Shown here piece by piece: positions 1-64,000 of a stretch of 64,000 nucleotides of DNA. The notes under the pieces were generated by a model. It worked only from the letters and a program-made list of their open reading frames with translations. It was not told where the DNA came from and searched no databases. Position 1 is the stretch's first letter. Each line of letters starts with the position of its first letter. Origin of the DNA: Pisaster brevispinus (Eukaryota > Echinodermata > Asteroidea > Forcipulatida > Asteriidae); assembly GCA_023634235.1 (NCBI GenBank), contig JAMKCF010000013.1, forward strand, positions 10,904,296 to 10,968,295. The letters are read 5' to 3'. A program made the translations under genes and the position numbers.

Positions 1-1492
1 CTGAAGAATCTCAAGTCGCCTGGTCCAGACAGTATTCCAGCGGTGCTATTGAAGTGCCCTCTCTTCCATGAACATGTGTTGTACTTCTGCAACGAAACTT
101 ACAAGTGTAACAAACCAGCTGCATTCTCCATGTCCGCCATCATCCCTCTTCCTAAAAAGGGTGATCTTCAACTACCACAGAACTACAGAGGCATCACACT
201 TGCACCTCTTGCCACAAAGATATACAACTCTATGCTGTTAAATCGGATCACGCCACATGTCGATCCTGTTTTGAGATGCAACCAGAATGGGTTTCGGAAG
301 CATAGATCCACCCTTCCACAAATACTTGCACTCAGACGAATAATCTAAGAAGTCAAGATTTCAAAGAGAAGCGCCTCAATAGTATTTGTTGACTTCTCCA
401 AGGCTTTCGATAGCGTAAATCGAAAAGTCCTGCTTCATATCCTGAAGAACTACGGTATCCGAGAAGAGACTATCAGGGCCATTGCTACTATGTACGAGAA
501 CCCCACCTGCTTTATTCAAAGCATGGATGGACCAACCAAAGAGTTTCTCACCACAACAGGCATCTTGCAAGGTGATACACTAGCCCCGTTTTTATTTGTC
601 ACCATGGTGGATTACATTCTACGGCAGTCCCTGGACCTCAACAACTCTAAAGGTCTCACTATCACACCTAAGCAATCCAGACGAGTACCAGGCCTGTTCG
701 TCACCGACCTTGACTATGCAGATGACCTTGCTCTTACTGCCGATCTACTTGATGACGCTCAGAGTCTGCTGTACTCCCTTGAGGATGCTGCTTCCAAAGT
801 TGGACTGTTCTTGAATGGCAAGAAAACTGAGCTGATGACCATTAATGAGGCACCAAACCACTCCCCTGTCCTCTCTACAGATGGCACTCAACTCAAAGAG
901 GTGCCAGACTTCAAGTACCTAGGCTCTTACATAGCTGACAGCAAGAAGGACTTTCTCACAAGGAAAGGTCAAGCATGGAACGCTTGGTTGTAACCAACTC
1001 CACTCTATCTGGAAATCCAACATATCACGACCTACTAAGCTTGCTTTCTTCCGAGCCTCTGTCGAAAGCATTTTGTTATATGGTGCTGAGACATGGACTA
1101 TGAAAAAGCAGCTCAAACAGAGACTAGACGGTACCTACACTCGCCTCCTCATGAGAGTGCAAAACATCTCCTGGAGGGAACATAAGATAAAAGCAGAAAT
1201 ATACGGCAGTATCCCACCTATCTCAACTACAGTAGCACAACGCAGAGCCCGCTTTGCCGGCCACTGCTATAGAGCAAAAGAGCAAGTTGTCTCCGACCTC
1301 ATCTGCTGGAGATTGCCTTGCCCCAACAGAGGGAGGAGACCCCTTAACTACGTTGACATGGTATGCAACGATGTGAGCCAGCACGTTGATGACATCACCA
1401 CGGCCATGGCGGACAAGGGATTCTGGAAGAGTTTGGCTGCGTGCATCTCGGCTGCGGCCGCCCGATGATGGTGATGATGATACCAGAATTAA
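1..1492 (+). mobile_element. LINE (non-LTR retrotransposon), 3' part, broken
   Basis: This is the C-terminal half of a LINE reverse transcriptase, open from the window edge. It shows the finger motif 'SPGPDSIP', 'YRGITLAP', the palm motif 'VDFSKAFDSV', 'GILQGDTLAPFLF' and the catalytic 'YADDLAL' (YADD at 715-726). The C-terminal segment has 'YGAETWT' and ends 'ISAAAAR'. It is dead: there is an in-frame TAA at 346-348 and a frameshift near 985, after which the frame beginning near 989 continues to the stop at 1466-1468. A short ATGATG-like run follows the stop (about 1465-1482), a kind of 3' tail seen in RTE-like LINEs. The clade is a guess (RTE-like); LINE RT itself is certain. Confidence 0.93.
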
Positions 1493-1689
1493 GACAAAAG
1501 TCTAGTTCCCAACTTTTACCCCAAAATGCCCCTTGAACCTTTAACAGAGCTATTTTTCAGAAATCCCACCAGTCTAAGGGACCAAGTCAGCCAAAGAGGA
1601 AATGGAGATGGTGTTGATGCTATCCCATCTAGTGACACTGTATCCTGTTGACTTGAAATTTGAAAATTGTATTATGTGACAATACAAGT

Positions 1690-2370
1690 CATGTTTCCTT
1701 CCTCATCAGTTGCATGTACGTTTTTAAAAGTTGTGGGGCTGCAATAAGTGTATTGGAAATAAAAGCATAGCCGTGGGTATGTTGGTATGTTTGTGTTTAG
1801 GAGTAACAAAGCGTTTATCCGTTGTTGTCTTTAAAGCATTAAAAGTTGAATCCGGAAATAATTCTGAAAGTCTCATCGCTCTGAATTGGAGGCCATGATT
1901 TGTTGGGTGCCTGTGTTATATCCCTGTGGAATAACGCCGGGTTGTAGTGAACACGAGAGGTGTTTTGAATTTTGTTTTGCTTTTGGTTTCTTATGAATCA
2001 TCATAGTCTTTTCACGATGTCATACTTTTACGATCTGCGTGTTCATTGCTTTCAAAAAAGACAAACATTATACGGGAAATGATCGTCAGAGCAAAATTAT
2101 CACCAGTTCTTATTGGATCTAAAACAACCTTGATCATCATTCTCCCTCAAATATTTCATATGAACTAGAAAACACTTTAATTGTCTTACTTTGAACAATC
2201 CAACAACGGATAAACGCATTTTACTCATAAGCACAAACATACCCATGGCTATGTATTTATTTCCCATACACTTGTTACAACCCCATCAGATGTACAAAGA
2301 GATTTGCCCGATTTTTGTAATCGATTCACATGCAACTGATGAGGAAGCAAACATGCATACTTCCGAAAGC
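1690..2370. mobile_element. Foldback element with long inverted arms
   Basis: The left arm (about 1690-1850) and right arm (about 2185-2370) are inverted copies. Shared strings include 'CTTCCTCATCAGTTGCATGT' and 'GCGTTTATCCGTTGTTG'. The arms are about 160-185 bp and roughly 80 percent identical, with a spacer of about 330 bp. No transposase is encoded. Probably a non-autonomous DNA transposon or foldback element; exact ends and target duplications were not resolved. Confidence 0.7.
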
Positions 2371-4017
2371 TAGCTATTTCTACCCAATGAATCTGAAAGA
2401 ATATCCCCTCCCCACTTCCTGGGTCTCCAAAAATGCAACTCAAGAAGAGGGTACATGAACATATTTATATTTCAGGGTGTCTTTAAAGTTTGTAAACTTG
2501 CCTTAAAATTTGTCAATGCGCATACACGTACGCAGGTTGGATTTGTACAATACTATACCATGGCCACTCCATTGATTGATCCTATACCCGTCCCATCATC
2601 CATCATCCTTAAATACATTAATGTATAAATCTCTTTCAAGATGTATTACCCAAAACTTTCCTAAATCAATGTTCTTAGTTTTTAATATCATGTGTGTTAG
2701 GATACAACTACCACCTCCATCCCACTAGCCACTCCCATCAGCAACCTACACCCCGTTTCATCCTTTTTTATACGTTTTTTTTTTGTCTTAATACATAATA
2801 GTTTATGGCAAGATAATTGTATGTTTTTCATGCCATTTCAGGGTTGACAAGCTTGTATTATTTGTGTTTACACCATAGGTATCGATAAATACCAATAAAA
2901 ACATTAAATAATCGATATTCTTGTGTGGAATCTGCAAAAAAAACATTATATATCCAACAAAACATGGTTCACCCCCTGGCTGCCGGACTAATAGAAATTA
3001 TTGGTACGGTAAGTGCGAGTTTCAAATTGTCAAAAACGTCGTATCTCGCTTAAAAATAGTCCGGATGTACACACAAAACAAGACTGCACCGAGATACGTC
3101 GCTTTGCAAACTCGAAATGCCACGTTTTTGAGTGAAATGTAGTCATAAATGTTGCAGACCTTGACATGTTTCCTCCGTGTATCCTGCCATATAGTCTGGA
3201 ACCATGGTGCTATATCCCCACTGAGCCGAAACACGATCTAGAAAAAAGAGAGACAGATAACTCATCTTGAAAATGATTTGTAAAACAAAAAGTGTTTTAT
3301 TTTATTTTTTATGACGTGGCAAAGCAACTTAAATTGAGCTTTATCTCTTCTGGAAGAGAGGAATCTCTATAATAGAGATATCTATATTACTGATACTATA
3401 CAGATAATAGAAATAATTATATATTTTAGCACTCTAGGTCGAATCACGCAGGACCATGTGAACAGTTCTGAAGGGGCTGCTGACAGTGGCTGTATGTATC
3501 CGCCTCAAGTAGCAACAAACAAGGCTCCATATAAACTACATCAAAAAATGTTGACATCAATATTGGATAGACCCCAAACTTGACAAAGCACGTGAAAACA
3601 GTAACGGAAAAGAGACTTTAATCCATAATAGAGAATACAGATTATTTCAAGAGATAAAAGGGAGCTTTTCCATCAAGTAAAGAGGCATCTCAATTAGCCA
3701 TTGAGATATATAGAACAATAGAGATATATGTAGAAAGATGTCTATGTTAAAAATAAACATAACTCCTGGTTCAAGTCGGAGTTGACCTGGAATCTGGGTC
3801 CCGTGGGAGTCAGGCCGACCGGGAAACTGGTTTAAAATGTAGGATGTTTTGTAGCTCAGTTTTTCAGTGAGTTCGACCCATTTCTGGATATTTTGACACA
3901 GATTCTGGGTCACAACATCATCATTTTCAATTCCACATTCTCGGGGAGAACGTATCGCACCGACAACACAGTTATCAGTCCAGCAGGTTTTGGGCGAGTC
4001 TACAGCCAGCTGACAGA
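2371..4017. other. Intergenic stretch, no gene seen
   Basis: AT-rich sequence with poly-T runs and short open frames with no recognisable domain or splice structure. I see no host gene, RNA gene or clear repeat here. Confidence 0.5.
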
Positions 4018-4212
4018 TTAAGCCCCAGTGCCTTGGTCTGCCCGTTCAACGCAAACGGTGGTGACCCCTTGGACGGGACCAGTTGGGACGACTACAGAAG
4101 AGCAGGCGCCACCTGGCAAGTCGGCTCTAGCAGCATCCACGAACCATTGTAATGGAAGACGGAACATTGATTGGTGAGAAGACGGAGGTCTTTTGCTACT
4201 CACAAAGTCTTG

Positions 4213-4870
4213 CTAGTGAAAATCCTCGATATGGTGGAAGGTATTCGTATCAAAGGCCAGCTTTTGTTCTAGCTCGACATAGAGAGTCCACGTCTCTGAG
4301 CAATGCAACATGGTAGACAGGACCAGGCTTTTGTACAGCCTAAGCTTTGATTCTCTTGAGAGACAGCGTTCCTTCCAGACGGTAATTAAGCAGGCTAGGA
4401 AAGATGTGGTAATGCCAGTGCAACTTTGGACTCTGCTTTGCTTTGACAGTTGAGGAGATGATGCTTCCCAGCTAAGAAAACTTCTCAACAACCTCAACCT
4501 AACGATAATCGATGTTGGGATGTGATAGCAGCGATGTAGTCGCTGAAGGACTGGACCTTCTAATGGTCCAAAGACTAATGGTCTTACCCCAGTTGATAGA
4601 GATACCAGGGGGCATGGTCTCGTCATCCGTTGTACACATTGCTAGATGAATGACATCCATGAGCTCAGCTAGGATGCCACATCATCTGTGTAGTCCAGAT
4701 CGGTAGTTTTACGTCACTAAAGCTAGCTCGACTGTGACTTCGGGCCGCTGTTCTGTCCACGTTCAATGTTGCTTTTATGAAGATTAAGGGGGCCAGGACG
4801 CAGCCCTAAAGTACACCTCTCTGGATAATTAAGGTGTCAGACAGTAATGGTCGTTTACCCTGGCACAAGA
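4213..4870 (-). mobile_element. Decayed LINE reverse transcriptase fragment
   Basis: The minus strand carries scattered RT pieces in shifting frames. A 'GCVLAPL' (QGxxLAP-type) motif lies near 4800, 'LDYTDDVA' (the YxDD box) near 4680-4700, and 'RLYKSLVLSTMLHCSETWTL' between about 4320 and 4260. These follow the order of an RT palm and C-terminal domain. Many stops and frameshifts separate them. The sequence differs from the plus-strand LINE at 1-1492 (YTDD instead of YADD), so it is a second LINE lineage. Confidence 0.75.
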
Positions 4871-7148
4871 TAAGGTCATCTGCTCAGAACTTAGGTCATT
4901 AACGGCAATTTCTTATTTGTAATAATCAAAAGGTCATGAAATAAAAAATAAGTTTGAAACAAAAAAAATCTAAATCGACAAATGTGCGTGTGTTGGGGGG
5001 GGGGTGTGCGCGACAATGTGTTACAAGAATACTGAATAATGAGCATTAAAGTTCTCCTTGTGTGTTTTTACTTGATATTTTCATGTTTTTATTTATTTTG
5101 ATTAATATTTGGGGATTGGCCAGGAGCCATTTTTTCTGACAAAAAGTACCGTGTGTGTGTCTAGAAAGGGAGCGTATAGAGCCGTACGTCTTTCTTCCGG
5201 GCACACGACAAATTAATGTAATACATGTACATTAGCTTTTAACAGTGAATTGAACGAGTCGATTATACATACCTCCGAATAAACCGAGACATATGACGAG
5301 AAACTTGAAAATCACAAGTAAACGGAACGCCATTACTTCCACCAAACTGACAACTACCGCTGTGCAAATTACTTTAGCGTTTATATAATGTGGAATGGTA
5401 TTTTTGCGGAAGTTCTTACAAGAAAATAGTCATCGTTTTTTTTTTTTTTTTTTCGTGTTTTTTTAAGGGGGGTATGCAAAAGAGAGTCAACTTGCAGCCT
5501 CAAGTCCATTATTCCTTATAATAATTATCGACTTGCGGTGTGTCCCCCCCCCCCAACTATTAGGGGGGAAATAGTGTGGTTTCCTCTTGGAACGGCCTGA
5601 AGATCGGGGTGATTAACAATCCAAATTAGCACATTTTGGCATTCGACTTGTTTTTACTGCAAATTGTTCATGTGTTGATTTAATTTTTTGTTTTTGTTCC
5701 TTTTACGTATCGAGAAGGTTAGTAAGTAAAGCCGCAAGGATGTAGGACTGTTTTGTGTATGGAACTATAACAAAGCATTTAACTGAAAAGTTGTGTGTAC
5801 ATTTTCAAGAGGGTTTCTCCAATCTTTACTGAAACAGTCGTCGTTATCCGATGACAAATTATCTAATTACTGTTAACTGATTTTACACATGATCATGTGC
5901 ATTTATTATTGCTTTTTCATTTGTATTTTTAATTTACAGGTTCCCTCTGCCAATTTCACCAAGTTACCATTACAATTAATGCCCATCTCAATTAATTGAA
6001 TAGATTAAAATGGACTGATCACACAGCTAGTTAACAACAAAATCATTCAATTTCAGTATCCGAGCAATCCATCGTCTTGAAGTGTCACCCGTCCCTGTAA
6101 AAGAAGCATACAAATATCGCATTGTTTCTTCAATTCCGTCGGGGGGCTATTCAGGAATTAAACTTTATCAATAGGCAAGCAATAAAAATGTTTTCAAGCA
6201 TCTTTTCAGAATGTTCCTGCGTGTCCGATTGTATAAAGTAGGCTTCCCCTACGAACGTCCCAGTTTTAAATAGTATAATGTAATCAGGCTTTAATCTCAG
6301 GTTTGTCTCCAAGGATAGCCAAGCCCAAAGAGTATTAATAGTCCTCAAAAGGTCAGACTTATAAATTAAATACTCTATAAATCGATTATTCGTTTTAAAA
6401 ACTGCATATCAACAAATGTGTTGATTTTAATCTCCCACCATGTATATGGAACGAATCAACTCGTCACTTATCCATGTGTCATAAACACATTGTCTGACAT
6501 CTGTTTTGTATATAAAATACTGCTTCGTTATTGCCTGTAAAATTCAAAGTCAACAGTTTCCTTGTAACATCCGGAACAGGAGTCAATCAACTTTTTGTAA
6601 CAAATACTTGGTGGCCATTCCTTGAAAAGTTAACAAAGGGCAGTTTCATTTAAGATGCTAGGTCCGATTTGTTGCCGACTTGGACCCAAATGTTTATACT
6701 GAAATGCTATATAGCTGTTCTTATATATTCGAGAAAGTTTAATTTAAGACTTTGCACGAAAAAAGCGTTAATAAATAAGTGGTGGTTTTTAATTAAAAGC
6801 AACTGTTGTCGCAAACCCGACTTGATCTCAGGTCCATCGGTCATTTGTAACAACGTTGCGTGTGTTAAGTGCTTCGTCAGTAGCAGTCTGCGAAGGTTTT
6901 TGTAGGTCTATGGTTTTCGTTTTGAAACAGCATCATCTTTCAAAATTCTTTCAGAAAAAAATTGTTGAGAAAAATAATATTACGTATAGTAGTTTGGCAA
7001 ACAACAGGTCATGCAACTTTAACGCAGAGTCATATCATTTTGTAATGCTCACTGTGAGTGTGTGAAAAAACCATGAAGCATGACGGTGTGTTCGCATACC
7101 AATATTGTCCATCATAGCAACAGAACGGAAAAGTACATCGCTGTCAAT
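4871..7148. other. Intergenic stretch, no gene seen
   Basis: AT-rich DNA with homopolymer runs (poly-T near 5437-5452, poly-C near 5546, poly-G near 4997). Short open frames here show no domain, and I recognise no repeat family. Confidence 0.45.
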
Positions 7149-7150
7149 AC

Positions 7151-7391
7151 TACAGTTGAATCTCAAAATTACAAGGTCGCCGGGGCTGGACAAATTACCT
7201 CGGTATAACAGGAATTTGTTAAAAGAGGGAAGCAAAACAAAGAAACACAAAGCAGAAATGAGATTCAGGACTTCAAAATGTACCCTTTATAAGCAGAACC
7301 TGTTAATGAGCAGATCCTCTTTATAAGCAGATCCTCTTTATAAGCAGAACATCTTTATAGCGTGTTCTTTATAATGAAGCTTGACTGTGTA
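7151..7391. mobile_element. Short DNA transposon remnant, pogo/Tigger-like
   Basis: The left end reads TACAGTTGAATCTC. The right end, on the opposite strand, reads TACACAGTCAAGCTTC, and an approximate 25-bp terminal inverted repeat follows. Ends of the CAG type at a TA site suggest a pogo/Tigger-like MITE. Inside are repeats of 'TATAAGCAGATCCTC'. No coding capacity. The family is tentative. Confidence 0.45.
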
Positions 7392-9009
7392 CATCTTAAA
7401 TGATTGCTCTCTGTCATTATTTCTTCACTAGACTAATAAAATCACTATCATTGTTATTTTGTTCTCCGATTACTGAATTTACAGAAAGCTATATTTTGAT
7501 ATACTCTGTTTTTCTATATTTTAACAAATATAAAGCCAACTCCTTGAGTAAAGAAATATACAAGTACTTTTTTTTAAATCTAAAATATAATTGGTCATAA
7601 TATTTTAAGTAAACCAACTGTGACTTCTAACAATTTAATTTGTTTGATTTACCATAAAGTTATGTCTGAACATTGACAAAATAAAAAAGAACGAAATATT
7701 TACGAAGTTTAAGAATAAAAATATCTTAAAGATCACAACTTCATAAACAATGTTGTCTCAAAAAAACCTCGTAATAAGAAAGAGAAGGACTGAGTTGTGG
7801 AGGCCTTACCGTCCCAACAAAACCACGCCCACCCCGAACCGGAGCTCTCTCTCCCTTTTTTGTATATTCTTCTTTTTTAATAAACAAATTAACAATCTTC
7901 AACTGCTGAACCAGTGAACATAAGTATTTAAGTTTTAATAAAGCATTGGTAAAAATAGCATTACGGGAAAGCTCCATTAAAGATTTTAGTGGCGAAATTC
8001 GGAAGAAACTATACATCCTGTTCATGGATTGGTGTGTTTTAATGAATTACTTGGGTCAGTAAATTTAATGGATGAGTAGTTAATCTGCCTGGGGTAGTCA
8101 GCAGCCGTATTGGTTTGTGCATGATCCTCTGCTTGGAAAAGGAATTACATGGAGATAACAGGTGTTAGTTGTCAGATGAAAAAGGATGTTTTATTCTAGC
8201 CTCTTTCTTTGATGGAACTTTCCCTTAATAGATAGTATTCGTGTTGATGCTTATTTACAATCTCTACTTAGTTGAATAATAAAACTGGTAGAATAAGGCC
8301 TGAGAAGGTAAGATCCTGAATGTATACCCTTTACAGGCCTAAAAGTACTTTTTTTTTTAAAATTATTAAACAGCAAGATGATCAGTTCCTCTTCACGTCT
8401 GGATAAGTATAAGTACTTAACGAACGTTGAAATGTTAATTCCTCTACTGCACGAAAAGTAAGTACTTTATTTTTACGATGTAAGTACTTAAATTAAAATG
8501 TACCGAAATGCAATTGTTCTTTACTTATATTAGCGAAGTGCCTCACCAGTAACTTAAGAGACATGCAACATTTCAGCTGGTTAGCTGATTTCCTCGTTTG
8601 GGGTTTTCTTAGCAGTGCCATTGAAAATAAAAAAAATCACAGTACACAGTCTTCCTTAAATCCCAAAGACACCCTCACACCCTAACAATATCCTCACAAC
8701 ACCCTCAAACCCTTAAGACACATGTGTGTCCGCACTCTAGAACTAGCAGCACACCACCCTCAAACAAAATGCAAACTGCTGCAGTCCTTTAGAAATTGTG
8801 TAATGGAATTTATACATGTAGCCTCTGTTGTTGACATTATGCCTGGTTAATATTTCTTGGAGAGCCGATGCAAAGCAATTTTGTCGAAACAAAGAAAACC
8901 ACTACAAGCTGAGGCCCCATGTTAACTGCGAAAATTCACTTTGCTATTACGATTTCAATACATGTATCCCTCTGTAAGAGGTGGAGCATGATGGATGTGT
9001 CCATTATCT
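7392..9009. other. Intergenic stretch, no gene seen
   Basis: AT-rich DNA downstream of the phosphatase gene. Short open frames have no domain. The region near 8660-8760 is rich in CACCCTCA/ACACCCTC-like words, but it is not a clear tandem array. Confidence 0.4.
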
Positions 9010-9028
9010 TCAGTGGCATTACCAGACG

Positions 9029-9034
9029 TCTTTA
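9029..9034 (-). terminator. Candidate polyadenylation signal of the receptor phosphatase
   Basis: AATAAA on the minus strand, about 740 bases downstream of the stop codon. It is followed by a C-rich run on the transcript strand. It is the only canonical hexamer I noticed close to the gene's 3' end, but transcript data are lacking. Confidence 0.35.
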
Positions 9035-9168
9035 TTTGGGGGGGGGGGTAGGCAATCAGGGGGGATTTGGGGCCATTTAATGTATAGAAACATTCAGTTG
9101 TGCATTTTTTAACATCCCGTTTAGGTGGGTAAAAGGGTTGGGGACACAAGCAGTGCAGCTGCACATTT

Positions 9169-9578
9169 AGCCTTTTCTCAAGGCCTTCATGTCTTGGACT
9201 GCTTAGTAAACAGCGGAGCGACTGGAACAGGAGACCAAGCGCACGAGCTGAGTGGCAAAGCAACCAGGGCCTTTTCCAACTTGTTTGAGTGGTTGTTTTT
9301 TTATGAATTATTCATAACGTATGAAATGTGCATTATTCTTAACTTGTATGCAAACAAGTATCTGAAGATAAACACGACCCCTGTCGCTTCTGATTGGTTT
9401 GGACTTTTGCTACCGTTTGGGTAGCAAAATCAAAATTTTAATGAAAAACCTTAGAAACCGCAACCGAGTTGGAAAAGGCCATGGTTTCGCCACTCGCGTG
9501 CAAGGTCTCCCCTTCCATTCGCTTGGGATCGCGGCTCTACGAAGCTGTCCAAGCCACGAAGGCCTTGACAAAAGGCTA
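9169..9578. mobile_element. Foldback/MITE in the probable 3' UTR
   Basis: Two inverted arms (9169-9280 and 9468-9578, about 112 bp each) share 'AGCCTTTT', 'TCAAGGCCTTC', 'GGAGACC' and 'GGCCTTTTCCAAC'. They are about 75 percent identical around a spacer of about 187 bp. It lies between the stop codon (9776) and the candidate AATAAA (9029), so it would be transcribed as a hairpin in the 3' UTR. Confidence 0.65.
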
Positions 9579-9775
9579 CTTCACATTCTGCCCAGGAATG
9601 GCACACTCTTTTTACTGTATCAGTTGGGATGTAGTTTAAATTACTTTCCCTTTGTAACTCCATACATTATACACACAGTTAACATTTTCAGTTTTGACAT
9701 AATTAATACAAAAATATTTTGGCGTAAACAGTACTCAACTGCAAATGTGTTTCTGTTGAAGCCATTGATCTTTCT

Positions 9776-9850
9776 TTACTTCAAATTCTCATAGATGGAG
9801 TTGGAGTCTAGATAGTCCTGGGCCACCCGATAGCATAACTGATACTGAGC
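9776..9850 (-). CDS. RPTP exon 36: C-terminus and stop
   Basis: The terminal exon encodes [14 protein letters not shown] and ends in IYENLK, then TAA at 9776-9778. It matches the last helix of a PTP D2 domain (family pattern EQYKFCYEVALEYL). Acceptor is TTTGACAG; entry phase 0. Confidence 0.9.
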   Translation of the reverse strand, partial: AQYQLCYRVAQDYLDSNSIYENLK

Positions 9851-12800
9851 CTGTCAAAATCACACAAAGAAAACAAAACTGCCTCTTAATAAAAAACAAA
9901 TTAATCACAAATAAGACACAATTAGATGTCGCAGTTTGACATAAATTTCTCCCAAGGTCTTGCTCACATCCTTGACATTGGTTCTAGCCAATTCCATAAC
10001 TATGCATTTGAGCGTACACTCAACACAGAGCACAAACTTACACTTTTTAACCTTGCGATTGTATCAAAATCCAGCAAATGTAGCGACAAAATATGGTGAC
10101 CTGCTGTGCACCATGTTGTAATCATACAAGTGGAAGTCATACGTGCATTTATTTTTGGTTCCCAAAGAAGGATGCTGGTTACCATATGTCGTTGTTTGTG
10201 TGTACCCAATGGCATGACCCAGTTGCTATGGTTGCGGTTTGGTGACCTAGGGATGACGTCTTGACTATGGCAGCACATTTAATGTTTTAAGTTTTAAATT
10301 CTGAAGGTCAAGTAAGAGTGAAAAATGTTTGAATTCAACACTGCCTACAGAGTTACGCAGTTTGGGGTTGTTTTTTTCGTATGAGATGTTATAGAACCTG
10401 AAAGTTGCTTAGATCCTGTGTTATTAATGGCTCCTTTGGTGTACCATCCATTTTGTACTTGACCTGCATACTAATTAGGTCAAGCCAAGGCACTCTTAGA
10501 ATTAGAATGGTTTATTGAGTAATTGATTTTAAAAAATCAAAGAAGTTTTAAATATGGTCTCACGTCATCATAAAAAGAACTATAAATACCTTAGCAAAGT
10601 ACAAAACAAAGCAACACTTCAACATGCAATCTTCTTAACACAATACATTTTTATTAGCAAATTATTTGTGGCCTGTCGTGGCCGAGCGGTCTAGTTCAAC
10701 GGACCCAAGCTCCAGTGCTGTCAGCAGAGTGTGGGTTCGAATCCCGGTCATGACACTTGTGCCCTTGAGCAAGGCACTTAACCACAATTGCTTCGTAAAA
10801 AGTTGGGAAGGTAGTGCATTCTGCTCTACCAGCCACTCATCCTAGTGGATGATACCCATGCCTATATCCTTACGGACTGTGAAGGGGGTAACCCTGTTTC
10901 AGCACCAGGAGTAGGTGGCAACGTGCCTCTGGTGACAGTTGATCTGGGTTGACAGCCCAAATCAATTAAGTGTAGCCCCCACTTTGAAGTGGCCGTCCGG
11001 CCTTGTGAGTTGGGCGATATCTCATAAAAAATATAAAATAAAAAAAAACATCACAGATGCAAAAATATATCAGAGAGAACATCCCTTTGGTTTTCAAGTC
11101 ATAGCAAGTACATGTAATGAAACTGGTCTGCATGAAGGAACTCTTTTCAGTTAGACAACCCCATACACACAACCCAAGGACTTACCAATGATTGCACCAT
11201 GCCAGCTCGGGTAGCTCGAAGCTTCTTAACTGCCTGGAAAACATCTAAGACTTGTGCTTTAGAGATATTCTCCATGATTGTCATCAATGCACACACGGTC
11301 CCGCTGCAGCCTAATCCATCTCTGGTTACACAAAAGTACACAAATGTTTTTTTTTTTTCTAACAGGGCCAAGAGTCATTGATAAAACTAGAATCCTAATT
11401 TAAGGAGGTATGTTAAAACAATGTCATTTTAACTTTTGATCCTCCTCAGATTTAAAGGTTCAAAGGTGCATTTGGCTACAGTGTTCTTAGTACTTGAGTA
11501 AATGTATATAAAGGATAGATACCCAATAGGTAGACTACCCATGAAAGTTAATCATGTCTTGTTCAGTCACTGTATCACTTGAATCCTATCTTCAGGACAA
11601 TTTCCTCCAGTACAAACAAATTTTACTACTTGTAGCCTTCACCCCTCAACCAATTTATTAACATATATGACTTTACCTCATACATATTCATGATTGAGAG
11701 TCAAAATCTCACTTGCCATTCACCATCACATGCCAGATGCTGTTTTTGCTGTTTACCAAGTGCGTGCACAAGTATCCACGCAAAGGATTATTTTGTTTGT
11801 GTTTACTTACATGCATTGTACTGTGACAGGTCCATCAGGATGTTCTTGTGTCCACATCTTGACAGTCTCTAACACCTTGAGAAGACTAGAGGGAGAGTTG
11901 GGGATATCCTTCCCTGTTGGCCACTGCAGGAACTGGATGTGACAAATGTACTTCGACTCATCATTCTGTGAAATAAAATATGTGATTCATTGCTGAAATC
12001 TTCCTTTTTATTTAGGTTATGTACAAAAGAATTGCCAAAATACAAACAGTTCACAATCCAAATTTAACTGGTGGTATAAATGCAAAAAGTGTTAATGGTC
12101 TCCGGTTTCATCCCTAACAAAGTCTTTCTCAAAGGCTAAATTTTGAAACTTGTTCAATAGTTTCAAAGGAAAGTGATTACTCCAGAAGCTCCAACAAGTT
12201 CTAAAAAGGAACACTACCACAGATTTTGTTTTTTCTTCGGAATCCAAAGGGTTTAAAAAATAGAAAAAGAGTATACATCCTAAAGAATTATCAACAAACC
12301 TTTCTATCTGAGTTGTAGATGCTGAAGTGTCTCACAACGACTGAATCATTCTGTGAATAAATACCTTCTGATGTTACAGTCAAAGGTCCAAAACTCACAC
12401 TTCCCTCATCCGGCCAATACTGTGCAACACTCTGGAAAAAGTAGAAAATAATGATGATCATTAAGCCTCACAGTCCCAGATCCTAGTTGAGTTATTCTAG
12501 AATGACAGAATGTGGAGGATATTGGAGTGTCAACAGGCATTGACACTAGGGGGTTCTTAACCTTAGCAGTAAAAGACCTGTAAATGTCATGCACTTTAAA
12601 TCACTCGGACAACACTGATAGTTGTCAAAGACCAGTATCTGCACTTTGTGTGACCCAACAAATACACAAAATAAAAAACCAAAATAACAGACCTGTGAAA
12701 ATGTAGGCTAAATCGGGCATCAGAGTCTTAAGAAAAATGAAAGGAAAACCTTGTATGTTTTCACCATTTTAGAACATGTTTTACTCATTTCACAAAAGCT

Positions 12801-15800
12801 ATGGCATTTCAGGCAAAAATATTTCAAGTGAAGTTTTCCAGCATGACCATATCTTTGTACCATGTAAAGTTATGTGAAAAAAATGTACACATGGACATTT
12901 CAATCTTACTAATGTTGTGCACACTTTTTTATAAATTGTATACACAAGTTCAAAGCCAACTTCCCAAACTTTATGTTGATCACAACTTGGACCTTCACAA
13001 AGGTAACCTAAGGTCGCGTGGTGTGTTGTAAACCAATAAAAAAAGTGTTGTCTTATCACACAGTCTAAAATGTGGCCAATTAAATCAGCCCAAAACAATG
13101 CTAAGGTTTTAGATAAAAGTTTGGGGATAGTTTCAAATACCTTGCTTAGCAGAAACAGGCTCCCAACCAAATTTACATGTCATTGTTATTGTTATTGACT
13201 GGTTCCCTCCTACATTTTTGTTGCAGCAATGTTTGACTTGTTCCATGTCATGAAAAAAAAAATTCTGGTAGGCCTTCTACATGTGTATTTCAAAACAATT
13301 AAAGCCAAAAAGCAACTGGTATATAAAACAAACACCCCCACAAAGTAAAGAGATCTTGTTTTCTGACCCTATCCTAATCTCCTCCACAGTAAAAATTGGC
13401 CCAAAGAAACTTACACACAAAGTACAAATATGGACATGTCTGATGCTGTTTTTCCTGTTTCCTTTATAGTTCAAAAAATCATTAGGTAACATAAACATGC
13501 ACATTTTAAATCACTCATATGAAAAATTGAAGCCTTACATGTATAAGAATACGAAATATATTTTATTTTGTGGATGAACAGCAAAAAGATACTAGAACAA
13601 GATTTAAACCTGTACTTTCCAGATTAATGAGCCGGCACTCTACCAACCTAGCCCTATGATAGGGGTCTCCCTATTTTGACAAAATCTTTGTTTAAGGGTG
13701 CCAGTCAGAGGCTACCTAAAAAATGCCATGTAGCCAAGAATCGCACCCAAAATTACAATACAACCTGGGAAAAGACACGACAGGGATCACCTTAGTTAAG
13801 GGGGATGCAACTTTTATTTACTTACTGGGTAAATTGAAATTTGTGTACAGTCATCATCTTACAACGAGTTTGAGAAATGCAGTGCTGTAGGAGCGAGTCA
13901 CATTCATAAAACATACGACAAAAAAATATTGTTCAACTTGATTTGATTGTTTGAAATAATTGGGTACAAATTAGAGGGGAAACTGGGAGCATCTTACCGG
14001 ATCATTGTCCATGGAATTGAGCATAACAAGACATGATGATTTGTAATCATACACCATCCTCCAGATGTCACCCACAGTGTTGGGAAGAGGGGCTTGTGTG
14101 GCCAGGTACGCATTCTTATTTTTGTATCCCTAAGAAAAAGAAATTATAAATTTATATCTTGGACCTACGAATTATTGTCTATATTTATGTACACATACTA
14201 ACAACTGAGACAGGTGAGCAAGAGTTTGGGAAAAGAGTTTGTCTAAAATATCAGATTGCACAACAGTTGTGTGTACACAATATCAAAATCAAAGCCATAT
14301 AAGAAAATTTGGAAAATACTTTTCAATGTCATGAATGTCTAAAAATTCCTTGCGACCAATCCAACCATCACAGATATTCCTTATAAATACATCATGTTCG
14401 TGAAATAATTCAGCTCTCAACATTTAACATTTCTGCGAACTTTAAACACAAATCAATAAGTAAACTTATAACACGAGTGATTGCACAGGCGCCAATAACG
14501 CATACCGCAGTACACTTTCAAATCAAATGAATTCCATGTGCCTAACACACTAGTGTACGCAGGACAGGCATGTTTGAGAGTACAAATACATTTCTTTACA
14601 TTGAAAGATGAATATTTCACAAAAAGGACAGATTTATGAAAAAAACACCGCAAAAATTTTTTATGTTGCCATGGAATAATTAATCCTGTGAGATAAAGAG
14701 CTTCTAACAGATAAGACTTGTATTATAGAGCCCTGAATTTTTCCCGCTCCAGAAACAGATCCCCATATTTAGGACAAGCAGGATGTCACTGTCAGACTGT
14801 AGTATTTACATGAAAGTGAAAGGCCTCCAGGGCTAGGCATGATTACGAATATTGAATACAAGGCTCTGCTAGAGTTCAAGATCCCAAACTTGAGGTCACC
14901 CTAGAGGTACTACCTGTACTTACATCAAGGAAAGTAGCATTGATGTAGTTGGTGCTACCCTCTTCCCCAGAGGTCATCAGATATGGGCGGCATTTGTCAA
15001 CTGTGAAATAAAAAGCAAGTCCGAACTCATATTAAAAATCTCTGTTTTTGACCATAATTTTTCTCAAAAACTTTTGAGAACATCTATTGAGAGCAGTCAT
15101 GTTCCACTCATGTCCATTTTCAACTCAGTGCAGCCTTTAATTGAAGTCCTAGACTTTCACTTCATAAATCACTAAGATTCATTGTAGGATGAGTTGGCAA
15201 TGCCACCATGATGATTATTGCTATACCTTTCCGATCACCAATTCAGATTTATCTCTATTTTTAGCTTAATTTCAACACTATTTAAGAATGATAAAGGATG
15301 GGTGGGAACAATTGGGAGGGTTAGAGGTATGGGAATCAAGAAAGGAAATAAAATCAGTTGCGATCAAATAAATATACAATAACTTTACAAAAACCGGTAA
15401 ATAAGGGCATGTGATGAACTTCAATTATTTGAAAGACTTTTAGGTAATTTTTTTTTTAGATTGTCTGCATATGCATGAATGGTGCATATTCTGAAACTTT
15501 TTTTTTTACCAATCCCAGCTCTCACAACATTCTTTTAAGTTTTTGAAAATGTCTTTGTGTGCACCAACTTCTTTACCATCTAATAAAGTTACCTTACATT
15601 TTATTTGTTAAGGTAAAAAAAAAGAGTCTACAAAATTAATATTTGCAAGAAAAGATGCACCGGATTTGTTCTAAATGAAAGGTACAATATCTTGTTTTGT
15701 GCGGCAAGAAACTGTAAGACCATGGCTCCTAAAGGAAACTATCGGATACTATTTAAAGGCCCCTGGGTCTGGCTCTGGTTTAAGCTTCATCAATAATACT

Positions 15801-16946
15801 GAAAAGTGGACTTTCCATACAGGGCTTTCATGTACATTAGGTTGATGGAGCCTACGCCAGAGCCAAAACCACAGCAGTTAGTTGGAAAAGGGCCAAAAAA
15901 GAAAGTTCTATTCAAAGGTTTTGATAATCTATCTTTAGTCACATTTCTGCAGAGATCATTTTTCTACCCATGTAGGTAGTTTTTACCGTACCTGGGAGGT
16001 TCTCCTGAAATCTGTTCTTATCAATGTTGTCTGACATCTTCCCTCCCCGACATTTGTCATCATTTGGAGTTACTGTAAAGATCTCCAACATCTAGTGAAT
16101 AAATGAAAATAACTTCATCATCAACATCATTTTAAACATGTTGTAACACTTTGATGTTTAAAGAGGAGCTCCAAGGTCAAAGTTCAGTTTTGTGATGCAT
16201 TCATTTCCCAATCAATACAGTCCTCATGAAAGTTGGGTAAATTACAAGTTTCTAATGTCACATTCTAATGGTGTAAAGTTGCAATATTTGATACTTTTTC
16301 TTAGTAAAACTTCAAGCATGACGGCAACACCAACAAAAACAAATGGGTCAGCAGATTCTAGAGAGAAATTTAGCACCAGTCAAAAAGCCAAATTCAAAAC
16401 CATTTGGATTGAATATCATAAACATTCAGGAATGAACTAAATATTCTCTTTACAAAAATGTACAGACCATTTATTGTTTATGTGACGCCATCAAACATGT
16501 TTTGATGCTGATAAAAGCTGATGTTAAAAGGTATCAATTACAGTAGCATTTTACATGGTTTTAACTATTTAACTATTGGAAAATTTGTTAATCACAAAAC
16601 TGAATTGTACCTTAGAGCCCCTCTCTAATTTTTACTAAATATTAGACCTCTAGAAATTTACCCCAAATTGAAGATATCTCACAATTGAGACCATGGTTTA
16701 TGATATCCATTGGGCTATGCCATGGACAAATGATTTGGTAGTTACACTATAGATGGTGTAACCTTTACATGTTTATTTCAGAGCCATAGAGCCTGCACTT
16801 CACGCAGTCACAGTTGCACAAGGCTGGTATAAACTATACAATTTTGTGGGAATGATTTTTATCAAAGAAAGGGGCGTATCTTAAAACTTGTTCTGATGTA
16901 ATTCGTTTTAATGCTTGTTTCAAACAGTACTTCTCATAGTTATAAC

Positions 16947-16977
<31 letters not shown>

Positions 16978-19900
16978 GACTTTAAAGCATGGCACATGAG
17001 CATTTTTACCAAGGTCACTGAGCCATCTTCCTTAAAATTAAATCCTCTCAGCTCTCTGTGTTGGATGCAGTCAGCGCTGCCAGGTACATGTACTTGTGTA
17101 CATAGAGATCAAACAAAATCAAATGAGGAGGAACGACAAGGTCACTATTTCTTTTTACAAAGGTTACCAGCCAAAATAATAAACAGTTTACATTGCTGCG
17201 ACTAATACCCCCCCCCCTCATTTCTTGCTTACCAAAGAATTTTGCTGAGCAGATTTTTCTGCTTAACAGCTTTATGAAATTGGGCTAATGTAAAAGTTTT
17301 TTAAAAATTTAAGTTTCAAACACAACAAGCTAATTTATAAAATTGAAAAACTTTCCAAAATATACACTTTCCAAAACAATCAGCAGCCAGCTAAAACTTT
17401 CAGTGATTTCTGCCTAGAGTTTTTTCCCTTAAGCAACTTTGGCTTAGATTGTTTCATGGTAGGATCAGAGTTTTTTTACTTACATGGAACTGGTCCTGGA
17501 TGCCAGAAGTTCCTGTTTTGGGGTCTCGTTTCTTGAGGCGACTGTAATCCTGATGTAGTTTAGCAATTGGGATGGCTGTGTTTTCACTCAGGCAAGATTC
17601 CAAAAGGGCATCGAAGATAAATTTGTACTGGTCCTGATGTACCAAAACAGTCAAGATTTAAATTGGAATAAATTTGATATTTAAAATGCATTTGTAACTG
17701 TGTTTTTTCTGATTGTAAATGAGAAAATTGCTAGTTGGGTTTGAATGATTTTTGGTACAATGCCTAGCTCAGTATGGGGGTTTTCATGCAAACAACTGGC
17801 ATTTAAACCATGTGACGTAGCAGTCAAAGGAAGTCTGATCGGGCATTCACTAAGAAACCAGGAAAGATATTATACCCCTGTTTTGTCAAATTAAACTTGC
17901 AAATGGTTTATTCCATTATAGTTTACTTGTTACACACCAGCGTTTGGACCATCCTGAATCGCTGTTCTCTCATGGCACGGACAAAGTTCAGAACGTCCAC
18001 TTTTCCCACAGCTTGCCCCTGTTCCAACATACTATCAACGGTGATGTACGTTCCTGTACGTCCAACACCAGCACTAGGTAACAAAGAAATAAAGGAGCAT
18101 GTCAATGGAGGCTGAACAAGAACAACTTGATTGGAAGTCAAAATAAACCTGTTGGAAACAGCAATGATATATTTTTACACCAGAATGGAATCAGAATATT
18201 GTAACCTTCCACCCTCACTTGGTTACATTGACCGGAATAAGTCATTTGTGCCTTAGATTTGAATAGTATCTTGTACAATGACTAAATTTGCAGTCCTCAT
18301 CAGTCCAACAGAATCAAACAGAACGTGCAGTTGGATTTTGAAGGGTGTTAGACGGTTAGGGTTAACGAACAACAAACACACTATTCTAAAAATAGAGGCT
18401 CGCTGTTTTGAACAAGAATATAGACATTCTCTTTTGGAACTCTTTGTGTCCCATTCAGACTCCTTTTTTAGGCAATTACGACTCTTAGGAGCTGTGTACC
18501 AGATTGGAAAGTTTAATGCTCATAAAATGCCACCCCCCCAAAAAGAAAAAGAAAAAAAAAACAAACAAACAAACAAACAAACACCCCCAAAACGAAACAA
18601 ACAAAAACAGAAAAAAAGCTTTCAAAAGCGAGGATTATTCTTAATCAGCTTAGAAAATAAATACACAAATTGGTTATCTGATTTTGTTAAGTTCATTGCT
18701 GAGTATTTCTAAGTTGTAGCTATTGGTTTTGTTGCAAACTGTTTATAAACGACAAATATCATGGAGATTGATAGATCATTAATATTCTGAGATGAAAAGA
18801 TACGTCTGCAGCAAAAAGTAAGGCATTTTACAAAATCATTTTCTATATTTGCAATACAAAAGAAAAGAACAACACCTGGACTGTCAATACACACTTGGTG
18901 CTTTTCAAGAAACAAACAGCCATAGTTTATTTCAAAAGAAGACGTCTTATTACATATCTCTGTAGTGCAGCCTTCAAAACTATAACTCTATTCAAAGGTG
19001 GCATGACAGTAATAGCCATTGCGTACAGAAGTCCAGAATTACATCTCAGTCCGATCCGATAAATAGTTTGGCAACAAGAATTTTATTTCCGAACCTTGAC
19101 TGAACAGTAAGCTTTTACGGAACAATTATTTTCAGATCTCGCTACAAAAGTATGAAAAACAATACATTTTGTCATCATGAGGCCGCAAAAGAACCTCATA
19201 CTATCCGTGTTCTCGTATCTTCCGTTTTTTAAGACATTAAAACATGCATGGGACAGTTCGGGACCGGTTAAATACCTCGTATTAACCGGCATCTCGTATC
19301 TTCCGAGCTCGTATTAACAAGAGTCGACTGTACTACCAAGTTCACTGGTAGTAATTACAAGCATGAAATTTGTTTTAGGAAAGTGTGATCACTTTCCTTG
19401 GGAAATAAAAAATCAGGAACCATACCTGCAGTGTACAACTATAGGACCTTGTTGGGTTGTTTCTGATGCCTGGACTCGTCTGACAAACTGGAGAAGGGGT
19501 GAAGACTCGGGTGGCTTCATATCAGGCCACGTGATGTAATGAAACTGCAGAACCTCACGAAACTCACCCTCGGGCTCGCTGCTCTGTACACACATAAAAT
19601 TAAAAGATTATTCTTTAACATCTCCACATTTAATACTACTGGAGTTTTATATAGTGCTTGTATCTACCAATAAGGTACTCAAGGGGCTTGATCCAAGAGA
19701 AATATTTAAGAAAGGTTTCTGAGGTTTTTGAATTACAATGTATGAGACAGATTTATGTAGCAGCATATTAGGGTTTACAAGGTGCCGAGAATGCACTCAG
19801 CAGCCATTGCCAGAAACACTGTGCTTGACGTGGTGTGTGTTCGCCGTCTGAGGCTGGTATTCAGTGGAAAGTGTCAGTTGATGCATTGGTGTTGGTGGAT

Positions 19901-22900
19901 GATGGCTAACCCTCTCTTTATTGTTTTCTGCTATTGTCATGCTGATTATTTTGTAGGCTATGGGGTCGTTCAGACACAGTACTAACTCATGCTTCAACCC
20001 GATCGAGTTCAACTCAGTGTGTCTGAACGGATCTAAAGTTAGACCGAATCAAGTTCAACCCACAAAAGTTAAACCATCGAGCGAGGGGGTTTATCTTTTA
20101 ACACTGTGTGTGGACAGAATAAAATAGACCACATCCGGACTAACTCGCAGTCCATGACCCATTGACCTCCGTGATCGTTACGTAACACACAGTGACCAAT
20201 GAACACAGCCAGCATCAGAAGGACCAGCTCGTTGGTATACCTACGGTCGTCAGGCACCACAGCATTCGCTCTGTGGGAGCGGCAGTTCGCGCGGTTTCTG
20301 TGAATAAACCGGATGTCGGAGCAATGGGTTCGCTTCTGCTTTGACCTCTTAAAACCGAAGATAAACCGTATGGGGTTTAACTCTGTGCTGTCTGAACGCA
20401 AGGGGAATTTTTTTTTACGACCACCCCCCGCTGCTCGTAAAAGTTAAACCGGTTCGGGTCTGAACATGGCCTAATTCCAGAGTCACTGTGTAGTATTTGT
20501 TGATTGTTCCTGGAGACCGCAGTGATACCATGCTTGATTAGTGCAATGAATGTTGTGTAATCACAGTGGATAGTGTGGCTCATGTTGTATGCATGTTTAA
20601 TACTTATTGACTCAATTTAACCTTTTACAGCCAAAACCTCTACTTATGAGATGCTGTTACATGGTGTGCTAAAAAAAATGCTAAAAGTCCTACTTCTCAA
20701 TGCAAAGCTTAAAATCCTACCATCAAAAACTTAGAAACAAAGAAACAGGGCTTACCTTTGACAGGTGAAACTTCCTGATGATGTAGTTAGTATAAGAGTT
20801 CTCATTGACCGTGACAACTCTAATATCAGCATAGGAGCTAATCCCATCAGGCCAATACTTCTCACATTTTTTCTGATTGGAAAATGAGAAATGTCAAGAG
20901 AATAAACATCATGTTGATGCTATTCACCAAGGCTTAACAATGCATAAGTATTGACAATCTAAAGTAAAGATATATCACTGGCAAGCTTGCTGTGATCACC
21001 TCACCATCACTCAGTCAAGCAATCCAGGCTATCTAGTGCGCCAAACTCAAGTTCTGGTGCTGTCAATTCCATGGGTTCGATTCCAGCTCAGATGTCCTTG
21101 AACAATACACTTAAAGATAATTGCTTCGTCCTTTGGATGAGATGTAAAGTTATAAGTCCTATGTGTTGTGTAATGCACACTAAAGAACCTAGTACACTTA
21201 TCAGTAGGAGAAAGGGGATTGACTGGGTGTTTCTGGCATCGTTGGCTGCAGATTGTGCTTCCGATCACCTTGTAAACCCTTACAAAGTGCTATATAAATG
21301 GGTCTCAGAATTCAAACATAGCTCTACATTCCTGCCATAAAAATAGTGATCACATTGAGATGCCCACTGGGTGTAATAAGTGCTAAAAAAGAACTGTGTT
21401 TAATTATGGCTGTTTAATTTTTTGCAACAAATATAAGCTGCTGTACATAAAAAGACAGTAACAGCTTCTGTATAAAAAGTGTTAACACTTAGTAGAATAA
21501 ATGTTGGAAATTTCACGTTACTGATGTTTCACTTTGATAAAATCAAATTACCTTCCCATTCTCCACTAGGTTGGTGAGCATGACAATTTTCCCCACACGC
21601 TCCTGCCAGACCATCCGCCATATGTCAATCACAGATGCTTTATTTGGCCCTGAAATATTTTACAATTTGAATGGACAATTTTTAAAGGTATACAAGTATA
21701 CAAATGCGTTTTCCAAATTCACAACTTGAAATTCATCAAAGAATCAGGATTTTTGTACAGTTAGTGAATGCTTACTGGATGCGTACTCCTCACTTTGAAG
21801 AAAAAAAATAGTATGGATGGATGACTGGAGTCGACTAGATTTGAACATAGTTGATATAGATGTCCGCCGAACACTGTGTGGTTTGACTAGCTAGTCCAAG
21901 TGGACCAACCTAACCCCAGAGCACGGTTTTTCTGGTTATAAATTCCAGTGAAAAGGAAGCACACAAGCAATTGGGTTTTTTATAAGCTCTTTCAAGGCCA
22001 TTAGTAAAGCGTAGGGATCGCAAAATGCAACAAAAGTTTTTAGACTTTTTGTGAAATTACTTGATTATTGGAATAGATCAACTTAAACAAATGCAAAATC
22101 ATATACAAAGAGAACAAATTGTGCAGACAATTCTGGCTAGTCACATTTTAACTCACAATGTCACGATGATGGTTTTAGCGAGTTCAACTGTACACTAAGC
22201 CTCTCCTTATCTTACCAATGGGGGATGGGACCGTTCAACCCAACATGGTCAAAATTTGAGCATGAACCTGTCCAGACTTACTCAATTGGAAATCTATAAT
22301 TCTTTGTTTGCTATATCTACATATTTGCCATACTGTTGGTTTGACATTACAATGTACTAAGGTCTGGTACTTTATTTGCTTGACATTGAATGCTTTTGTG
22401 GTTCTGTCCAAGCATATTTAAGATTTGCTGATGTGAGACCCCAAAACCCCAAAAGAGAAAACCTGAACAAGGATCCTGTCGCAATGGAAGTTAATTCCCT
22501 CACCTTGGCAAGCAATGTACTTTGAATCTTTCTGATATCCCTACAAGAAACCAAACACACATTTGAACTGTTAACAATCAAATATTACTCATATAAACTG
22601 ACAATGAGGTCACTAGTGGATGTCTATAGGCCTTTTCACACTATCTTTGTCCAATCCATGTCAAAATCTACACGGATCAACACAGAGTTGACTCTGTAAA
22701 ATGTGGACATGATTCAAATCCCGGCTGCTTTCACACTAGCTCTGCACAAAATCAGTGTGCAATCCATGTATTATGTGACTGTTTCACACTTCCAGGGTCC
22801 TACATGGACCCAAGCAGAAAAATCCCATACTACAGGGTGCGGATGGCACCATCTGTGTAGTGTGTAGTGTGCAAAGACCTTATGCACCCCAAGAGACAGT

Positions 22901-25900
22901 GAGTGACCAGAAGAGAGTCCTGTTTCCCAAGACTGTAGGCCGGGGAAGACAGGCCACTTACAGGCCCGAGGGGAGGTAGACATACATGTATGCCAATCAT
23001 ACATTTATGTGTTTTAAAGCACATCTGAGTCGAACATACAGAAAATGCTTTTAAATTCCCTAGATTCAGTTTGTAGTTGCTGTTCACTGTTCTCATCATA
23101 AATAACCATCTAATACTGAACACTGTTCTCATCATAAATAACCATCTAATACTGAACACTGTTCTCATCATAAATAACCATCTAATACTGAACATAATAC
23201 TGAACACTGTTCTCATCATAAATAACCATCTAATACTGAACATAATACTGAACACTGTTCTCATCATAAATAACCATCTAATACTGAACATTTTTTCCCA
23301 TCACTTTGGCAAAAATCGGCAAGGATCTTTACAAATTTTGACTTACATGAATATAACATGCATTAATGTAGTCCGATGATGGGTCTCCATCAAGGCATTC
23401 CAAGGCTACACGAGAATGGTCATCTGAAAACAAGAAAAACGTTTTTAAAAATGTAAAACTTTGTTCATCAGCAAATTCACAAGTTGCTTTTGTTAAGAAA
23501 ACAAACACATGCAAGCCAGAATAAAAGTACCAGGAACAAGAAGTCCATGCTCTGTGGCTTGTGGGTAATGTCATGGGATACTTGGTCTACATACAGATGG
23601 GACAAGAAGTGAGAGACCTTCTGAGCACATACCATGAAGATACCTGTAGAACAGTCATAGAGAGAAGAGATGACGCTTGACAAAAAGAGGTTCAAGAAAC
23701 GAGGCCAGGTCTTGTCCCAGCAAATCAATAACTAACTCCTAGATTATGTCAAGTAGTGGTTCGGCTACATGTAGTTATCCCTTGTTCCTACTAAGTCATG
23801 TTTTACTGTGCTTTTGGATAGAAATCGGACCTGGATGTTGAACTTACAGGCAATGATGTTAACGTAGCGATTTTTTTTCTTATTTTCCTCTTTCTCAGCT
23901 ACAGTCCATGGGTGTATTGGTTCATCCGGAAGAGACTGCAGGATCAAGAATACAACAAATTAGTACATTGCAATTTTCTTTTTAATTGTTAGCTGTTATT
24001 CCACAAAACCATACAAAGAAGGAAAAAAATTGATTTGTAGATACATATATAGAATAAAGTGAGGCAGAAAATGATCACAGAATACACAGAATACAGAAAA
24101 AACAAGTTTAGATCCACAGGAATGATAATTAAAAAGATAAGTAGATATACTTATTTACGACACCTCATAGATATTTATGCTCGAGAGCCACTCACTGGTC
24201 CATTCACCAGGGTTAACCAAGTGCACACTCAACATGGTAATTACGCATGTATAGTGGACAATCACATATAAAGCAACAGTCAGGCATCGGGTTAGCACAT
24301 AGACTGATCACATGCAATAGTTTACTCTGCATGTGCTTGAAGAAGTACTTATTTAACTACTGCACAGGTCCAGTGCACAAGAGCGAAAAAGGTCCCAGCT
24401 AAAGATGGTGGCGCACGTAATGTCAACCAACGTTTTCCGAACTCAATGATGCTGAACTAGAGAAGTATGAGGTGTAGCAAACAAATGTAACATGGTTCAT
24501 TTTGGGTGGACAGTCCATATTAGCTCCCCAAGGTATTGGAATTTGACAAACTGCCAGCCAACCACTCAGAGAACTAATATCGACGACAGTCTACCCTCAA
24601 ACCATGTTGTGTTTGTTTAATACACACATATAGGCTTACATTATATATGTATATTTTGTATAGGAATAGAGGGCCACAAGTGCATACATAGTGCATTTTT
24701 ATGCAGAACAAGCGGTCAATTGAAAATCGGTATAGCGGTTAGGAAAACAAGGTCATCAAAGCAAAGCACTGTTACATGCAAGTAAATCACCCTTCATACA
24801 TGTGCATTTATTAAATGTATATTCAACAAATGAATAAGTATGAAGCTTAGTCAAAGTTTCTTGGAAACACCTCCACATAATTATAACACAATGCAGTTAT
24901 AGATGGTTCGTCTAAAGCTATGGGTACAAGTCGGGGCAGAGGTCGCCCTAAGCTGAGTTGGATAGATAATGTGACAAAGTGGAGTGGTAGAAGTCTGCGA
25001 GAGCTGAGATTAGCGGCAACTGAAAGAGAACAGGTCATGGCCGTGACTCCAGGAATGTGCCCCCATTACAATTTGAGCATAAAGCGGCCACAGACGCTAG
25101 TCTATGCCGAATGATGATGACGAGATTTGCCATTATTTGCTTGAATATTCTCTCAGAGCTCATGGAGTGAACTCCCCAGATACTTAAAACAAATCTAAAG
25201 AATGGTTTAAGAGGTCCCTTACCTTAAGTTTACCAGTATCCACACTTTATGTGACCCAAAACACATTCATGAAACAACAAATCTGTGAAAGCTTAAGGTC
25301 AATTGGCATGATTGGTCATCAGAGTCATAACATAATAGTGTTTTCAAAACTCAGATTTTGGACTCACAAAAACAAAGCTAATTGTTTTGGACTCATAAAA
25401 TCAACGTTCATTGTTTTACTAATTTCTCAGAAACTGTAGCTTTTCTATTGAAGCCAACATTTTTCAAGGGAAGTTTTTCACCACAGCCATCTTTATACAG
25501 TGTATGTCATATGTAAATCTGTGAACATTCATAATATTTCCTGCAATCTGACCGATGTTGCACAATGTGCATACCATTTAACAACTATTTTAGGGTTAAC
25601 AGCTTCATAAAAAAGGGCCCAGATGACTAAAGACAAGTCTATGAAGTGTTCTCAGGTTCTAAACCCAAAAGTGTACATTCTACAAGCTTAGGTTGCAAAT
25701 TAGCACAAGTAACACATATTTTCGAAGGCTTCAAGATAACTTTACCCCCCAAAAGTGTGAAAGCTTGTTTATGTTGCCAACAAGACTTTACCAGAACAAC
25801 TGGAAGAGTTTTTTTAAATGAACATTATTTTAACAGAGGAAGGTGAACAACTGTACCTCATAGTCATGTTGAAATCCAGATTGGCTAGATTTATTTCTCT

Positions 25901-28900
25901 TGATGTAATCAGCAAGACCACTCATGGGAACTGGTTCCGAGGGTTTGAAGACCGGCTTCTTTTTCTTAGAAGGCAGTTTCTGATCAGGCTTATCCTCCTC
26001 TATTTCAGTTGTCATGGGAACACTAACAGAGGCTATTAACTCTTCATCGGATGGCCCTTGAAAAGAAAAGAAAAAACATTTCTTAACTTTGGAAACTTCC
26101 TGATATTTACATTCTGATCAATTTGATCATGTACACAAGATATGCATAAAGTGCAAAGCCAAATTCTATGAAGATTCCTCTGCCACACAAATGCCTCATC
26201 ATGTATCGTCACCACTTCACAAAAAGCCACGTTATGTCAAAAGGCGTAATGGAGATTTACATTTTACTCTGTGCTTAGCTTCAAACTGCAAATCTGAAAT
26301 ACTGAAGCCATGGTTTACAGCTTAATACATCTCATGTGATTCTGTAGCAGTTTAACCTCACCATTGACTAACTCATTTCTTTTAAAACACTGGCTAATAG
26401 CCATTAGTAGGCCTAAAAGATACGTGCCTCTTCATGAAACCTTTAAGTGAGATGAACTACTTATAATATGACAAACATGGTTTTCCATTGGAAAGGGCAT
26501 GCATGTCATGTGATCATGCCCACACTGACAGAAGGAGAGGCCCTTCGTGAAAACAAAAGATTTGACATACATCTTCACTCTTCTGCAATGTGTTACATGT
26601 ATTTTGGGGATGTGTGGCTCTTTGTGAAAACGCAGAATGCATTTATTAATCAAAAAATTTCATTTTTAACATATGTTGCTCTGGGTATATCTACACCAAG
26701 AAGGATTCACCAAGTTTGGATGTTTGGATGGAGTCAACACACTAGTCATACATGGTAAATCAATCATTCTTTATGGCTTTTTACTAGTCCTGCTTGTGTT
26801 GCTAATTTCAAATTAGAGTGGAATACATCAAAATATAGCTCTTCTGAGTCCCATGTCCCATGCCGAAGGTCGAGTTGGACATGGACCAAGTCACACTAAA
26901 TTTGTCCATATTCCGCAAGTGCATGTAGGATAAAGAATTTATCTTCAAGCAAACTTGACTCGCAGTGAAGCAAGAACAGTGCATTACAAACAAGGAGTAA
27001 TACGGGGCCATGCAATACAGGTCAATAACTCTCGATGCCATGGATAAACCAGAATCAAGGCTTAAGTTTGCTTGAAGATAAATGTATTCATGATAAATGT
27101 TATGCCTCCCACATCTTGTTGGTGTGAGCTTCTTAGTCCATCTATCATTTTAACTACTCATTCAATGTCCAACCTTTCTTCATTGCAACTACTTGATGAA
27201 CTCTCATGGCTTTTATCCTATGTTTTGCTTTGGTATGATTGACTTTTTGTTACACTGCTTATGCTCAAATATATACATCTTTTTTGATTTAATACCAGTA
27301 AAGTTTGACAAGTATCAACATAAAAAAATGACCAAGCTTGATCCATAAGCTTAAAAGTATATCTCTTTTCATGTTTTTGTGAGTACTGAAAATTGTATTC
27401 CAGTCAAATGGTAAATAATATATGTGCATGTAGATATTATTCCAAGGTTTACTTCCCATGGGCTTGGTGCTACAACTATCATGTCAAGATTGACTTCCCA
27501 TGGGCTTGGTGCTATAACTATCATGTCAAGATTGACTTCCCATGGGCTTGGTGCTATAACTATCATGCCAAGATTGACTTCCCATGGGCTTGGTGCTATA
27601 ACTATCATGCCAAGATTGACTTCCCATGGGCTTGGTGCTATAACTATCATGTCAAGATTGACTTCCCATGGGCTTGGTGCTATAACTAATATGCCAAGAT
27701 TGACTTCCCATGGGCTTGGTGCTATAACTAATATGCCAAGATTGACTTCCCATGGGCTTGGTGCTATAACTAATATGCCAAGATTGACTTCCCATGGGCT
27801 TGGTGCTATAACTAATATGCCAAGATTGACTTCCCATGGGCTTGGTGCTATAACTAATATGCCAAGATTGACTTCCCATGGGCTTGGTGCTATAACTATC
27901 ATGCCAAGATTGACTTCCCATGGGCTTGGTGCTATAACTAATATGCCAAGATTGACTTCCCATGGGCTTGGTGCTATAACTATCATGCCAAGATTGACTT
28001 CCCATGGGCTTGGTGCTATAACTATCATGCCAAGATTGACTTCCCATGGGCTTGGTGCTATAACTATCATGCCAAGATTGACTTCCCATGGGCTTGGTGC
28101 TATAACTATCATGCCAAGATTGACTTCTCATGGGCTTGGTGCTATAACTAATATGCCAAGATTGACTTCCCATGGGCTTGGTGCTATAACTAATATGCCA
28201 AGATTGACTTCCCATGGGCTTGGTGCTATAACTATCATGCCAAGATTGACTTCTCATGGGCTTGGTGCTATAACTAATATGCCAAGATTGACTTCCCATG
28301 GGCTTGGTGCTATAACTAATATGCCAAGATTGACTTCCCATGGGCTTGGTGCTATAACTATCATGCCAAGATTGACTTCCCATGGGCTTGGTGCTATAAC
28401 TATCATGCCAAGATTGACTTCCCATGGGCTTGGTGCTATAACTATCATGTCAAGATTGACTTCCCATGGGCTTGGTGCTATAACTATCATGCCAAGGTTG
28501 ACTTCCCATGGGCTTGGTGCTATAACTATCATGCCAAGATTGACTTCCCATGGGCGTGGTGCTATAACTATCATGCCAAGATTGACTTCCCATGGGCTTG
28601 GTGCTATAACTATCATGCCAAGATTGACTTCCCATGGGCTTGGTGTTATAACTATCATGCCAAGATTGACTTCCCATGGGCTTGGTGCTATAACTATCAT
28701 GCCAAGATTGACTTCCCATGGGCTTGGTGCTATAACTAATATGCCAAGATTGACTTCCCATGGGCTTGGTGCTATAACTAATATGCCAAGATTGACTTCC
28801 CATGGGCTTGGTGCTATAACTAATATGCCAAGATTGACTTCCCATGGGCTTGGTGCTACATACAACTATCATCACTAAAGGAAAATATTTTCTTGATGGA

Positions 28901-31900
28901 AATCTATATTACAAGGACATTAAAAATGAGTGCTAAGACACATTTTTTCAGTTGAGGAATCTTTTGAAGTAAATGTTGCCATTTTCAAAACCACGGATCA
29001 AGCTTTGACGAAAGACCATGTAGGTCTAAGCCCAAGCCATGGTTAAAAAAAAAACAATGTCTATTTGCACTTGTATTTGAGTTTACCTTCAACACTCGGG
29101 TTGATGTGTGGTTTTGAAGACATGCTGAATCCGTTCTCTTTTCCCAAGTGTTGCTTACGTCGCCTCCTAACAAGGAAAACAATATCTGTCAGTTTGATTG
29201 CCAGAGAAACAAACCAAATAAGACAAAAGAAAACAATATCTGTCAGTTTGATTGCCAGAGAAACAAACCAAATAAGACAAAAGAAAACAATATCTGTCAG
29301 TTTGATTGCCAGAGAAACAAACCAAATAAGACAAAAGAAAACAATATCTGTCAGTTTGATTGCCAGAGAAACAAACCAAATAAGACAAAAGAAAACAATA
29401 TCTGTCAGTTTGATTGCCAGAGAAACAAACCAAATAAGACAAAAGAGCAGCAAAGTCTGACAACTATTTTTATACCTTTTGTTTTCACAATTTGTTAGAA
29501 CAGCTGGAGGACTAGTCTTGCCATGTTTTCCATAAAATGTAATTGGTGCAATTGCATGAGACACAAAGTAGGGTTTAAATAATGGGTATGTTATTGCTGC
29601 AATCAAAATGTCAGCCAAGTATGAAAATAAACAGAACCCCTGACCGAACACAAACCGGTTTCCATTGTTTTCACAAAAACATGGCCACCAAATTGGATTA
29701 AATTCTCACACCTAAGGTTGTGTGGTGGATTTATTTAAAATTAGCGGATGGAAAGATATTTGCTCTTTAAAAAAATCACACACTGATATTGGCACTCTAA
29801 GAAGTCGCAAATTTTGTAATAATGACATCCAGGTCAAAGAATATTATTGTGGTTTACACCAATTTGTAATTAACACTTTAATCACACATCGGTGTGAGGA
29901 TAAACAAAAGAATACACGTATGTTGCAAAACTTTTTCATTTTGTTTCATTTCATTATGAATACACAGCTATGTTTTGTCTAAACTATTACTGGATGCCAT
30001 GTACATAATTCATGCAATAGAAACAATTCGAAACCAATGTCTATTTCACCTGTTTGTGTACAAACTACTTCCTCATCAACCAGTAAAAGACTTCACTGAC
30101 TTATCAACATATTTTGGGGAAAAAAAGTTAACCACTTCCTGTCACATGATACACGCAAAATTTTTCGCCACTGGCCCAACATGGTTTTTATTACCGGAAC
30201 AACTGTAGGGCCCCCTAAATTGTTACTGTCAGTTTGTCAGTCTGGTAGCTGCTTGTTTATTCACCCAGACATTCAATTGTGCAGCATGCACAGGCATGCA
30301 CCCACCATGCTACATTTCGTTTCACCTAGATTCAAAGAGGAACAGAAGGTTCTAGAAATCAACTTGTAATGTCCCTTTTTCTAGGGGTTACTGCTTAATT
30401 CCCAATTCCAGAACTTTATCCTTCTGTTATGCTTGTAGCTTACAAGAATGGATAGGCTGCCACCATTGATTATCACTGTATTCGGCTCAATGGGAGGTAC
30501 TCGTTATGTGTGTTACAGTTCGGAGATTTTGTTTGTGTTGTGAGGCCTGCTGACAAAAATGATGGACTGAAATGTTCACAAATATGTCACTAAAATCTTA
30601 CACTAGACTTATATTTTAACTACTGACATTTGTACAAGACTTCTTGTGAGTGTTACATGTGTTTCTCAGACAAACAATAAAAAGCTAAAAATGAATTTCA
30701 TGTTGGAAACTCTTTGAAATGCAATGAGCTTCTGCATGGAACAATTGCGTATTATGTAGATGAATTGTGCCCTTGTCCAATCCATCAGAAATGTGTGTGT
30801 TATAAGTGAGGGCTGTGAAATCAAAAATAGTATGTTACGTGTGTTACACAGTCTGAAATGTCCTTGCTGAATGAATTAATACTTAATGATAGAATGAAAG
30901 CTGTTTCTTACATTGTGCGAGCTGCACCTATGTTTGCATTTATGTCTGTGCAATTATTTGGTTGTTTAGTCACAATACTTGACTAAGGCTTGTATGTAAA
31001 GTGATTTGAGAATGTGAGAGTGATAGTGCCCATAATCAAGTCACTAGTCAGGACAAAAGTAATAAACAAGGTTAGGATTGCAATCGTGCTGCAAAACTAC
31101 AGCAATCTAACGAACGGTGTTACAGTGGTTCATGTCTCGTTACAGAAGAGATATCCCAAGTCATTGACCATGAAAAACCATGGTGTACATCATGTACTGT
31201 ATATACCTGGAAAACAGAAAAAAACCACAAAATGCCCTGTACTAAAGATGGAAATTTTAAACTCTACAAGTATGAGTTGGACTTACTAGAAGACATAAAT
31301 TCATACATTTCAGTCTCATACAATTGTCATGATGATGCTACATCTAGCTCAGTGTGTTTCAAAAAACAAATTTTTGACAGTTTTCTAGAAACAAATTATG
31401 TTTTTTTTTATATCATGTAGTTTGAATATGTTTGCTGTTTTAAAAACCAAAGTTTAGGCTGTTTACTTGATTTTGAATTATTAATGTCCGGGACCACTTT
31501 CCATGGAATGGGCCCTATTTAAAGTGCTCCAAGAAAGTTCAGAAAATAATACCACTCATGGGCATGGAAATGTTACGGAATGACGACATGAAGTGGCTCA
31601 TGGCCTGATATTGTTTTAACAGTAGCGGAGTTTCTCTCAAAGGCTTGGTGACAACACAACACAAACATTAAACAAGTTTATTAGTGTAAAAGAAGCAGTC
31701 AGGTGAAAATGAATTGAAAAGAAAGGAGCAGAATGCAGTCAGAAGACAACTTGAATTTGTGAATAAAATAATTGTTTCTTACCGGTAAACCTTAGCAAGC
31801 AAAATAAGAACAACTACCAGGAAGAGAGACAATGAAACGCCAACTGCTATTCCCGTAGTATCAGGGCTGCCTTGAGGTGCATAATCCCCATCAACTAGGA

Positions 31901-34900
31901 CACAATGAATCAAAACATCAGAGTAAGGTCAAAGTTAAGTATCAGTGACTGCAAAAAAAACAAAACATCGATTTTGAAAGCCGTACTGGTACAGTTATTT
32001 TCCTTGTTTCAGATCGCTTGTTTTGCTTTTGGCTTTGGAATCGGCTCATAGAAAATAATAATTTCAGCCAAAATTATCACTGCTTGTGTCTTTGAGACAG
32101 CTTACGATGAATGACCTCAAAATAAACATAAAACAAAAAAACATAAACACATTCTTTTTGTTCCCACTTTTTAGGCACTTAATTTACTAAAAAATGACAA
32201 CAGCACTGCCAGAGAAAAAGCATGAAAAACATTTTTAAAAATCACTTGTGATTGCAAACAAGGAAAATATTTCCAACTAATCTGTTTGAACATTTTTAAA
32301 CAAGTATCCACCACTCAAAAATGTTCATGGTTTTTGTGAAGATTGTCATTTTCAAATGCTTTCCATGCTTATTTTGCTCATCTTCACATCTGCACATTTT
32401 TATTTATATCAACCTTTTATGACAACTCTATCCTGTTGTGAGTGTAACATAATTCCTCTGTAAGCCACGCACACTTCACTCAAACTGGCACACACAGTCA
32501 CCAAATACCCATAGTTCTGTTCTAGTTTTTGCATAAGGATGTGTAAGAAAAGTTGAATAATTGGACTTGGCTTTTACATGTGTTTGTCAAAGATTGAAGG
32601 TCTCAACGAAGTAGTAATTTTGTGGATGAAAATGAGTTGGCTATGTCAGGTACAGAACTCATACAAAACTACCTTTTTTTTTATGGCTTCTCTTTCAGAG
32701 ATATATTTTATTATAGACGGACGATTTTGTTGGTGTTTAAATGTAGATTTAATAAATATCTTTTCAAAAACTCAACTTTTCATTTGGTGGAGTTCAAAAT
32801 CACAACTTGTCATTGGATGGGGTTCAAAATTACAGTTTATAATTGGGTGGGTTCAAAATTACAAATTGTCACTGGGCAGAGTTCAAAATTACAACTTGTC
32901 ATTGGGTGGGGTACCAAATCACAACTTGTCATTGAGTGGTGCTCAAAATTACAACTTGTCATTGGGTGGGGTTCAAAATCACAACTTGTCATTGAGTTGT
33001 GCTCAAAATTACAAATTGTCAGTGGATGGGATTCAAAATCACAACTTGTCATTGGATGAGGAACAAAATCAGAGTTCGTCATTGGAAGGGGTTCAAAACT
33101 ACAACTTGAAACTACAACTGCAACACTCAGGAAATGGAACAGTTTGATTTGACCTCATAATTGTATTCTCTTATATTGTACTCATTATGCATCCAACATT
33201 TGTATCAAATTGCAGTGGGTAAGGTTTCTCTTTTTGTGCATGTTTAGTTTTATTTGTATGTTTTATTTTACTGTACTCTATACTTAGTGATGTGTTTCAG
33301 ATTCTTCTATTTTTGTATTTTTTTGTATAAGAAGGGTTTTCTCGCTATTTCCCTTCAAATCCTTTCATTTTGAAATTTCACAGGTAAAAACACTACAACT
33401 TAAGTATAGAATAATAGTACAAAAGGCAAGATATATATTTTGGCTTTGGATAGTTGCACCTACATGTACATTGTCTAAGAGTATACTATCATATAAAATA
33501 GCCAATCAAGGTCCAGTATGAAGGCACACTGGACGGACCTATATCAGCAAAAGTATATGTTTCTCTCTGGTTTGAATAGCTTCTTTGTTTGTTTTGAAAT
33601 TTTAATCAGTAATTTTTATACCTTACCAAATGTTTGTCTTCAATTAATTTTTTTTTTTTTTCTGAACTGCTCAGGCTTTATCTTACTAATGAAATGGTTG
33701 TGTAGAGGGCCCTTCAGAGATAACTGTTGTGACACTGGTATGGATCTCCCATCTAAAAAAAAACCTGCAAATAAATTCATCTAAAATGAGCCTACCTTCA
33801 ACAGTGAATGGATCTTCATTCCACACTACATTGGCTTCCTGAAAAGAAAATAGTATTTGTTTGTTTTTCTACCGTGAATAATCAAGTAACCATATGGAGG
33901 AAATATCAAAACTTTACTTTCGGCGACTTGTTTATATTCTATTTTATAGCGCACTTCAGGTTGATGAAATCATGTAGAAAGTATTGCGCAATTACCCTAC
34001 AAAAAAAATATATGTATAAATGTTGGTTTCAATACCTCTTGAAAATGTAAGTATAAGCGCACTTATCAAAAACAGGTCAGATTGACTTGTACTTGTATTG
34101 TAATTACAAATCATTTCTGAATGTGATCAATTTCATCATGGTTTTGTTTCATTTTCTAAAAGAAGGCAAGTTAATGTGGGTTTGGTTACCATAAATTGTC
34201 TTTTTTTTAAATTCTTTTTCTTCTTTCATATGCTGCAAACGGGGGTGTGGACTTGGATCTCAATCTAGGTTTTGAGCAGCCAGTCCTATGTTTTGGAATA
34301 TCCATTTGCAAGACAAGTCCTTTGGTAAGTGACTAAAAGTGTATTGATTGATTGACCCATGAGCTAACCAAATAGATTATGCAAGTCTTGCACTTAACAA
34401 AGACTATTTTTTCTATGAGATAACATCTTATTTTAAATTTTATTTATACAAAGTATTTGAACATGTAAAGCAGTTTGTTATAAATACAATTGAAATTTTT
34501 GTGTAGGCCCCAACACAATTTTTATTTAATTTAATTTTTTTAATTTGTTTTTAATTAACATTGAAACAAAATTAAAACTAGGGACGAGGAAGTTTAATTT
34601 TTAGAAACTTATTTGCCAACCACCTTTACAAGTATATAGGTTAAATGATAGCATGAACATCAGTTGGGCCAAATTCCTAATTAAAGTTTACAAGTAACTG
34701 GAAAAAGAGGTCAAGGCTTATTCTCGAGATTTCTTTGTTGTTTTGTTAAATTTATTTCACTTTCATACATTGCTTGGTGAAATTTTACTTGCCCAACAAA
34801 ATGATGTAACTTTTTACAGCCACAAATTAAACTAAAGTATTTGAAGAAACATAATCATCCCCGGAATCGTGTGAGATTTGCACCGTCCATTGTTCTATAA

Positions 34901-37900
34901 TCTAAACTGTGGTTCTGCTGGATATTTGATTTAATGAGTCCTGCAGGGCAGAACCATCAGTTCATTGCATCACCCAGACATTACCTTGCATAGCAATTTT
35001 GATCAGAATAAAAGCTGATGTGTTGTGTTAATAGAGGCTAGAGTAGAAGACTCTAATGAACTTTGGGCAACTCCCAACAACCACAAATCCACTGGGGTTC
35101 AAATCTTTACACTTTCAGGCTCTTACCGTTTCATTTATTCTGCTGACAGCACCTACGTAGATCTCATACACAGCGCCCTCCTGCAGAGGTGCATTCAAGT
35201 AGCCGCCGTATTCCTTGTTGTCACCTACAACAAATGTTTCTGGCAGACCAACAGGCAACTCAGCTGCAATGTAGGCAGATGGATTGTCCCTGTAGTGTAC
35301 AAAAGCAGGAGCAGATCTTCTTGACATGGCATTGGTCATCTGTACTCCAACTTGGTATGCACTTTAAGAAGAAATTAAAAGTAAATTCTGATGTGTTTGT
35401 TCATATATCAAGCTGCCTAAAGGTAGGGCCGGTAATTGGTTTTTGTCAACATAATGCTGATTTATTGGCAAAATTATCAACAAAGGTACAGTAAAAGTCA
35501 CATGTGAAAGTTTCACCTGAATATAGTGTCTACTTGTTAAGACAACAGCAAAACTGTCAGGTATTTTCACAAGAACGCAGAATCCATCCAAATTTAGCAA
35601 GGTAACAGCTGCATCTCTGGCTGCAGCATACACAACAGACGCCAACCCTTAGATATCTAAGAACTGACTCATGTATGCATCATTTCTCAGATTCAAATGT
35701 TTTTATTTATTTCAATCGACAGGGGTACTTCAGACGAAATAATTGTGCAGGACTCTTACTACTATTACCATCTTTATAGCAAGTAAGTTTTAGAAAAAAA
35801 CAATTACACACACAAAAATGTCGGAGCCTTTACCAAAGTGTAACCCTACCTTTAAGCAGAAAACGGTGCTTACAAATTTAGGAAACTATTCAGAAACCCA
35901 GTCACAGATTGTTCATGTGACATCTGGTATTTTGGCTGTTAACCATATATTCTGGTAATCATAATTTGGTTGTGCTTTGCTAATGTTTGTGCTTGAGCAG
36001 ATTTATGAAATTGAGTGGATGAACATACAAAGAAACATGGAGTAATGCGGCAGATGCTTACGTGATATATTTGGAGGTTGTTGTAGCTACCAGTCTGATG
36101 GCAATGGAGGTTCTGGTGGATTCCTCCCCAATGAGACTTGGCTTCTCTGGAGGAGGCAGACCTATGGGAAAACAGCAGAAGATAAGACATCTTTCAGAGG
36201 CTCCTGTTATTTTCTTTCAAAGTCTTGTCCACGAAGTTACTGATAAATAAGAAACTTTTGGAAGAATCATCTTTAGGGATGAGTGACTGCATGATAATAA
36301 AGTGTCATAGAGTCAGTGAACATTGAGATTCAAGTTTATAATGAATTTTAGTTTAATTTATTTGTTTGTTCACACTTACACAATGTACAATGACTTAAAA
36401 GATGAGTAGGATTTTAAATGTTTACATGGTGGGGAAAAAAACAGGTCAGAGGTGATACCATGTAATAAAAACTATACACGTACTAATCATTTATATGGCA
36501 TTGAAAAAAGAACAGAGCGTCTGACAATAAAAGAAAATGAAGAAAAATACCAAAGGAACAAAAGAGAAAAAAAGGTTCTGGAAATAATAAGTCTTGAAGA
36601 AGCACCTAAAAACAAGACACGACACTGCCTGTCTGAGTCTTGAAGGGAGTACACTCCAAAAGTAAGGCACAGGTGCGGTCCCTGACCTTCTTTTGGGGTC
36701 TACAAGGTTATGTGTTAATAATGGACTGCTGGGCCATAACGTCTGAAGATAAGCAAAGTCCGTGCCTTTCCACATCAAAGAACAATTTGGCCATTCAAGT
36801 AAATCAACTAAAAGATAACAAGAGATAGTGTGAGATTGAACAATGGGTAAGGCAACAGGGAAGTAATATCAAAAAGTAAGTGTATTCAAATGGCCAGATA
36901 TAAAGGACCTTGAGCATGGAGGATTCTGCAAATAAAAATGAGAATTCAAATTTGGAAAGAAATTCTCTCTAAAGTAAAGGTTGTCTAGTTGGATTGGTGG
37001 TACTGAAAATAAAAAACAGTGGAACAAAACTATGCTCCGTTAAAATAATTAATAGGGCCTTCTTTTGACTCAATTTCTTTACGGCATGTTTGAACACTCC
37101 TAACCTTGTTAAAATCCTACATTTAAACAAGGTTAACTGACCTAGGTATTTATGAATACTATATAAAACTGCAAGTATACAGTGGCGTTTTACAAAATGT
37201 CTGAAAGCAATGTCCCTGAAGCAATGTCCCTGAAGCAATGTCATACCTGATGCAATTGCAGTGAAATGCAGGATAGATGCTTTATCTCCTAGGATATCAG
37301 CATCATTAATACCATACACCTGCAGCTCATACTTCGTGGATGGCTCTAGGTTTAGGACTGTACCACTCAGCTCTGACATATCGGATATCTCTTGGGTTTC
37401 GAATGGAGTAGTTGGATCAAAGGTGAAACTGCTGTCATAAGGTTTTAATACCACACGATGTCCAATCTGTAAATAAGAAAAGCACAAAAGGATGATTTAA
37501 TACCACACGATGTTCAATCTGTAAATAAGAAAAGCACAAAAGGATGATTGAACACAAAGATGTTACAAGAAACTTCAAAGACCATAGAGCTTGGGCCCAC
37601 TTTCAAAAACAAGAACAATCTTGTCCAATAGAAACAGGTTACCAGCCTACATAAAGTTTACATTGTTGCGACTGGTGCCCCTAGCATTTAAGTAGCTAAG
37701 AGCTGCTAAACAGCTTTATGAAATTGGGCCCAGGAGGTTATTATTTATCTTATTACGGAATACCTGTAGGTAACAATCTATTTCAAGTGTTGGTTTGCTT
37801 ATTTTCAGTGAGAATTGTGAGTAGATTTTCTCTAATTTCTCATGAAGACAACACTTACTATACTTGAAACACGGATGCTATCATTAAATGGGTGTCATAA

Positions 37901-40900
37901 TTCAAATTAAGCCCTGCATACCTGTCATTTAAATAATGAGTGCTTCTAGACGGCCGTCAGGTTTGATAAAGCGATATATAAAGACTGCATGTTATTTACA
38001 TCTGAATGCGGCCTTCTTGATTTTGCTAATCAAATGAATGTAATCAAAGTGAGGCTGGGAGGAAACACTATGGCCATGCACTTTTTTGTATAATGAGAAT
38101 GATTATTCACTTGTGGTGACATGTGGTGAAAGTGTTGGTGACCTAAAACAATGTATAACTTTGTATATACACTAAACTATAAAAATATGAACAAGATGGT
38201 GGATGGATACAAGCCACACATTTCCCTCACTGTCTGTACTGAACCAAAGAAACTATTTCACATGTAAGAGACTTCAATGCAAACAAACCAAAGTCAACAT
38301 CTATCATTGAAACATATGACATACCCTATATTTAAGCATATTTCCATTGGGGTACAATGGATGACTCCAAGTCAGGCTGATGCTCGTCTCTGTTACACTT
38401 GAAACCATCAGCAACTGTGGCTTGCTTGGTGCTACAATCAAAGAATCAAAGTACTTTTATTGAAAGTCACATTTTGTAAAAGAACACTCAAGATGTGGAC
38501 TAGAAAACTGGAAAAGGGGGAGAACTTTATGAAGTTCAAGGGTAACTACAACTCTTATGGGTGACCATGTAATTAGCCCGTTTCTGCCTAATCACAGGAT
38601 TTCCTGTAGAACACACAAAACTGGCAGCGCCTAACTACGAGAAAACCTGTATATGAACAAGAAGTTAGTGTCTTACTTTTACACTCTCATTACTAGTGAT
38701 ATGAGACGTGAACAAAATAGATATCACATTAACCCTTTCAACCACAATGGCAACTTAAGGCGACTTAAGGCGACTGTGCACTATACCCTGCTTGAGCCCC
38801 AACAGCGACTTTAGTAGTCCAAGACATTACACAAAAAAGCACTCAAGCATTAGCCAGAGGCTATTTGTTAAAAAGTTGTAGTTGTTTGTCCATGTTCACC
38901 CTCCAAACCCAAGCTTACCATCATTGGAAAGAGAAAGATGGAATCTTTCCATTGATTGTAAAATAAAATAAGGTTGCTATTATGCAAATTCTTCAAATTG
39001 GACAGGAAAGATCCGAAATGTCAAGCACAAGGGTCCCCAGTTGGAAATTTTTTACAAAACCCATGGGAGCTGTTGCCAAATGGTTGAGTCCAAACAAAAG
39101 AGGGACAATAGAAGGTCCCCAGTTGCAGGTGTTTCCACATGACTGCTTCTGTTACACTGGTATCCTTTTATGTGTGCACAACACATAAGCTTGCATGCCT
39201 CCCAATGTAAGAAAAGTTAACTGACTTACTTCCTGGCACAGTTACGACTGTTGACACATTACTCCATGCACCAAATCCAACACCCGTCTCTGCGCGTAAC
39301 TGAAACAGAAACAAAGTTGTCATTACGGAACTTGATCAAAGTTACTCAAACCTAGACCAGAAACAAACCCACTCTATTTCTGAGGTTATCAATTCAACAC
39401 AAATCCTTTACTCTCTCTTTCTGTACCAAAACAGTTGTACCCCCCAAAAAAAATATTTTTTTAAATGATCGGGAAACAAGGACAACATTGGTAAATGTCA
39501 AAGACCAGTATCTGCACCCAACATGTGTACATGAAACAACACACTGGTGAACGGTTAAACTCAAGCAGTCATCAACAAGAGTCATGAAAAAATAGTGGAC
39601 AACAATTATTATATGATTTCACTATTTGTTAACCGAACATTTCGAACTGAGGCTCTTGAGTTCTCTAGATCAAAACTAACTGTACACATTTCTCAAAAAC
39701 TAAAGCATTTCAAACACAGATTATTTCAAAGGAAGTTTTCCCACCATGACCATTTTGATAATCTTTATAGCATGTAAGCTGATGGCAAATGTGTAGACAT
39801 TTCATTTTCAATCTGACCAGCATTGTGCACACCTTTAAGTCGATTACATCACACCTTATGCTGATTTTCAAGCTTCAGATAAAAAGGAATTACATATTTG
39901 TTATACCCTAATCAACTTCTGATAAAAATCCAGACAAATTTCTTTTCTAATACCTGGAATGAATAATCCTTATCTCCCTCCAGGTTTGTGATCTCTTTAG
40001 TTTGAATCTCGTTCTGTGGATCATTTGTGATGCTCACTATCTCAGCCGATGATGAGGTCTCAAACTCTGTCTTCCAGTAGCGGATCTCATAGCTCACAAT
40101 GATGCCATGGGGAGGACTGGGGCGGGACCACCTAATAGTAATCTGATTGCTGCTTGTGGCTGGGAAATCAATGTTGTTTGGAGCTGGTGGTACTGTGTGG
40201 AAGAATTGGGAAAATTAGTTGTGGATTTTTTTACGATTTTAGGCTTTAATGTTAATTTTACTGATGGGAATCTCACTAAAAATGAGTGTGATTGGGATCT
40301 AAGACTACCACTCTTTGACACTAGGATATCGATTTTTAAAAAAGGATAAGAGTTTCACCTACAACGATTGACATCCTCTGGGATATATCAAAATGAGGTC
40401 ACAACATCACCAAATAAGAGTCAGGTGTGCCCAAGAGGTGTAAATGTAATGGGCATTTGTTGCCAACCTCTTACAGGTGTCAGATGTGCCCCAAGTGTTG
40501 TACTTGTGGGCATGTCTTGCCATTTAATGACAGGGGTCAGGTTTGCCCCTAGTACAATGTTTGTGACCAGATAGCCAAACTAATTTTCCGGCATCTGGCA
40601 AAATGTTTAATCTTGAGTCAATAAACACAGTTTTTAAGACTGGACTGCAGTTTTCAAGATTGTGAAAGAACGTCACAGTCGACTGTGGCGTTCTGTCATA
40701 TGAAATTGTCTTCTTGTTTCGTCTGAATCTGTGCAAAATAAAGCATTTATAATGTGCCATTGATGTAGTTAAACATGTTGATGCATAAACTGTTTAATAG
40801 AGATGCTTTTGAACTATGAGATGCATTTGTAAAACTGTGCTATCTGCTGCCAACCATGCCAGCAACAATGAACATCTTATCTTAGCAATTTAAGTGTAAC

Positions 40901-43900
40901 TGTGTTCTTTTACATGTTTTACACAACACAGAGGCCCTACGGCTTTATGTCCCATCCAATGGACGACGCAATATTGGTTAGGTATCTTGCTTAGGAAAAC
41001 AAGTGTCAAAACTGGAACTCGAACAAACACTCTGCTAGACCTGTGAGCTAGACTGCTTTTAGTTGGCTTGATTTAAAATCTTCCCTAATTTCCTCTGGTA
41101 AAATACTTGAAAACTAAGATAAGAAAGGTCAGGGATACTCACTTCCTTCACCAGTTTGAATAAAAATCTCAGCAACAGGTCCTGAACCAAAGGCATTCAC
41201 AGCAGCCACTGAGAGTGTGTAATTTGTGAACGGTACAAGATCAGTCAAATCCAGTGATGTACCGAAGATGTTGTTACTTCTTATTACTGGCCCATTACCA
41301 GTTTCGGTTAGAGTGTAGCTGTACTGAGTTATAAGACTTTTACGACTGCCACATTCTGGTTGGTCCCAGGAGGACGAGAGGGTTGTGTTGGTGATAGCAG
41401 TTGACCTGATGTCTCTTGGAGGGCCACTCGGCGCTGAAACAAACCAGAATATACCAAGATCAACCTTGAGAAGTTCAGATGAGTTCTTGTGCTCCATCTC
41501 ACACTCAGACAGCCACCAAATGACCCACTTTCTACCCACAGTCCCCAATTCAACCACAGGTTACCTCCTATACTGTTTTTGGGTACCTCACCAAAGGCAA
41601 CTCCACCATGTTTTCACTTGCCTTTCTATGTAATTAGTAAGAGATGGTGATTAATTAAAAGAACAAACCATCACCCAGTTTCTCTGAAGGCATCCTTTAT
41701 CAGTTTATGGTATTTCACTAGTATGAGAGGCAAAATGAACCTCGTGTAAAACTAGCTTTTTTTTATGTTGTATAAAAATATCTAACAAGATCTCAGGATG
41801 TAAAATGCCGGATGATACAGGAAAAATGTGGATTTGTACAACGTACAATTTGGAGGATTCACTACAAATGGTTTAACATACATGTAATAACTCATCATTG
41901 AAGAATGGGGGATTAGAATCCTTTATGGCTGACTGTGGTGCGTATTAAGTTAGCAAGTACCATGACCAGTTTGCCTTTGCACAATACAACCTGTGGGTCA
42001 TTAGTGCAAAGTCTAAAAGCAATTGTACAGACAGAGCATCCAGAATGCTAACAAAAGATAAGAAGTTCACATAAAGGTTTCTGGCTCACAACATATCCAT
42101 CTGATCCTGAACACTTGTAAAAAAACAGTGTCTTTTTGAAATTCTTCATGAGACACAAACATTCTGAAATAAACGAACACTTGTACCACTGCCTGTGACC
42201 ACAATCGACTCCTGTGGGCCATTCCCTGCAGAGTTTGGTTCAGGGTGAGTAGAGGCTTGTGATGACTCTAGGTGACTGCATATGATCAAGTTGTATTGTA
42301 TTTGAACCAACTGAATCGTTACACATATATTGCTTGCGTTATGCGTTATAGTGACCCTTTAACTCGTTGACAGCCGGCTACGAGTATATTCGTAGTAACA
42401 GGTGTAACGGATTCTGCCACTACGAGTATACTCGTAGAGAATGAAAGGTCTTTGTATTGGCATTGAATACACTGGCATCACTGAGAACGCAACAAACAAG
42501 CTTCTGGCAGTGGTGAGGACATACATCCTTAGAATTTGTAGACACCAAAAAAGTACCTATTTGGTATGCACGCATGCGCACCACACTTGGCAAATGGGAA
42601 CGCCCTACGAATCTATGACCGGCAGTCAACGTGTTAAGCTTGCACGCCAACACACCCATGGCTATGAACGCCGAACACCCTTTAGCCAAGTCGGTGTGAA
42701 ACAGCTCCAGCTATGTCTTTATCAGCTGTTTAATACCAGGTAATTATAAACATAGTCATATGACAAACTTTCAACCGATAGGACTGCATAAACTGTCTGG
42801 AGTAATTATGAATTCATCTTTAAAAATATTGTGCGTGAAAGTTATTCAAAAATCAAACAAAGGTTACACACAATATACTACTGGAAGAATTTATACTGCT
42901 TGTCTATTTCTTGGACTTTCAGAAACGGATGTAAGTGACAGTTTTCAAGAATGATCCAAGTTCTTATTTTCATGTTGCCCATTTGACTAACCTATCTCTG
43001 CAGTCCTCACTGTATCACCAACAACTGAGCTGTTTCCTGCTATATTAGTTGCTCTCACATACACTTTGTACAAAGAATATGGTTCAAGTCCACTGATGGT
43101 TGCTGTAGTGGTTTCCACTTGGCCAGCATTCATTGTCACAGGATTATCCTGAAGGTTGCATTGATCAAAGTTCAGAAGTTCATAGGTCACATAGTAGGCG
43201 ATTGCAGTGCAGGGATTGTTGGCAATCCCAGTAGAGGCTGGCCATGATACTTGGATTTCATTCATTGTTGAGCTTAGAGTTAAGCTTTCTACTGGATTAG
43301 GAACTGTATGCAAATGAGAAAATGGAATATATAAACTATCAGTGTACATGGTCCAAATGTTCGAATAACGGTTAGTATTTCTATACAATCTGGTATCATC
43401 ATTCATTACTTGAGTTTATAACAGAAATCATGTAGTAAAGCATTTTCAAAGCCGCCACCTTAGTGAGCGTAGTGCTATGGATGGCACAATGAGCAACCAT
43501 TGCTGGAACTTAATAAGAGGGCGCCTTAACCCAATAACATCATCAAGACGTCCAATCTGAAAACTACCCTTGAAAGGACTTTCTCTTCAATCTCAACTTG
43601 TTTACTGGTAACATAAAAACCATTAATCACAGTGGTTTCCTAAACGAAATGATACCACTTGCAAGGGATCTGGGGGTGCATGGGTGCTATCCTAGCCCAT
43701 GGACTATAACATTTTACAGGTGAAGTGTTTGTCCATATACATTGTATGTCACATTCAATTCATGCACCATGGCCTGTATGTATGAAGGATGAGGCAGCAG
43801 CTTTTACATTTAAAACTTTCACATCAAATGACAAGAAGAAAAACATCAGAGACAAGAGAAACTGAACAGACAAGAAAACTTTGAGTTTTCTTGTCTGAAT

Positions 43901-46900
43901 GGTCAATGTTGTTCCCAGCATATATGTAACAGACATGTATCACTTACAATTAGACACTTGCATTGACATAATTTACAAACCTAACCAGTCCACTTAAAGA
44001 CATAAACAAGAAGGTTTCCCTTGCTTTGTGGTGAACCAGGAAGGCAAATATACTTGTCAATTAGGATATGACATGGGCCTGGAATGTCAGCTCAGATCAA
44101 TAAAAGGGGGCAAGAGTTCAAATTGATGAATCATAGCCAAGCAGTCTTTTGCACCAGACTCAAGTTTTGAGTGGGTTTGAATCCAGGTCATGACACTTGT
44201 GTCTTTGAGCACGACACTCAACTATATGTATAATTGTCTCTCTGCACACAGCAGCAATTGGGTACATAGGCTACTCATGTACTTAGAATGACATAAACAC
44301 ATGCCTATCACATGTTAAACAAACAGCCATTATTATTGGTTTGATGAACATCTACAACAGTACTCTTACCTCCTACTGTAGTGCTGGCTTCTACAGAGGT
44401 GCTGTAAGGTCCCTGCCCTGCACTTGTTACACCAGCAACTTGAAATATGTAGTCTGTACATGGGATCAATCCAGTCACTGTCACAGCTTCTGGCGCTACC
44501 TGTCCCTCCGATACATTACCGCTCACATCCTTCTGTTGAAGTTTGTAATGATATGTGATGGATCCATGTCGAGATCCACAAGGTATAGCATCCCAGGTAA
44601 AGGAAAGACTGTTTGTTTGACCACTGGAAGAAATGGCATTCTCAGGCTGTCCAGTAGGAACTGCAAGATAATGGGTTATACAAATGACATACAAGGATTT
44701 TTCCATCAATTGAAAACATCACAGTATGAGATGTGTAAGACAGTTGCCTCTGCCTGATACTTCAATAATGATTGTAAGATAATCATACATGTATTTGTTT
44801 ATTCTGGTACCCTAATTAATTACAATTAATTACACAAATTAAATTGTTTGTTTGTTCACTTGACTAAATGAAAAAAGTGTGCATGTGTTGCATGCATTGG
44901 GCACCCTGGGCAGGATCTACAAGTTTTGCAGCCGGCACTCAAAAAAGTAGAAACAAACGTATCCCCCTTCACCATGTATTTGATATGTTTTTACTGTATG
45001 AGTTTTTAACTCACAAGATTATTTTTTTCCACTCATTTCTCAAACAGCATTTTAGGCAAAAACTATTTGAAGGGACCAGGGCTCGATTTTAAGATAAATT
45101 TCCACAAGAAGTGCATGGGGTCAATAGATAAGACAATGAAAGGGACTGAAATGTAGCTGGGATAGAGGGCATATTAATACATGTTTTGTTCCTGATGATT
45201 TGTTTGATATTAAAGCAATGTCTAAGCCTCACCATTCTCCCCTGTAGTGACTGAGATAGAGGTTTCTGGTCCATCACCCATCTCATTCCATGCCTTGATG
45301 TACACAGTGTATTTAGAGAATGACAGTATGCCACTTGATATTATCAAACTGTCTGCATATAAATCTGTAAAAGGAATAAGAATAGAAGAAAAGGTAACAA
45401 TGCAATCGGATCTTTTTAAACATGTTTTAAAAAGCCCTACTCTATTACTTCCTCCTTTCATCACGCCACAAGAATTTCCCAAAACCACCTCAACTTCTTT
45501 GGAGTATACAGCACAGGCAACTGATCTGACACAAAGGTAACTCTCAAATCAGCAATACCATGTACCATCACATCAACAAACTTTTCCAAATCTTCAAGTT
45601 TTTCGAATGATGATGCTCAGTTGCAAACTTTCATTTACTTAAACCTCTGACTAAACCTATCCTTTCTTATCTACTGCACATTTGAACACACCATGCACGT
45701 GTACGCATTATACACAGCAGTACAAAACATCCTTATAGCTGATGCCAGATCACAACCTTGTACATTTTGTCTCAGATAGTTCTTATCCTCCAAATGACAA
45801 GGATCTACTTGGATAGAACAAACAATGAATGTCTTGCATTCGTGCAATGGAGAGAATATTTTCATTAGCTGAAAGATAAAATGTTCCATTAAACTCAAGG
45901 AACATTCTATTTTTCAATTCATGATATTTTCACACCATTGCACTCAAAAACATTCATTATTTGTATAATAAAGAAGTGGTAGATGAAGCCAAAGCCACTG
46001 TGGCATAGACAAGTTTGGTAATGGCTGTGGCTACCAGCAAATGCAGGGACCTAGCCAGTAGCTGTAGCTAAACTCAATGTGTCAAACAGCTATAGAGCAT
46101 CCTTGAATATGGCTGTGGCTAAATCTACATAAGCCATGATGGTCGACCTCGAGGGATGCATATTAACGGCAGACTAAGGCTGTATCTGAATTAGTGGTTA
46201 TGGTTATGGCTACATTGTTGCTAAGGGCGTTCTATACTTAGAGGCATGAAGATGTAGCAATCTAGCCATAGGCTGTAGCCGCAGCCACTATTTGTGACAC
46301 TTTCCTAACTGGATGAAACTATTTTTCTCAATGAATTTGCACACTCAGAACTACAAACCATTGTATGTCTGCTGCCATCTAGTGTTTAAGCATGACAGTA
46401 TGCAAAGTGCTAGCCACAGATGTAGCCATAGTCAGTGGTTTAAAACTATAACAGTTTGACAAAGCTTAGGCTTTATATGACAATGAAGCAAATCATCAGC
46501 TGTAATCACAGTTGTTGTGTCTTACAAGGCCTGTACCTGAGGTTACTTCAACTCGTTGCGAAGTGGTTTCCTGACACTGGTCCCCATTGGTCAATTTATA
46601 TGCAATTTGGTAACGCTCCACTGCACAGAGATTGCTGACAAACTTCAAGTCCAGATGAATTTGAGTTGGGAAGGCCGATGGTGCTACATCATGAAACAAA
46701 GTCACAACTGTTGGAACTATCATACAAATAGAAAGGAATTATGACTACATTTGTACTTGTATTTACATCCTGACAGTGACAGGTAACAATTAGTTTCAGT
46801 TTCACTTTTTAGATTTGTTTTCCTCCTTATATTATTAATATTATTTATTTAAAACAATTTTTTTTTTGAGATTCGCCTTACATCACAAGACCGGATGGGC

Positions 46901-49900
46901 ACTTCAAGGTGAGGGCTACACTTAACTGATTTGGGCTGTAGACCCAAATCAACTGTCACCGTGGGCACAATGCCACCTACTTCCAGGGCTGAAACAGAGT
47001 CAGTGTGTAAGGATGTAGGCATGGTTAGCATCCACTAGGAGCCTGGTTGGTGGAGCAGAATGCACTACCTTCCCAACTTTTTATGAAGCAATATTGTTAA
47101 GTGCTTTACTCCAACCCTCTGCTGCTGAGCAGACAACACCAGAGCTTGGGTCCAGTGAACTAGATCGCCCAGCCACAACGCGCCACAATTTGTTTCTTAA
47201 TTTAACCATGGAAAATGAAAGCACATTTTTCTATCCTGGATGATATTGTGTTTTTCGAGGGGGGGGGGGAGGTGGAGAAAAGTTTACATTTAGAAAAATA
47301 TGTTCTGGACTGAAAACTCCTGCTGTCGATTTCACCAAACTCTTCCTAACTTAGGATTAATCTTAGGACTTAGGACGAGTCCCAGCCTTGCACTGTAACA
47401 TGTAAACCTTAAGATTAATCCTAAAATAGGACTAGTTACTCGTCCTAACTCGAGATAGGATTAATCCTAGCGTTTCGTGAAATCGGCTGCTGGTCTCGGT
47501 CGAAAGAAGAAACAAATCATTAACCAAACAGGGGTGGATTTCACAAAGAGTTAAGACTAGTCTTATCTCGAGTTAGGACGATTTACTCATCCTAACTTAG
47601 GACTAGCCTTAAGTTTTTAATAACTCCTAGGACTAGTCCTAAGTTAGGACTATCTTTGTGAAATCGACCCCAGAAACTATTTACCTTCACATGGTGTTGT
47701 GCAATTCCAACCACCAAAGCCAGCGCCACAACCATCTGCAACAATTGCAAATAAAAACAATTAACTGAATGATTAAAACAAACAAATTGATCTTTTCTAC
47801 AGTTGTTTATCTGTGCATAAAATATGTTATCTCAGAACAAAGAGTCACCATGAGAATGGTTCACTCTGGGTTAGAAAATGAAGTGTGTGGGTCATTGACC
47901 TCACCAACTAACAATAAATTTAAACTCCCACCCACTTGAAAGGAGACCTACCACAACTTGATTAATTTAAAAATGCTTGGCTTCTGCAGAGCCCATCATA
48001 AAGCCTGGAAGCACATGAACTTGCTGGGGACAGAAAAACTGTGCTCAATAGCAATAGGTTTACAAAAATACCATACAGTTTACGTTGCTGCAACTTGCCA
48101 AGCAGAGCTTTCTGCTTAACAGAATCATGAAACTGGGCCCAAGTCTTAAAGTTCCACAACTGCAATAGCAAACTGCAACATCAACATGCTAATTAAATTC
48201 ACATATGCATACAAACACTATTGGTTGGCAAATGCAGCCACAGACTGCTTCCAAACTTTATACTTAGACTGTATTCAGACAAAAGATAACCCTTTTTTGT
48301 GTACTAAGAAAAAACCTGTAATTTATCTTGTGTTCAAACCGTCATGAAACTCTAGTCCCATTGTGAATACAAATGGCAAAATATTTAAGAAACACCAGGG
48401 TAATACTCTTCATTTTACCTTGGCAGTTGATGCCCTTGTAGCCAGATGCACAGTTGCCTGGGCACCGGCCTGTTGCTTTATCACATGCTGCTTGATCACT
48501 GCAGTGACACATAAGTGCACAGTTTGCTCCGAACGTTCCATCATCACATTCTAACGTCAATAAAAGGAAAGGAAAGAAAAGTTTACTATTTCAAACAACT
48601 ATTTTTATCTGTTAGCTTTAATTGGATCATACTTCATGCAGAAGCAAATGCAAAGCCAATATTGGTGATCTATGCCAACAATTACAAAGCACTGTTTTTC
48701 CCATAGAGATGGAAGGACACTCGCTTTGATTTGGCAATTTATGTGAATTACATGACAAGTCTATCAGGTCTACCTCTCTGGAAATCATTTGTATTATGTG
48801 AAAGAAAACACCCAATAGCTGAAAAAAATCAATCTGTATGTATCCTTATTTATTTATTTGTTTTTTCTAGTTTAGTGTTTTGTATTGACAAGTGTGTTCT
48901 GTCGTAAACACTTTCTTAAAAAATTAACAGTGATGCTGCTGAAACCCCTCAGCCCATCATGTAAAATCTAACTAACCAAAGAAACCTATAAACATGTTCC
49001 TGCAGACTAAAGCCCTGTTCGCACTGGACTTATTTTGGGTAAACTAACCGAGCAAATGGGTAACTTGACCATTTTAAGTCCAATGCGAACAGCCCAGGAA
49101 GTTTCCCTCCCAGGTAACTTACCCGACCTGAATGGGTAGTTTAACCGACCCACGTCTGCCCGGTTAAATTGACCAGGTCAGTTTAACCGAGCCGAAAAGT
49201 CCAGTGCGAACGCGATCTGGGTAAAAGCTGTCCCGGTAAAAAGCCACATCCGGTCCCCCGACCGCCGCGCCACACGTAGTGTACACGTATTATGTAAGTA
49301 TTTACACGTCCCACGCACATGTAATTTACACGGACGGAAGTTCGGTTGCACTCTCGCTGTCATGCATCCCGGTCAAAGGTCACGGCAATAGCGCCCTCTT
49401 ATGTCTGTCCTAAGTTAGTCGGTTAGTTTTACCGGTCGTGTCGGTTAGTTTACCCACGTCAATAATCCAAGTGCGGACGCTGGTAAGTTTCACCTATTGG
49501 AATGTTAACCACGGTCTCGGTAAAACATTAATCCAATGCGAACACGGCTTTAGTAACCTGTGATATCACATGTTTACAAAAGAGCCACTGAGCCTGGACT
49601 TCCTGCAGGTACCATTTGTGCACAACTCAATGGAAGAAAACATTAAATGTTATATTTTACGGAGGTCTAATTTTTATCTTATTACTTTTAACACTCTTAA
49701 TTTTTGTGGGAATTGTGATACAACAGGTAAAATTTCCCATATGACCAGTGTAGTATCTTGCCTGCCAGAAAGGCCCTGGAATAAACAAGGTCACTCTTTG
49801 TACACAAATGTTACATGGTCTGTATATACGACCTTGACATTTGACCTATTGACTATAAAAGAATATCAAGCTGCCTTATCTCAAGCGTATCTCGCCATCA

Positions 49901-52900
49901 ATTGTTTAGTGACAAAATAGCTTTCGAAACAAAAGATTATGATACAGAATATGTGAAGGCCTAATAAATCACCACTGTGACCTTTTAACTGGAGTTATGG
50001 TCCAGTAAACATTTAGCTATAAATCACCACCGTGACCTCCAGGCCTCGAAATAACCCACGGCACACACAGTGAAAGTTCCAATACAAATTTACATTTTCC
50101 TCATAGAGTGCCCTTTACCAGAGGAAAATTGTCGTGCCCCTTCAAGAGCGAAGTTTAAGGCCTGGACCTTGACCTTTGAACTTTTTACTCCCCCAAAAAA
50201 ATTCCCAATTTTCCTTTCCCCAAGGGCGAGCCCCCCGAGTCAAAATGTCACTTCTAACTCAAGTTACGGTCCAGAAACAAAAGTGCCCAACCGGACAGAC
50301 AGACAGATGCCGTATGCATAACAATACCCCTTTAGGGGTAAAAACAGTAAAATTTCACTTTTAAAAAATAACTCCACCTTACAACTCATACCTGTATTAC
50401 AATCAATTCCTTTGTACCCAGCAGGGCAGATGCATCCAAATGGATCTGGTAAGCAAAACAGCAGCCCTTCACAGGAAGTAGTACCAGGCAACAAACCAGA
50501 ATCACAGCTGAGACTACCATCTTTGCCAAAGCGGTTGGGTCCAAGCACTGTAATCAACAAAAGGTTAAATTGCATAAACTGATGGACAGTCTTTCATGTG
50601 CAAATACAGAGTATGTAATCTAGCAATGATTCAGTATCACTACACAGTACTGTAACTCCCTAACAAAATTTGAAATTTTTTGTTAAGAGCGTGACAAACA
50701 AATTAGTGGGCATTGAGCAACAGATGGACAGAAAGAAAGGTTGCAGTTTGACATATATTTAATCTCTTTTTACACTCAGACAAATAAGAAAAGGGAGGGA
50801 CAAAATAAACCAACTTACTTTTTTGCCACAGCTTGACACTGCATACATTTAAACTATGTAGCAACCCATTGAAAAAAATGCAATTAAAGAAAATTTACCC
50901 CTGGCAAGGAGCCGGATACCAAACACAGGGCAAACTGGCTAAACAGACATAAAAGACATTACGGTACATTTAAACTCATGGACTACCACTCCCATTTAAA
51001 CATCTAACATTATTTATGGACATCCTCGCCCATCAAACCAATAGTGGCCACACCCACTTGGTCCTACCAACATACAAAATGGACTACCTCGTCCATAACC
51101 AAGTCTCACAACAAACATGAACAAAATGGGTCACATGCCCCGGTTACAGGTCCCCTAACTGACCTCCACAGATGCACAACATGTAACATACCTTGCCTTA
51201 AAATTTACATGTACTCTTATAACATCACAATTTTAGAAAGCCTATAATTATTATTTCCCCAAGTTTGAACATACGAGGGGACAGTTAAAATAGCCCCAAC
51301 ATTACCGAATGGCACTATTATATATCATAATTTTAAATTAGTGAAGCTGTAGCCTTACACAAATACTAAATGCACACGTAGAATTTACAACAATGGAATT
51401 TTCCCCAAGTTGGAAAGAATGAGGGGACAGGTAAACTAGCCACAGCTATACCGAAGGGCACTAGTTTTTTGTTAAAAATGTTTCCAAATCGGTTGCTCTT
51501 AAAGTTATAACTGCCTGTAAAAACTCAACCTGCCGCTAATAAAACCACAGCTACCTGTTTTTTGTTGTTAGAAATGTACCAAGTTACTGTCATTTTTCTG
51601 GGTTGAACTTTTATCCACTCACATTTCTTCTAGGCGTAGCGCACTCATGGCTGGCTGCCCGCCACAATCAAAGCCCACAAAATTCTATGTAAATAGCGCC
51701 ACCAACAAAACTGCTCCTTTTACGCCAACACACAAATACCCCACTGTGCACGCCCAGCATGCATACCAAACCATTTACAATCAATGCACCCACTGCCCAA
51801 AGACACAACTGGATAATCTCACATGCATGCACACATCATGCAAGGAATGAATGTAAGTGCTGAGTATGAAACATTTTATCATTAAAATGATAAAATGAAA
51901 TATTTAGCGAGTGTGTGGTTCTGAGAACAACCAGAGGTTTACATTTTGAAAACCACAATAATCTTGCTCTGTTCCTCATTCAGCAAAACAAAGGTTTTTA
52001 AATGGTTAAACTGCAGGATTTGCAATCGTAAAGTTGTGGGTTTAGATCCAGCCAAGGTAACCACTGGTTTCACAATGACAAGTGTATCCTCCAGAGCTCA
52101 CTTTTCAACGATTGAATGACATTTCTTGGAATAAAGAAAAACAAACAAATGCAATGTGTCAACTGAGCTGAGGTCCTAATTACCTTCCTTGGTTTGTTAG
52201 AGAAGTTGTATACGCAAACAACTTTTAAACATGTAAGTGTCACAATTTTCACACCACAGTCCATTGTTAATTAATTTTACTCTAATTTCACACACGGTGT
52301 CCCTGTGAAGCCTTGCGTGGACCAATGTCTGCAGTGACTTCAAGTGTTATGTGTAACTCTAACAATGACTCTATAGCTGGCGATTAGTCTTTAAAGGCCA
52401 TTCTTCAAAACAAATATCAAATTTCAAAAAAATGGCAGATGAAAAGTAAATTAGTACTAGTACTGTAGTAGTAGTACTAGTTGTACCAGTAACACTTAAT
52501 TGTACAAATGTTTCTTTGCTTTCGACTCTAAGGATTTCTGTGTTTTGTGTCTCTTTTTGTGTATTTTTCTTATTTAATAGGCCTAAATCATCAAAGTGAA
52601 CAGTAACAACAAAACTAATTTTGATTATCAGATGTGTATTTTATTTATAACATTAATATTGGAACGGTATTGGTGAAACCATGGTGAAACGCAGCACTTG
52701 TCAATGCCATCAATTTCAAGATATTGTTGTCATCATTAAGTGCACATGTTCTGTGGATAAGACAACTACCCTTCATGGAAACTGAGTTTGTCAATTTGCA
52801 ATCTTCTACGATAGGTATTCAATTGTTGTCTGACTCTAATTGAATCACAATTTGTTGATTAGTGCAATTCATTATCAATCATAGAATGTATGTTATGTTA

Positions 52901-55566
52901 AAGTAAAGCAGTAATGAAGATGTACGAGAGAGATTGGCTGTATTAATGTAGCAGGCTTGTTTTAAATTTATATTGTGGGAGCTTTGCCGAGTTCACTTGG
53001 TTGAAAGACTATCTAAGCAAACAAACAAAAAGGACAAACTGGGTTGGTTGTGAGACTTCAGGCACTCTTCAGCCCTGGTCAGTGGTTACAAGGTAGGACG
53101 CTAGTCTCTGTTGCATGCACTGGACCAAATCACTCTTTGAGCGTTTGTCAATTTGTTGTCGTCTGCTACAGAACATGGACAAAACCCTTATAAAACCAAG
53201 TATCATCTATTCTGTATGAGTGAAGTCAGACAGAACAGTGTGTAAAAAACATCTCAGCACTCTCTTCACATTACATCAATACAAGAAAACTCACCAATTT
53301 CACAAATATCGCCGCTGAACCCAGGCGGGCAAATACACAAGCCACCATCATCACAAACTCCACCATTGAAGCAAACTGGACAGTTCTCACTGCATGAGGG
53401 TGCACTCCATTTATCTTGATGGCATTCTGTGTGTATACAACAGCGTGCTATTATTTGTAATGATTAGTTCCTGCATACTATAGCTATGTCTCCCAAACTT
53501 TTTAGCTTAGATCATGTTATTTGTTTCAAATAATATAGGTCTACCCATGATATGTCACAAGGAAAAAAATATTTAAATAAAACCTGGGGTAAATAAAGAA
53601 AAATAACTACATTACAGAGCGTACGTGTTTTTAACTGAATACCGAACACGTCGGCACCTCGCAAACTCGGCACCTTGTAAACTCGGCACCTGGCAAACTC
53701 GACACCCACTCAGCGCCAAGAATGTCGGCACCATACGAACTCGGCACCAGCCTATTTTTGATTAACAAACTCGTCACCAAGCAATCACTACCTGTTTTCG
53801 CAGGAAGGGTCAAGTGGTTTACTACAGTAACGTACGGCCTACATGTTAGACAATCAAAATGATTGAGGGATTTTTCGATCCTTTCGCTATATTTCGATTT
53901 ACAATGGTGCAAACGTTGAAATTTCACGTGAAAAGTGGGTAGCATCATGAAGGGGCATTTGCGAATGCTAAGCCTGTGGTCTACTCGGTGTCCTTTGCCC
54001 GTGGTCCTGTGAAGTCCGACTAACACGGGGAGGCCTAGGTGATTTACATTTAATCATAACAAAATGGAGAAGCTTTCTACAGTGTATATGATTTAGTTTA
54101 GTTAAAAGATCATCCCATGATAACTTCCTTTTGACATACTATTTGACTAGGAGGGAATGTGGACCATTTAAAATTGTTCATTTATTTTTTGGGCGTAGTA
54201 AACAAAATTTGTTTACAAACAGACATTTTAATAGTAACTTTAAACCGAAGTGAAGGTCACAGATGGTCACACTTTGTGTATTAAAGATTTTTTAAAAACT
54301 CAAGGGTCTTTCACATGGTCCAAAGATCTTGAATGTAACAGTTATGTTTCCCCGGATATAATTTTTTTTCAATCTTCAATGAAATTACCTCCTCGTTTAC
54401 ATGTACCACGTAGCGGTAAAACGGCCGTTTTCGACGGGGTGCCAAATTTGTATTTGTGCATGATGTGCCGCGTTTGTGGGTGCCACGTTTGCTAGGTGCC
54501 GAGATTGTGGGTGCCGACTTTGCAAGGTGCCGAGTTTGTTAGCGCCTGAGTTTGCAAGGTGCCGAAGTGACCGGTTACCTTTGAACCTGCAATCACCATC
54601 ATTTTTGTATTAATAATAATATATGTGCCTTATTTCATTATGTTTGGGCAAAAAAGTAAATTTATCTAAATAACACGTATGCAGTTGCTTTTCATTAGTT
54701 GCTTCATTTGATTTTGAAGGATTTTCTTCTATTCTAGCCTATTTATTCAATGATTGATTCATAACATTGATTTACCTCTGACAAGTAACCTCACGAACGC
54801 CTGTTTGCCTTCATTGCGAGCCATGGCTTGATGAACCTCGTATGTTCCAGCATGTGTGCTACTTGCTCCCTGGATATCATACTGAAGATTGCCACTGAAC
54901 GCAGCGTAAGGAGGATTGCTGCTATCCTTTCTCCAACGAGTAGCTGTCCGCGTGCCCGTAACAGTAACTGCAAGACTTACATCATCCCCTGAGTTTACCG
55001 TCTGGCTTATAGCAGTTGGCAGAAAGTCAGCTGAACGGGACAATTAAATTATGTAGTTGAACTGGTTAGAGAAAAGGGCCATATCATGACAATGGATGTT
55101 CATAAAGAAATGGAACATTCACCAATATTTTACTGTGACTGTGAACGGTTTTTCATATATTTCTATATTAAGAACGTATCTTTATTTACATTATTTGAGG
55201 TCATTTATCAGTGCCAGATTCAATACCTTCAATGCTCATAATAACGGTGCCAATGCTAGTCGATACACCTCCAGTTGTGGCTTGACAAGCATATTATACC
55301 AATCCGTGAGACCCCGCCAGATGCCGGCATCCGTAGAACAGAGACAGAAACATCACCGTCAACAGCCGTTGGGTCCAGAGTGCCTGGTAAGCTTCGGTCA
55401 GTTTGGTCTTGGTCGAGGGTTCCAGTTGTGAAAGTGAATTGATGAGTACGAGCAACAGAGAGAGTTCCGTCCAAGTTGACAAAGAATCCAGCTATGAAGG
55501 TCTCCTCTGAAGAAAGTGGGACTCTTGGTTTAGTTACGCAGGTAAAATCGTCTACGGCAAACACAC
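9776..55566 (-). CDS. Receptor tyrosine phosphatase with Tie-like ectodomain (36 exons)
   Basis: Single-pass receptor predicted to sense an extracellular ligand and dephosphorylate phosphotyrosine inside the cell. Domain order is Ig, Ig, EGF x3 plus a fragment, FN3 x about 7, TM, D1, D2. Thirty-six exons with GT/AG borders sum to 1,770 codons including the stop, once one extra base in exon 1 is discounted. D1 has KNRYVNI, the WPD loop and [10 protein letters not shown] split across exons 27/28, so it should be catalytic. D2 has WPT and [11 protein letters not shown], so it should be inactive. The Ig2-EGF part follows the Tie1/Tie2 pattern (FLPTAI...[21 protein letters not shown]), whereas D2 resembles type IIB RPTPs (PTPRK/M). 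Most ectodomain exons are phase 1-1 modules. The signal peptide exon was not identified. Only the pairing of Tie-like ectodomain and PTPs is unusual; each part is clear. Confidence 0.92.
10670..11049 (+). repeat. tRNA-derived SINE
   Basis: The head looks like a class II tRNA (Leu/Ser type): A box TGGCCGAGCGG, B box GGTTCGAATCC. A body of about 280 bp and an A-rich tail follow. It lies in the intron between exons 36 and 35, opposite to the gene. A second, inverted copy is at 46857-47187. Confidence 0.85.
11186..11321 (-). CDS. RPTP exon 35: D2 pseudo-signature
   Basis: Encodes [20 protein letters not shown] and on to MVQSL. With the end of exon 34 this gives [12 protein letters not shown] where an active PTP has VHCSAGxGRSG. 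The Cys remains, but His is Gln and the phosphate-binding Arg is Cys. Entry phase 2, exit phase 0. Confidence 0.92.
11811..11965 (-). CDS. RPTP exon 34: D2 WPD-loop exon
   Basis: Encodes [20 protein letters not shown] through to GPVTVQC. The general-acid loop reads WPT, not WPD, so the catalytic Asp is lost. Donor GTAAGT splits the codon after the Cys. Confidence 0.93.
12300..12431 (-). CDS. RPTP exon 33: D2
   Basis: Encodes [20 protein letters not shown] through to YNSDRK (44 codons, phase 0-0). It matches the CxQYWP segment of PTP domains, with Ala in place of the usual Cys. Confidence 0.92.
12626..12995 (+). repeat. Dispersed repeat of about 350 bp, copy 1
   Basis: Begins CCAGTATCTGCACTTTGTG and includes 'TTTCANGNGAAGTTTTCC' and 'ATGACCAT'. 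It shares its order of motifs with 25235-25590 and 39494-39840. Non-coding; class unknown. Confidence 0.55.
13998..14129 (-). CDS. RPTP exon 32: D2
   Basis: Encodes [20 protein letters not shown] through to SMDNDP (44 codons, phase 0-0). It has the [18 protein letters not shown] motif of PTP domains (here [10 protein letters not shown]). Confidence 0.94.
14924..15000 (-). CDS. RPTP exon 31: D2
   Basis: Encodes [20 protein letters not shown] through to NATFLD, the DYINAS-equivalent region of D2. Entry phase 1, exit phase 0. Confidence 0.92.
15755..15897. repeat. Small inverted-repeat element (MITE-like)
   Basis: The ends share GGCTCTGG and GGCTCCATCAA-like strings in inverted orientation (GGCCCCTGGGTCTGGCTCTG on the left; GGCCCTTTTCC then TTGGCTCTGG on the other strand). 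Imperfect arms; family unknown. Confidence 0.4.
15992..16091 (-). CDS. RPTP exon 30: start of D2
   Basis: Encodes [20 protein letters not shown] through to [14 protein letters not shown] is the D2 version of the KNRY motif. Phase 0 in, phase 1 out. Confidence 0.92.
16158..16630. mobile_element. MITE with about 40-bp imperfect TIRs
   Basis: The left end reads AAAGAGGAGCTCCAAGGT...TTCAGTTTTGTGAT. The right end, on the other strand, reads TTAGAGAGGGGCTCTAAGGT...TTCAGTTTTGTGAT. Interior about 390 bp, no transposase. It lies in the intron 66 bp from exon 30, on the acceptor side. Confidence 0.65.
16945..16976. repeat. (AAT)n microsatellite
   Basis: About ten AAT/ATA units in the intron between exons 29 and 30. 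Confidence 0.95.
17158..17287. repeat. Dispersed repeat (TTACATTG..GAAATTGGGC family), copy 1
   Basis: Contains GGTTACCAGCC, AGTTTACATTGCTGCGAC and TGCTTAACAGCTTTATGAAA. Similar copies are at 37615-37740 and 48050-48142. The copies sit in different introns of one gene, so the family is probably abundant in this genome. Confidence 0.6.
17484..17633 (-). CDS. RPTP exon 29: end of D1 and D1-D2 linker
   Basis: Encodes [20 protein letters not shown] through to SGIQDQFH (50 codons). The DQYxFIYDALLE helix follows the Q-loop of D1. Phase 0-0. Confidence 0.94.
17938..18073 (-). CDS. RPTP exon 28: D1 catalytic signature (second half)
   Basis: Encodes [16 protein letters not shown] through to FRMVQTL. 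Joined to exon 27 it completes the P-loop [11 protein letters not shown] with Cys and Arg present. MVQT supplies the Q-loop Gln. Phase 2 in, 0 out. Confidence 0.96.
18535..18617. repeat. Low-complexity (CAAA)n / A-rich tract
   Basis: Poly-C, then poly-A, then about five ACAA units. Intronic simple repeat between exons 27 and 28. Confidence 0.85.
19426..19583 (-). CDS. RPTP exon 27: D1 WPD loop and catalytic Cys
   Basis: Encodes [20 protein letters not shown] and on to IVVHC. WPD is intact (TWPDMKPPE). The catalytic Cys is the last full codon; the next Ser codon is split AG|T by the intron. Phase 0 in, 2 out. Confidence 0.96.
19954..20474. mobile_element. MITE/foldback of the 'TTCAGAC' type
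   Basis: The ends are inverted copies: TAGGCTATGGGGTCGTTCAG on the left, and TAGGCCATGTTCAGACCCGA on the right (other strand). Internal inverted pieces (GTTAAACC, GTCTGAACG) recur. No coding capacity. Confidence 0.55.
20756..20872 (-). CDS. RPTP exon 26: D1
   Basis: Encodes [20 protein letters not shown] through to RKFHLSK (39 codons, phase 0-0). It carries the KCxxYWP motif of PTP domains. Confidence 0.95.
21040..21310 (+). repeat. tRNA-like SINE, diverged
   Basis: Has a B-box-like GGGTTCGATTCCAGC, 'AATTGCTTCGTCCTTTGGAT' and a 3' part CCTTACAAAGTGCTATATAA. It is related to, but distinct from, the SINE at 10670. Confidence 0.55.
21552..21649 (-). CDS. RPTP exon 25: D1
   Basis: Encodes [20 protein letters not shown] through to TNLVENGK. 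It matches the GPxxxTVxDFWRMVWxQ segment. Phase 1 in, 0 out. Confidence 0.96.
22504..22540 (-). CDS. RPTP exon 24: D1 micro-exon
   Basis: 37-base exon encoding [13 protein letters not shown], the GYxxxxxYIATQGP segment, with TTGTAG acceptor and GTGAGG donor. Phase 0 in, 1 out. The usual Thr of YIATQG is Cys. Confidence 0.94.
23087..23290. repeat. Minisatellite, 36-bp unit with 48-bp variants
   Basis: About five copies of a unit with CACTGTTCTCATCATAAATA followed by ACCATCTAATACTGAA. Later copies add a 12-base ATAATACTGAAC extension. It ends 57 bp from exon 23 in the intron. Lengths are multiples of 3, hence long open frames that are not genes. Confidence 0.95.
23347..23423 (-). CDS. RPTP exon 23: D1
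   Basis: Encodes [20 protein letters not shown] through to ACYIH (25 codons). It continues [10 protein letters not shown] into DHSRV and DYINA. Phase 1 in, 0 out. Confidence 0.96.
23848..23935 (-). CDS. RPTP exon 22: D1 KNRY exon
   Basis: Encodes [20 protein letters not shown] through KNRYVNIIA. The KNRYxNI phosphotyrosine-recognition motif is intact. Phase 0 in, 1 out. Confidence 0.95.
24900..25130 (+). mobile_element. LINE 3' end, truncated
   Basis: Encodes [13 protein letters not shown] then [20 protein letters not shown], the C-terminal tail of many invertebrate LINE proteins. It ends near 25115 with an ATGATGATGACG tail. 5'-truncated relic in the intron between exons 21 and 22, antisense to the gene. 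Confidence 0.8.
25235..25590 (+). repeat. Dispersed repeat of about 350 bp, copy 2
   Basis: Begins CCAGTATCCACACTTTATGTG and includes 'GTGACCCAA', 'TCATCAGAGTC' and 'GTTGCACAATGTGCATACC'. Same order of motifs as 12626-12995. Confidence 0.55.
25857..26056 (-). CDS. RPTP exon 21: juxtamembrane region and D1 wedge
   Basis: Encodes [20 protein letters not shown], a [15 protein letters not shown] linker and GLADYIKRN...FQHDYE. The last part is the helix-turn-helix wedge seen before D1 in receptor PTPs. Lys-rich linker. Phase 1 in, 0 out. Confidence 0.95.
27444..28860. repeat. Large 42-bp minisatellite, about 33-34 copies
   Basis: The unit is AAGATTGACTTCCCATGGGC followed by TTGGTGCTATAACTATCATGCC (22 bases). 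Variants are ATAACTAATATGCC, ATCATGTC and one CATGGGCGTGG. Because 42 is a multiple of 3 and the unit lacks stops in several frames, long ORFs appear on both strands. None has start context, splice signals or homology, so I treat them as artefacts. It lies in the intron between exons 20 and 21. Confidence 0.98.
29087..29166 (-). CDS. RPTP exon 20: cytoplasmic stop-transfer segment
   Basis: With the split codon from exon 19 it encodes [14 protein letters not shown] through to NPSVE, the basic segment just inside the membrane. Acceptor TTGTTAG lies against a 54-bp minisatellite. Phase 2 in, 1 out. Confidence 0.92.
29175..29447. repeat. 54-bp minisatellite, about 5 copies, abutting a splice acceptor
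   Basis: The unit contains AATATCTGTCAGTTTGATTG and CCAGAGAAACAAACCAAATA, and recurs exactly every 54 bases (29181, 29235, 29289, 29343, 29397). It starts about 9 bases from the exon 20 boundary. On the gene strand each unit carries a pyrimidine-rich stretch and a CTGACAG that resembles a 3' splice site. Confidence 0.97.
29448..31782. other. Intron between exons 19 and 20, nothing recognised
   Basis: AT-rich intronic DNA with short open frames lacking domains or splice support. I see no repeat or RNA gene I can name. Confidence 0.4.
31783..31894 (-). CDS. RPTP exon 19: transmembrane helix
   Basis: Encodes [14 protein letters not shown], then [20 protein letters not shown] and KVYR. The hydrophobic run of about 20 residues followed by basic residues is the single membrane span. 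Phase 1 in, 2 out. Confidence 0.96.
32788..33095. repeat. 30-bp minisatellite, about 10 copies
   Basis: Unit TTCAAAATTACAACTTGTCA then TTGGGTGGGG, diverged between copies. Multiple-of-3 unit gives decapeptide open frames on both strands. Intron between exons 18 and 19. Confidence 0.95.
33796..33838 (-). CDS. RPTP exon 18: membrane-proximal micro-exon
   Basis: 43-base exon encoding [14 protein letters not shown], ectodomain stalk before the TM exon. Phase 0 in, 1 out. Confidence 0.88.
35127..35361 (-). CDS. RPTP exon 17: membrane-proximal FN3-like segment
   Basis: Encodes [20 protein letters not shown] through [30 protein letters not shown] to SRINET. The YIAAELP...VGDNKxYGGYxNAPL motif is typical of the membrane-proximal part of PTPRK/M/T/U-type receptors. 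Phase 2 in, 0 out. Confidence 0.95.
36062..36161 (-). CDS. RPTP exon 16: FN3-like segment
   Basis: Encodes [20 protein letters not shown] through to TSKYIT, the first half of the membrane-proximal FN3-like domain completed by exon 17. Phase 1 in, 2 out. Confidence 0.9.
37247..37466 (-). CDS. RPTP exon 15: FN3 (second half)
   Basis: Encodes [20 protein letters not shown] through [19 protein letters not shown] to FTAIAS. LxPxTxYxLxVxA is the FN3 core motif. Its splice acceptor and first bases are tandemly duplicated (period 52 bp). Phase 0 in, 1 out. Confidence 0.93.
37445..37549. repeat. 52-bp tandem duplication over the exon 15 acceptor
   Basis: TTAATACCACACGATG, then TCCAATCTGTAAATAAGAAA and a further 16 bases, occurs at 37445-37496 and again at 37497-37549 with about one mismatch (TCCAAT/TTCAAT). 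The copy includes the 3' splice site and 22 bases of exon 15, so the gene has two adjacent candidate acceptors. Confidence 0.95.
37615..37740. repeat. Dispersed repeat (TTACATTG..GAAATTGGGC family), copy 2
   Basis: GTTACCAGCCTACATAAAGT, TTACATTGTTGCGACT and AACAGCTTTATGAAATTGGG match 17158-17287. Confidence 0.6.
38325..38431 (-). CDS. RPTP exon 14: FN3 (first half)
   Basis: Encodes [20 protein letters not shown] then [15 protein letters not shown]; the Trp of the FN3 fold is present. Phase 1 in, 0 out. Confidence 0.92.
39230..39299 (-). CDS. RPTP exon 13: FN3 (end)
   Basis: 70-base exon encoding [20 protein letters not shown] and VPG, the last strands of the FN3 begun in exon 12. Phase 0 in, 1 out. 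Confidence 0.92.
39494..39840 (+). repeat. Dispersed repeat of about 350 bp, copy 3
   Basis: Starts GTCAAAGACCAGTATCTGCA and contains TTTCAAAGGAAGTTTTCCC and CATTGTGCACACC, paralleling 12626-12995. Confidence 0.55.
39954..40192 (-). CDS. RPTP exon 12: FN3 (first part)
   Basis: Encodes [40 protein letters not shown] and on to DYSFQ. WxxPxxPxGxIxxYxIxY is a textbook FN3 motif. Phase 1 in, 0 out. Confidence 0.95.
41143..41433 (-). CDS. RPTP exon 11: complete FN3
   Basis: One FN3 in one exon, phase 1-1: [60 protein letters not shown]. It carries the CG insert also seen in the exon 9 repeat, so the two are likely copies of one module. Confidence 0.95.
42359..42637. mobile_element. piggyBac-like MITE
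   Basis: TTAA at both borders (42359-42362 and 42634-42637). The ends read CTCGTTGACAGCCGG on the left and CACGTTGACTGCCGG on the right (other strand). TTAA target duplications are the piggyBac hallmark. The interior has a palindrome-like TACGAGTATATTCGTAG. No transposase. Confidence 0.65.
42992..43303 (-). CDS. RPTP exon 10: complete FN3
   Basis: Phase 1-1 FN3: [60 protein letters not shown], ending VRTAEI. Two Cys may form an extra disulfide. Confidence 0.95.
44140..44290 (+). repeat. SINE fragment
   Basis: A B-box-like GGGTTTGAATCCAGGTCATG is followed by ACACTTGTGTCTTTGAGCA, as in the SINE at 10670 (GTCATGACACTTGTGCCC). Truncated and diverged. Confidence 0.55.
44370..44660 (-). CDS. RPTP exon 9: complete FN3
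   Basis: Phase 1-1 FN3: [60 protein letters not shown]. Same length (291 bp) as exon 11. Confidence 0.95.
45233..45364 (-). CDS. RPTP exon 8: FN3 (second half)
   Basis: Encodes [20 protein letters not shown] then [20 protein letters not shown]. The [14 protein letters not shown] end is typical of FN3. Phase 1-1. Confidence 0.92.
46537..46683 (-). CDS. RPTP exon 7: FN3 (first half)
   Basis: Encodes [20 protein letters not shown] through [10 protein letters not shown] to VEVTS. It pairs with exon 8 to make the first FN3 after the EGF modules. Phase 1-1. Confidence 0.88.
46857..47187 (-). repeat. tRNA-derived SINE, inverted copy
   Basis: Reads on the minus strand as the SINE at 10670 does on the plus: tRNA-like head near 47187, 'CAGTTGATTTGGGTCTACAG' body, A-rich tail at 46857-46867. 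Somewhat more diverged. Confidence 0.8.
47324..47488. mobile_element. MITE, 'GTCGATTTCAC' family, copy 1
   Basis: Inverted ends GTCGATTTCACCAAAC and (other strand) GCCGATTTCACGAAAC, with internal inverted words TAGGATTAATC. About 165 bp. Confidence 0.75.
47531..47671. mobile_element. MITE, 'GTCGATTTCAC' family, copy 2
   Basis: Inverted ends GGTGGATTTCACAAAG and (other strand) GGTCGATTTCACAAAG, with internal GACTAGTCCTAA palindromes. About 141 bp; it ends 14 bases from exon 6, next to the donor site. Confidence 0.8.
47685..47735 (-). CDS. RPTP exon 6: EGF fragment
   Basis: 51-base exon encoding [17 protein letters not shown], the first part of a laminin/EGF-like module, then direct entry to FN3. 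In Tie receptors an Ig domain sits between EGF and FN3; none is seen here. Phase 1-1. Confidence 0.85.
48050..48142. repeat. Dispersed repeat (TTACATTG..GAAATTGGGC family), copy 3
   Basis: AGTTTACGTTGCTGCAACTT, TGCTTAACAGAATCATGAAA and CTGGGCCCAA match 17158-17287. Confidence 0.55.
48419..48550 (-). CDS. RPTP exon 5: EGF module 3
   Basis: Encodes [20 protein letters not shown] then [20 protein letters not shown] and INCQ. Laminin-type EGF, equivalent to the third EGF of Tie receptors. Phase 1-1. Confidence 0.95.
49007..49553. mobile_element. MITE, 'AAAGCC.GTTCGCA' family
   Basis: Ends CTAAAGCCCTGTTCGCACTG and (other strand) CTAAAGCCGTGTTCGCATTG. There is also an internal inverted copy (AAGTCCAATGCGAACAG near 49077-49094). 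Interior rich in GGTTAGTTTACCC-like words. About 547 bp, non-coding. Confidence 0.75.
50392..50547 (-). CDS. RPTP exon 4: EGF module 2 (Tie-type)
   Basis: Encodes [20 protein letters not shown] through [20 protein letters not shown] to GIDCNT. FCLPDPxGCxCxxGxKGxxC is a motif shared with the second EGF of Tie1/Tie2. Phase 1-1. Confidence 0.95.
50700..53290. other. Large part of the intron between exons 3 and 4
   Basis: No exon, RNA gene or confidently named repeat seen. Short open frames such as that near 51647-51850 have no domain. A tRNA-like trace (GGTTTAGATCCAGCC near 52039) may be old SINE debris. Confidence 0.4.
53295..53426 (-). CDS. RPTP exon 3: EGF module 1
   Basis: Encodes [20 protein letters not shown] then [20 protein letters not shown] and ICEI. 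It follows the Tie pattern after RLxVR (KWGPEC...C..C...GVC...C.CPPGF.G..C). Phase 1-1. Confidence 0.96.
53640..54577. mobile_element. DNA element with inverted subterminal CGGCACC arrays
   Basis: The left end carries about six tandem CGGCACCTNGCAAACT-like words (53651-53750). The right end carries the same words inverted (about 54420-54570). Outer TIRs are about 35 bp (TACCGAACACGTCGGCACCT; other strand TAACCGGTCACTTCGGCACC). Interior unremarkable. Non-autonomous DNA transposon of unknown superfamily. Confidence 0.75.
54776..55030 (-). CDS. RPTP exon 2: Ig-like domain 2 (Tie-type)
   Basis: Encodes [20 protein letters not shown] through [11 protein letters not shown] to AFVRLLVRE. It parallels the Tie2 segment between Ig1 and the first EGF (FLPAT...GDNVNI...GVYSARY...RLIVR). 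It lacks the canonical Ig cysteines, as that Tie segment also does. Phase 1-1. Confidence 0.93.
55227..55566 (-). CDS. RPTP exon 1: Ig-like domain 1, with a 1-base insertion
   Basis: Encodes [20 protein letters not shown] through [17 protein letters not shown] in one frame. It then continues in the next frame as [20 protein letters not shown] and IEG, which splices in phase into exon 2. The switch needs one extra base within 55291-55299 (ATATTATACC on the plus strand). Without it the Ig F-strand YxC is restored. Either a sequencing/assembly error or a real null allele. Phase 1-1 with the insertion discounted. Confidence 0.88.
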
Positions 55567-55914
55567 CTATGTAAAATAAAGAAGGAAACACTTTTTAAAC
55601 AACCGTCCTGTTCATCCAGTGGCAAACTCCCCAATCAATTTCTGTGCCCAACTGATGTCCCGATCCCCTTTCAAATATGGCCTATCGAGGTTGAAAATTA
55701 CCAGACTAAAATGTTTCATTTTCTAAGCTTTACATTTAGCAATGTTTTAAAAACTGTTTTTGTATGTACACGCAGACAACGTATTTATTGTTTCCTCCAC
55801 GTCATTACGAAGTTTTATTGACATACAGGACTTAAAACGGGGCCTTTTTAAATGCAATTAGAAACTAAAGTGTTAACTAGCCATGGTGCCCCCTAGAAGA
55901 ACACAGAATCCCCC

Positions 55915-56092
55915 CAAAAAATAAAAACAACAACAACAACAGCAACAACAAAAGAATAAATAAATAAATAAATAAATAAAAATTTAAAAATAAAAATTAC
56001 AAAATAAAAAATTTAAAACAATAAACAATTCAAAATGAAATAAAATAAATAAATAAAATAAATAAAAAACAAATTAATAAAACACACTTCTT
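55915..56092. repeat. A-rich low-complexity tract
   Basis: (CAA)n and (TAAA)n runs within about 180 bases of nearly pure A/T/C. No gene. Confidence 0.9.
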
Positions 56093-56454
56093 CTTTCAAG
56101 GTTTTTTCAATTGAAAAAAAAACATGATTTGGACATGGAGTTAATAATGTCCTCGCATCGCCCCTTTGGATTATTCCAGTCATCATTGGTAATGTTTTCC
56201 AGAATAAACAATCTTGCTTAGATGCTTCGAATTTACTTTTTAATTTAATGTTATTTTGATTGAACAGTTAAGCGTGGAAATAGCATAATAATAATAGTGG
56301 TAGTCGTTCTGTGACGGAGAACCACCATTATTAGTCTAAGACTCCAATAACAACACATACACACATGTTGTGAATTAATGCCACAGTCGAAATTAACTGT
56401 TTTTTATTTTGTGCCGGTTACCGAATGTTTTGGCAAACCGGACACGAACACAAA

Positions 56455-56590
56455 CGGCGGGTACACCAGACCCAAAAAGCGGGTACACCAGACCCAAACA
56501 AGGGGGTACACCAGACCCAAAAAGCGGGTACACCAGACCCAAACAAGGGGGTACACCAGACCCTGACAAAATGGGTACACCAGACCCAAC
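56455..56590. repeat. 22/23-bp mini-array GGGTACACCAGACCC
   Basis: About six units of GGGTACACCAGACCC plus AAAAAGC or AAACAAGG spacers in alternation. The array recurs in the second block copy and is the target of the hAT-like insertions there. Confidence 0.95.
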
Positions 56591-56695
56591 AAATTTGCTG
56601 GATGTATGCCAGCTATAATTTAAACCAAAGATATTGTGTAGGCGTACACCATATTAATTATACTTCCATGTTTGTAATACAATTTTACTTAAAAC

Positions 56696-56759
56696 CTGTA
56701 ACATAGTCAAAGGATACAGTTGCGCTTCCACCGATGTAACATTCAGTCGGAATCATAGC
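56696..56759 (-). CDS. Possible upstream RPTP exon, copy 1
   Basis: An open stretch reads AMIPTECYIGGSATVSFDYV, then T and a phase-1 donor ACAG|GTTTTAAG. This joins in frame to exon 1 (phase 1 entry) as ...[14 protein letters not shown], a plausible Ig1 N-terminus. The acceptor (ATGAG|GCT) is weak, with no pyrimidine tract, and no signal peptide is encoded. The segment lies in a duplicated block, so it may instead be repeat sequence. Confidence 0.35.
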
Positions 56760-57041
56760 CTCATGAAACTTTCGAGCGCCATGGCAACCGTACCGAATAA
56801 AAACAACAATTCAATTAATATGTAATATACATGTTAATCACAATCACCTAAAGTGGAGTTTATGGCCGTCTGAACCATTAAAAAATGCCCATAATTTTCA
56901 AGAATTAGCAAAGGATTTAAGCAATCTACCCTCCTAAAATGAGGGGGGGGGGCCTGTGGGATGGCGGTGGGAAATTTTGTTGTGTACGTCTTCATAAATG
57001 AAGCGACTGTGACAAAGTGAAGAATAAAATTCGAGCCCCAA

Positions 57042-57171
57042 AACAAAGTTGTTCTGACGCTTGAAGCAGGGAGGAGCGCAAGATCACAACAAATATTTTT
57101 GCGTGCAACGCCCGCGTGAGGGCGCACGCGGTAATGGTAAGCTATTGACAATTCGCTTTGGAGACCGGTTA
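57042..57171. repeat. 130-bp repeat R, copy 1
   Basis: ACAAAGTTGTTCTGACGCTT through GAGACCGGTTA. Near-identical in 63709-63834, where it adjoins the broken 5' end of the Ngaro-like RT. Likely part of another mobile element. Confidence 0.85.
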
Positions 57172-57185
57172 GTTTTATAGACCGT

Positions 57186-57312
57186 GCAAGTCTCGCGCGT
57201 ATTCGAACATTTTTGGGACCACAGTGGTCCCACGTACATTGCTTTAACGCGTTAAAGAAACAAACTCACGCACTTTAACGGATCCCAATGTTCGAATACG
57301 CGCGAGACTTGC
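57186..57312. mobile_element. Hairpin MITE, GCAAGTCTCGCGCG ends
   Basis: A perfect 26-bp inverted repeat (GCAAGTCTCGCGCGTATTCG plus AACATT) at both ends of a 127-bp unit. Centre contains GGGACCACAGTGGTCCC, itself a palindrome. Confidence 0.9.
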
Positions 57313-57331
57313 GATAAAAGGAATTATACTC

Positions 57332-57507
57332 AGACTCCAATAACAACAAATACACACATGTTGTGAATTAATGTCACAGTCGAAATTAACTGTTTTTTTA
57401 TTTTGTGCCGGATACCGAATGTTTTGGCAAACCGGACACGAACACAAACGGCGGGTACACCAGACCCAAAAAGCGGGTACACCAGACCAAAACAAGGGGG
57501 TACACCC
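57332..57507. repeat. Duplicated block, copy 2 (left part)
   Basis: Matches 56339-56510 (CAATAACAACAAATACACAC, GTGCCGGATACCGAATG, GGGTACACCAGACCC) and stops within the array at GGTACACC. The rest resumes at 59595. Confidence 0.93.
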
Positions 57508-58537
57508 ATTCGCTCGGCCCCAGCGGCCTATCCAGGACCGCTGGGATGGGCTAATCCAGCCTCGGCAGCGCGCCGTATCGATACCTCTCGTCACTAACCC
57601 CTGGGGTGCGTTTTCGCGGCTGTAACCAATAACTGTTTCGGTCATTGACTAGTGATTAAACAGTGGCCAAGTCAACCGAAACAGTTAGTGGTTACGACCG
57701 CGAAAACGCACCCCTGGTAGGGATGTACTGAGAAACAGCGCTGATTGGCTCCCAATGGCGACTACTTTGCGTGCACGCTTGTTAAAAACTTTCGAGCGCA
57801 TTAATGTATGGCACTTGTAGGACGGTTAGTACGCGCGTGTGAAAATGCAAGTATTTTGACGCGATTCCATTTCAAATGAATCATGTTTTTACACGGTCAC
57901 CCTTAACTGCATACAGTTAGACTATCACAAAATCAAAGAAGAATGACAGAGGACCAGTTGCTTTTTGACTTGATGCCTCTTGGTTACCGTACTTGAGCGC
58001 GCGCGTAGAATGGATCGGCCCAGGCCTAATTAAAATGTGCTAGATTCTAGCACATTTTAATGAACCAATTCCAGGGGTTATGATCGAGCAAGGCATGCTG
58101 GGAAAAATGGCGCGGCGAGATCGATCACCCCTGGGAACGAGGATGGGGCTAATCAGCTTCGCTCATCCCCAGCGCCTTGCCTTAAAACCAAATGCGCTGG
58201 GATGGGCAAACGTATCAAGCACGCTCATTGGTTAATGCTCAGTCCCATCATGCATCACACTCACACTGCAAGCACTGCACGCATGACGTACTTCCTGAAC
58301 AAGAATCTGTGCAAGCTGATTAGCCCATCCCAGCGGTCCTGGATAGGCCGCTGGGGCCGAGCGAACTAATCAGCTTGCACAGATTCTTGTTCAGAAAGTA
58401 CGTCATGCGTGCAGTGCTTGCAGTGTGAGTGTGATGCATGATGGGATTGAGCATTAACCAATGAGCGTGCTTGATATGTTTGCCCATCCCATCCCAGCGC
58501 CTTTGGTTTTTAAGGCAAGGCGCTGGGGACGAGCGAA
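57508..58537. mobile_element. Composite foldback element A, 8-bp target duplication
   Basis: Flanked by GTACACCC at 57500-57507 and 58538-58545. Ends are TTCGCTCGGCCCCAGCG and (other strand) TTCGCTCGTCCCCAGCG. An exact inverted copy of the 47-bp left end (57509-57555) sits internally at 58319-58365. Around it are long inverted arms 58158-58323 and 58366-58537. A separate hairpin MITE lies at 57593-57720. No transposase. The 8-bp duplication suggests a hAT-type transposase in trans. Confidence 0.88.
57593..57720. mobile_element. Hairpin MITE inside element A
   Basis: Arms of about 50 bp share GGGGTGCGTTTTCGCGG and TAACTGTTTCGGT in inverted orientation. Unit about 128 bp. Confidence 0.85.
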
Positions 58538-58544
58538 GTACACC

Positions 58545-59594
58545 CACAGACATAACACCTATAGACCGACAGCAGGGGGCGCTAAACTGAAATTTTGGAC
58601 TTTCTCAAACTATGGGCGGAAGTGAAGACGCGTCAACACTTTTTGTACACGTTTAGGCATAGCCGCGAAGCAGTGGTCCCGTTTTCATGGACTTTTTCTG
58701 AATTTTCAGGAGAACTTGACCCCATGATGGATTGTAAATTAAGTGATGGAATTTAAGGAAATTCCTCTAATAACCGGAGTCGTCAAAAAGTTGTTCGATT
58801 GACTTTTCCTCATTTTTGGGGAGGAAATCGTAAAAATTTGTGAACAAAATAATTATACATAGCCTAGGCCAAGGCCTACAAGACTGCTACTTTCTTCACG
58901 TTTGTGTCGTTTTCATTGTGAAAAATCTAGTTTTTACCTTGAAATTTAAGAAACCACACTTCATGAACATTCCATACAACCGTTTACAATGTTGGGCGTT
59001 GAGGTTTAACCGTATAAAACGTCGTTTCTATAACTTAACTTTCGGGAAATAATATCTGGACTCGCTCTATAACACAACATTGTGCACACTCCGGTCCGCC
59101 TTGCATGCATGCCTCGGGCACGTTTTGCTTACGCTCGCGTGGAATGCACATCAAACAATCGCGTATGTCAGTAAACACGTAAATCTACAGGCGGTACGCG
59201 TCATCAGCGTCCGCGCAAAACACGCACCGACGCGCACTTTGGCCGGAAAGTGTGTGCGAACGAATTTTTGTTGATACGAAGAATAATTCCATCTACTTTT
59301 ATCGATTTGGAGAAAGTTCAGTAAAAAGAGGAGAAACGGCAAACAACTAACGTGAGAAAAGGTATCTAGTTTTTGATTAAACATTGTTTCCAAGTCTGTT
59401 GGTGAATTTTTTACCCTTAAAACACAAATTTTCTATCATCATCTACCCGCTCGCCCATTGCCTTACACGTGTTTTCGCTTGCGTTTTCGCGGATTTTGCC
59501 CATAGTTTAGGTATGGTCGGGTGCTGTCAAAATTACGGTATCCAGACGTTGATTTCCATAGGCGCTGTCGGTCTATAGGTATTATATGTCTGTG
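58545..59594. mobile_element. hAT-like non-autonomous element B, 8-bp target duplication
   Basis: TIRs CACAGACATAACACCTATAG (58545) and, on the other strand, CACAGACATATAATACCTAT (59594), continuing into AGACCGACAGC. The target duplication GGTACACC is at 59595-59602 and, beyond nested element A, at 57499-57506. Interior about 1 kb, GC-richer near 59080-59260, no transposase or domain seen. Confidence 0.88.
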
Positions 59595-59961
59595 GGTACA
59601 CCAGACCCCCAAAAGCGGGTACACCAGACCCTGACAAAATGGGTACACCAGACCCAACAAATTTGCTGGATGTATGCCAGCTATAATTTAAACCAAAGAT
59701 ATTGTGTATATAGGCGTACACCATATTAATTATACTTCCATGTTTGTAATACAATTTTACTTAAAACCTGTAACATAGTCAAAGGATACAGTTGCGCTTC
59801 CACCGATGTAACATTCAGTCGGAATCATAGCCTCATGAAACTTTCGAGCGCCATGGCAACCGTACCGAATAAAAACAACAATTCAATTAATATGTAATAT
59901 ACATGTTAATCACAATCACCTAAAGTGGAGTTTATGGCCGTCTGAACCATTAAAAAATGCC
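59595..59961. repeat. Duplicated block, copy 2 (right part)
   Basis: Continues the split copy: the remaining GGGTACACCAGACCC units, then sequence matching 56560-56889 with a 4-base indel, ending at AAAAAATGCC. Confidence 0.93.
59768..59831 (-). CDS. Possible upstream RPTP exon, copy 2
   Basis: Same open stretch and phase-1 donor as 56696-56759 (MIPTECYIGGSATVSFDYV). If real it would be a duplicated alternative exon. The same doubts apply: weak acceptor, location inside a repeated block. Confidence 0.25.
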
Positions 59962-60104
59962 ACACGCGTACAGCGCGCCCACGGAGAAGACAGCCAAAAA
60001 ACCCACCATGGCGGAACAACCGTTAGGTAATTAATGAAACAGGCCTAATAATGTATCTTACTTTGTAACAAGAAGTTTATGGGTTTTTCCGATTAACCGT
60101 ATGC

Positions 60105-60293
60105 CTACTTAAAATGCATGTTTGAAACCACAAACATACGCAAATTATTATAAAACAAGTGATTACCAAGACGAGATAAATGGACTCCATCGTATGAGTA
60201 CAGGCTTACTTCTGCCCATGTGAATTGAGGATGGTGAATACAGAGAGCTTGCACTGCTCTGCATTGCGCTGCCGCCCATAGACTTGATGACAA
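60105..60293 (-). pseudogene. SGNH hydrolase of Ngaro-like element, C-terminal part
   Basis: Encodes LCIHHPQFTWAEVSLYSYDG then VHLSRLGNHLFYNNLR. DGVHLSxxG is block V of SGNH/GDSL hydrolases (DxxH). It is cut off from blocks I-III (61300-61575) by about 1 kb of inserted DNA. Confidence 0.8.
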
Positions 60294-60636
60294 GTCGTTA
60301 GTCAGTGTCTATTTGTCTGCCAGCGTTGCCTATTACAAACACACATCCCGCCGTTCATGCAACAGTCACAGTGCGATTATACATTCATGCAACGGTCGTA
60401 GGTAGCGCGTGGCAAGGTAATTGCGACTGACTCACACACGTATTGAAATCGAGGATGTGTGTACCGTCCCCGCAACTAAACCGCACAACAATTACCGACT
60501 TGATTTCAAGACTATGCCGCCCAACGATTTATAGTTCTGCGCTTACGCTCTATAGCCGATTGAGAACGTGCGCCCAAGTAAAACACACGCGGCAGTATAC
60601 GTCAGACCAAACAATGGTCGAGCTTGGGTTAGACTT

Positions 60637-60756
60637 GGTTCCAAGTCTGCGATCGTGGCTGTTACTACTCTACCCGATAGCCAATACATTATTCCCTGAA
60701 ATAGCGCCCTCTTGTAATAACCTCCGTCATTAGCCTACGATCACAGACTTGGGACC
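60637..60756. mobile_element. Hairpin MITE, CCAAGTCTGCGATCG ends
   Basis: Inverted ends GGTTCCAAGTCTGCGATCGT and (other strand) GGTCCCAAGTCTGTGATCGT, 120 bp. Related ends occur at 61189-61289. An outer inverted pair TTAGACTTG (about 60629 and 61301) spans both. Confidence 0.8.
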
Positions 60757-61188
60757 ATTGTTCAACGGTTTGTACACACCCTATGGCGAATTAGTCCAAA
60801 AGTGGACGGAACAATCTGATTGGTCGGAATTGCAAAGACCTTCGATAACATGAATATTCAAACAAAACCATCTACGAGATAGGTTGTGAGCTCTTCCATT
60901 TAAACTGTAGGGTGCAACTGTTATCGCGGAGTAGGAATCATGTAATTTGTGTTTTTTTTTACTACATTTAGATCTCACTAAACTTCTTCTCTATGTATTT
61001 TAAAAACTGTCTACGGGACGTACCAAGGACTATAATGAACATAAAGCAACAATTTTAAGCGAGTTCAGCCTGTTAGTAATAGACGCTGCCAGTAATGGTT
61101 TGCCGTCTCCTGATTGGCCAGCTCCCTGGCGTACGCTTTATTGTTTACATTTATCTTTGAATACATGAATATACATAAACGCAAGGGG

Positions 61189-61289
61189 GTCAAGTCTGAG
61201 ATTGCGAGTTGGGGCGCGTGATAGCTAATCTGTGGGGGCGTTTCACGTGGCTGATGCAGAGGAATAACTGCGATCTCAGACTTGAAATC
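61189..61289. mobile_element. Hairpin MITE, CAAGTCTGAGATYGC ends
   Basis: Inverted ends GTCAAGTCTGAGATTGCGAG and (other strand) TTTCAAGTCTGAGATCGCAG, 101 bp. Inserted within the SGNH hydrolase region. Confidence 0.8.
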
Positions 61290-61299
61290 AAGTCTAAGC

Positions 61300-61575
61300 T
61301 TGGGTATGCCCAACGACAATCCCGAAGCAAAACAGCAATCTGCTGTCGCAGTGCAAACTCGTCTGTATTAATCAAGTCATTAGTACCTAAGTGAATAATT
61401 ATAACAACTGGCAGAGGCAGCCGTTTGCAGAGGTCATTTAGTATGTCACGGCAGTCACCAATCCCCGCCCCACCTTTGCCTTTCCAATAAACTTTAGCAG
61501 GGAGGCCAAAAGGACGTTCTGCTCTCCGCACTAAAGAATCCCCAACGATCCAAACTGAACCTATTGGAAAGTGAA
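61300..61575 (-). pseudogene. SGNH hydrolase of Ngaro-like element, N-terminal part
   Basis: Encodes VWIVGDSLVRRAERPFGLPA through GKGGAGIGDCRDIL to VVIIIHLGTNDL. GDSL (block I), the block II Gly and GTND (block III) are present. Lies just downstream of the recombinase in the same orientation. Interrupted near 61300. Confidence 0.85.
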
Positions 61576-61632
61576 CACGATAACACTAGAATTTATAACC
61601 ATTTCATGACCTACCACCCAAAGTGCTTTGAT

Positions 61633-62562
61633 TACGAGTTAAAATTGCAATTTTTAACTGTGCGGATATATGACAAAAAGGCGTTTGAGCCAACGGCCCA
61701 TGCCACGGATGTCATCATTTGAAACCCCGAGAGCAGATGCGGAAGTTGCCGCCCCAATACGAAATGAGTGCTCCCGTATACGATGTCTATCTAGGTCTGC
61801 AAATGAAACTGCTCTCTTTAACACTGAGTTGAACTGGTACCGAGTTAATGGACTCCCTTCAAAATGAAAGAAAAAGGGGCCTAAACATTGCGGACGAACC
61901 ACAATAAAATCCCTTAGTGCTCGAACTGGACAGAGAATTTTGTTTCTAGACTGTACTAGACGAATGTGCTGTGGGGGGGGGGGCCGTTGATTGTTCTTGG
62001 AATGCCGAATTGTTAGGTCAATAACATAGGTTTCTGGATTAGACTGGAAAACTTGCAAGTCATCGGATGACAGAACATACTCGTGCCCTCGAGATTTAGA
62101 ACTTACGGCAAATTCACCAACACGCAGAAAGCCAAAAATTGCACAATTATTATATACGGCCTTAAACATAATAACTTCAAATTGAGAAGCACAAACTTCA
62201 GGCAATGCATTTATTAAACGTTCAAGCATCGGCAAGGTAATCGGCACACGACTGTCCAATACACCGCCATCGCGACGAGAACCTTCGATTAATCTAGAAA
62301 CAATGAAATCTTTAGTTGGGTCTGACAACCCTTGCCGTTTAAAGAAGTAACCAACTCCAGACACATAGTTAGCAATTGTGGAAGGGGCAAGGCGTCGCAA
62401 AGAAAGCCATGCAACAAATTGGCGCACCTCTGAAATTGATGCTAATGGCCCCACAAATTCATGGGATTGCTGTCGAAATTCACAAAAAGCCCTCCATCCT
62501 GTAGCATGAAGCTTTATGCGAATTGGGTGCAATGGATGCGGCCAACAAACGTTCCATCTCAT
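61633..62562 (-). pseudogene. Tyrosine recombinase of Ngaro/DIRS-like retrotransposon
   Basis: A 302-codon open frame with SAM-like N-terminal ATGWRAFCEFRQQ...LSLRRLAPSTIANYVSGVG and a catalytic domain. The first Arg is in FGFLRVGEFAV, the H-x-x-R in REHSFRIGAATSASALG, then GMGRW. A 1-base shift after GRW puts the nucleophile Tyr (SNAFLSYIRTVKN) in the next frame, so this copy's open frame ends without it. Such recombinases replace the integrase in DIRS/Ngaro elements. Confidence 0.92.
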
Positions 62563-62563
62563 C

Positions 62564-63148
62564 TTACCAAGGAAGATGAATAGCGGGGAGCGGTGTCATT
62601 ACTGCGTCTGCCAATGGGGCTGCCAAACGAAACCGACTCATCTGGAAACGTGATAAAGCATCAGCAATCTCGTTAAATTTGCCAGGAACATGTACGGCTC
62701 GAAACGAAATATTAGTTTTGAGACAAATCACGACAAACTGTCGTACTAGTGCCATGATTTTCTTACATGGCGAGGATTTCTTATTAATAATATGGACTAC
62801 AGCCATATTATCTGTGTGAAATTTGACTTTCTTACCAACTAGTAAAGGAGCCCAACAATGCAAAGCTACAAGTAGCGGGTAAAGCTCTAAAAATGCTATA
62901 GACAAATGTTGCTGCAAAATAACATCTGGCCAGCGACCCTGCACCCATTTGCCTTGGAAATATGCCCCGAAACCGATAGTAGCAGCCGCATCAGTGTACA
63001 ATTGTATTGTATCATTTGACTGCCACGCATTATCAGCAAACACAGAAACCCCATTAAAATGGGACAGGAACTCAAGCCAAGCTAGCAAATCAAGTCTAGC
63101 CCCTTGTGAAATGCGGACCCTGTGATGCGGGCGAGACAGTCCTTGCGT
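62564..63148 (-). pseudogene. RNase H of Ngaro/DIRS-like retrotransposon
   Basis: Encodes LYTDAAATIGFGAYFQGKW, AFLELYPLLVAL, HTDNMAVVHIINKKSS and a DALSRFQ tail: the D-E-D core of retroelement RNase H. In frame with the RT upstream apart from a TAA at 63149-63151. The next protein (recombinase) begins in another frame 2 bases later. Confidence 0.92.
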
Positions 63149-63707
63149 TTATGCAATCAAGCGGCGCAGGAACGCCCGCCCAGGCGGAATTGCCTTGCAA
63201 ATAAAGTTAAGAGATCCAACAAGTGACTGCGCCTCAACTAGGGAAATCTTACGTTTACCCAAAACTTCCCTAATTTGTCTAATTAGTTTGTGTACCTTGT
63301 CCTGTGGGACTCTAGCTTGACAGTTTGTTGAATCTATTTCCAGGCCCAGAAATTTTATGGATTGAATTGGACCGACCGTCTTCTCTTCAGCCAAAGGAAC
63401 TCCCAAACTTGCGCACAACGACTTAAAAGTAGCAAGCAAATCTGCGCAAGCCTCAGACGACAAACCAACGAAAAGAAAGTCGTCTAAATAATGGGTCACA
63501 AAGGAAGACCCGGAAAAATACTTTACCATAAATTCCATAAATGAGCTGAATTTCTCAAACAATGAACAAGAAATACTGCATCCCATAGGGAGACACTAAT
63601 TGTCATAATAAAACATATCACGAAAAGTGAAACCTAACAATATTCATAGTCACTGGTGATACAGGGAGCAAACGAAAATTAAAAGCAGACTTAATATCCG
63701 CCTTGGC
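63149..63707 (-). pseudogene. Reverse transcriptase of Ngaro/DIRS-like retrotransposon (5' truncated)
   Basis: Contains LAKADIKSAFNFRLLPVS (palm Asp), then a frameshift near 63623 and a TAG near 63597. CLPMGCSISC and THYLDDFLFVG (catalytic LDD) follow, then the connection to RNase H ending GRAFLRRLIA. The 5' part is missing: sequence upstream of 63708 is repeat R instead. Confidence 0.92.
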
Positions 63708-63708
63708 C

Positions 63709-63834
63709 AACAAAGTTGTTCTGACGCTTGAAGCAGGAGCGCAAGATCACAACAAATATGTTTGCGTGCAACGCCCGCGTGAGGGCGCACGCGGTAATCG
63801 TAAGCTATTGACAATTCGCTTTGGAGACCGGTTA
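63709..63834. repeat. 130-bp repeat R, copy 2
   Basis: Near-identical to 57042-57171 (a 4-base deletion at GCAGGGAGGAGCGC/GCAGGAGCGC). Abuts the truncated RT. Confidence 0.85.
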
Positions 63835-63850
63835 ATATTACGCTCAAGTA

Positions 63851-64000
63851 TAAAGCCGCGTTCGCATTGGACTTAAAATGGTTAACTTACCGCCGCAAAT
63901 TGTTAACTTACCGATATTAAGTCCAAGTGCGAACAGCCGGTAAATTACCGCCACAGCGCTGTTAACTTAACAGGCCGATTCGAGTCGCGGTAACTTAACA
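63851..64000. mobile_element. MITE, 'AAAGCC.GTTCGCA' family, cut by the window edge
   Basis: TAAAGCCGCGTTCGCATTGG is inverted 60-90 bases later (TTAAGTCCAAGTGCGAACAG), as at 49007-49094. The element runs off the right edge. Confidence 0.65.

Follow-up and report, generated by a model that had tools for sequence, protein, structure and literature searches.

A starfish gene for a probable Tie-headed receptor phosphatase, in a family whose kinase and phosphatase tails appear to have been exchanged

Introduction

It is usual to treat receptor kinases and receptor phosphatases as families, each with ectodomains of its own. Tie receptors carry three FN3 domains, and the binding of ligand by Tie2 is through its Ig domains. 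Receptor phosphatases of the R2B class (PTPRK, PTPRM, PTPRT and PTPRU) present a MAM domain at the N-terminus. In the gene clusters of vertebrate paired immune receptors, like ectodomains are found with opposite signalling tails, which recruit enzymes through short motifs. The R3 receptor phosphatases, such as VE-PTP (PTPRB), have a single PTP domain and an ectodomain made only of FN3 domains; this class is treated in PMC5336234.

The window analysed here is a 64,000-nucleotide stretch of Pisaster brevispinus DNA (C13:10904296-10968295 in a 549.7-Mb assembly). With vertebrate Tie1 and Tie2 (TEK) its gene shares the Ig-Ig-EGF1-3 order and the wording of the head; it differs from them in that no third Ig is seen between EGF and FN3 in the window gene, in its seven FN3 domains and in the tandem PTP domains that stand in place of the kinase. 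The R2B phosphatases are its nearest relatives in D1 sequence and share with it the profile of the membrane-proximal FN3, whereas a Tie head occupies the N-terminal place. Its two PTP domains and Ig/EGF head set it apart from the R3 class. We consider it probable that the window encodes a single-pass receptor protein-tyrosine phosphatase composed of a Tie head, a stalk of seven FN3 domains of which the last is the basic-site FN3 of R2B phosphatases, and tandem PTP domains, and that it belongs to a starfish family whose tails were exchanged repeatedly. A single head type whose tails would have been exchanged several times within one animal group is the unusual point of this system.

Results

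A 36-exon gene joins a Tie-type head to two phosphatase domains

Exon candidates were picked through open frames and simple splice-site scores and then joined. On the minus strand, positions 9778-55566 give one gene model of 36 exons and 1745 codons, free of stops, in which the phase of every junction fits (Table 1). The domain order is Ig-like, Ig, three EGF and a partial fourth, seven FN3, transmembrane helix (TM), juxtamembrane segment, PTP D1 and PTP D2. Exons 1-11 all exit in phase 1. Weak splice sites are the exon 1 donor (-3.4), the exon 19 acceptor (-0.8), the exon 21 donor (-0.3) and the exon 12 donor (0). Pfam places Y_phosphatase over two stretches (473.7 bits), fn3 over five and Fn3_PTPRU on the last FN3, and FN3-1 (exons 7-8) is defined by exon anatomy and the orthologue. 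In agreement with the preliminary description, a Tie-like head in exons 1-5 and tandem PTP domains in exons 21-36 are joined through seven FN3 and one TM in one in-phase gene. Three of the four motifs quoted there are recovered by six-frame reading; the fourth, RLLVRECHQDKW, crosses the exon 2-3 junction and is present in the spliced model.

As in a receptor PTP, the TM is followed by PTP domains. D1 presents a WPD loop and the HCX5R catalytic motif, while D2 presents WPT and VQCIDGLGCSG and lacks the catalytic arginine; D1 should therefore be active and D2 inactive. A Pfam scan found no kinase in the window gene, and the window holds no match to the kinase tail of the Asterias amurensis protein P0012.

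Repeats lie in and around the gene. Within the intron after exon 20 sits a minisatellite (27435-28858) in which a 42-base unit is repeated about 34 times, and a 54-base array (29175-29446) lies directly upstream of that exon. Retroelement pieces with reverse-transcriptase and RNase-H-like matches (RVT_1, RVT_3) flank the gene at 62567-63595 (-) and 349-990 (+).

Table 1 Features of the window gene, in window positions
Feature	Position	Strand	Basis or remark
Exon 1, first Ig-like domain (Ig1 position)	55300..55566	-	Frame shift vs orthologues near 3' end; Tie2-like fold seen on kinase paralogue P0023, not this copy
Exon 2, second Ig (FLPTAI...RLLVR), = Tie2 Ig2	54776..55030	-	Splice scoring, Tie2 match
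Exon 3, EGF1 (ECHQDKW...)	53295..53426	-	Tie2 match
Exon 4, EGF2 (FCLPDPFGC), 94% identity to A. amurensis	50392..50547	-	Tie2 match, tblastn
Exon 5, EGF3	48419..48550	-	Tie2 match, tblastn
Exon 6, fourth EGF, partial	47685..47735	-	Splice model
FN3-1, exons 7 (46683-46537) and 8 (45364-45233)	45233..46683	-	Splice model, tblastn
FN3-2, exon 9	44370..44660	-	Splice model, tblastn
FN3-3, exon 10	42992..43303	-	Splice model, tblastn
FN3-4, exon 11	41143..41433	-	Splice model, tblastn
FN3-5, exons 12 (40192-39954) and 13 (39299-39230)	39230..40192	-	Splice model, Pfam, tblastn
FN3-6, exons 14 (38431-38325) and 15 (37466-37247)	37247..38431	-	Splice model, tblastn
FN3-7, R2B-type, membrane-proximal; exons 16 (36161-36062), 17 (35361-35127; SRRSAP and a motif starting AAELP) and 18 (33838-33796; enters phase 0, exits phase 1)	33796..36161	-	PF23144; same domain of P0012 matches PTPRM
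Exon 19, transmembrane helix	31783..31894	-	Phase-1 intron before it = likely place of tail switch; like layout in a kinase relative, weak donors there
Exon 20, basic juxtamembrane segment	29087..29166	-	Splice model, tblastn
Exon 21, juxtamembrane and phosphatase start	25857..26056	-	Splice model, tblastn
PTP D1, exons 22-29 (23935-23848, 23423-23347, 22540-22504, 21649-21552, 20872-20756, 19583-19426, 18073-17938, 17633-17484)	17484..23935	-	Pfam, motifs
PTP D2, exons 30-36 (16091-15992, 15000-14924, 14129-13998, 12431-12300, 11965-11811, 11321-11186, 9850-9778)	9778..16091	-	Pfam, motifs; expected inactive

The same head is found on Tie-class kinases

A protein search with the window model gave 45 matches from 7988 scored candidates; the P0012 head, used as the next query, gave 80. 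Ten starfish proteins carry the head of the window gene with a Tie-class kinase as the tail instead: P0012, P0017 and P0023 of A. amurensis, from the first search, and P0057, P0059, P0060, P0062, P0063, P0067 and P0070 of Patiria miniata, from the next. They are named angiopoietin-1 receptor-like, Tie-1-like or uncharacterized, and PF23144 is listed in 8 of the 10. The P0012-head search also gave many phosphatases and forms with neither enzyme. The kinase tail of P0012 matches Tie2 at 283.9 bits, RET at 244.2 and FGFR1 at about 229; the top row is an EGFR-labelled chain whose two stretches sum to 317.4. When 30 kinase domains are placed on a tree, the starfish members and the starfish Tie-1-like protein P0054 fall into a single group with full support, and vertebrate Tie and A. 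rubens P0034 stand apart from it.

Two peculiarities were noted among the protein models. Nine phosphatase models (P0003, P0007, P0009, P0010, P0011, P0024, P0046, P0052 and P0053) hold two Tie heads per protein. P0148 of Acanthaster, a polycystin 1-like 2, aligns to the Tie head along 69% of the query and may be a further head partner or a model chimera.

Heads and both kinds of tail are interleaved in one array

Over C13:9.74-10.96 Mb the minus strand carries Tie heads together with PTP tails and Tie-class kinase tails, in interleaved order. Genome searches score the best candidates only, so the numbers of heads and tails are lower bounds. From the window downward (in Mb), the tails found are PTP 10.93-10.91, partial PTP 10.88, PTP 10.82-10.81, kinase 10.78, kinase 10.65, kinase 10.57, kinase 10.47, the last exons of a further kinase 10.46, PTP 10.31-10.30, PTP 10.21-10.20, kinase 10.06, PTP 9.91-9.90, PTP 9.82 and PTP 9.75-9.74. 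We read directly 264 kb at one end of the array, the window included, and 50 kb more; linkage of head to tail across 30-50 kb of the main array is judged from order and strand. The nearest match to the P0012 kinase tail lies about 132 kb beyond the end of the window gene, with its own FN3 exons before it, and we rejected kinase and PTP as alternative tails of one locus.

An R2B FN3 was found before seven of the eight PTP tails listed for the main array and before none of the kinase tails; in the kinase genes that were read there, different FN3 exons come ahead of the TM, as in P0023. Given this absence, P0012 and P0017, which combine an R2B stalk with a kinase, could be prediction chimeras. 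The combination does occur at the DNA level in two other clusters of the contig (C13:16.90-17.11 and 9.23-9.31 Mb), where an R2B FN3 lies 1-5 kb before kinase tails in six places (16.975, 16.996, 17.019, 9.240, 9.272 and 9.310), and about 32 kb before the kinase tail at 17.110; three PTP tails (16.907, 16.945 and 17.050) follow such an FN3 at a distance of 8-11 kb. In less than 10 kb, C13:16994046-17003690 matches Ig1, Ig2, EGFs, FN3s, R2B FN3 and kinase in order, with one stop inside a blast-defined head piece that may overrun the exon end. The junction exon of this gene can be read as phase 0 in and phase 1 out before the TM exon, like window exon 18. The two donors there are weak (-6.4 and 0.8), so that the tails probably, but not demonstrably, switch at the phase-1 intron that separates the TM exon from the final exon of the stalk.

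Further units of the region depart from these forms. At C13:10.8934-10.8787 Mb lies an FN3 plus partial PTP unit of the family for which no head and no D2 match were found. At C13:10.7229-10.6953 Mb, additional EGF repeats come after Tie head exons and no tail was found ahead of the following head; this may be a secreted or decoy form. Contig C98, of at least 306 kb, holds many head and kinase copies like those of C13 and is perhaps the other haplotype of the array.

Kinase-tailed heads do not form a single group

The head of P0017 (kinase) is 91% identical to that of P0005 (phosphatase). Between P0017 and P0012, which both end in a kinase, identity is 58% in the head and 85% in the kinase. 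In Patiria, the heads of P0067 (kinase) and P0069 (phosphatase) are 90% identical. A tree was made of 57 starfish heads, of which 19 belong to kinases, 29 to phosphatases and 9 to tail-less forms; on it the kinase label requires 9 changes, and branches with good support force 7 of these. A stricter set of 45 rows (17 kinase, 28 phosphatase) leaves out the possibly chimeric P0012, P0017 and P0152 and all 9 tail-less rows, and still requires 6 changes, 4 of them forced; the other protein models are annotations too and could be chimeric. A single kinase clade is rejected in this set (p-AU 4.4e-5) and in 16 hand-picked rows of the Patiria-type clade (p-AU 2.4e-7), p-values that are weakened because earlier trees had already shown these groups before testing. 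The kinase label is nevertheless clustered, as none of 500 shuffles needed so few changes. These trees point to at least four changes between kinase and PTP tails during the history of the starfish head.

The same head tree is expected if kinase and phosphatase members split once into separate subfamilies and the heads were later mixed by gene conversion, not by exchange of tails. Paralogues on one contig convert easily, and several heads are about 90% identical. Set against this, P0069 and P0070 resemble each other over the signal peptide and the whole head, and kinase and PTP genes can have their stalk in common up to the exon before the TM; conversion would therefore need to copy most of the ectodomain and spare the tail each time. 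We find conversion an unlikely account and prefer tail exchange, for which recombination would be the way. The preliminary description held that exon shuffling through phase-1 introns gave a kinase and a phosphatase the same head. Its common Tie-type head and its phase-1 introns stand, with the tail probably changing at one of them; the event has to be recast, as like heads are kept and the tail is what differs, apparently swapped repeatedly.

The window copy is probably a single gene and not a pseudogene

The full-length orthologue in A. amurensis is P0001, which aligns along 100% of the model with 76% identity; in A. rubens it is P0002 (75%). Both are annotated under unrelated RPTP names. 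By tblastn, P0001 matches 32 of the 36 window exons in order, exons 6, 18, 19 and 24 being below threshold. Identity is 68% and 70% in the Ig exons, 91-94% in EGF2 and EGF3, 60-85% in several FN3 exons (one match overrunning its exon set aside) and 70-94% in the PTP exons. The Ig domains are therefore among the faster-changing parts, and not alone in that.

Exon 1 is the one disturbed place. Of P0001, aa 22-113 match at 55573-55295 in one reading frame and aa 114-134 at 55293-55234 in another, and the donor at 55300 is what keeps the model open. At 55234-55300 either this copy is frame-shifted, or the assembly is in error, or that weak donor is used. No signal-peptide exon was found from 55.4 kb to 10 kb beyond the window end. 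The frame shift is what a decaying pseudogene of the family might show; yet the other 35 exons are open and in phase, with PTP exons as close to A. amurensis as given above, and we judge decay quite improbable.

The frame shift would also suit two neighbouring genes, a Tie-like head and an FN3-PTP gene, read as one through a stitching artefact of the tandem array, as would the array head without a tail at C13:10.7229-10.6953 Mb and the array units of FN3 plus PTP or FN3 plus kinase in which no head was found. Against such stitching, all junctions from exon 1 to exon 36 are in phase, and head and PTP are joined in single annotated proteins of A. amurensis, A. rubens, Acanthaster and Patiria. 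Models of sea urchins (Lytechinus, Diadema), sea cucumbers (Holothuria, Apostichopus), ticks and spider join them likewise, and the compact kinase relative holds head, stalk and tail within 10 kb. Two separate genes are thus very unlikely, and a single Tie-headed phosphatase remains our reading.

The head is of Tie type

Residues 87-313 of the model match human Tie2 with E=3.9e-37 and 131.7 bits, co-linear across Ig2-EGF1-EGF2-EGF3; the best non-Tie chain reaches 36.6 bits. The structure model of the paralogue P0023 is confident only for the head, about residues 31-350, as the alignment mixed tails, and head rows alone were used; Tie2 is its top structural match by a wide margin, Ig1 included. 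EGF repeats are common to MEGF-type proteins, and P0045, P0075 and P0103 do match the head more weakly, but a generic MEGF/Ig head with a convergent likeness to Tie is rejected on these scores and on the structural match, and is hardly credible. The preliminary description had named stronger matches to MEGF than to Tie as one finding that would overturn its reading.

The phosphatase is closest to the R2B class

Among the 60 matches listed for the phosphatase, the single-D1 chains rank PTPRK (304.8 bits), PTPRT (291.9) and PTPRM (280.9), then PTPRG (254.8) and PTPRA (254.2); PTPRU, itself R2B, gives 248 bits and PTPRB 191.3. Two-domain chains total higher (PTPRA 474.7, PTPRS 448.6, LAR 442-446 bits) because D2 is included, and no D1-D2 chain of an R2B phosphatase is among the 60. 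The membrane-proximal FN3 has the SRRS site and AAELP...VGDNKxYxGY wording, with PF23144 at residues 994-1045; in the kinase protein P0012 this domain has matches to PTPRM (4.3e-7) and PTPRD (9e-5). For D1 and for the membrane-proximal FN3 the nearest class is PTPRK/M/T/U, a placing drawn from best matches and not from a tree. A Pfam scan of the model, which is without a signal-peptide exon, found no MAM domain, and in P0001 a signal peptide runs straight into the same head.

Comparison with receptor PTPs, proposed earlier as a check, thus confirms a receptor phosphatase with PTPRK as the best single-D1 chain. The VE-PTP comparison made at the same time is not borne out: the R3 class is rejected on the two PTP domains, the Ig/EGF head and the far lower PTPRB score.

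Tie heads on phosphatases occur beyond echinoderms

A third search, with a tick head as the query, gave 97 matches, among them 21 named proteins from ticks (20) and a spider (1). In 19 of the 21 the match to the window head spans 150 or more of 243 positions, a PTP is present in 18 and both in 17; none has a kinase. Many are named RPTP T-, U-, kappa- or mu-like. Most of them pair Tie head with PTP as the window gene does, with PF23144 in 14 of 21 and, as a difference, an LCCL domain (PF03815) in 13 of 21. Horseshoe crab P0028 has head, FN3s and TM; the juxtamembrane stretch in which it stops looks PTP-like by eye. The vertebrate Tie-head matches of the P0012-head and tick-head searches list a kinase domain, the exception being P0103, a fish EGF protein with a partial match.

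A search for the same fusion elsewhere, proposed in the preliminary description, found it in models of other echinoderms; the Tie heads of the models hemichordate P0030 (Ptychodera) and amphioxus P0049 and P0073 have no kinase or PTP match. By eye, P0030 has a TM and a tyrosine-rich tail. These occurrences suggest, but do not prove, that a phosphatase already carried the Tie head in early bilaterians, and arthropod phosphatase relatives of Tie, with no kinase among the 21, bear on the origin of the Tie receptor.

Discussion

The array resembles the paired activating and inhibitory immune receptors of vertebrates in its similar ectodomains and opposite tails within a gene cluster, and differs from them in that the starfish enzymes are built in, whereas vertebrate tails recruit them. 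Most likely, ligand binding or clustering would place the window phosphatase beside kinase siblings with related heads. So placed, it might keep the tyrosine signals of those siblings low, by analogy with the inhibitory members of paired receptor sets; expression of the members, a shared ligand and opposing signals are what this proposal supposes. With a shared head and exchanged tails, the balance of kinase and phosphatase could be set by recombination in the gene cluster, a question that is directly testable.

A wider proposal is offered tentatively. Starfish may possess a chromosomal system of paired receptors with built-in enzymes, in which like Tie heads, set in arrays, would repeatedly receive a kinase tail, a phosphatase tail or none, and coelomocytes would read families of secreted ligands, perhaps angiopoietin-like ones with a fibrinogen domain, through the balance of kinase and phosphatase. 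The Tie head may even be older on the phosphatase than on the Tie kinase.

The family is hidden in genome annotation by the unrelated names of its members, which run from RPTP mu-, kappa-, F-, alpha- or delta-like to sidekick-like and angiopoietin-1 receptor-like. We found no description of a Tie-headed phosphatase in the literature covered; the sea urchin phosphatase survey PMC3045532 lies outside that coverage and may hold a prior mention. The accessible part of a 2026 starfish proteome (PMC13409769) is a lead. It makes no mention of a Tie head on phosphatases, and the names RPTP alpha-like and F-like that appear there for coelomocyte RPTPs are those of the Tie-headed A. rubens proteins P0016, P0047 and P0050, a likeness by name only.
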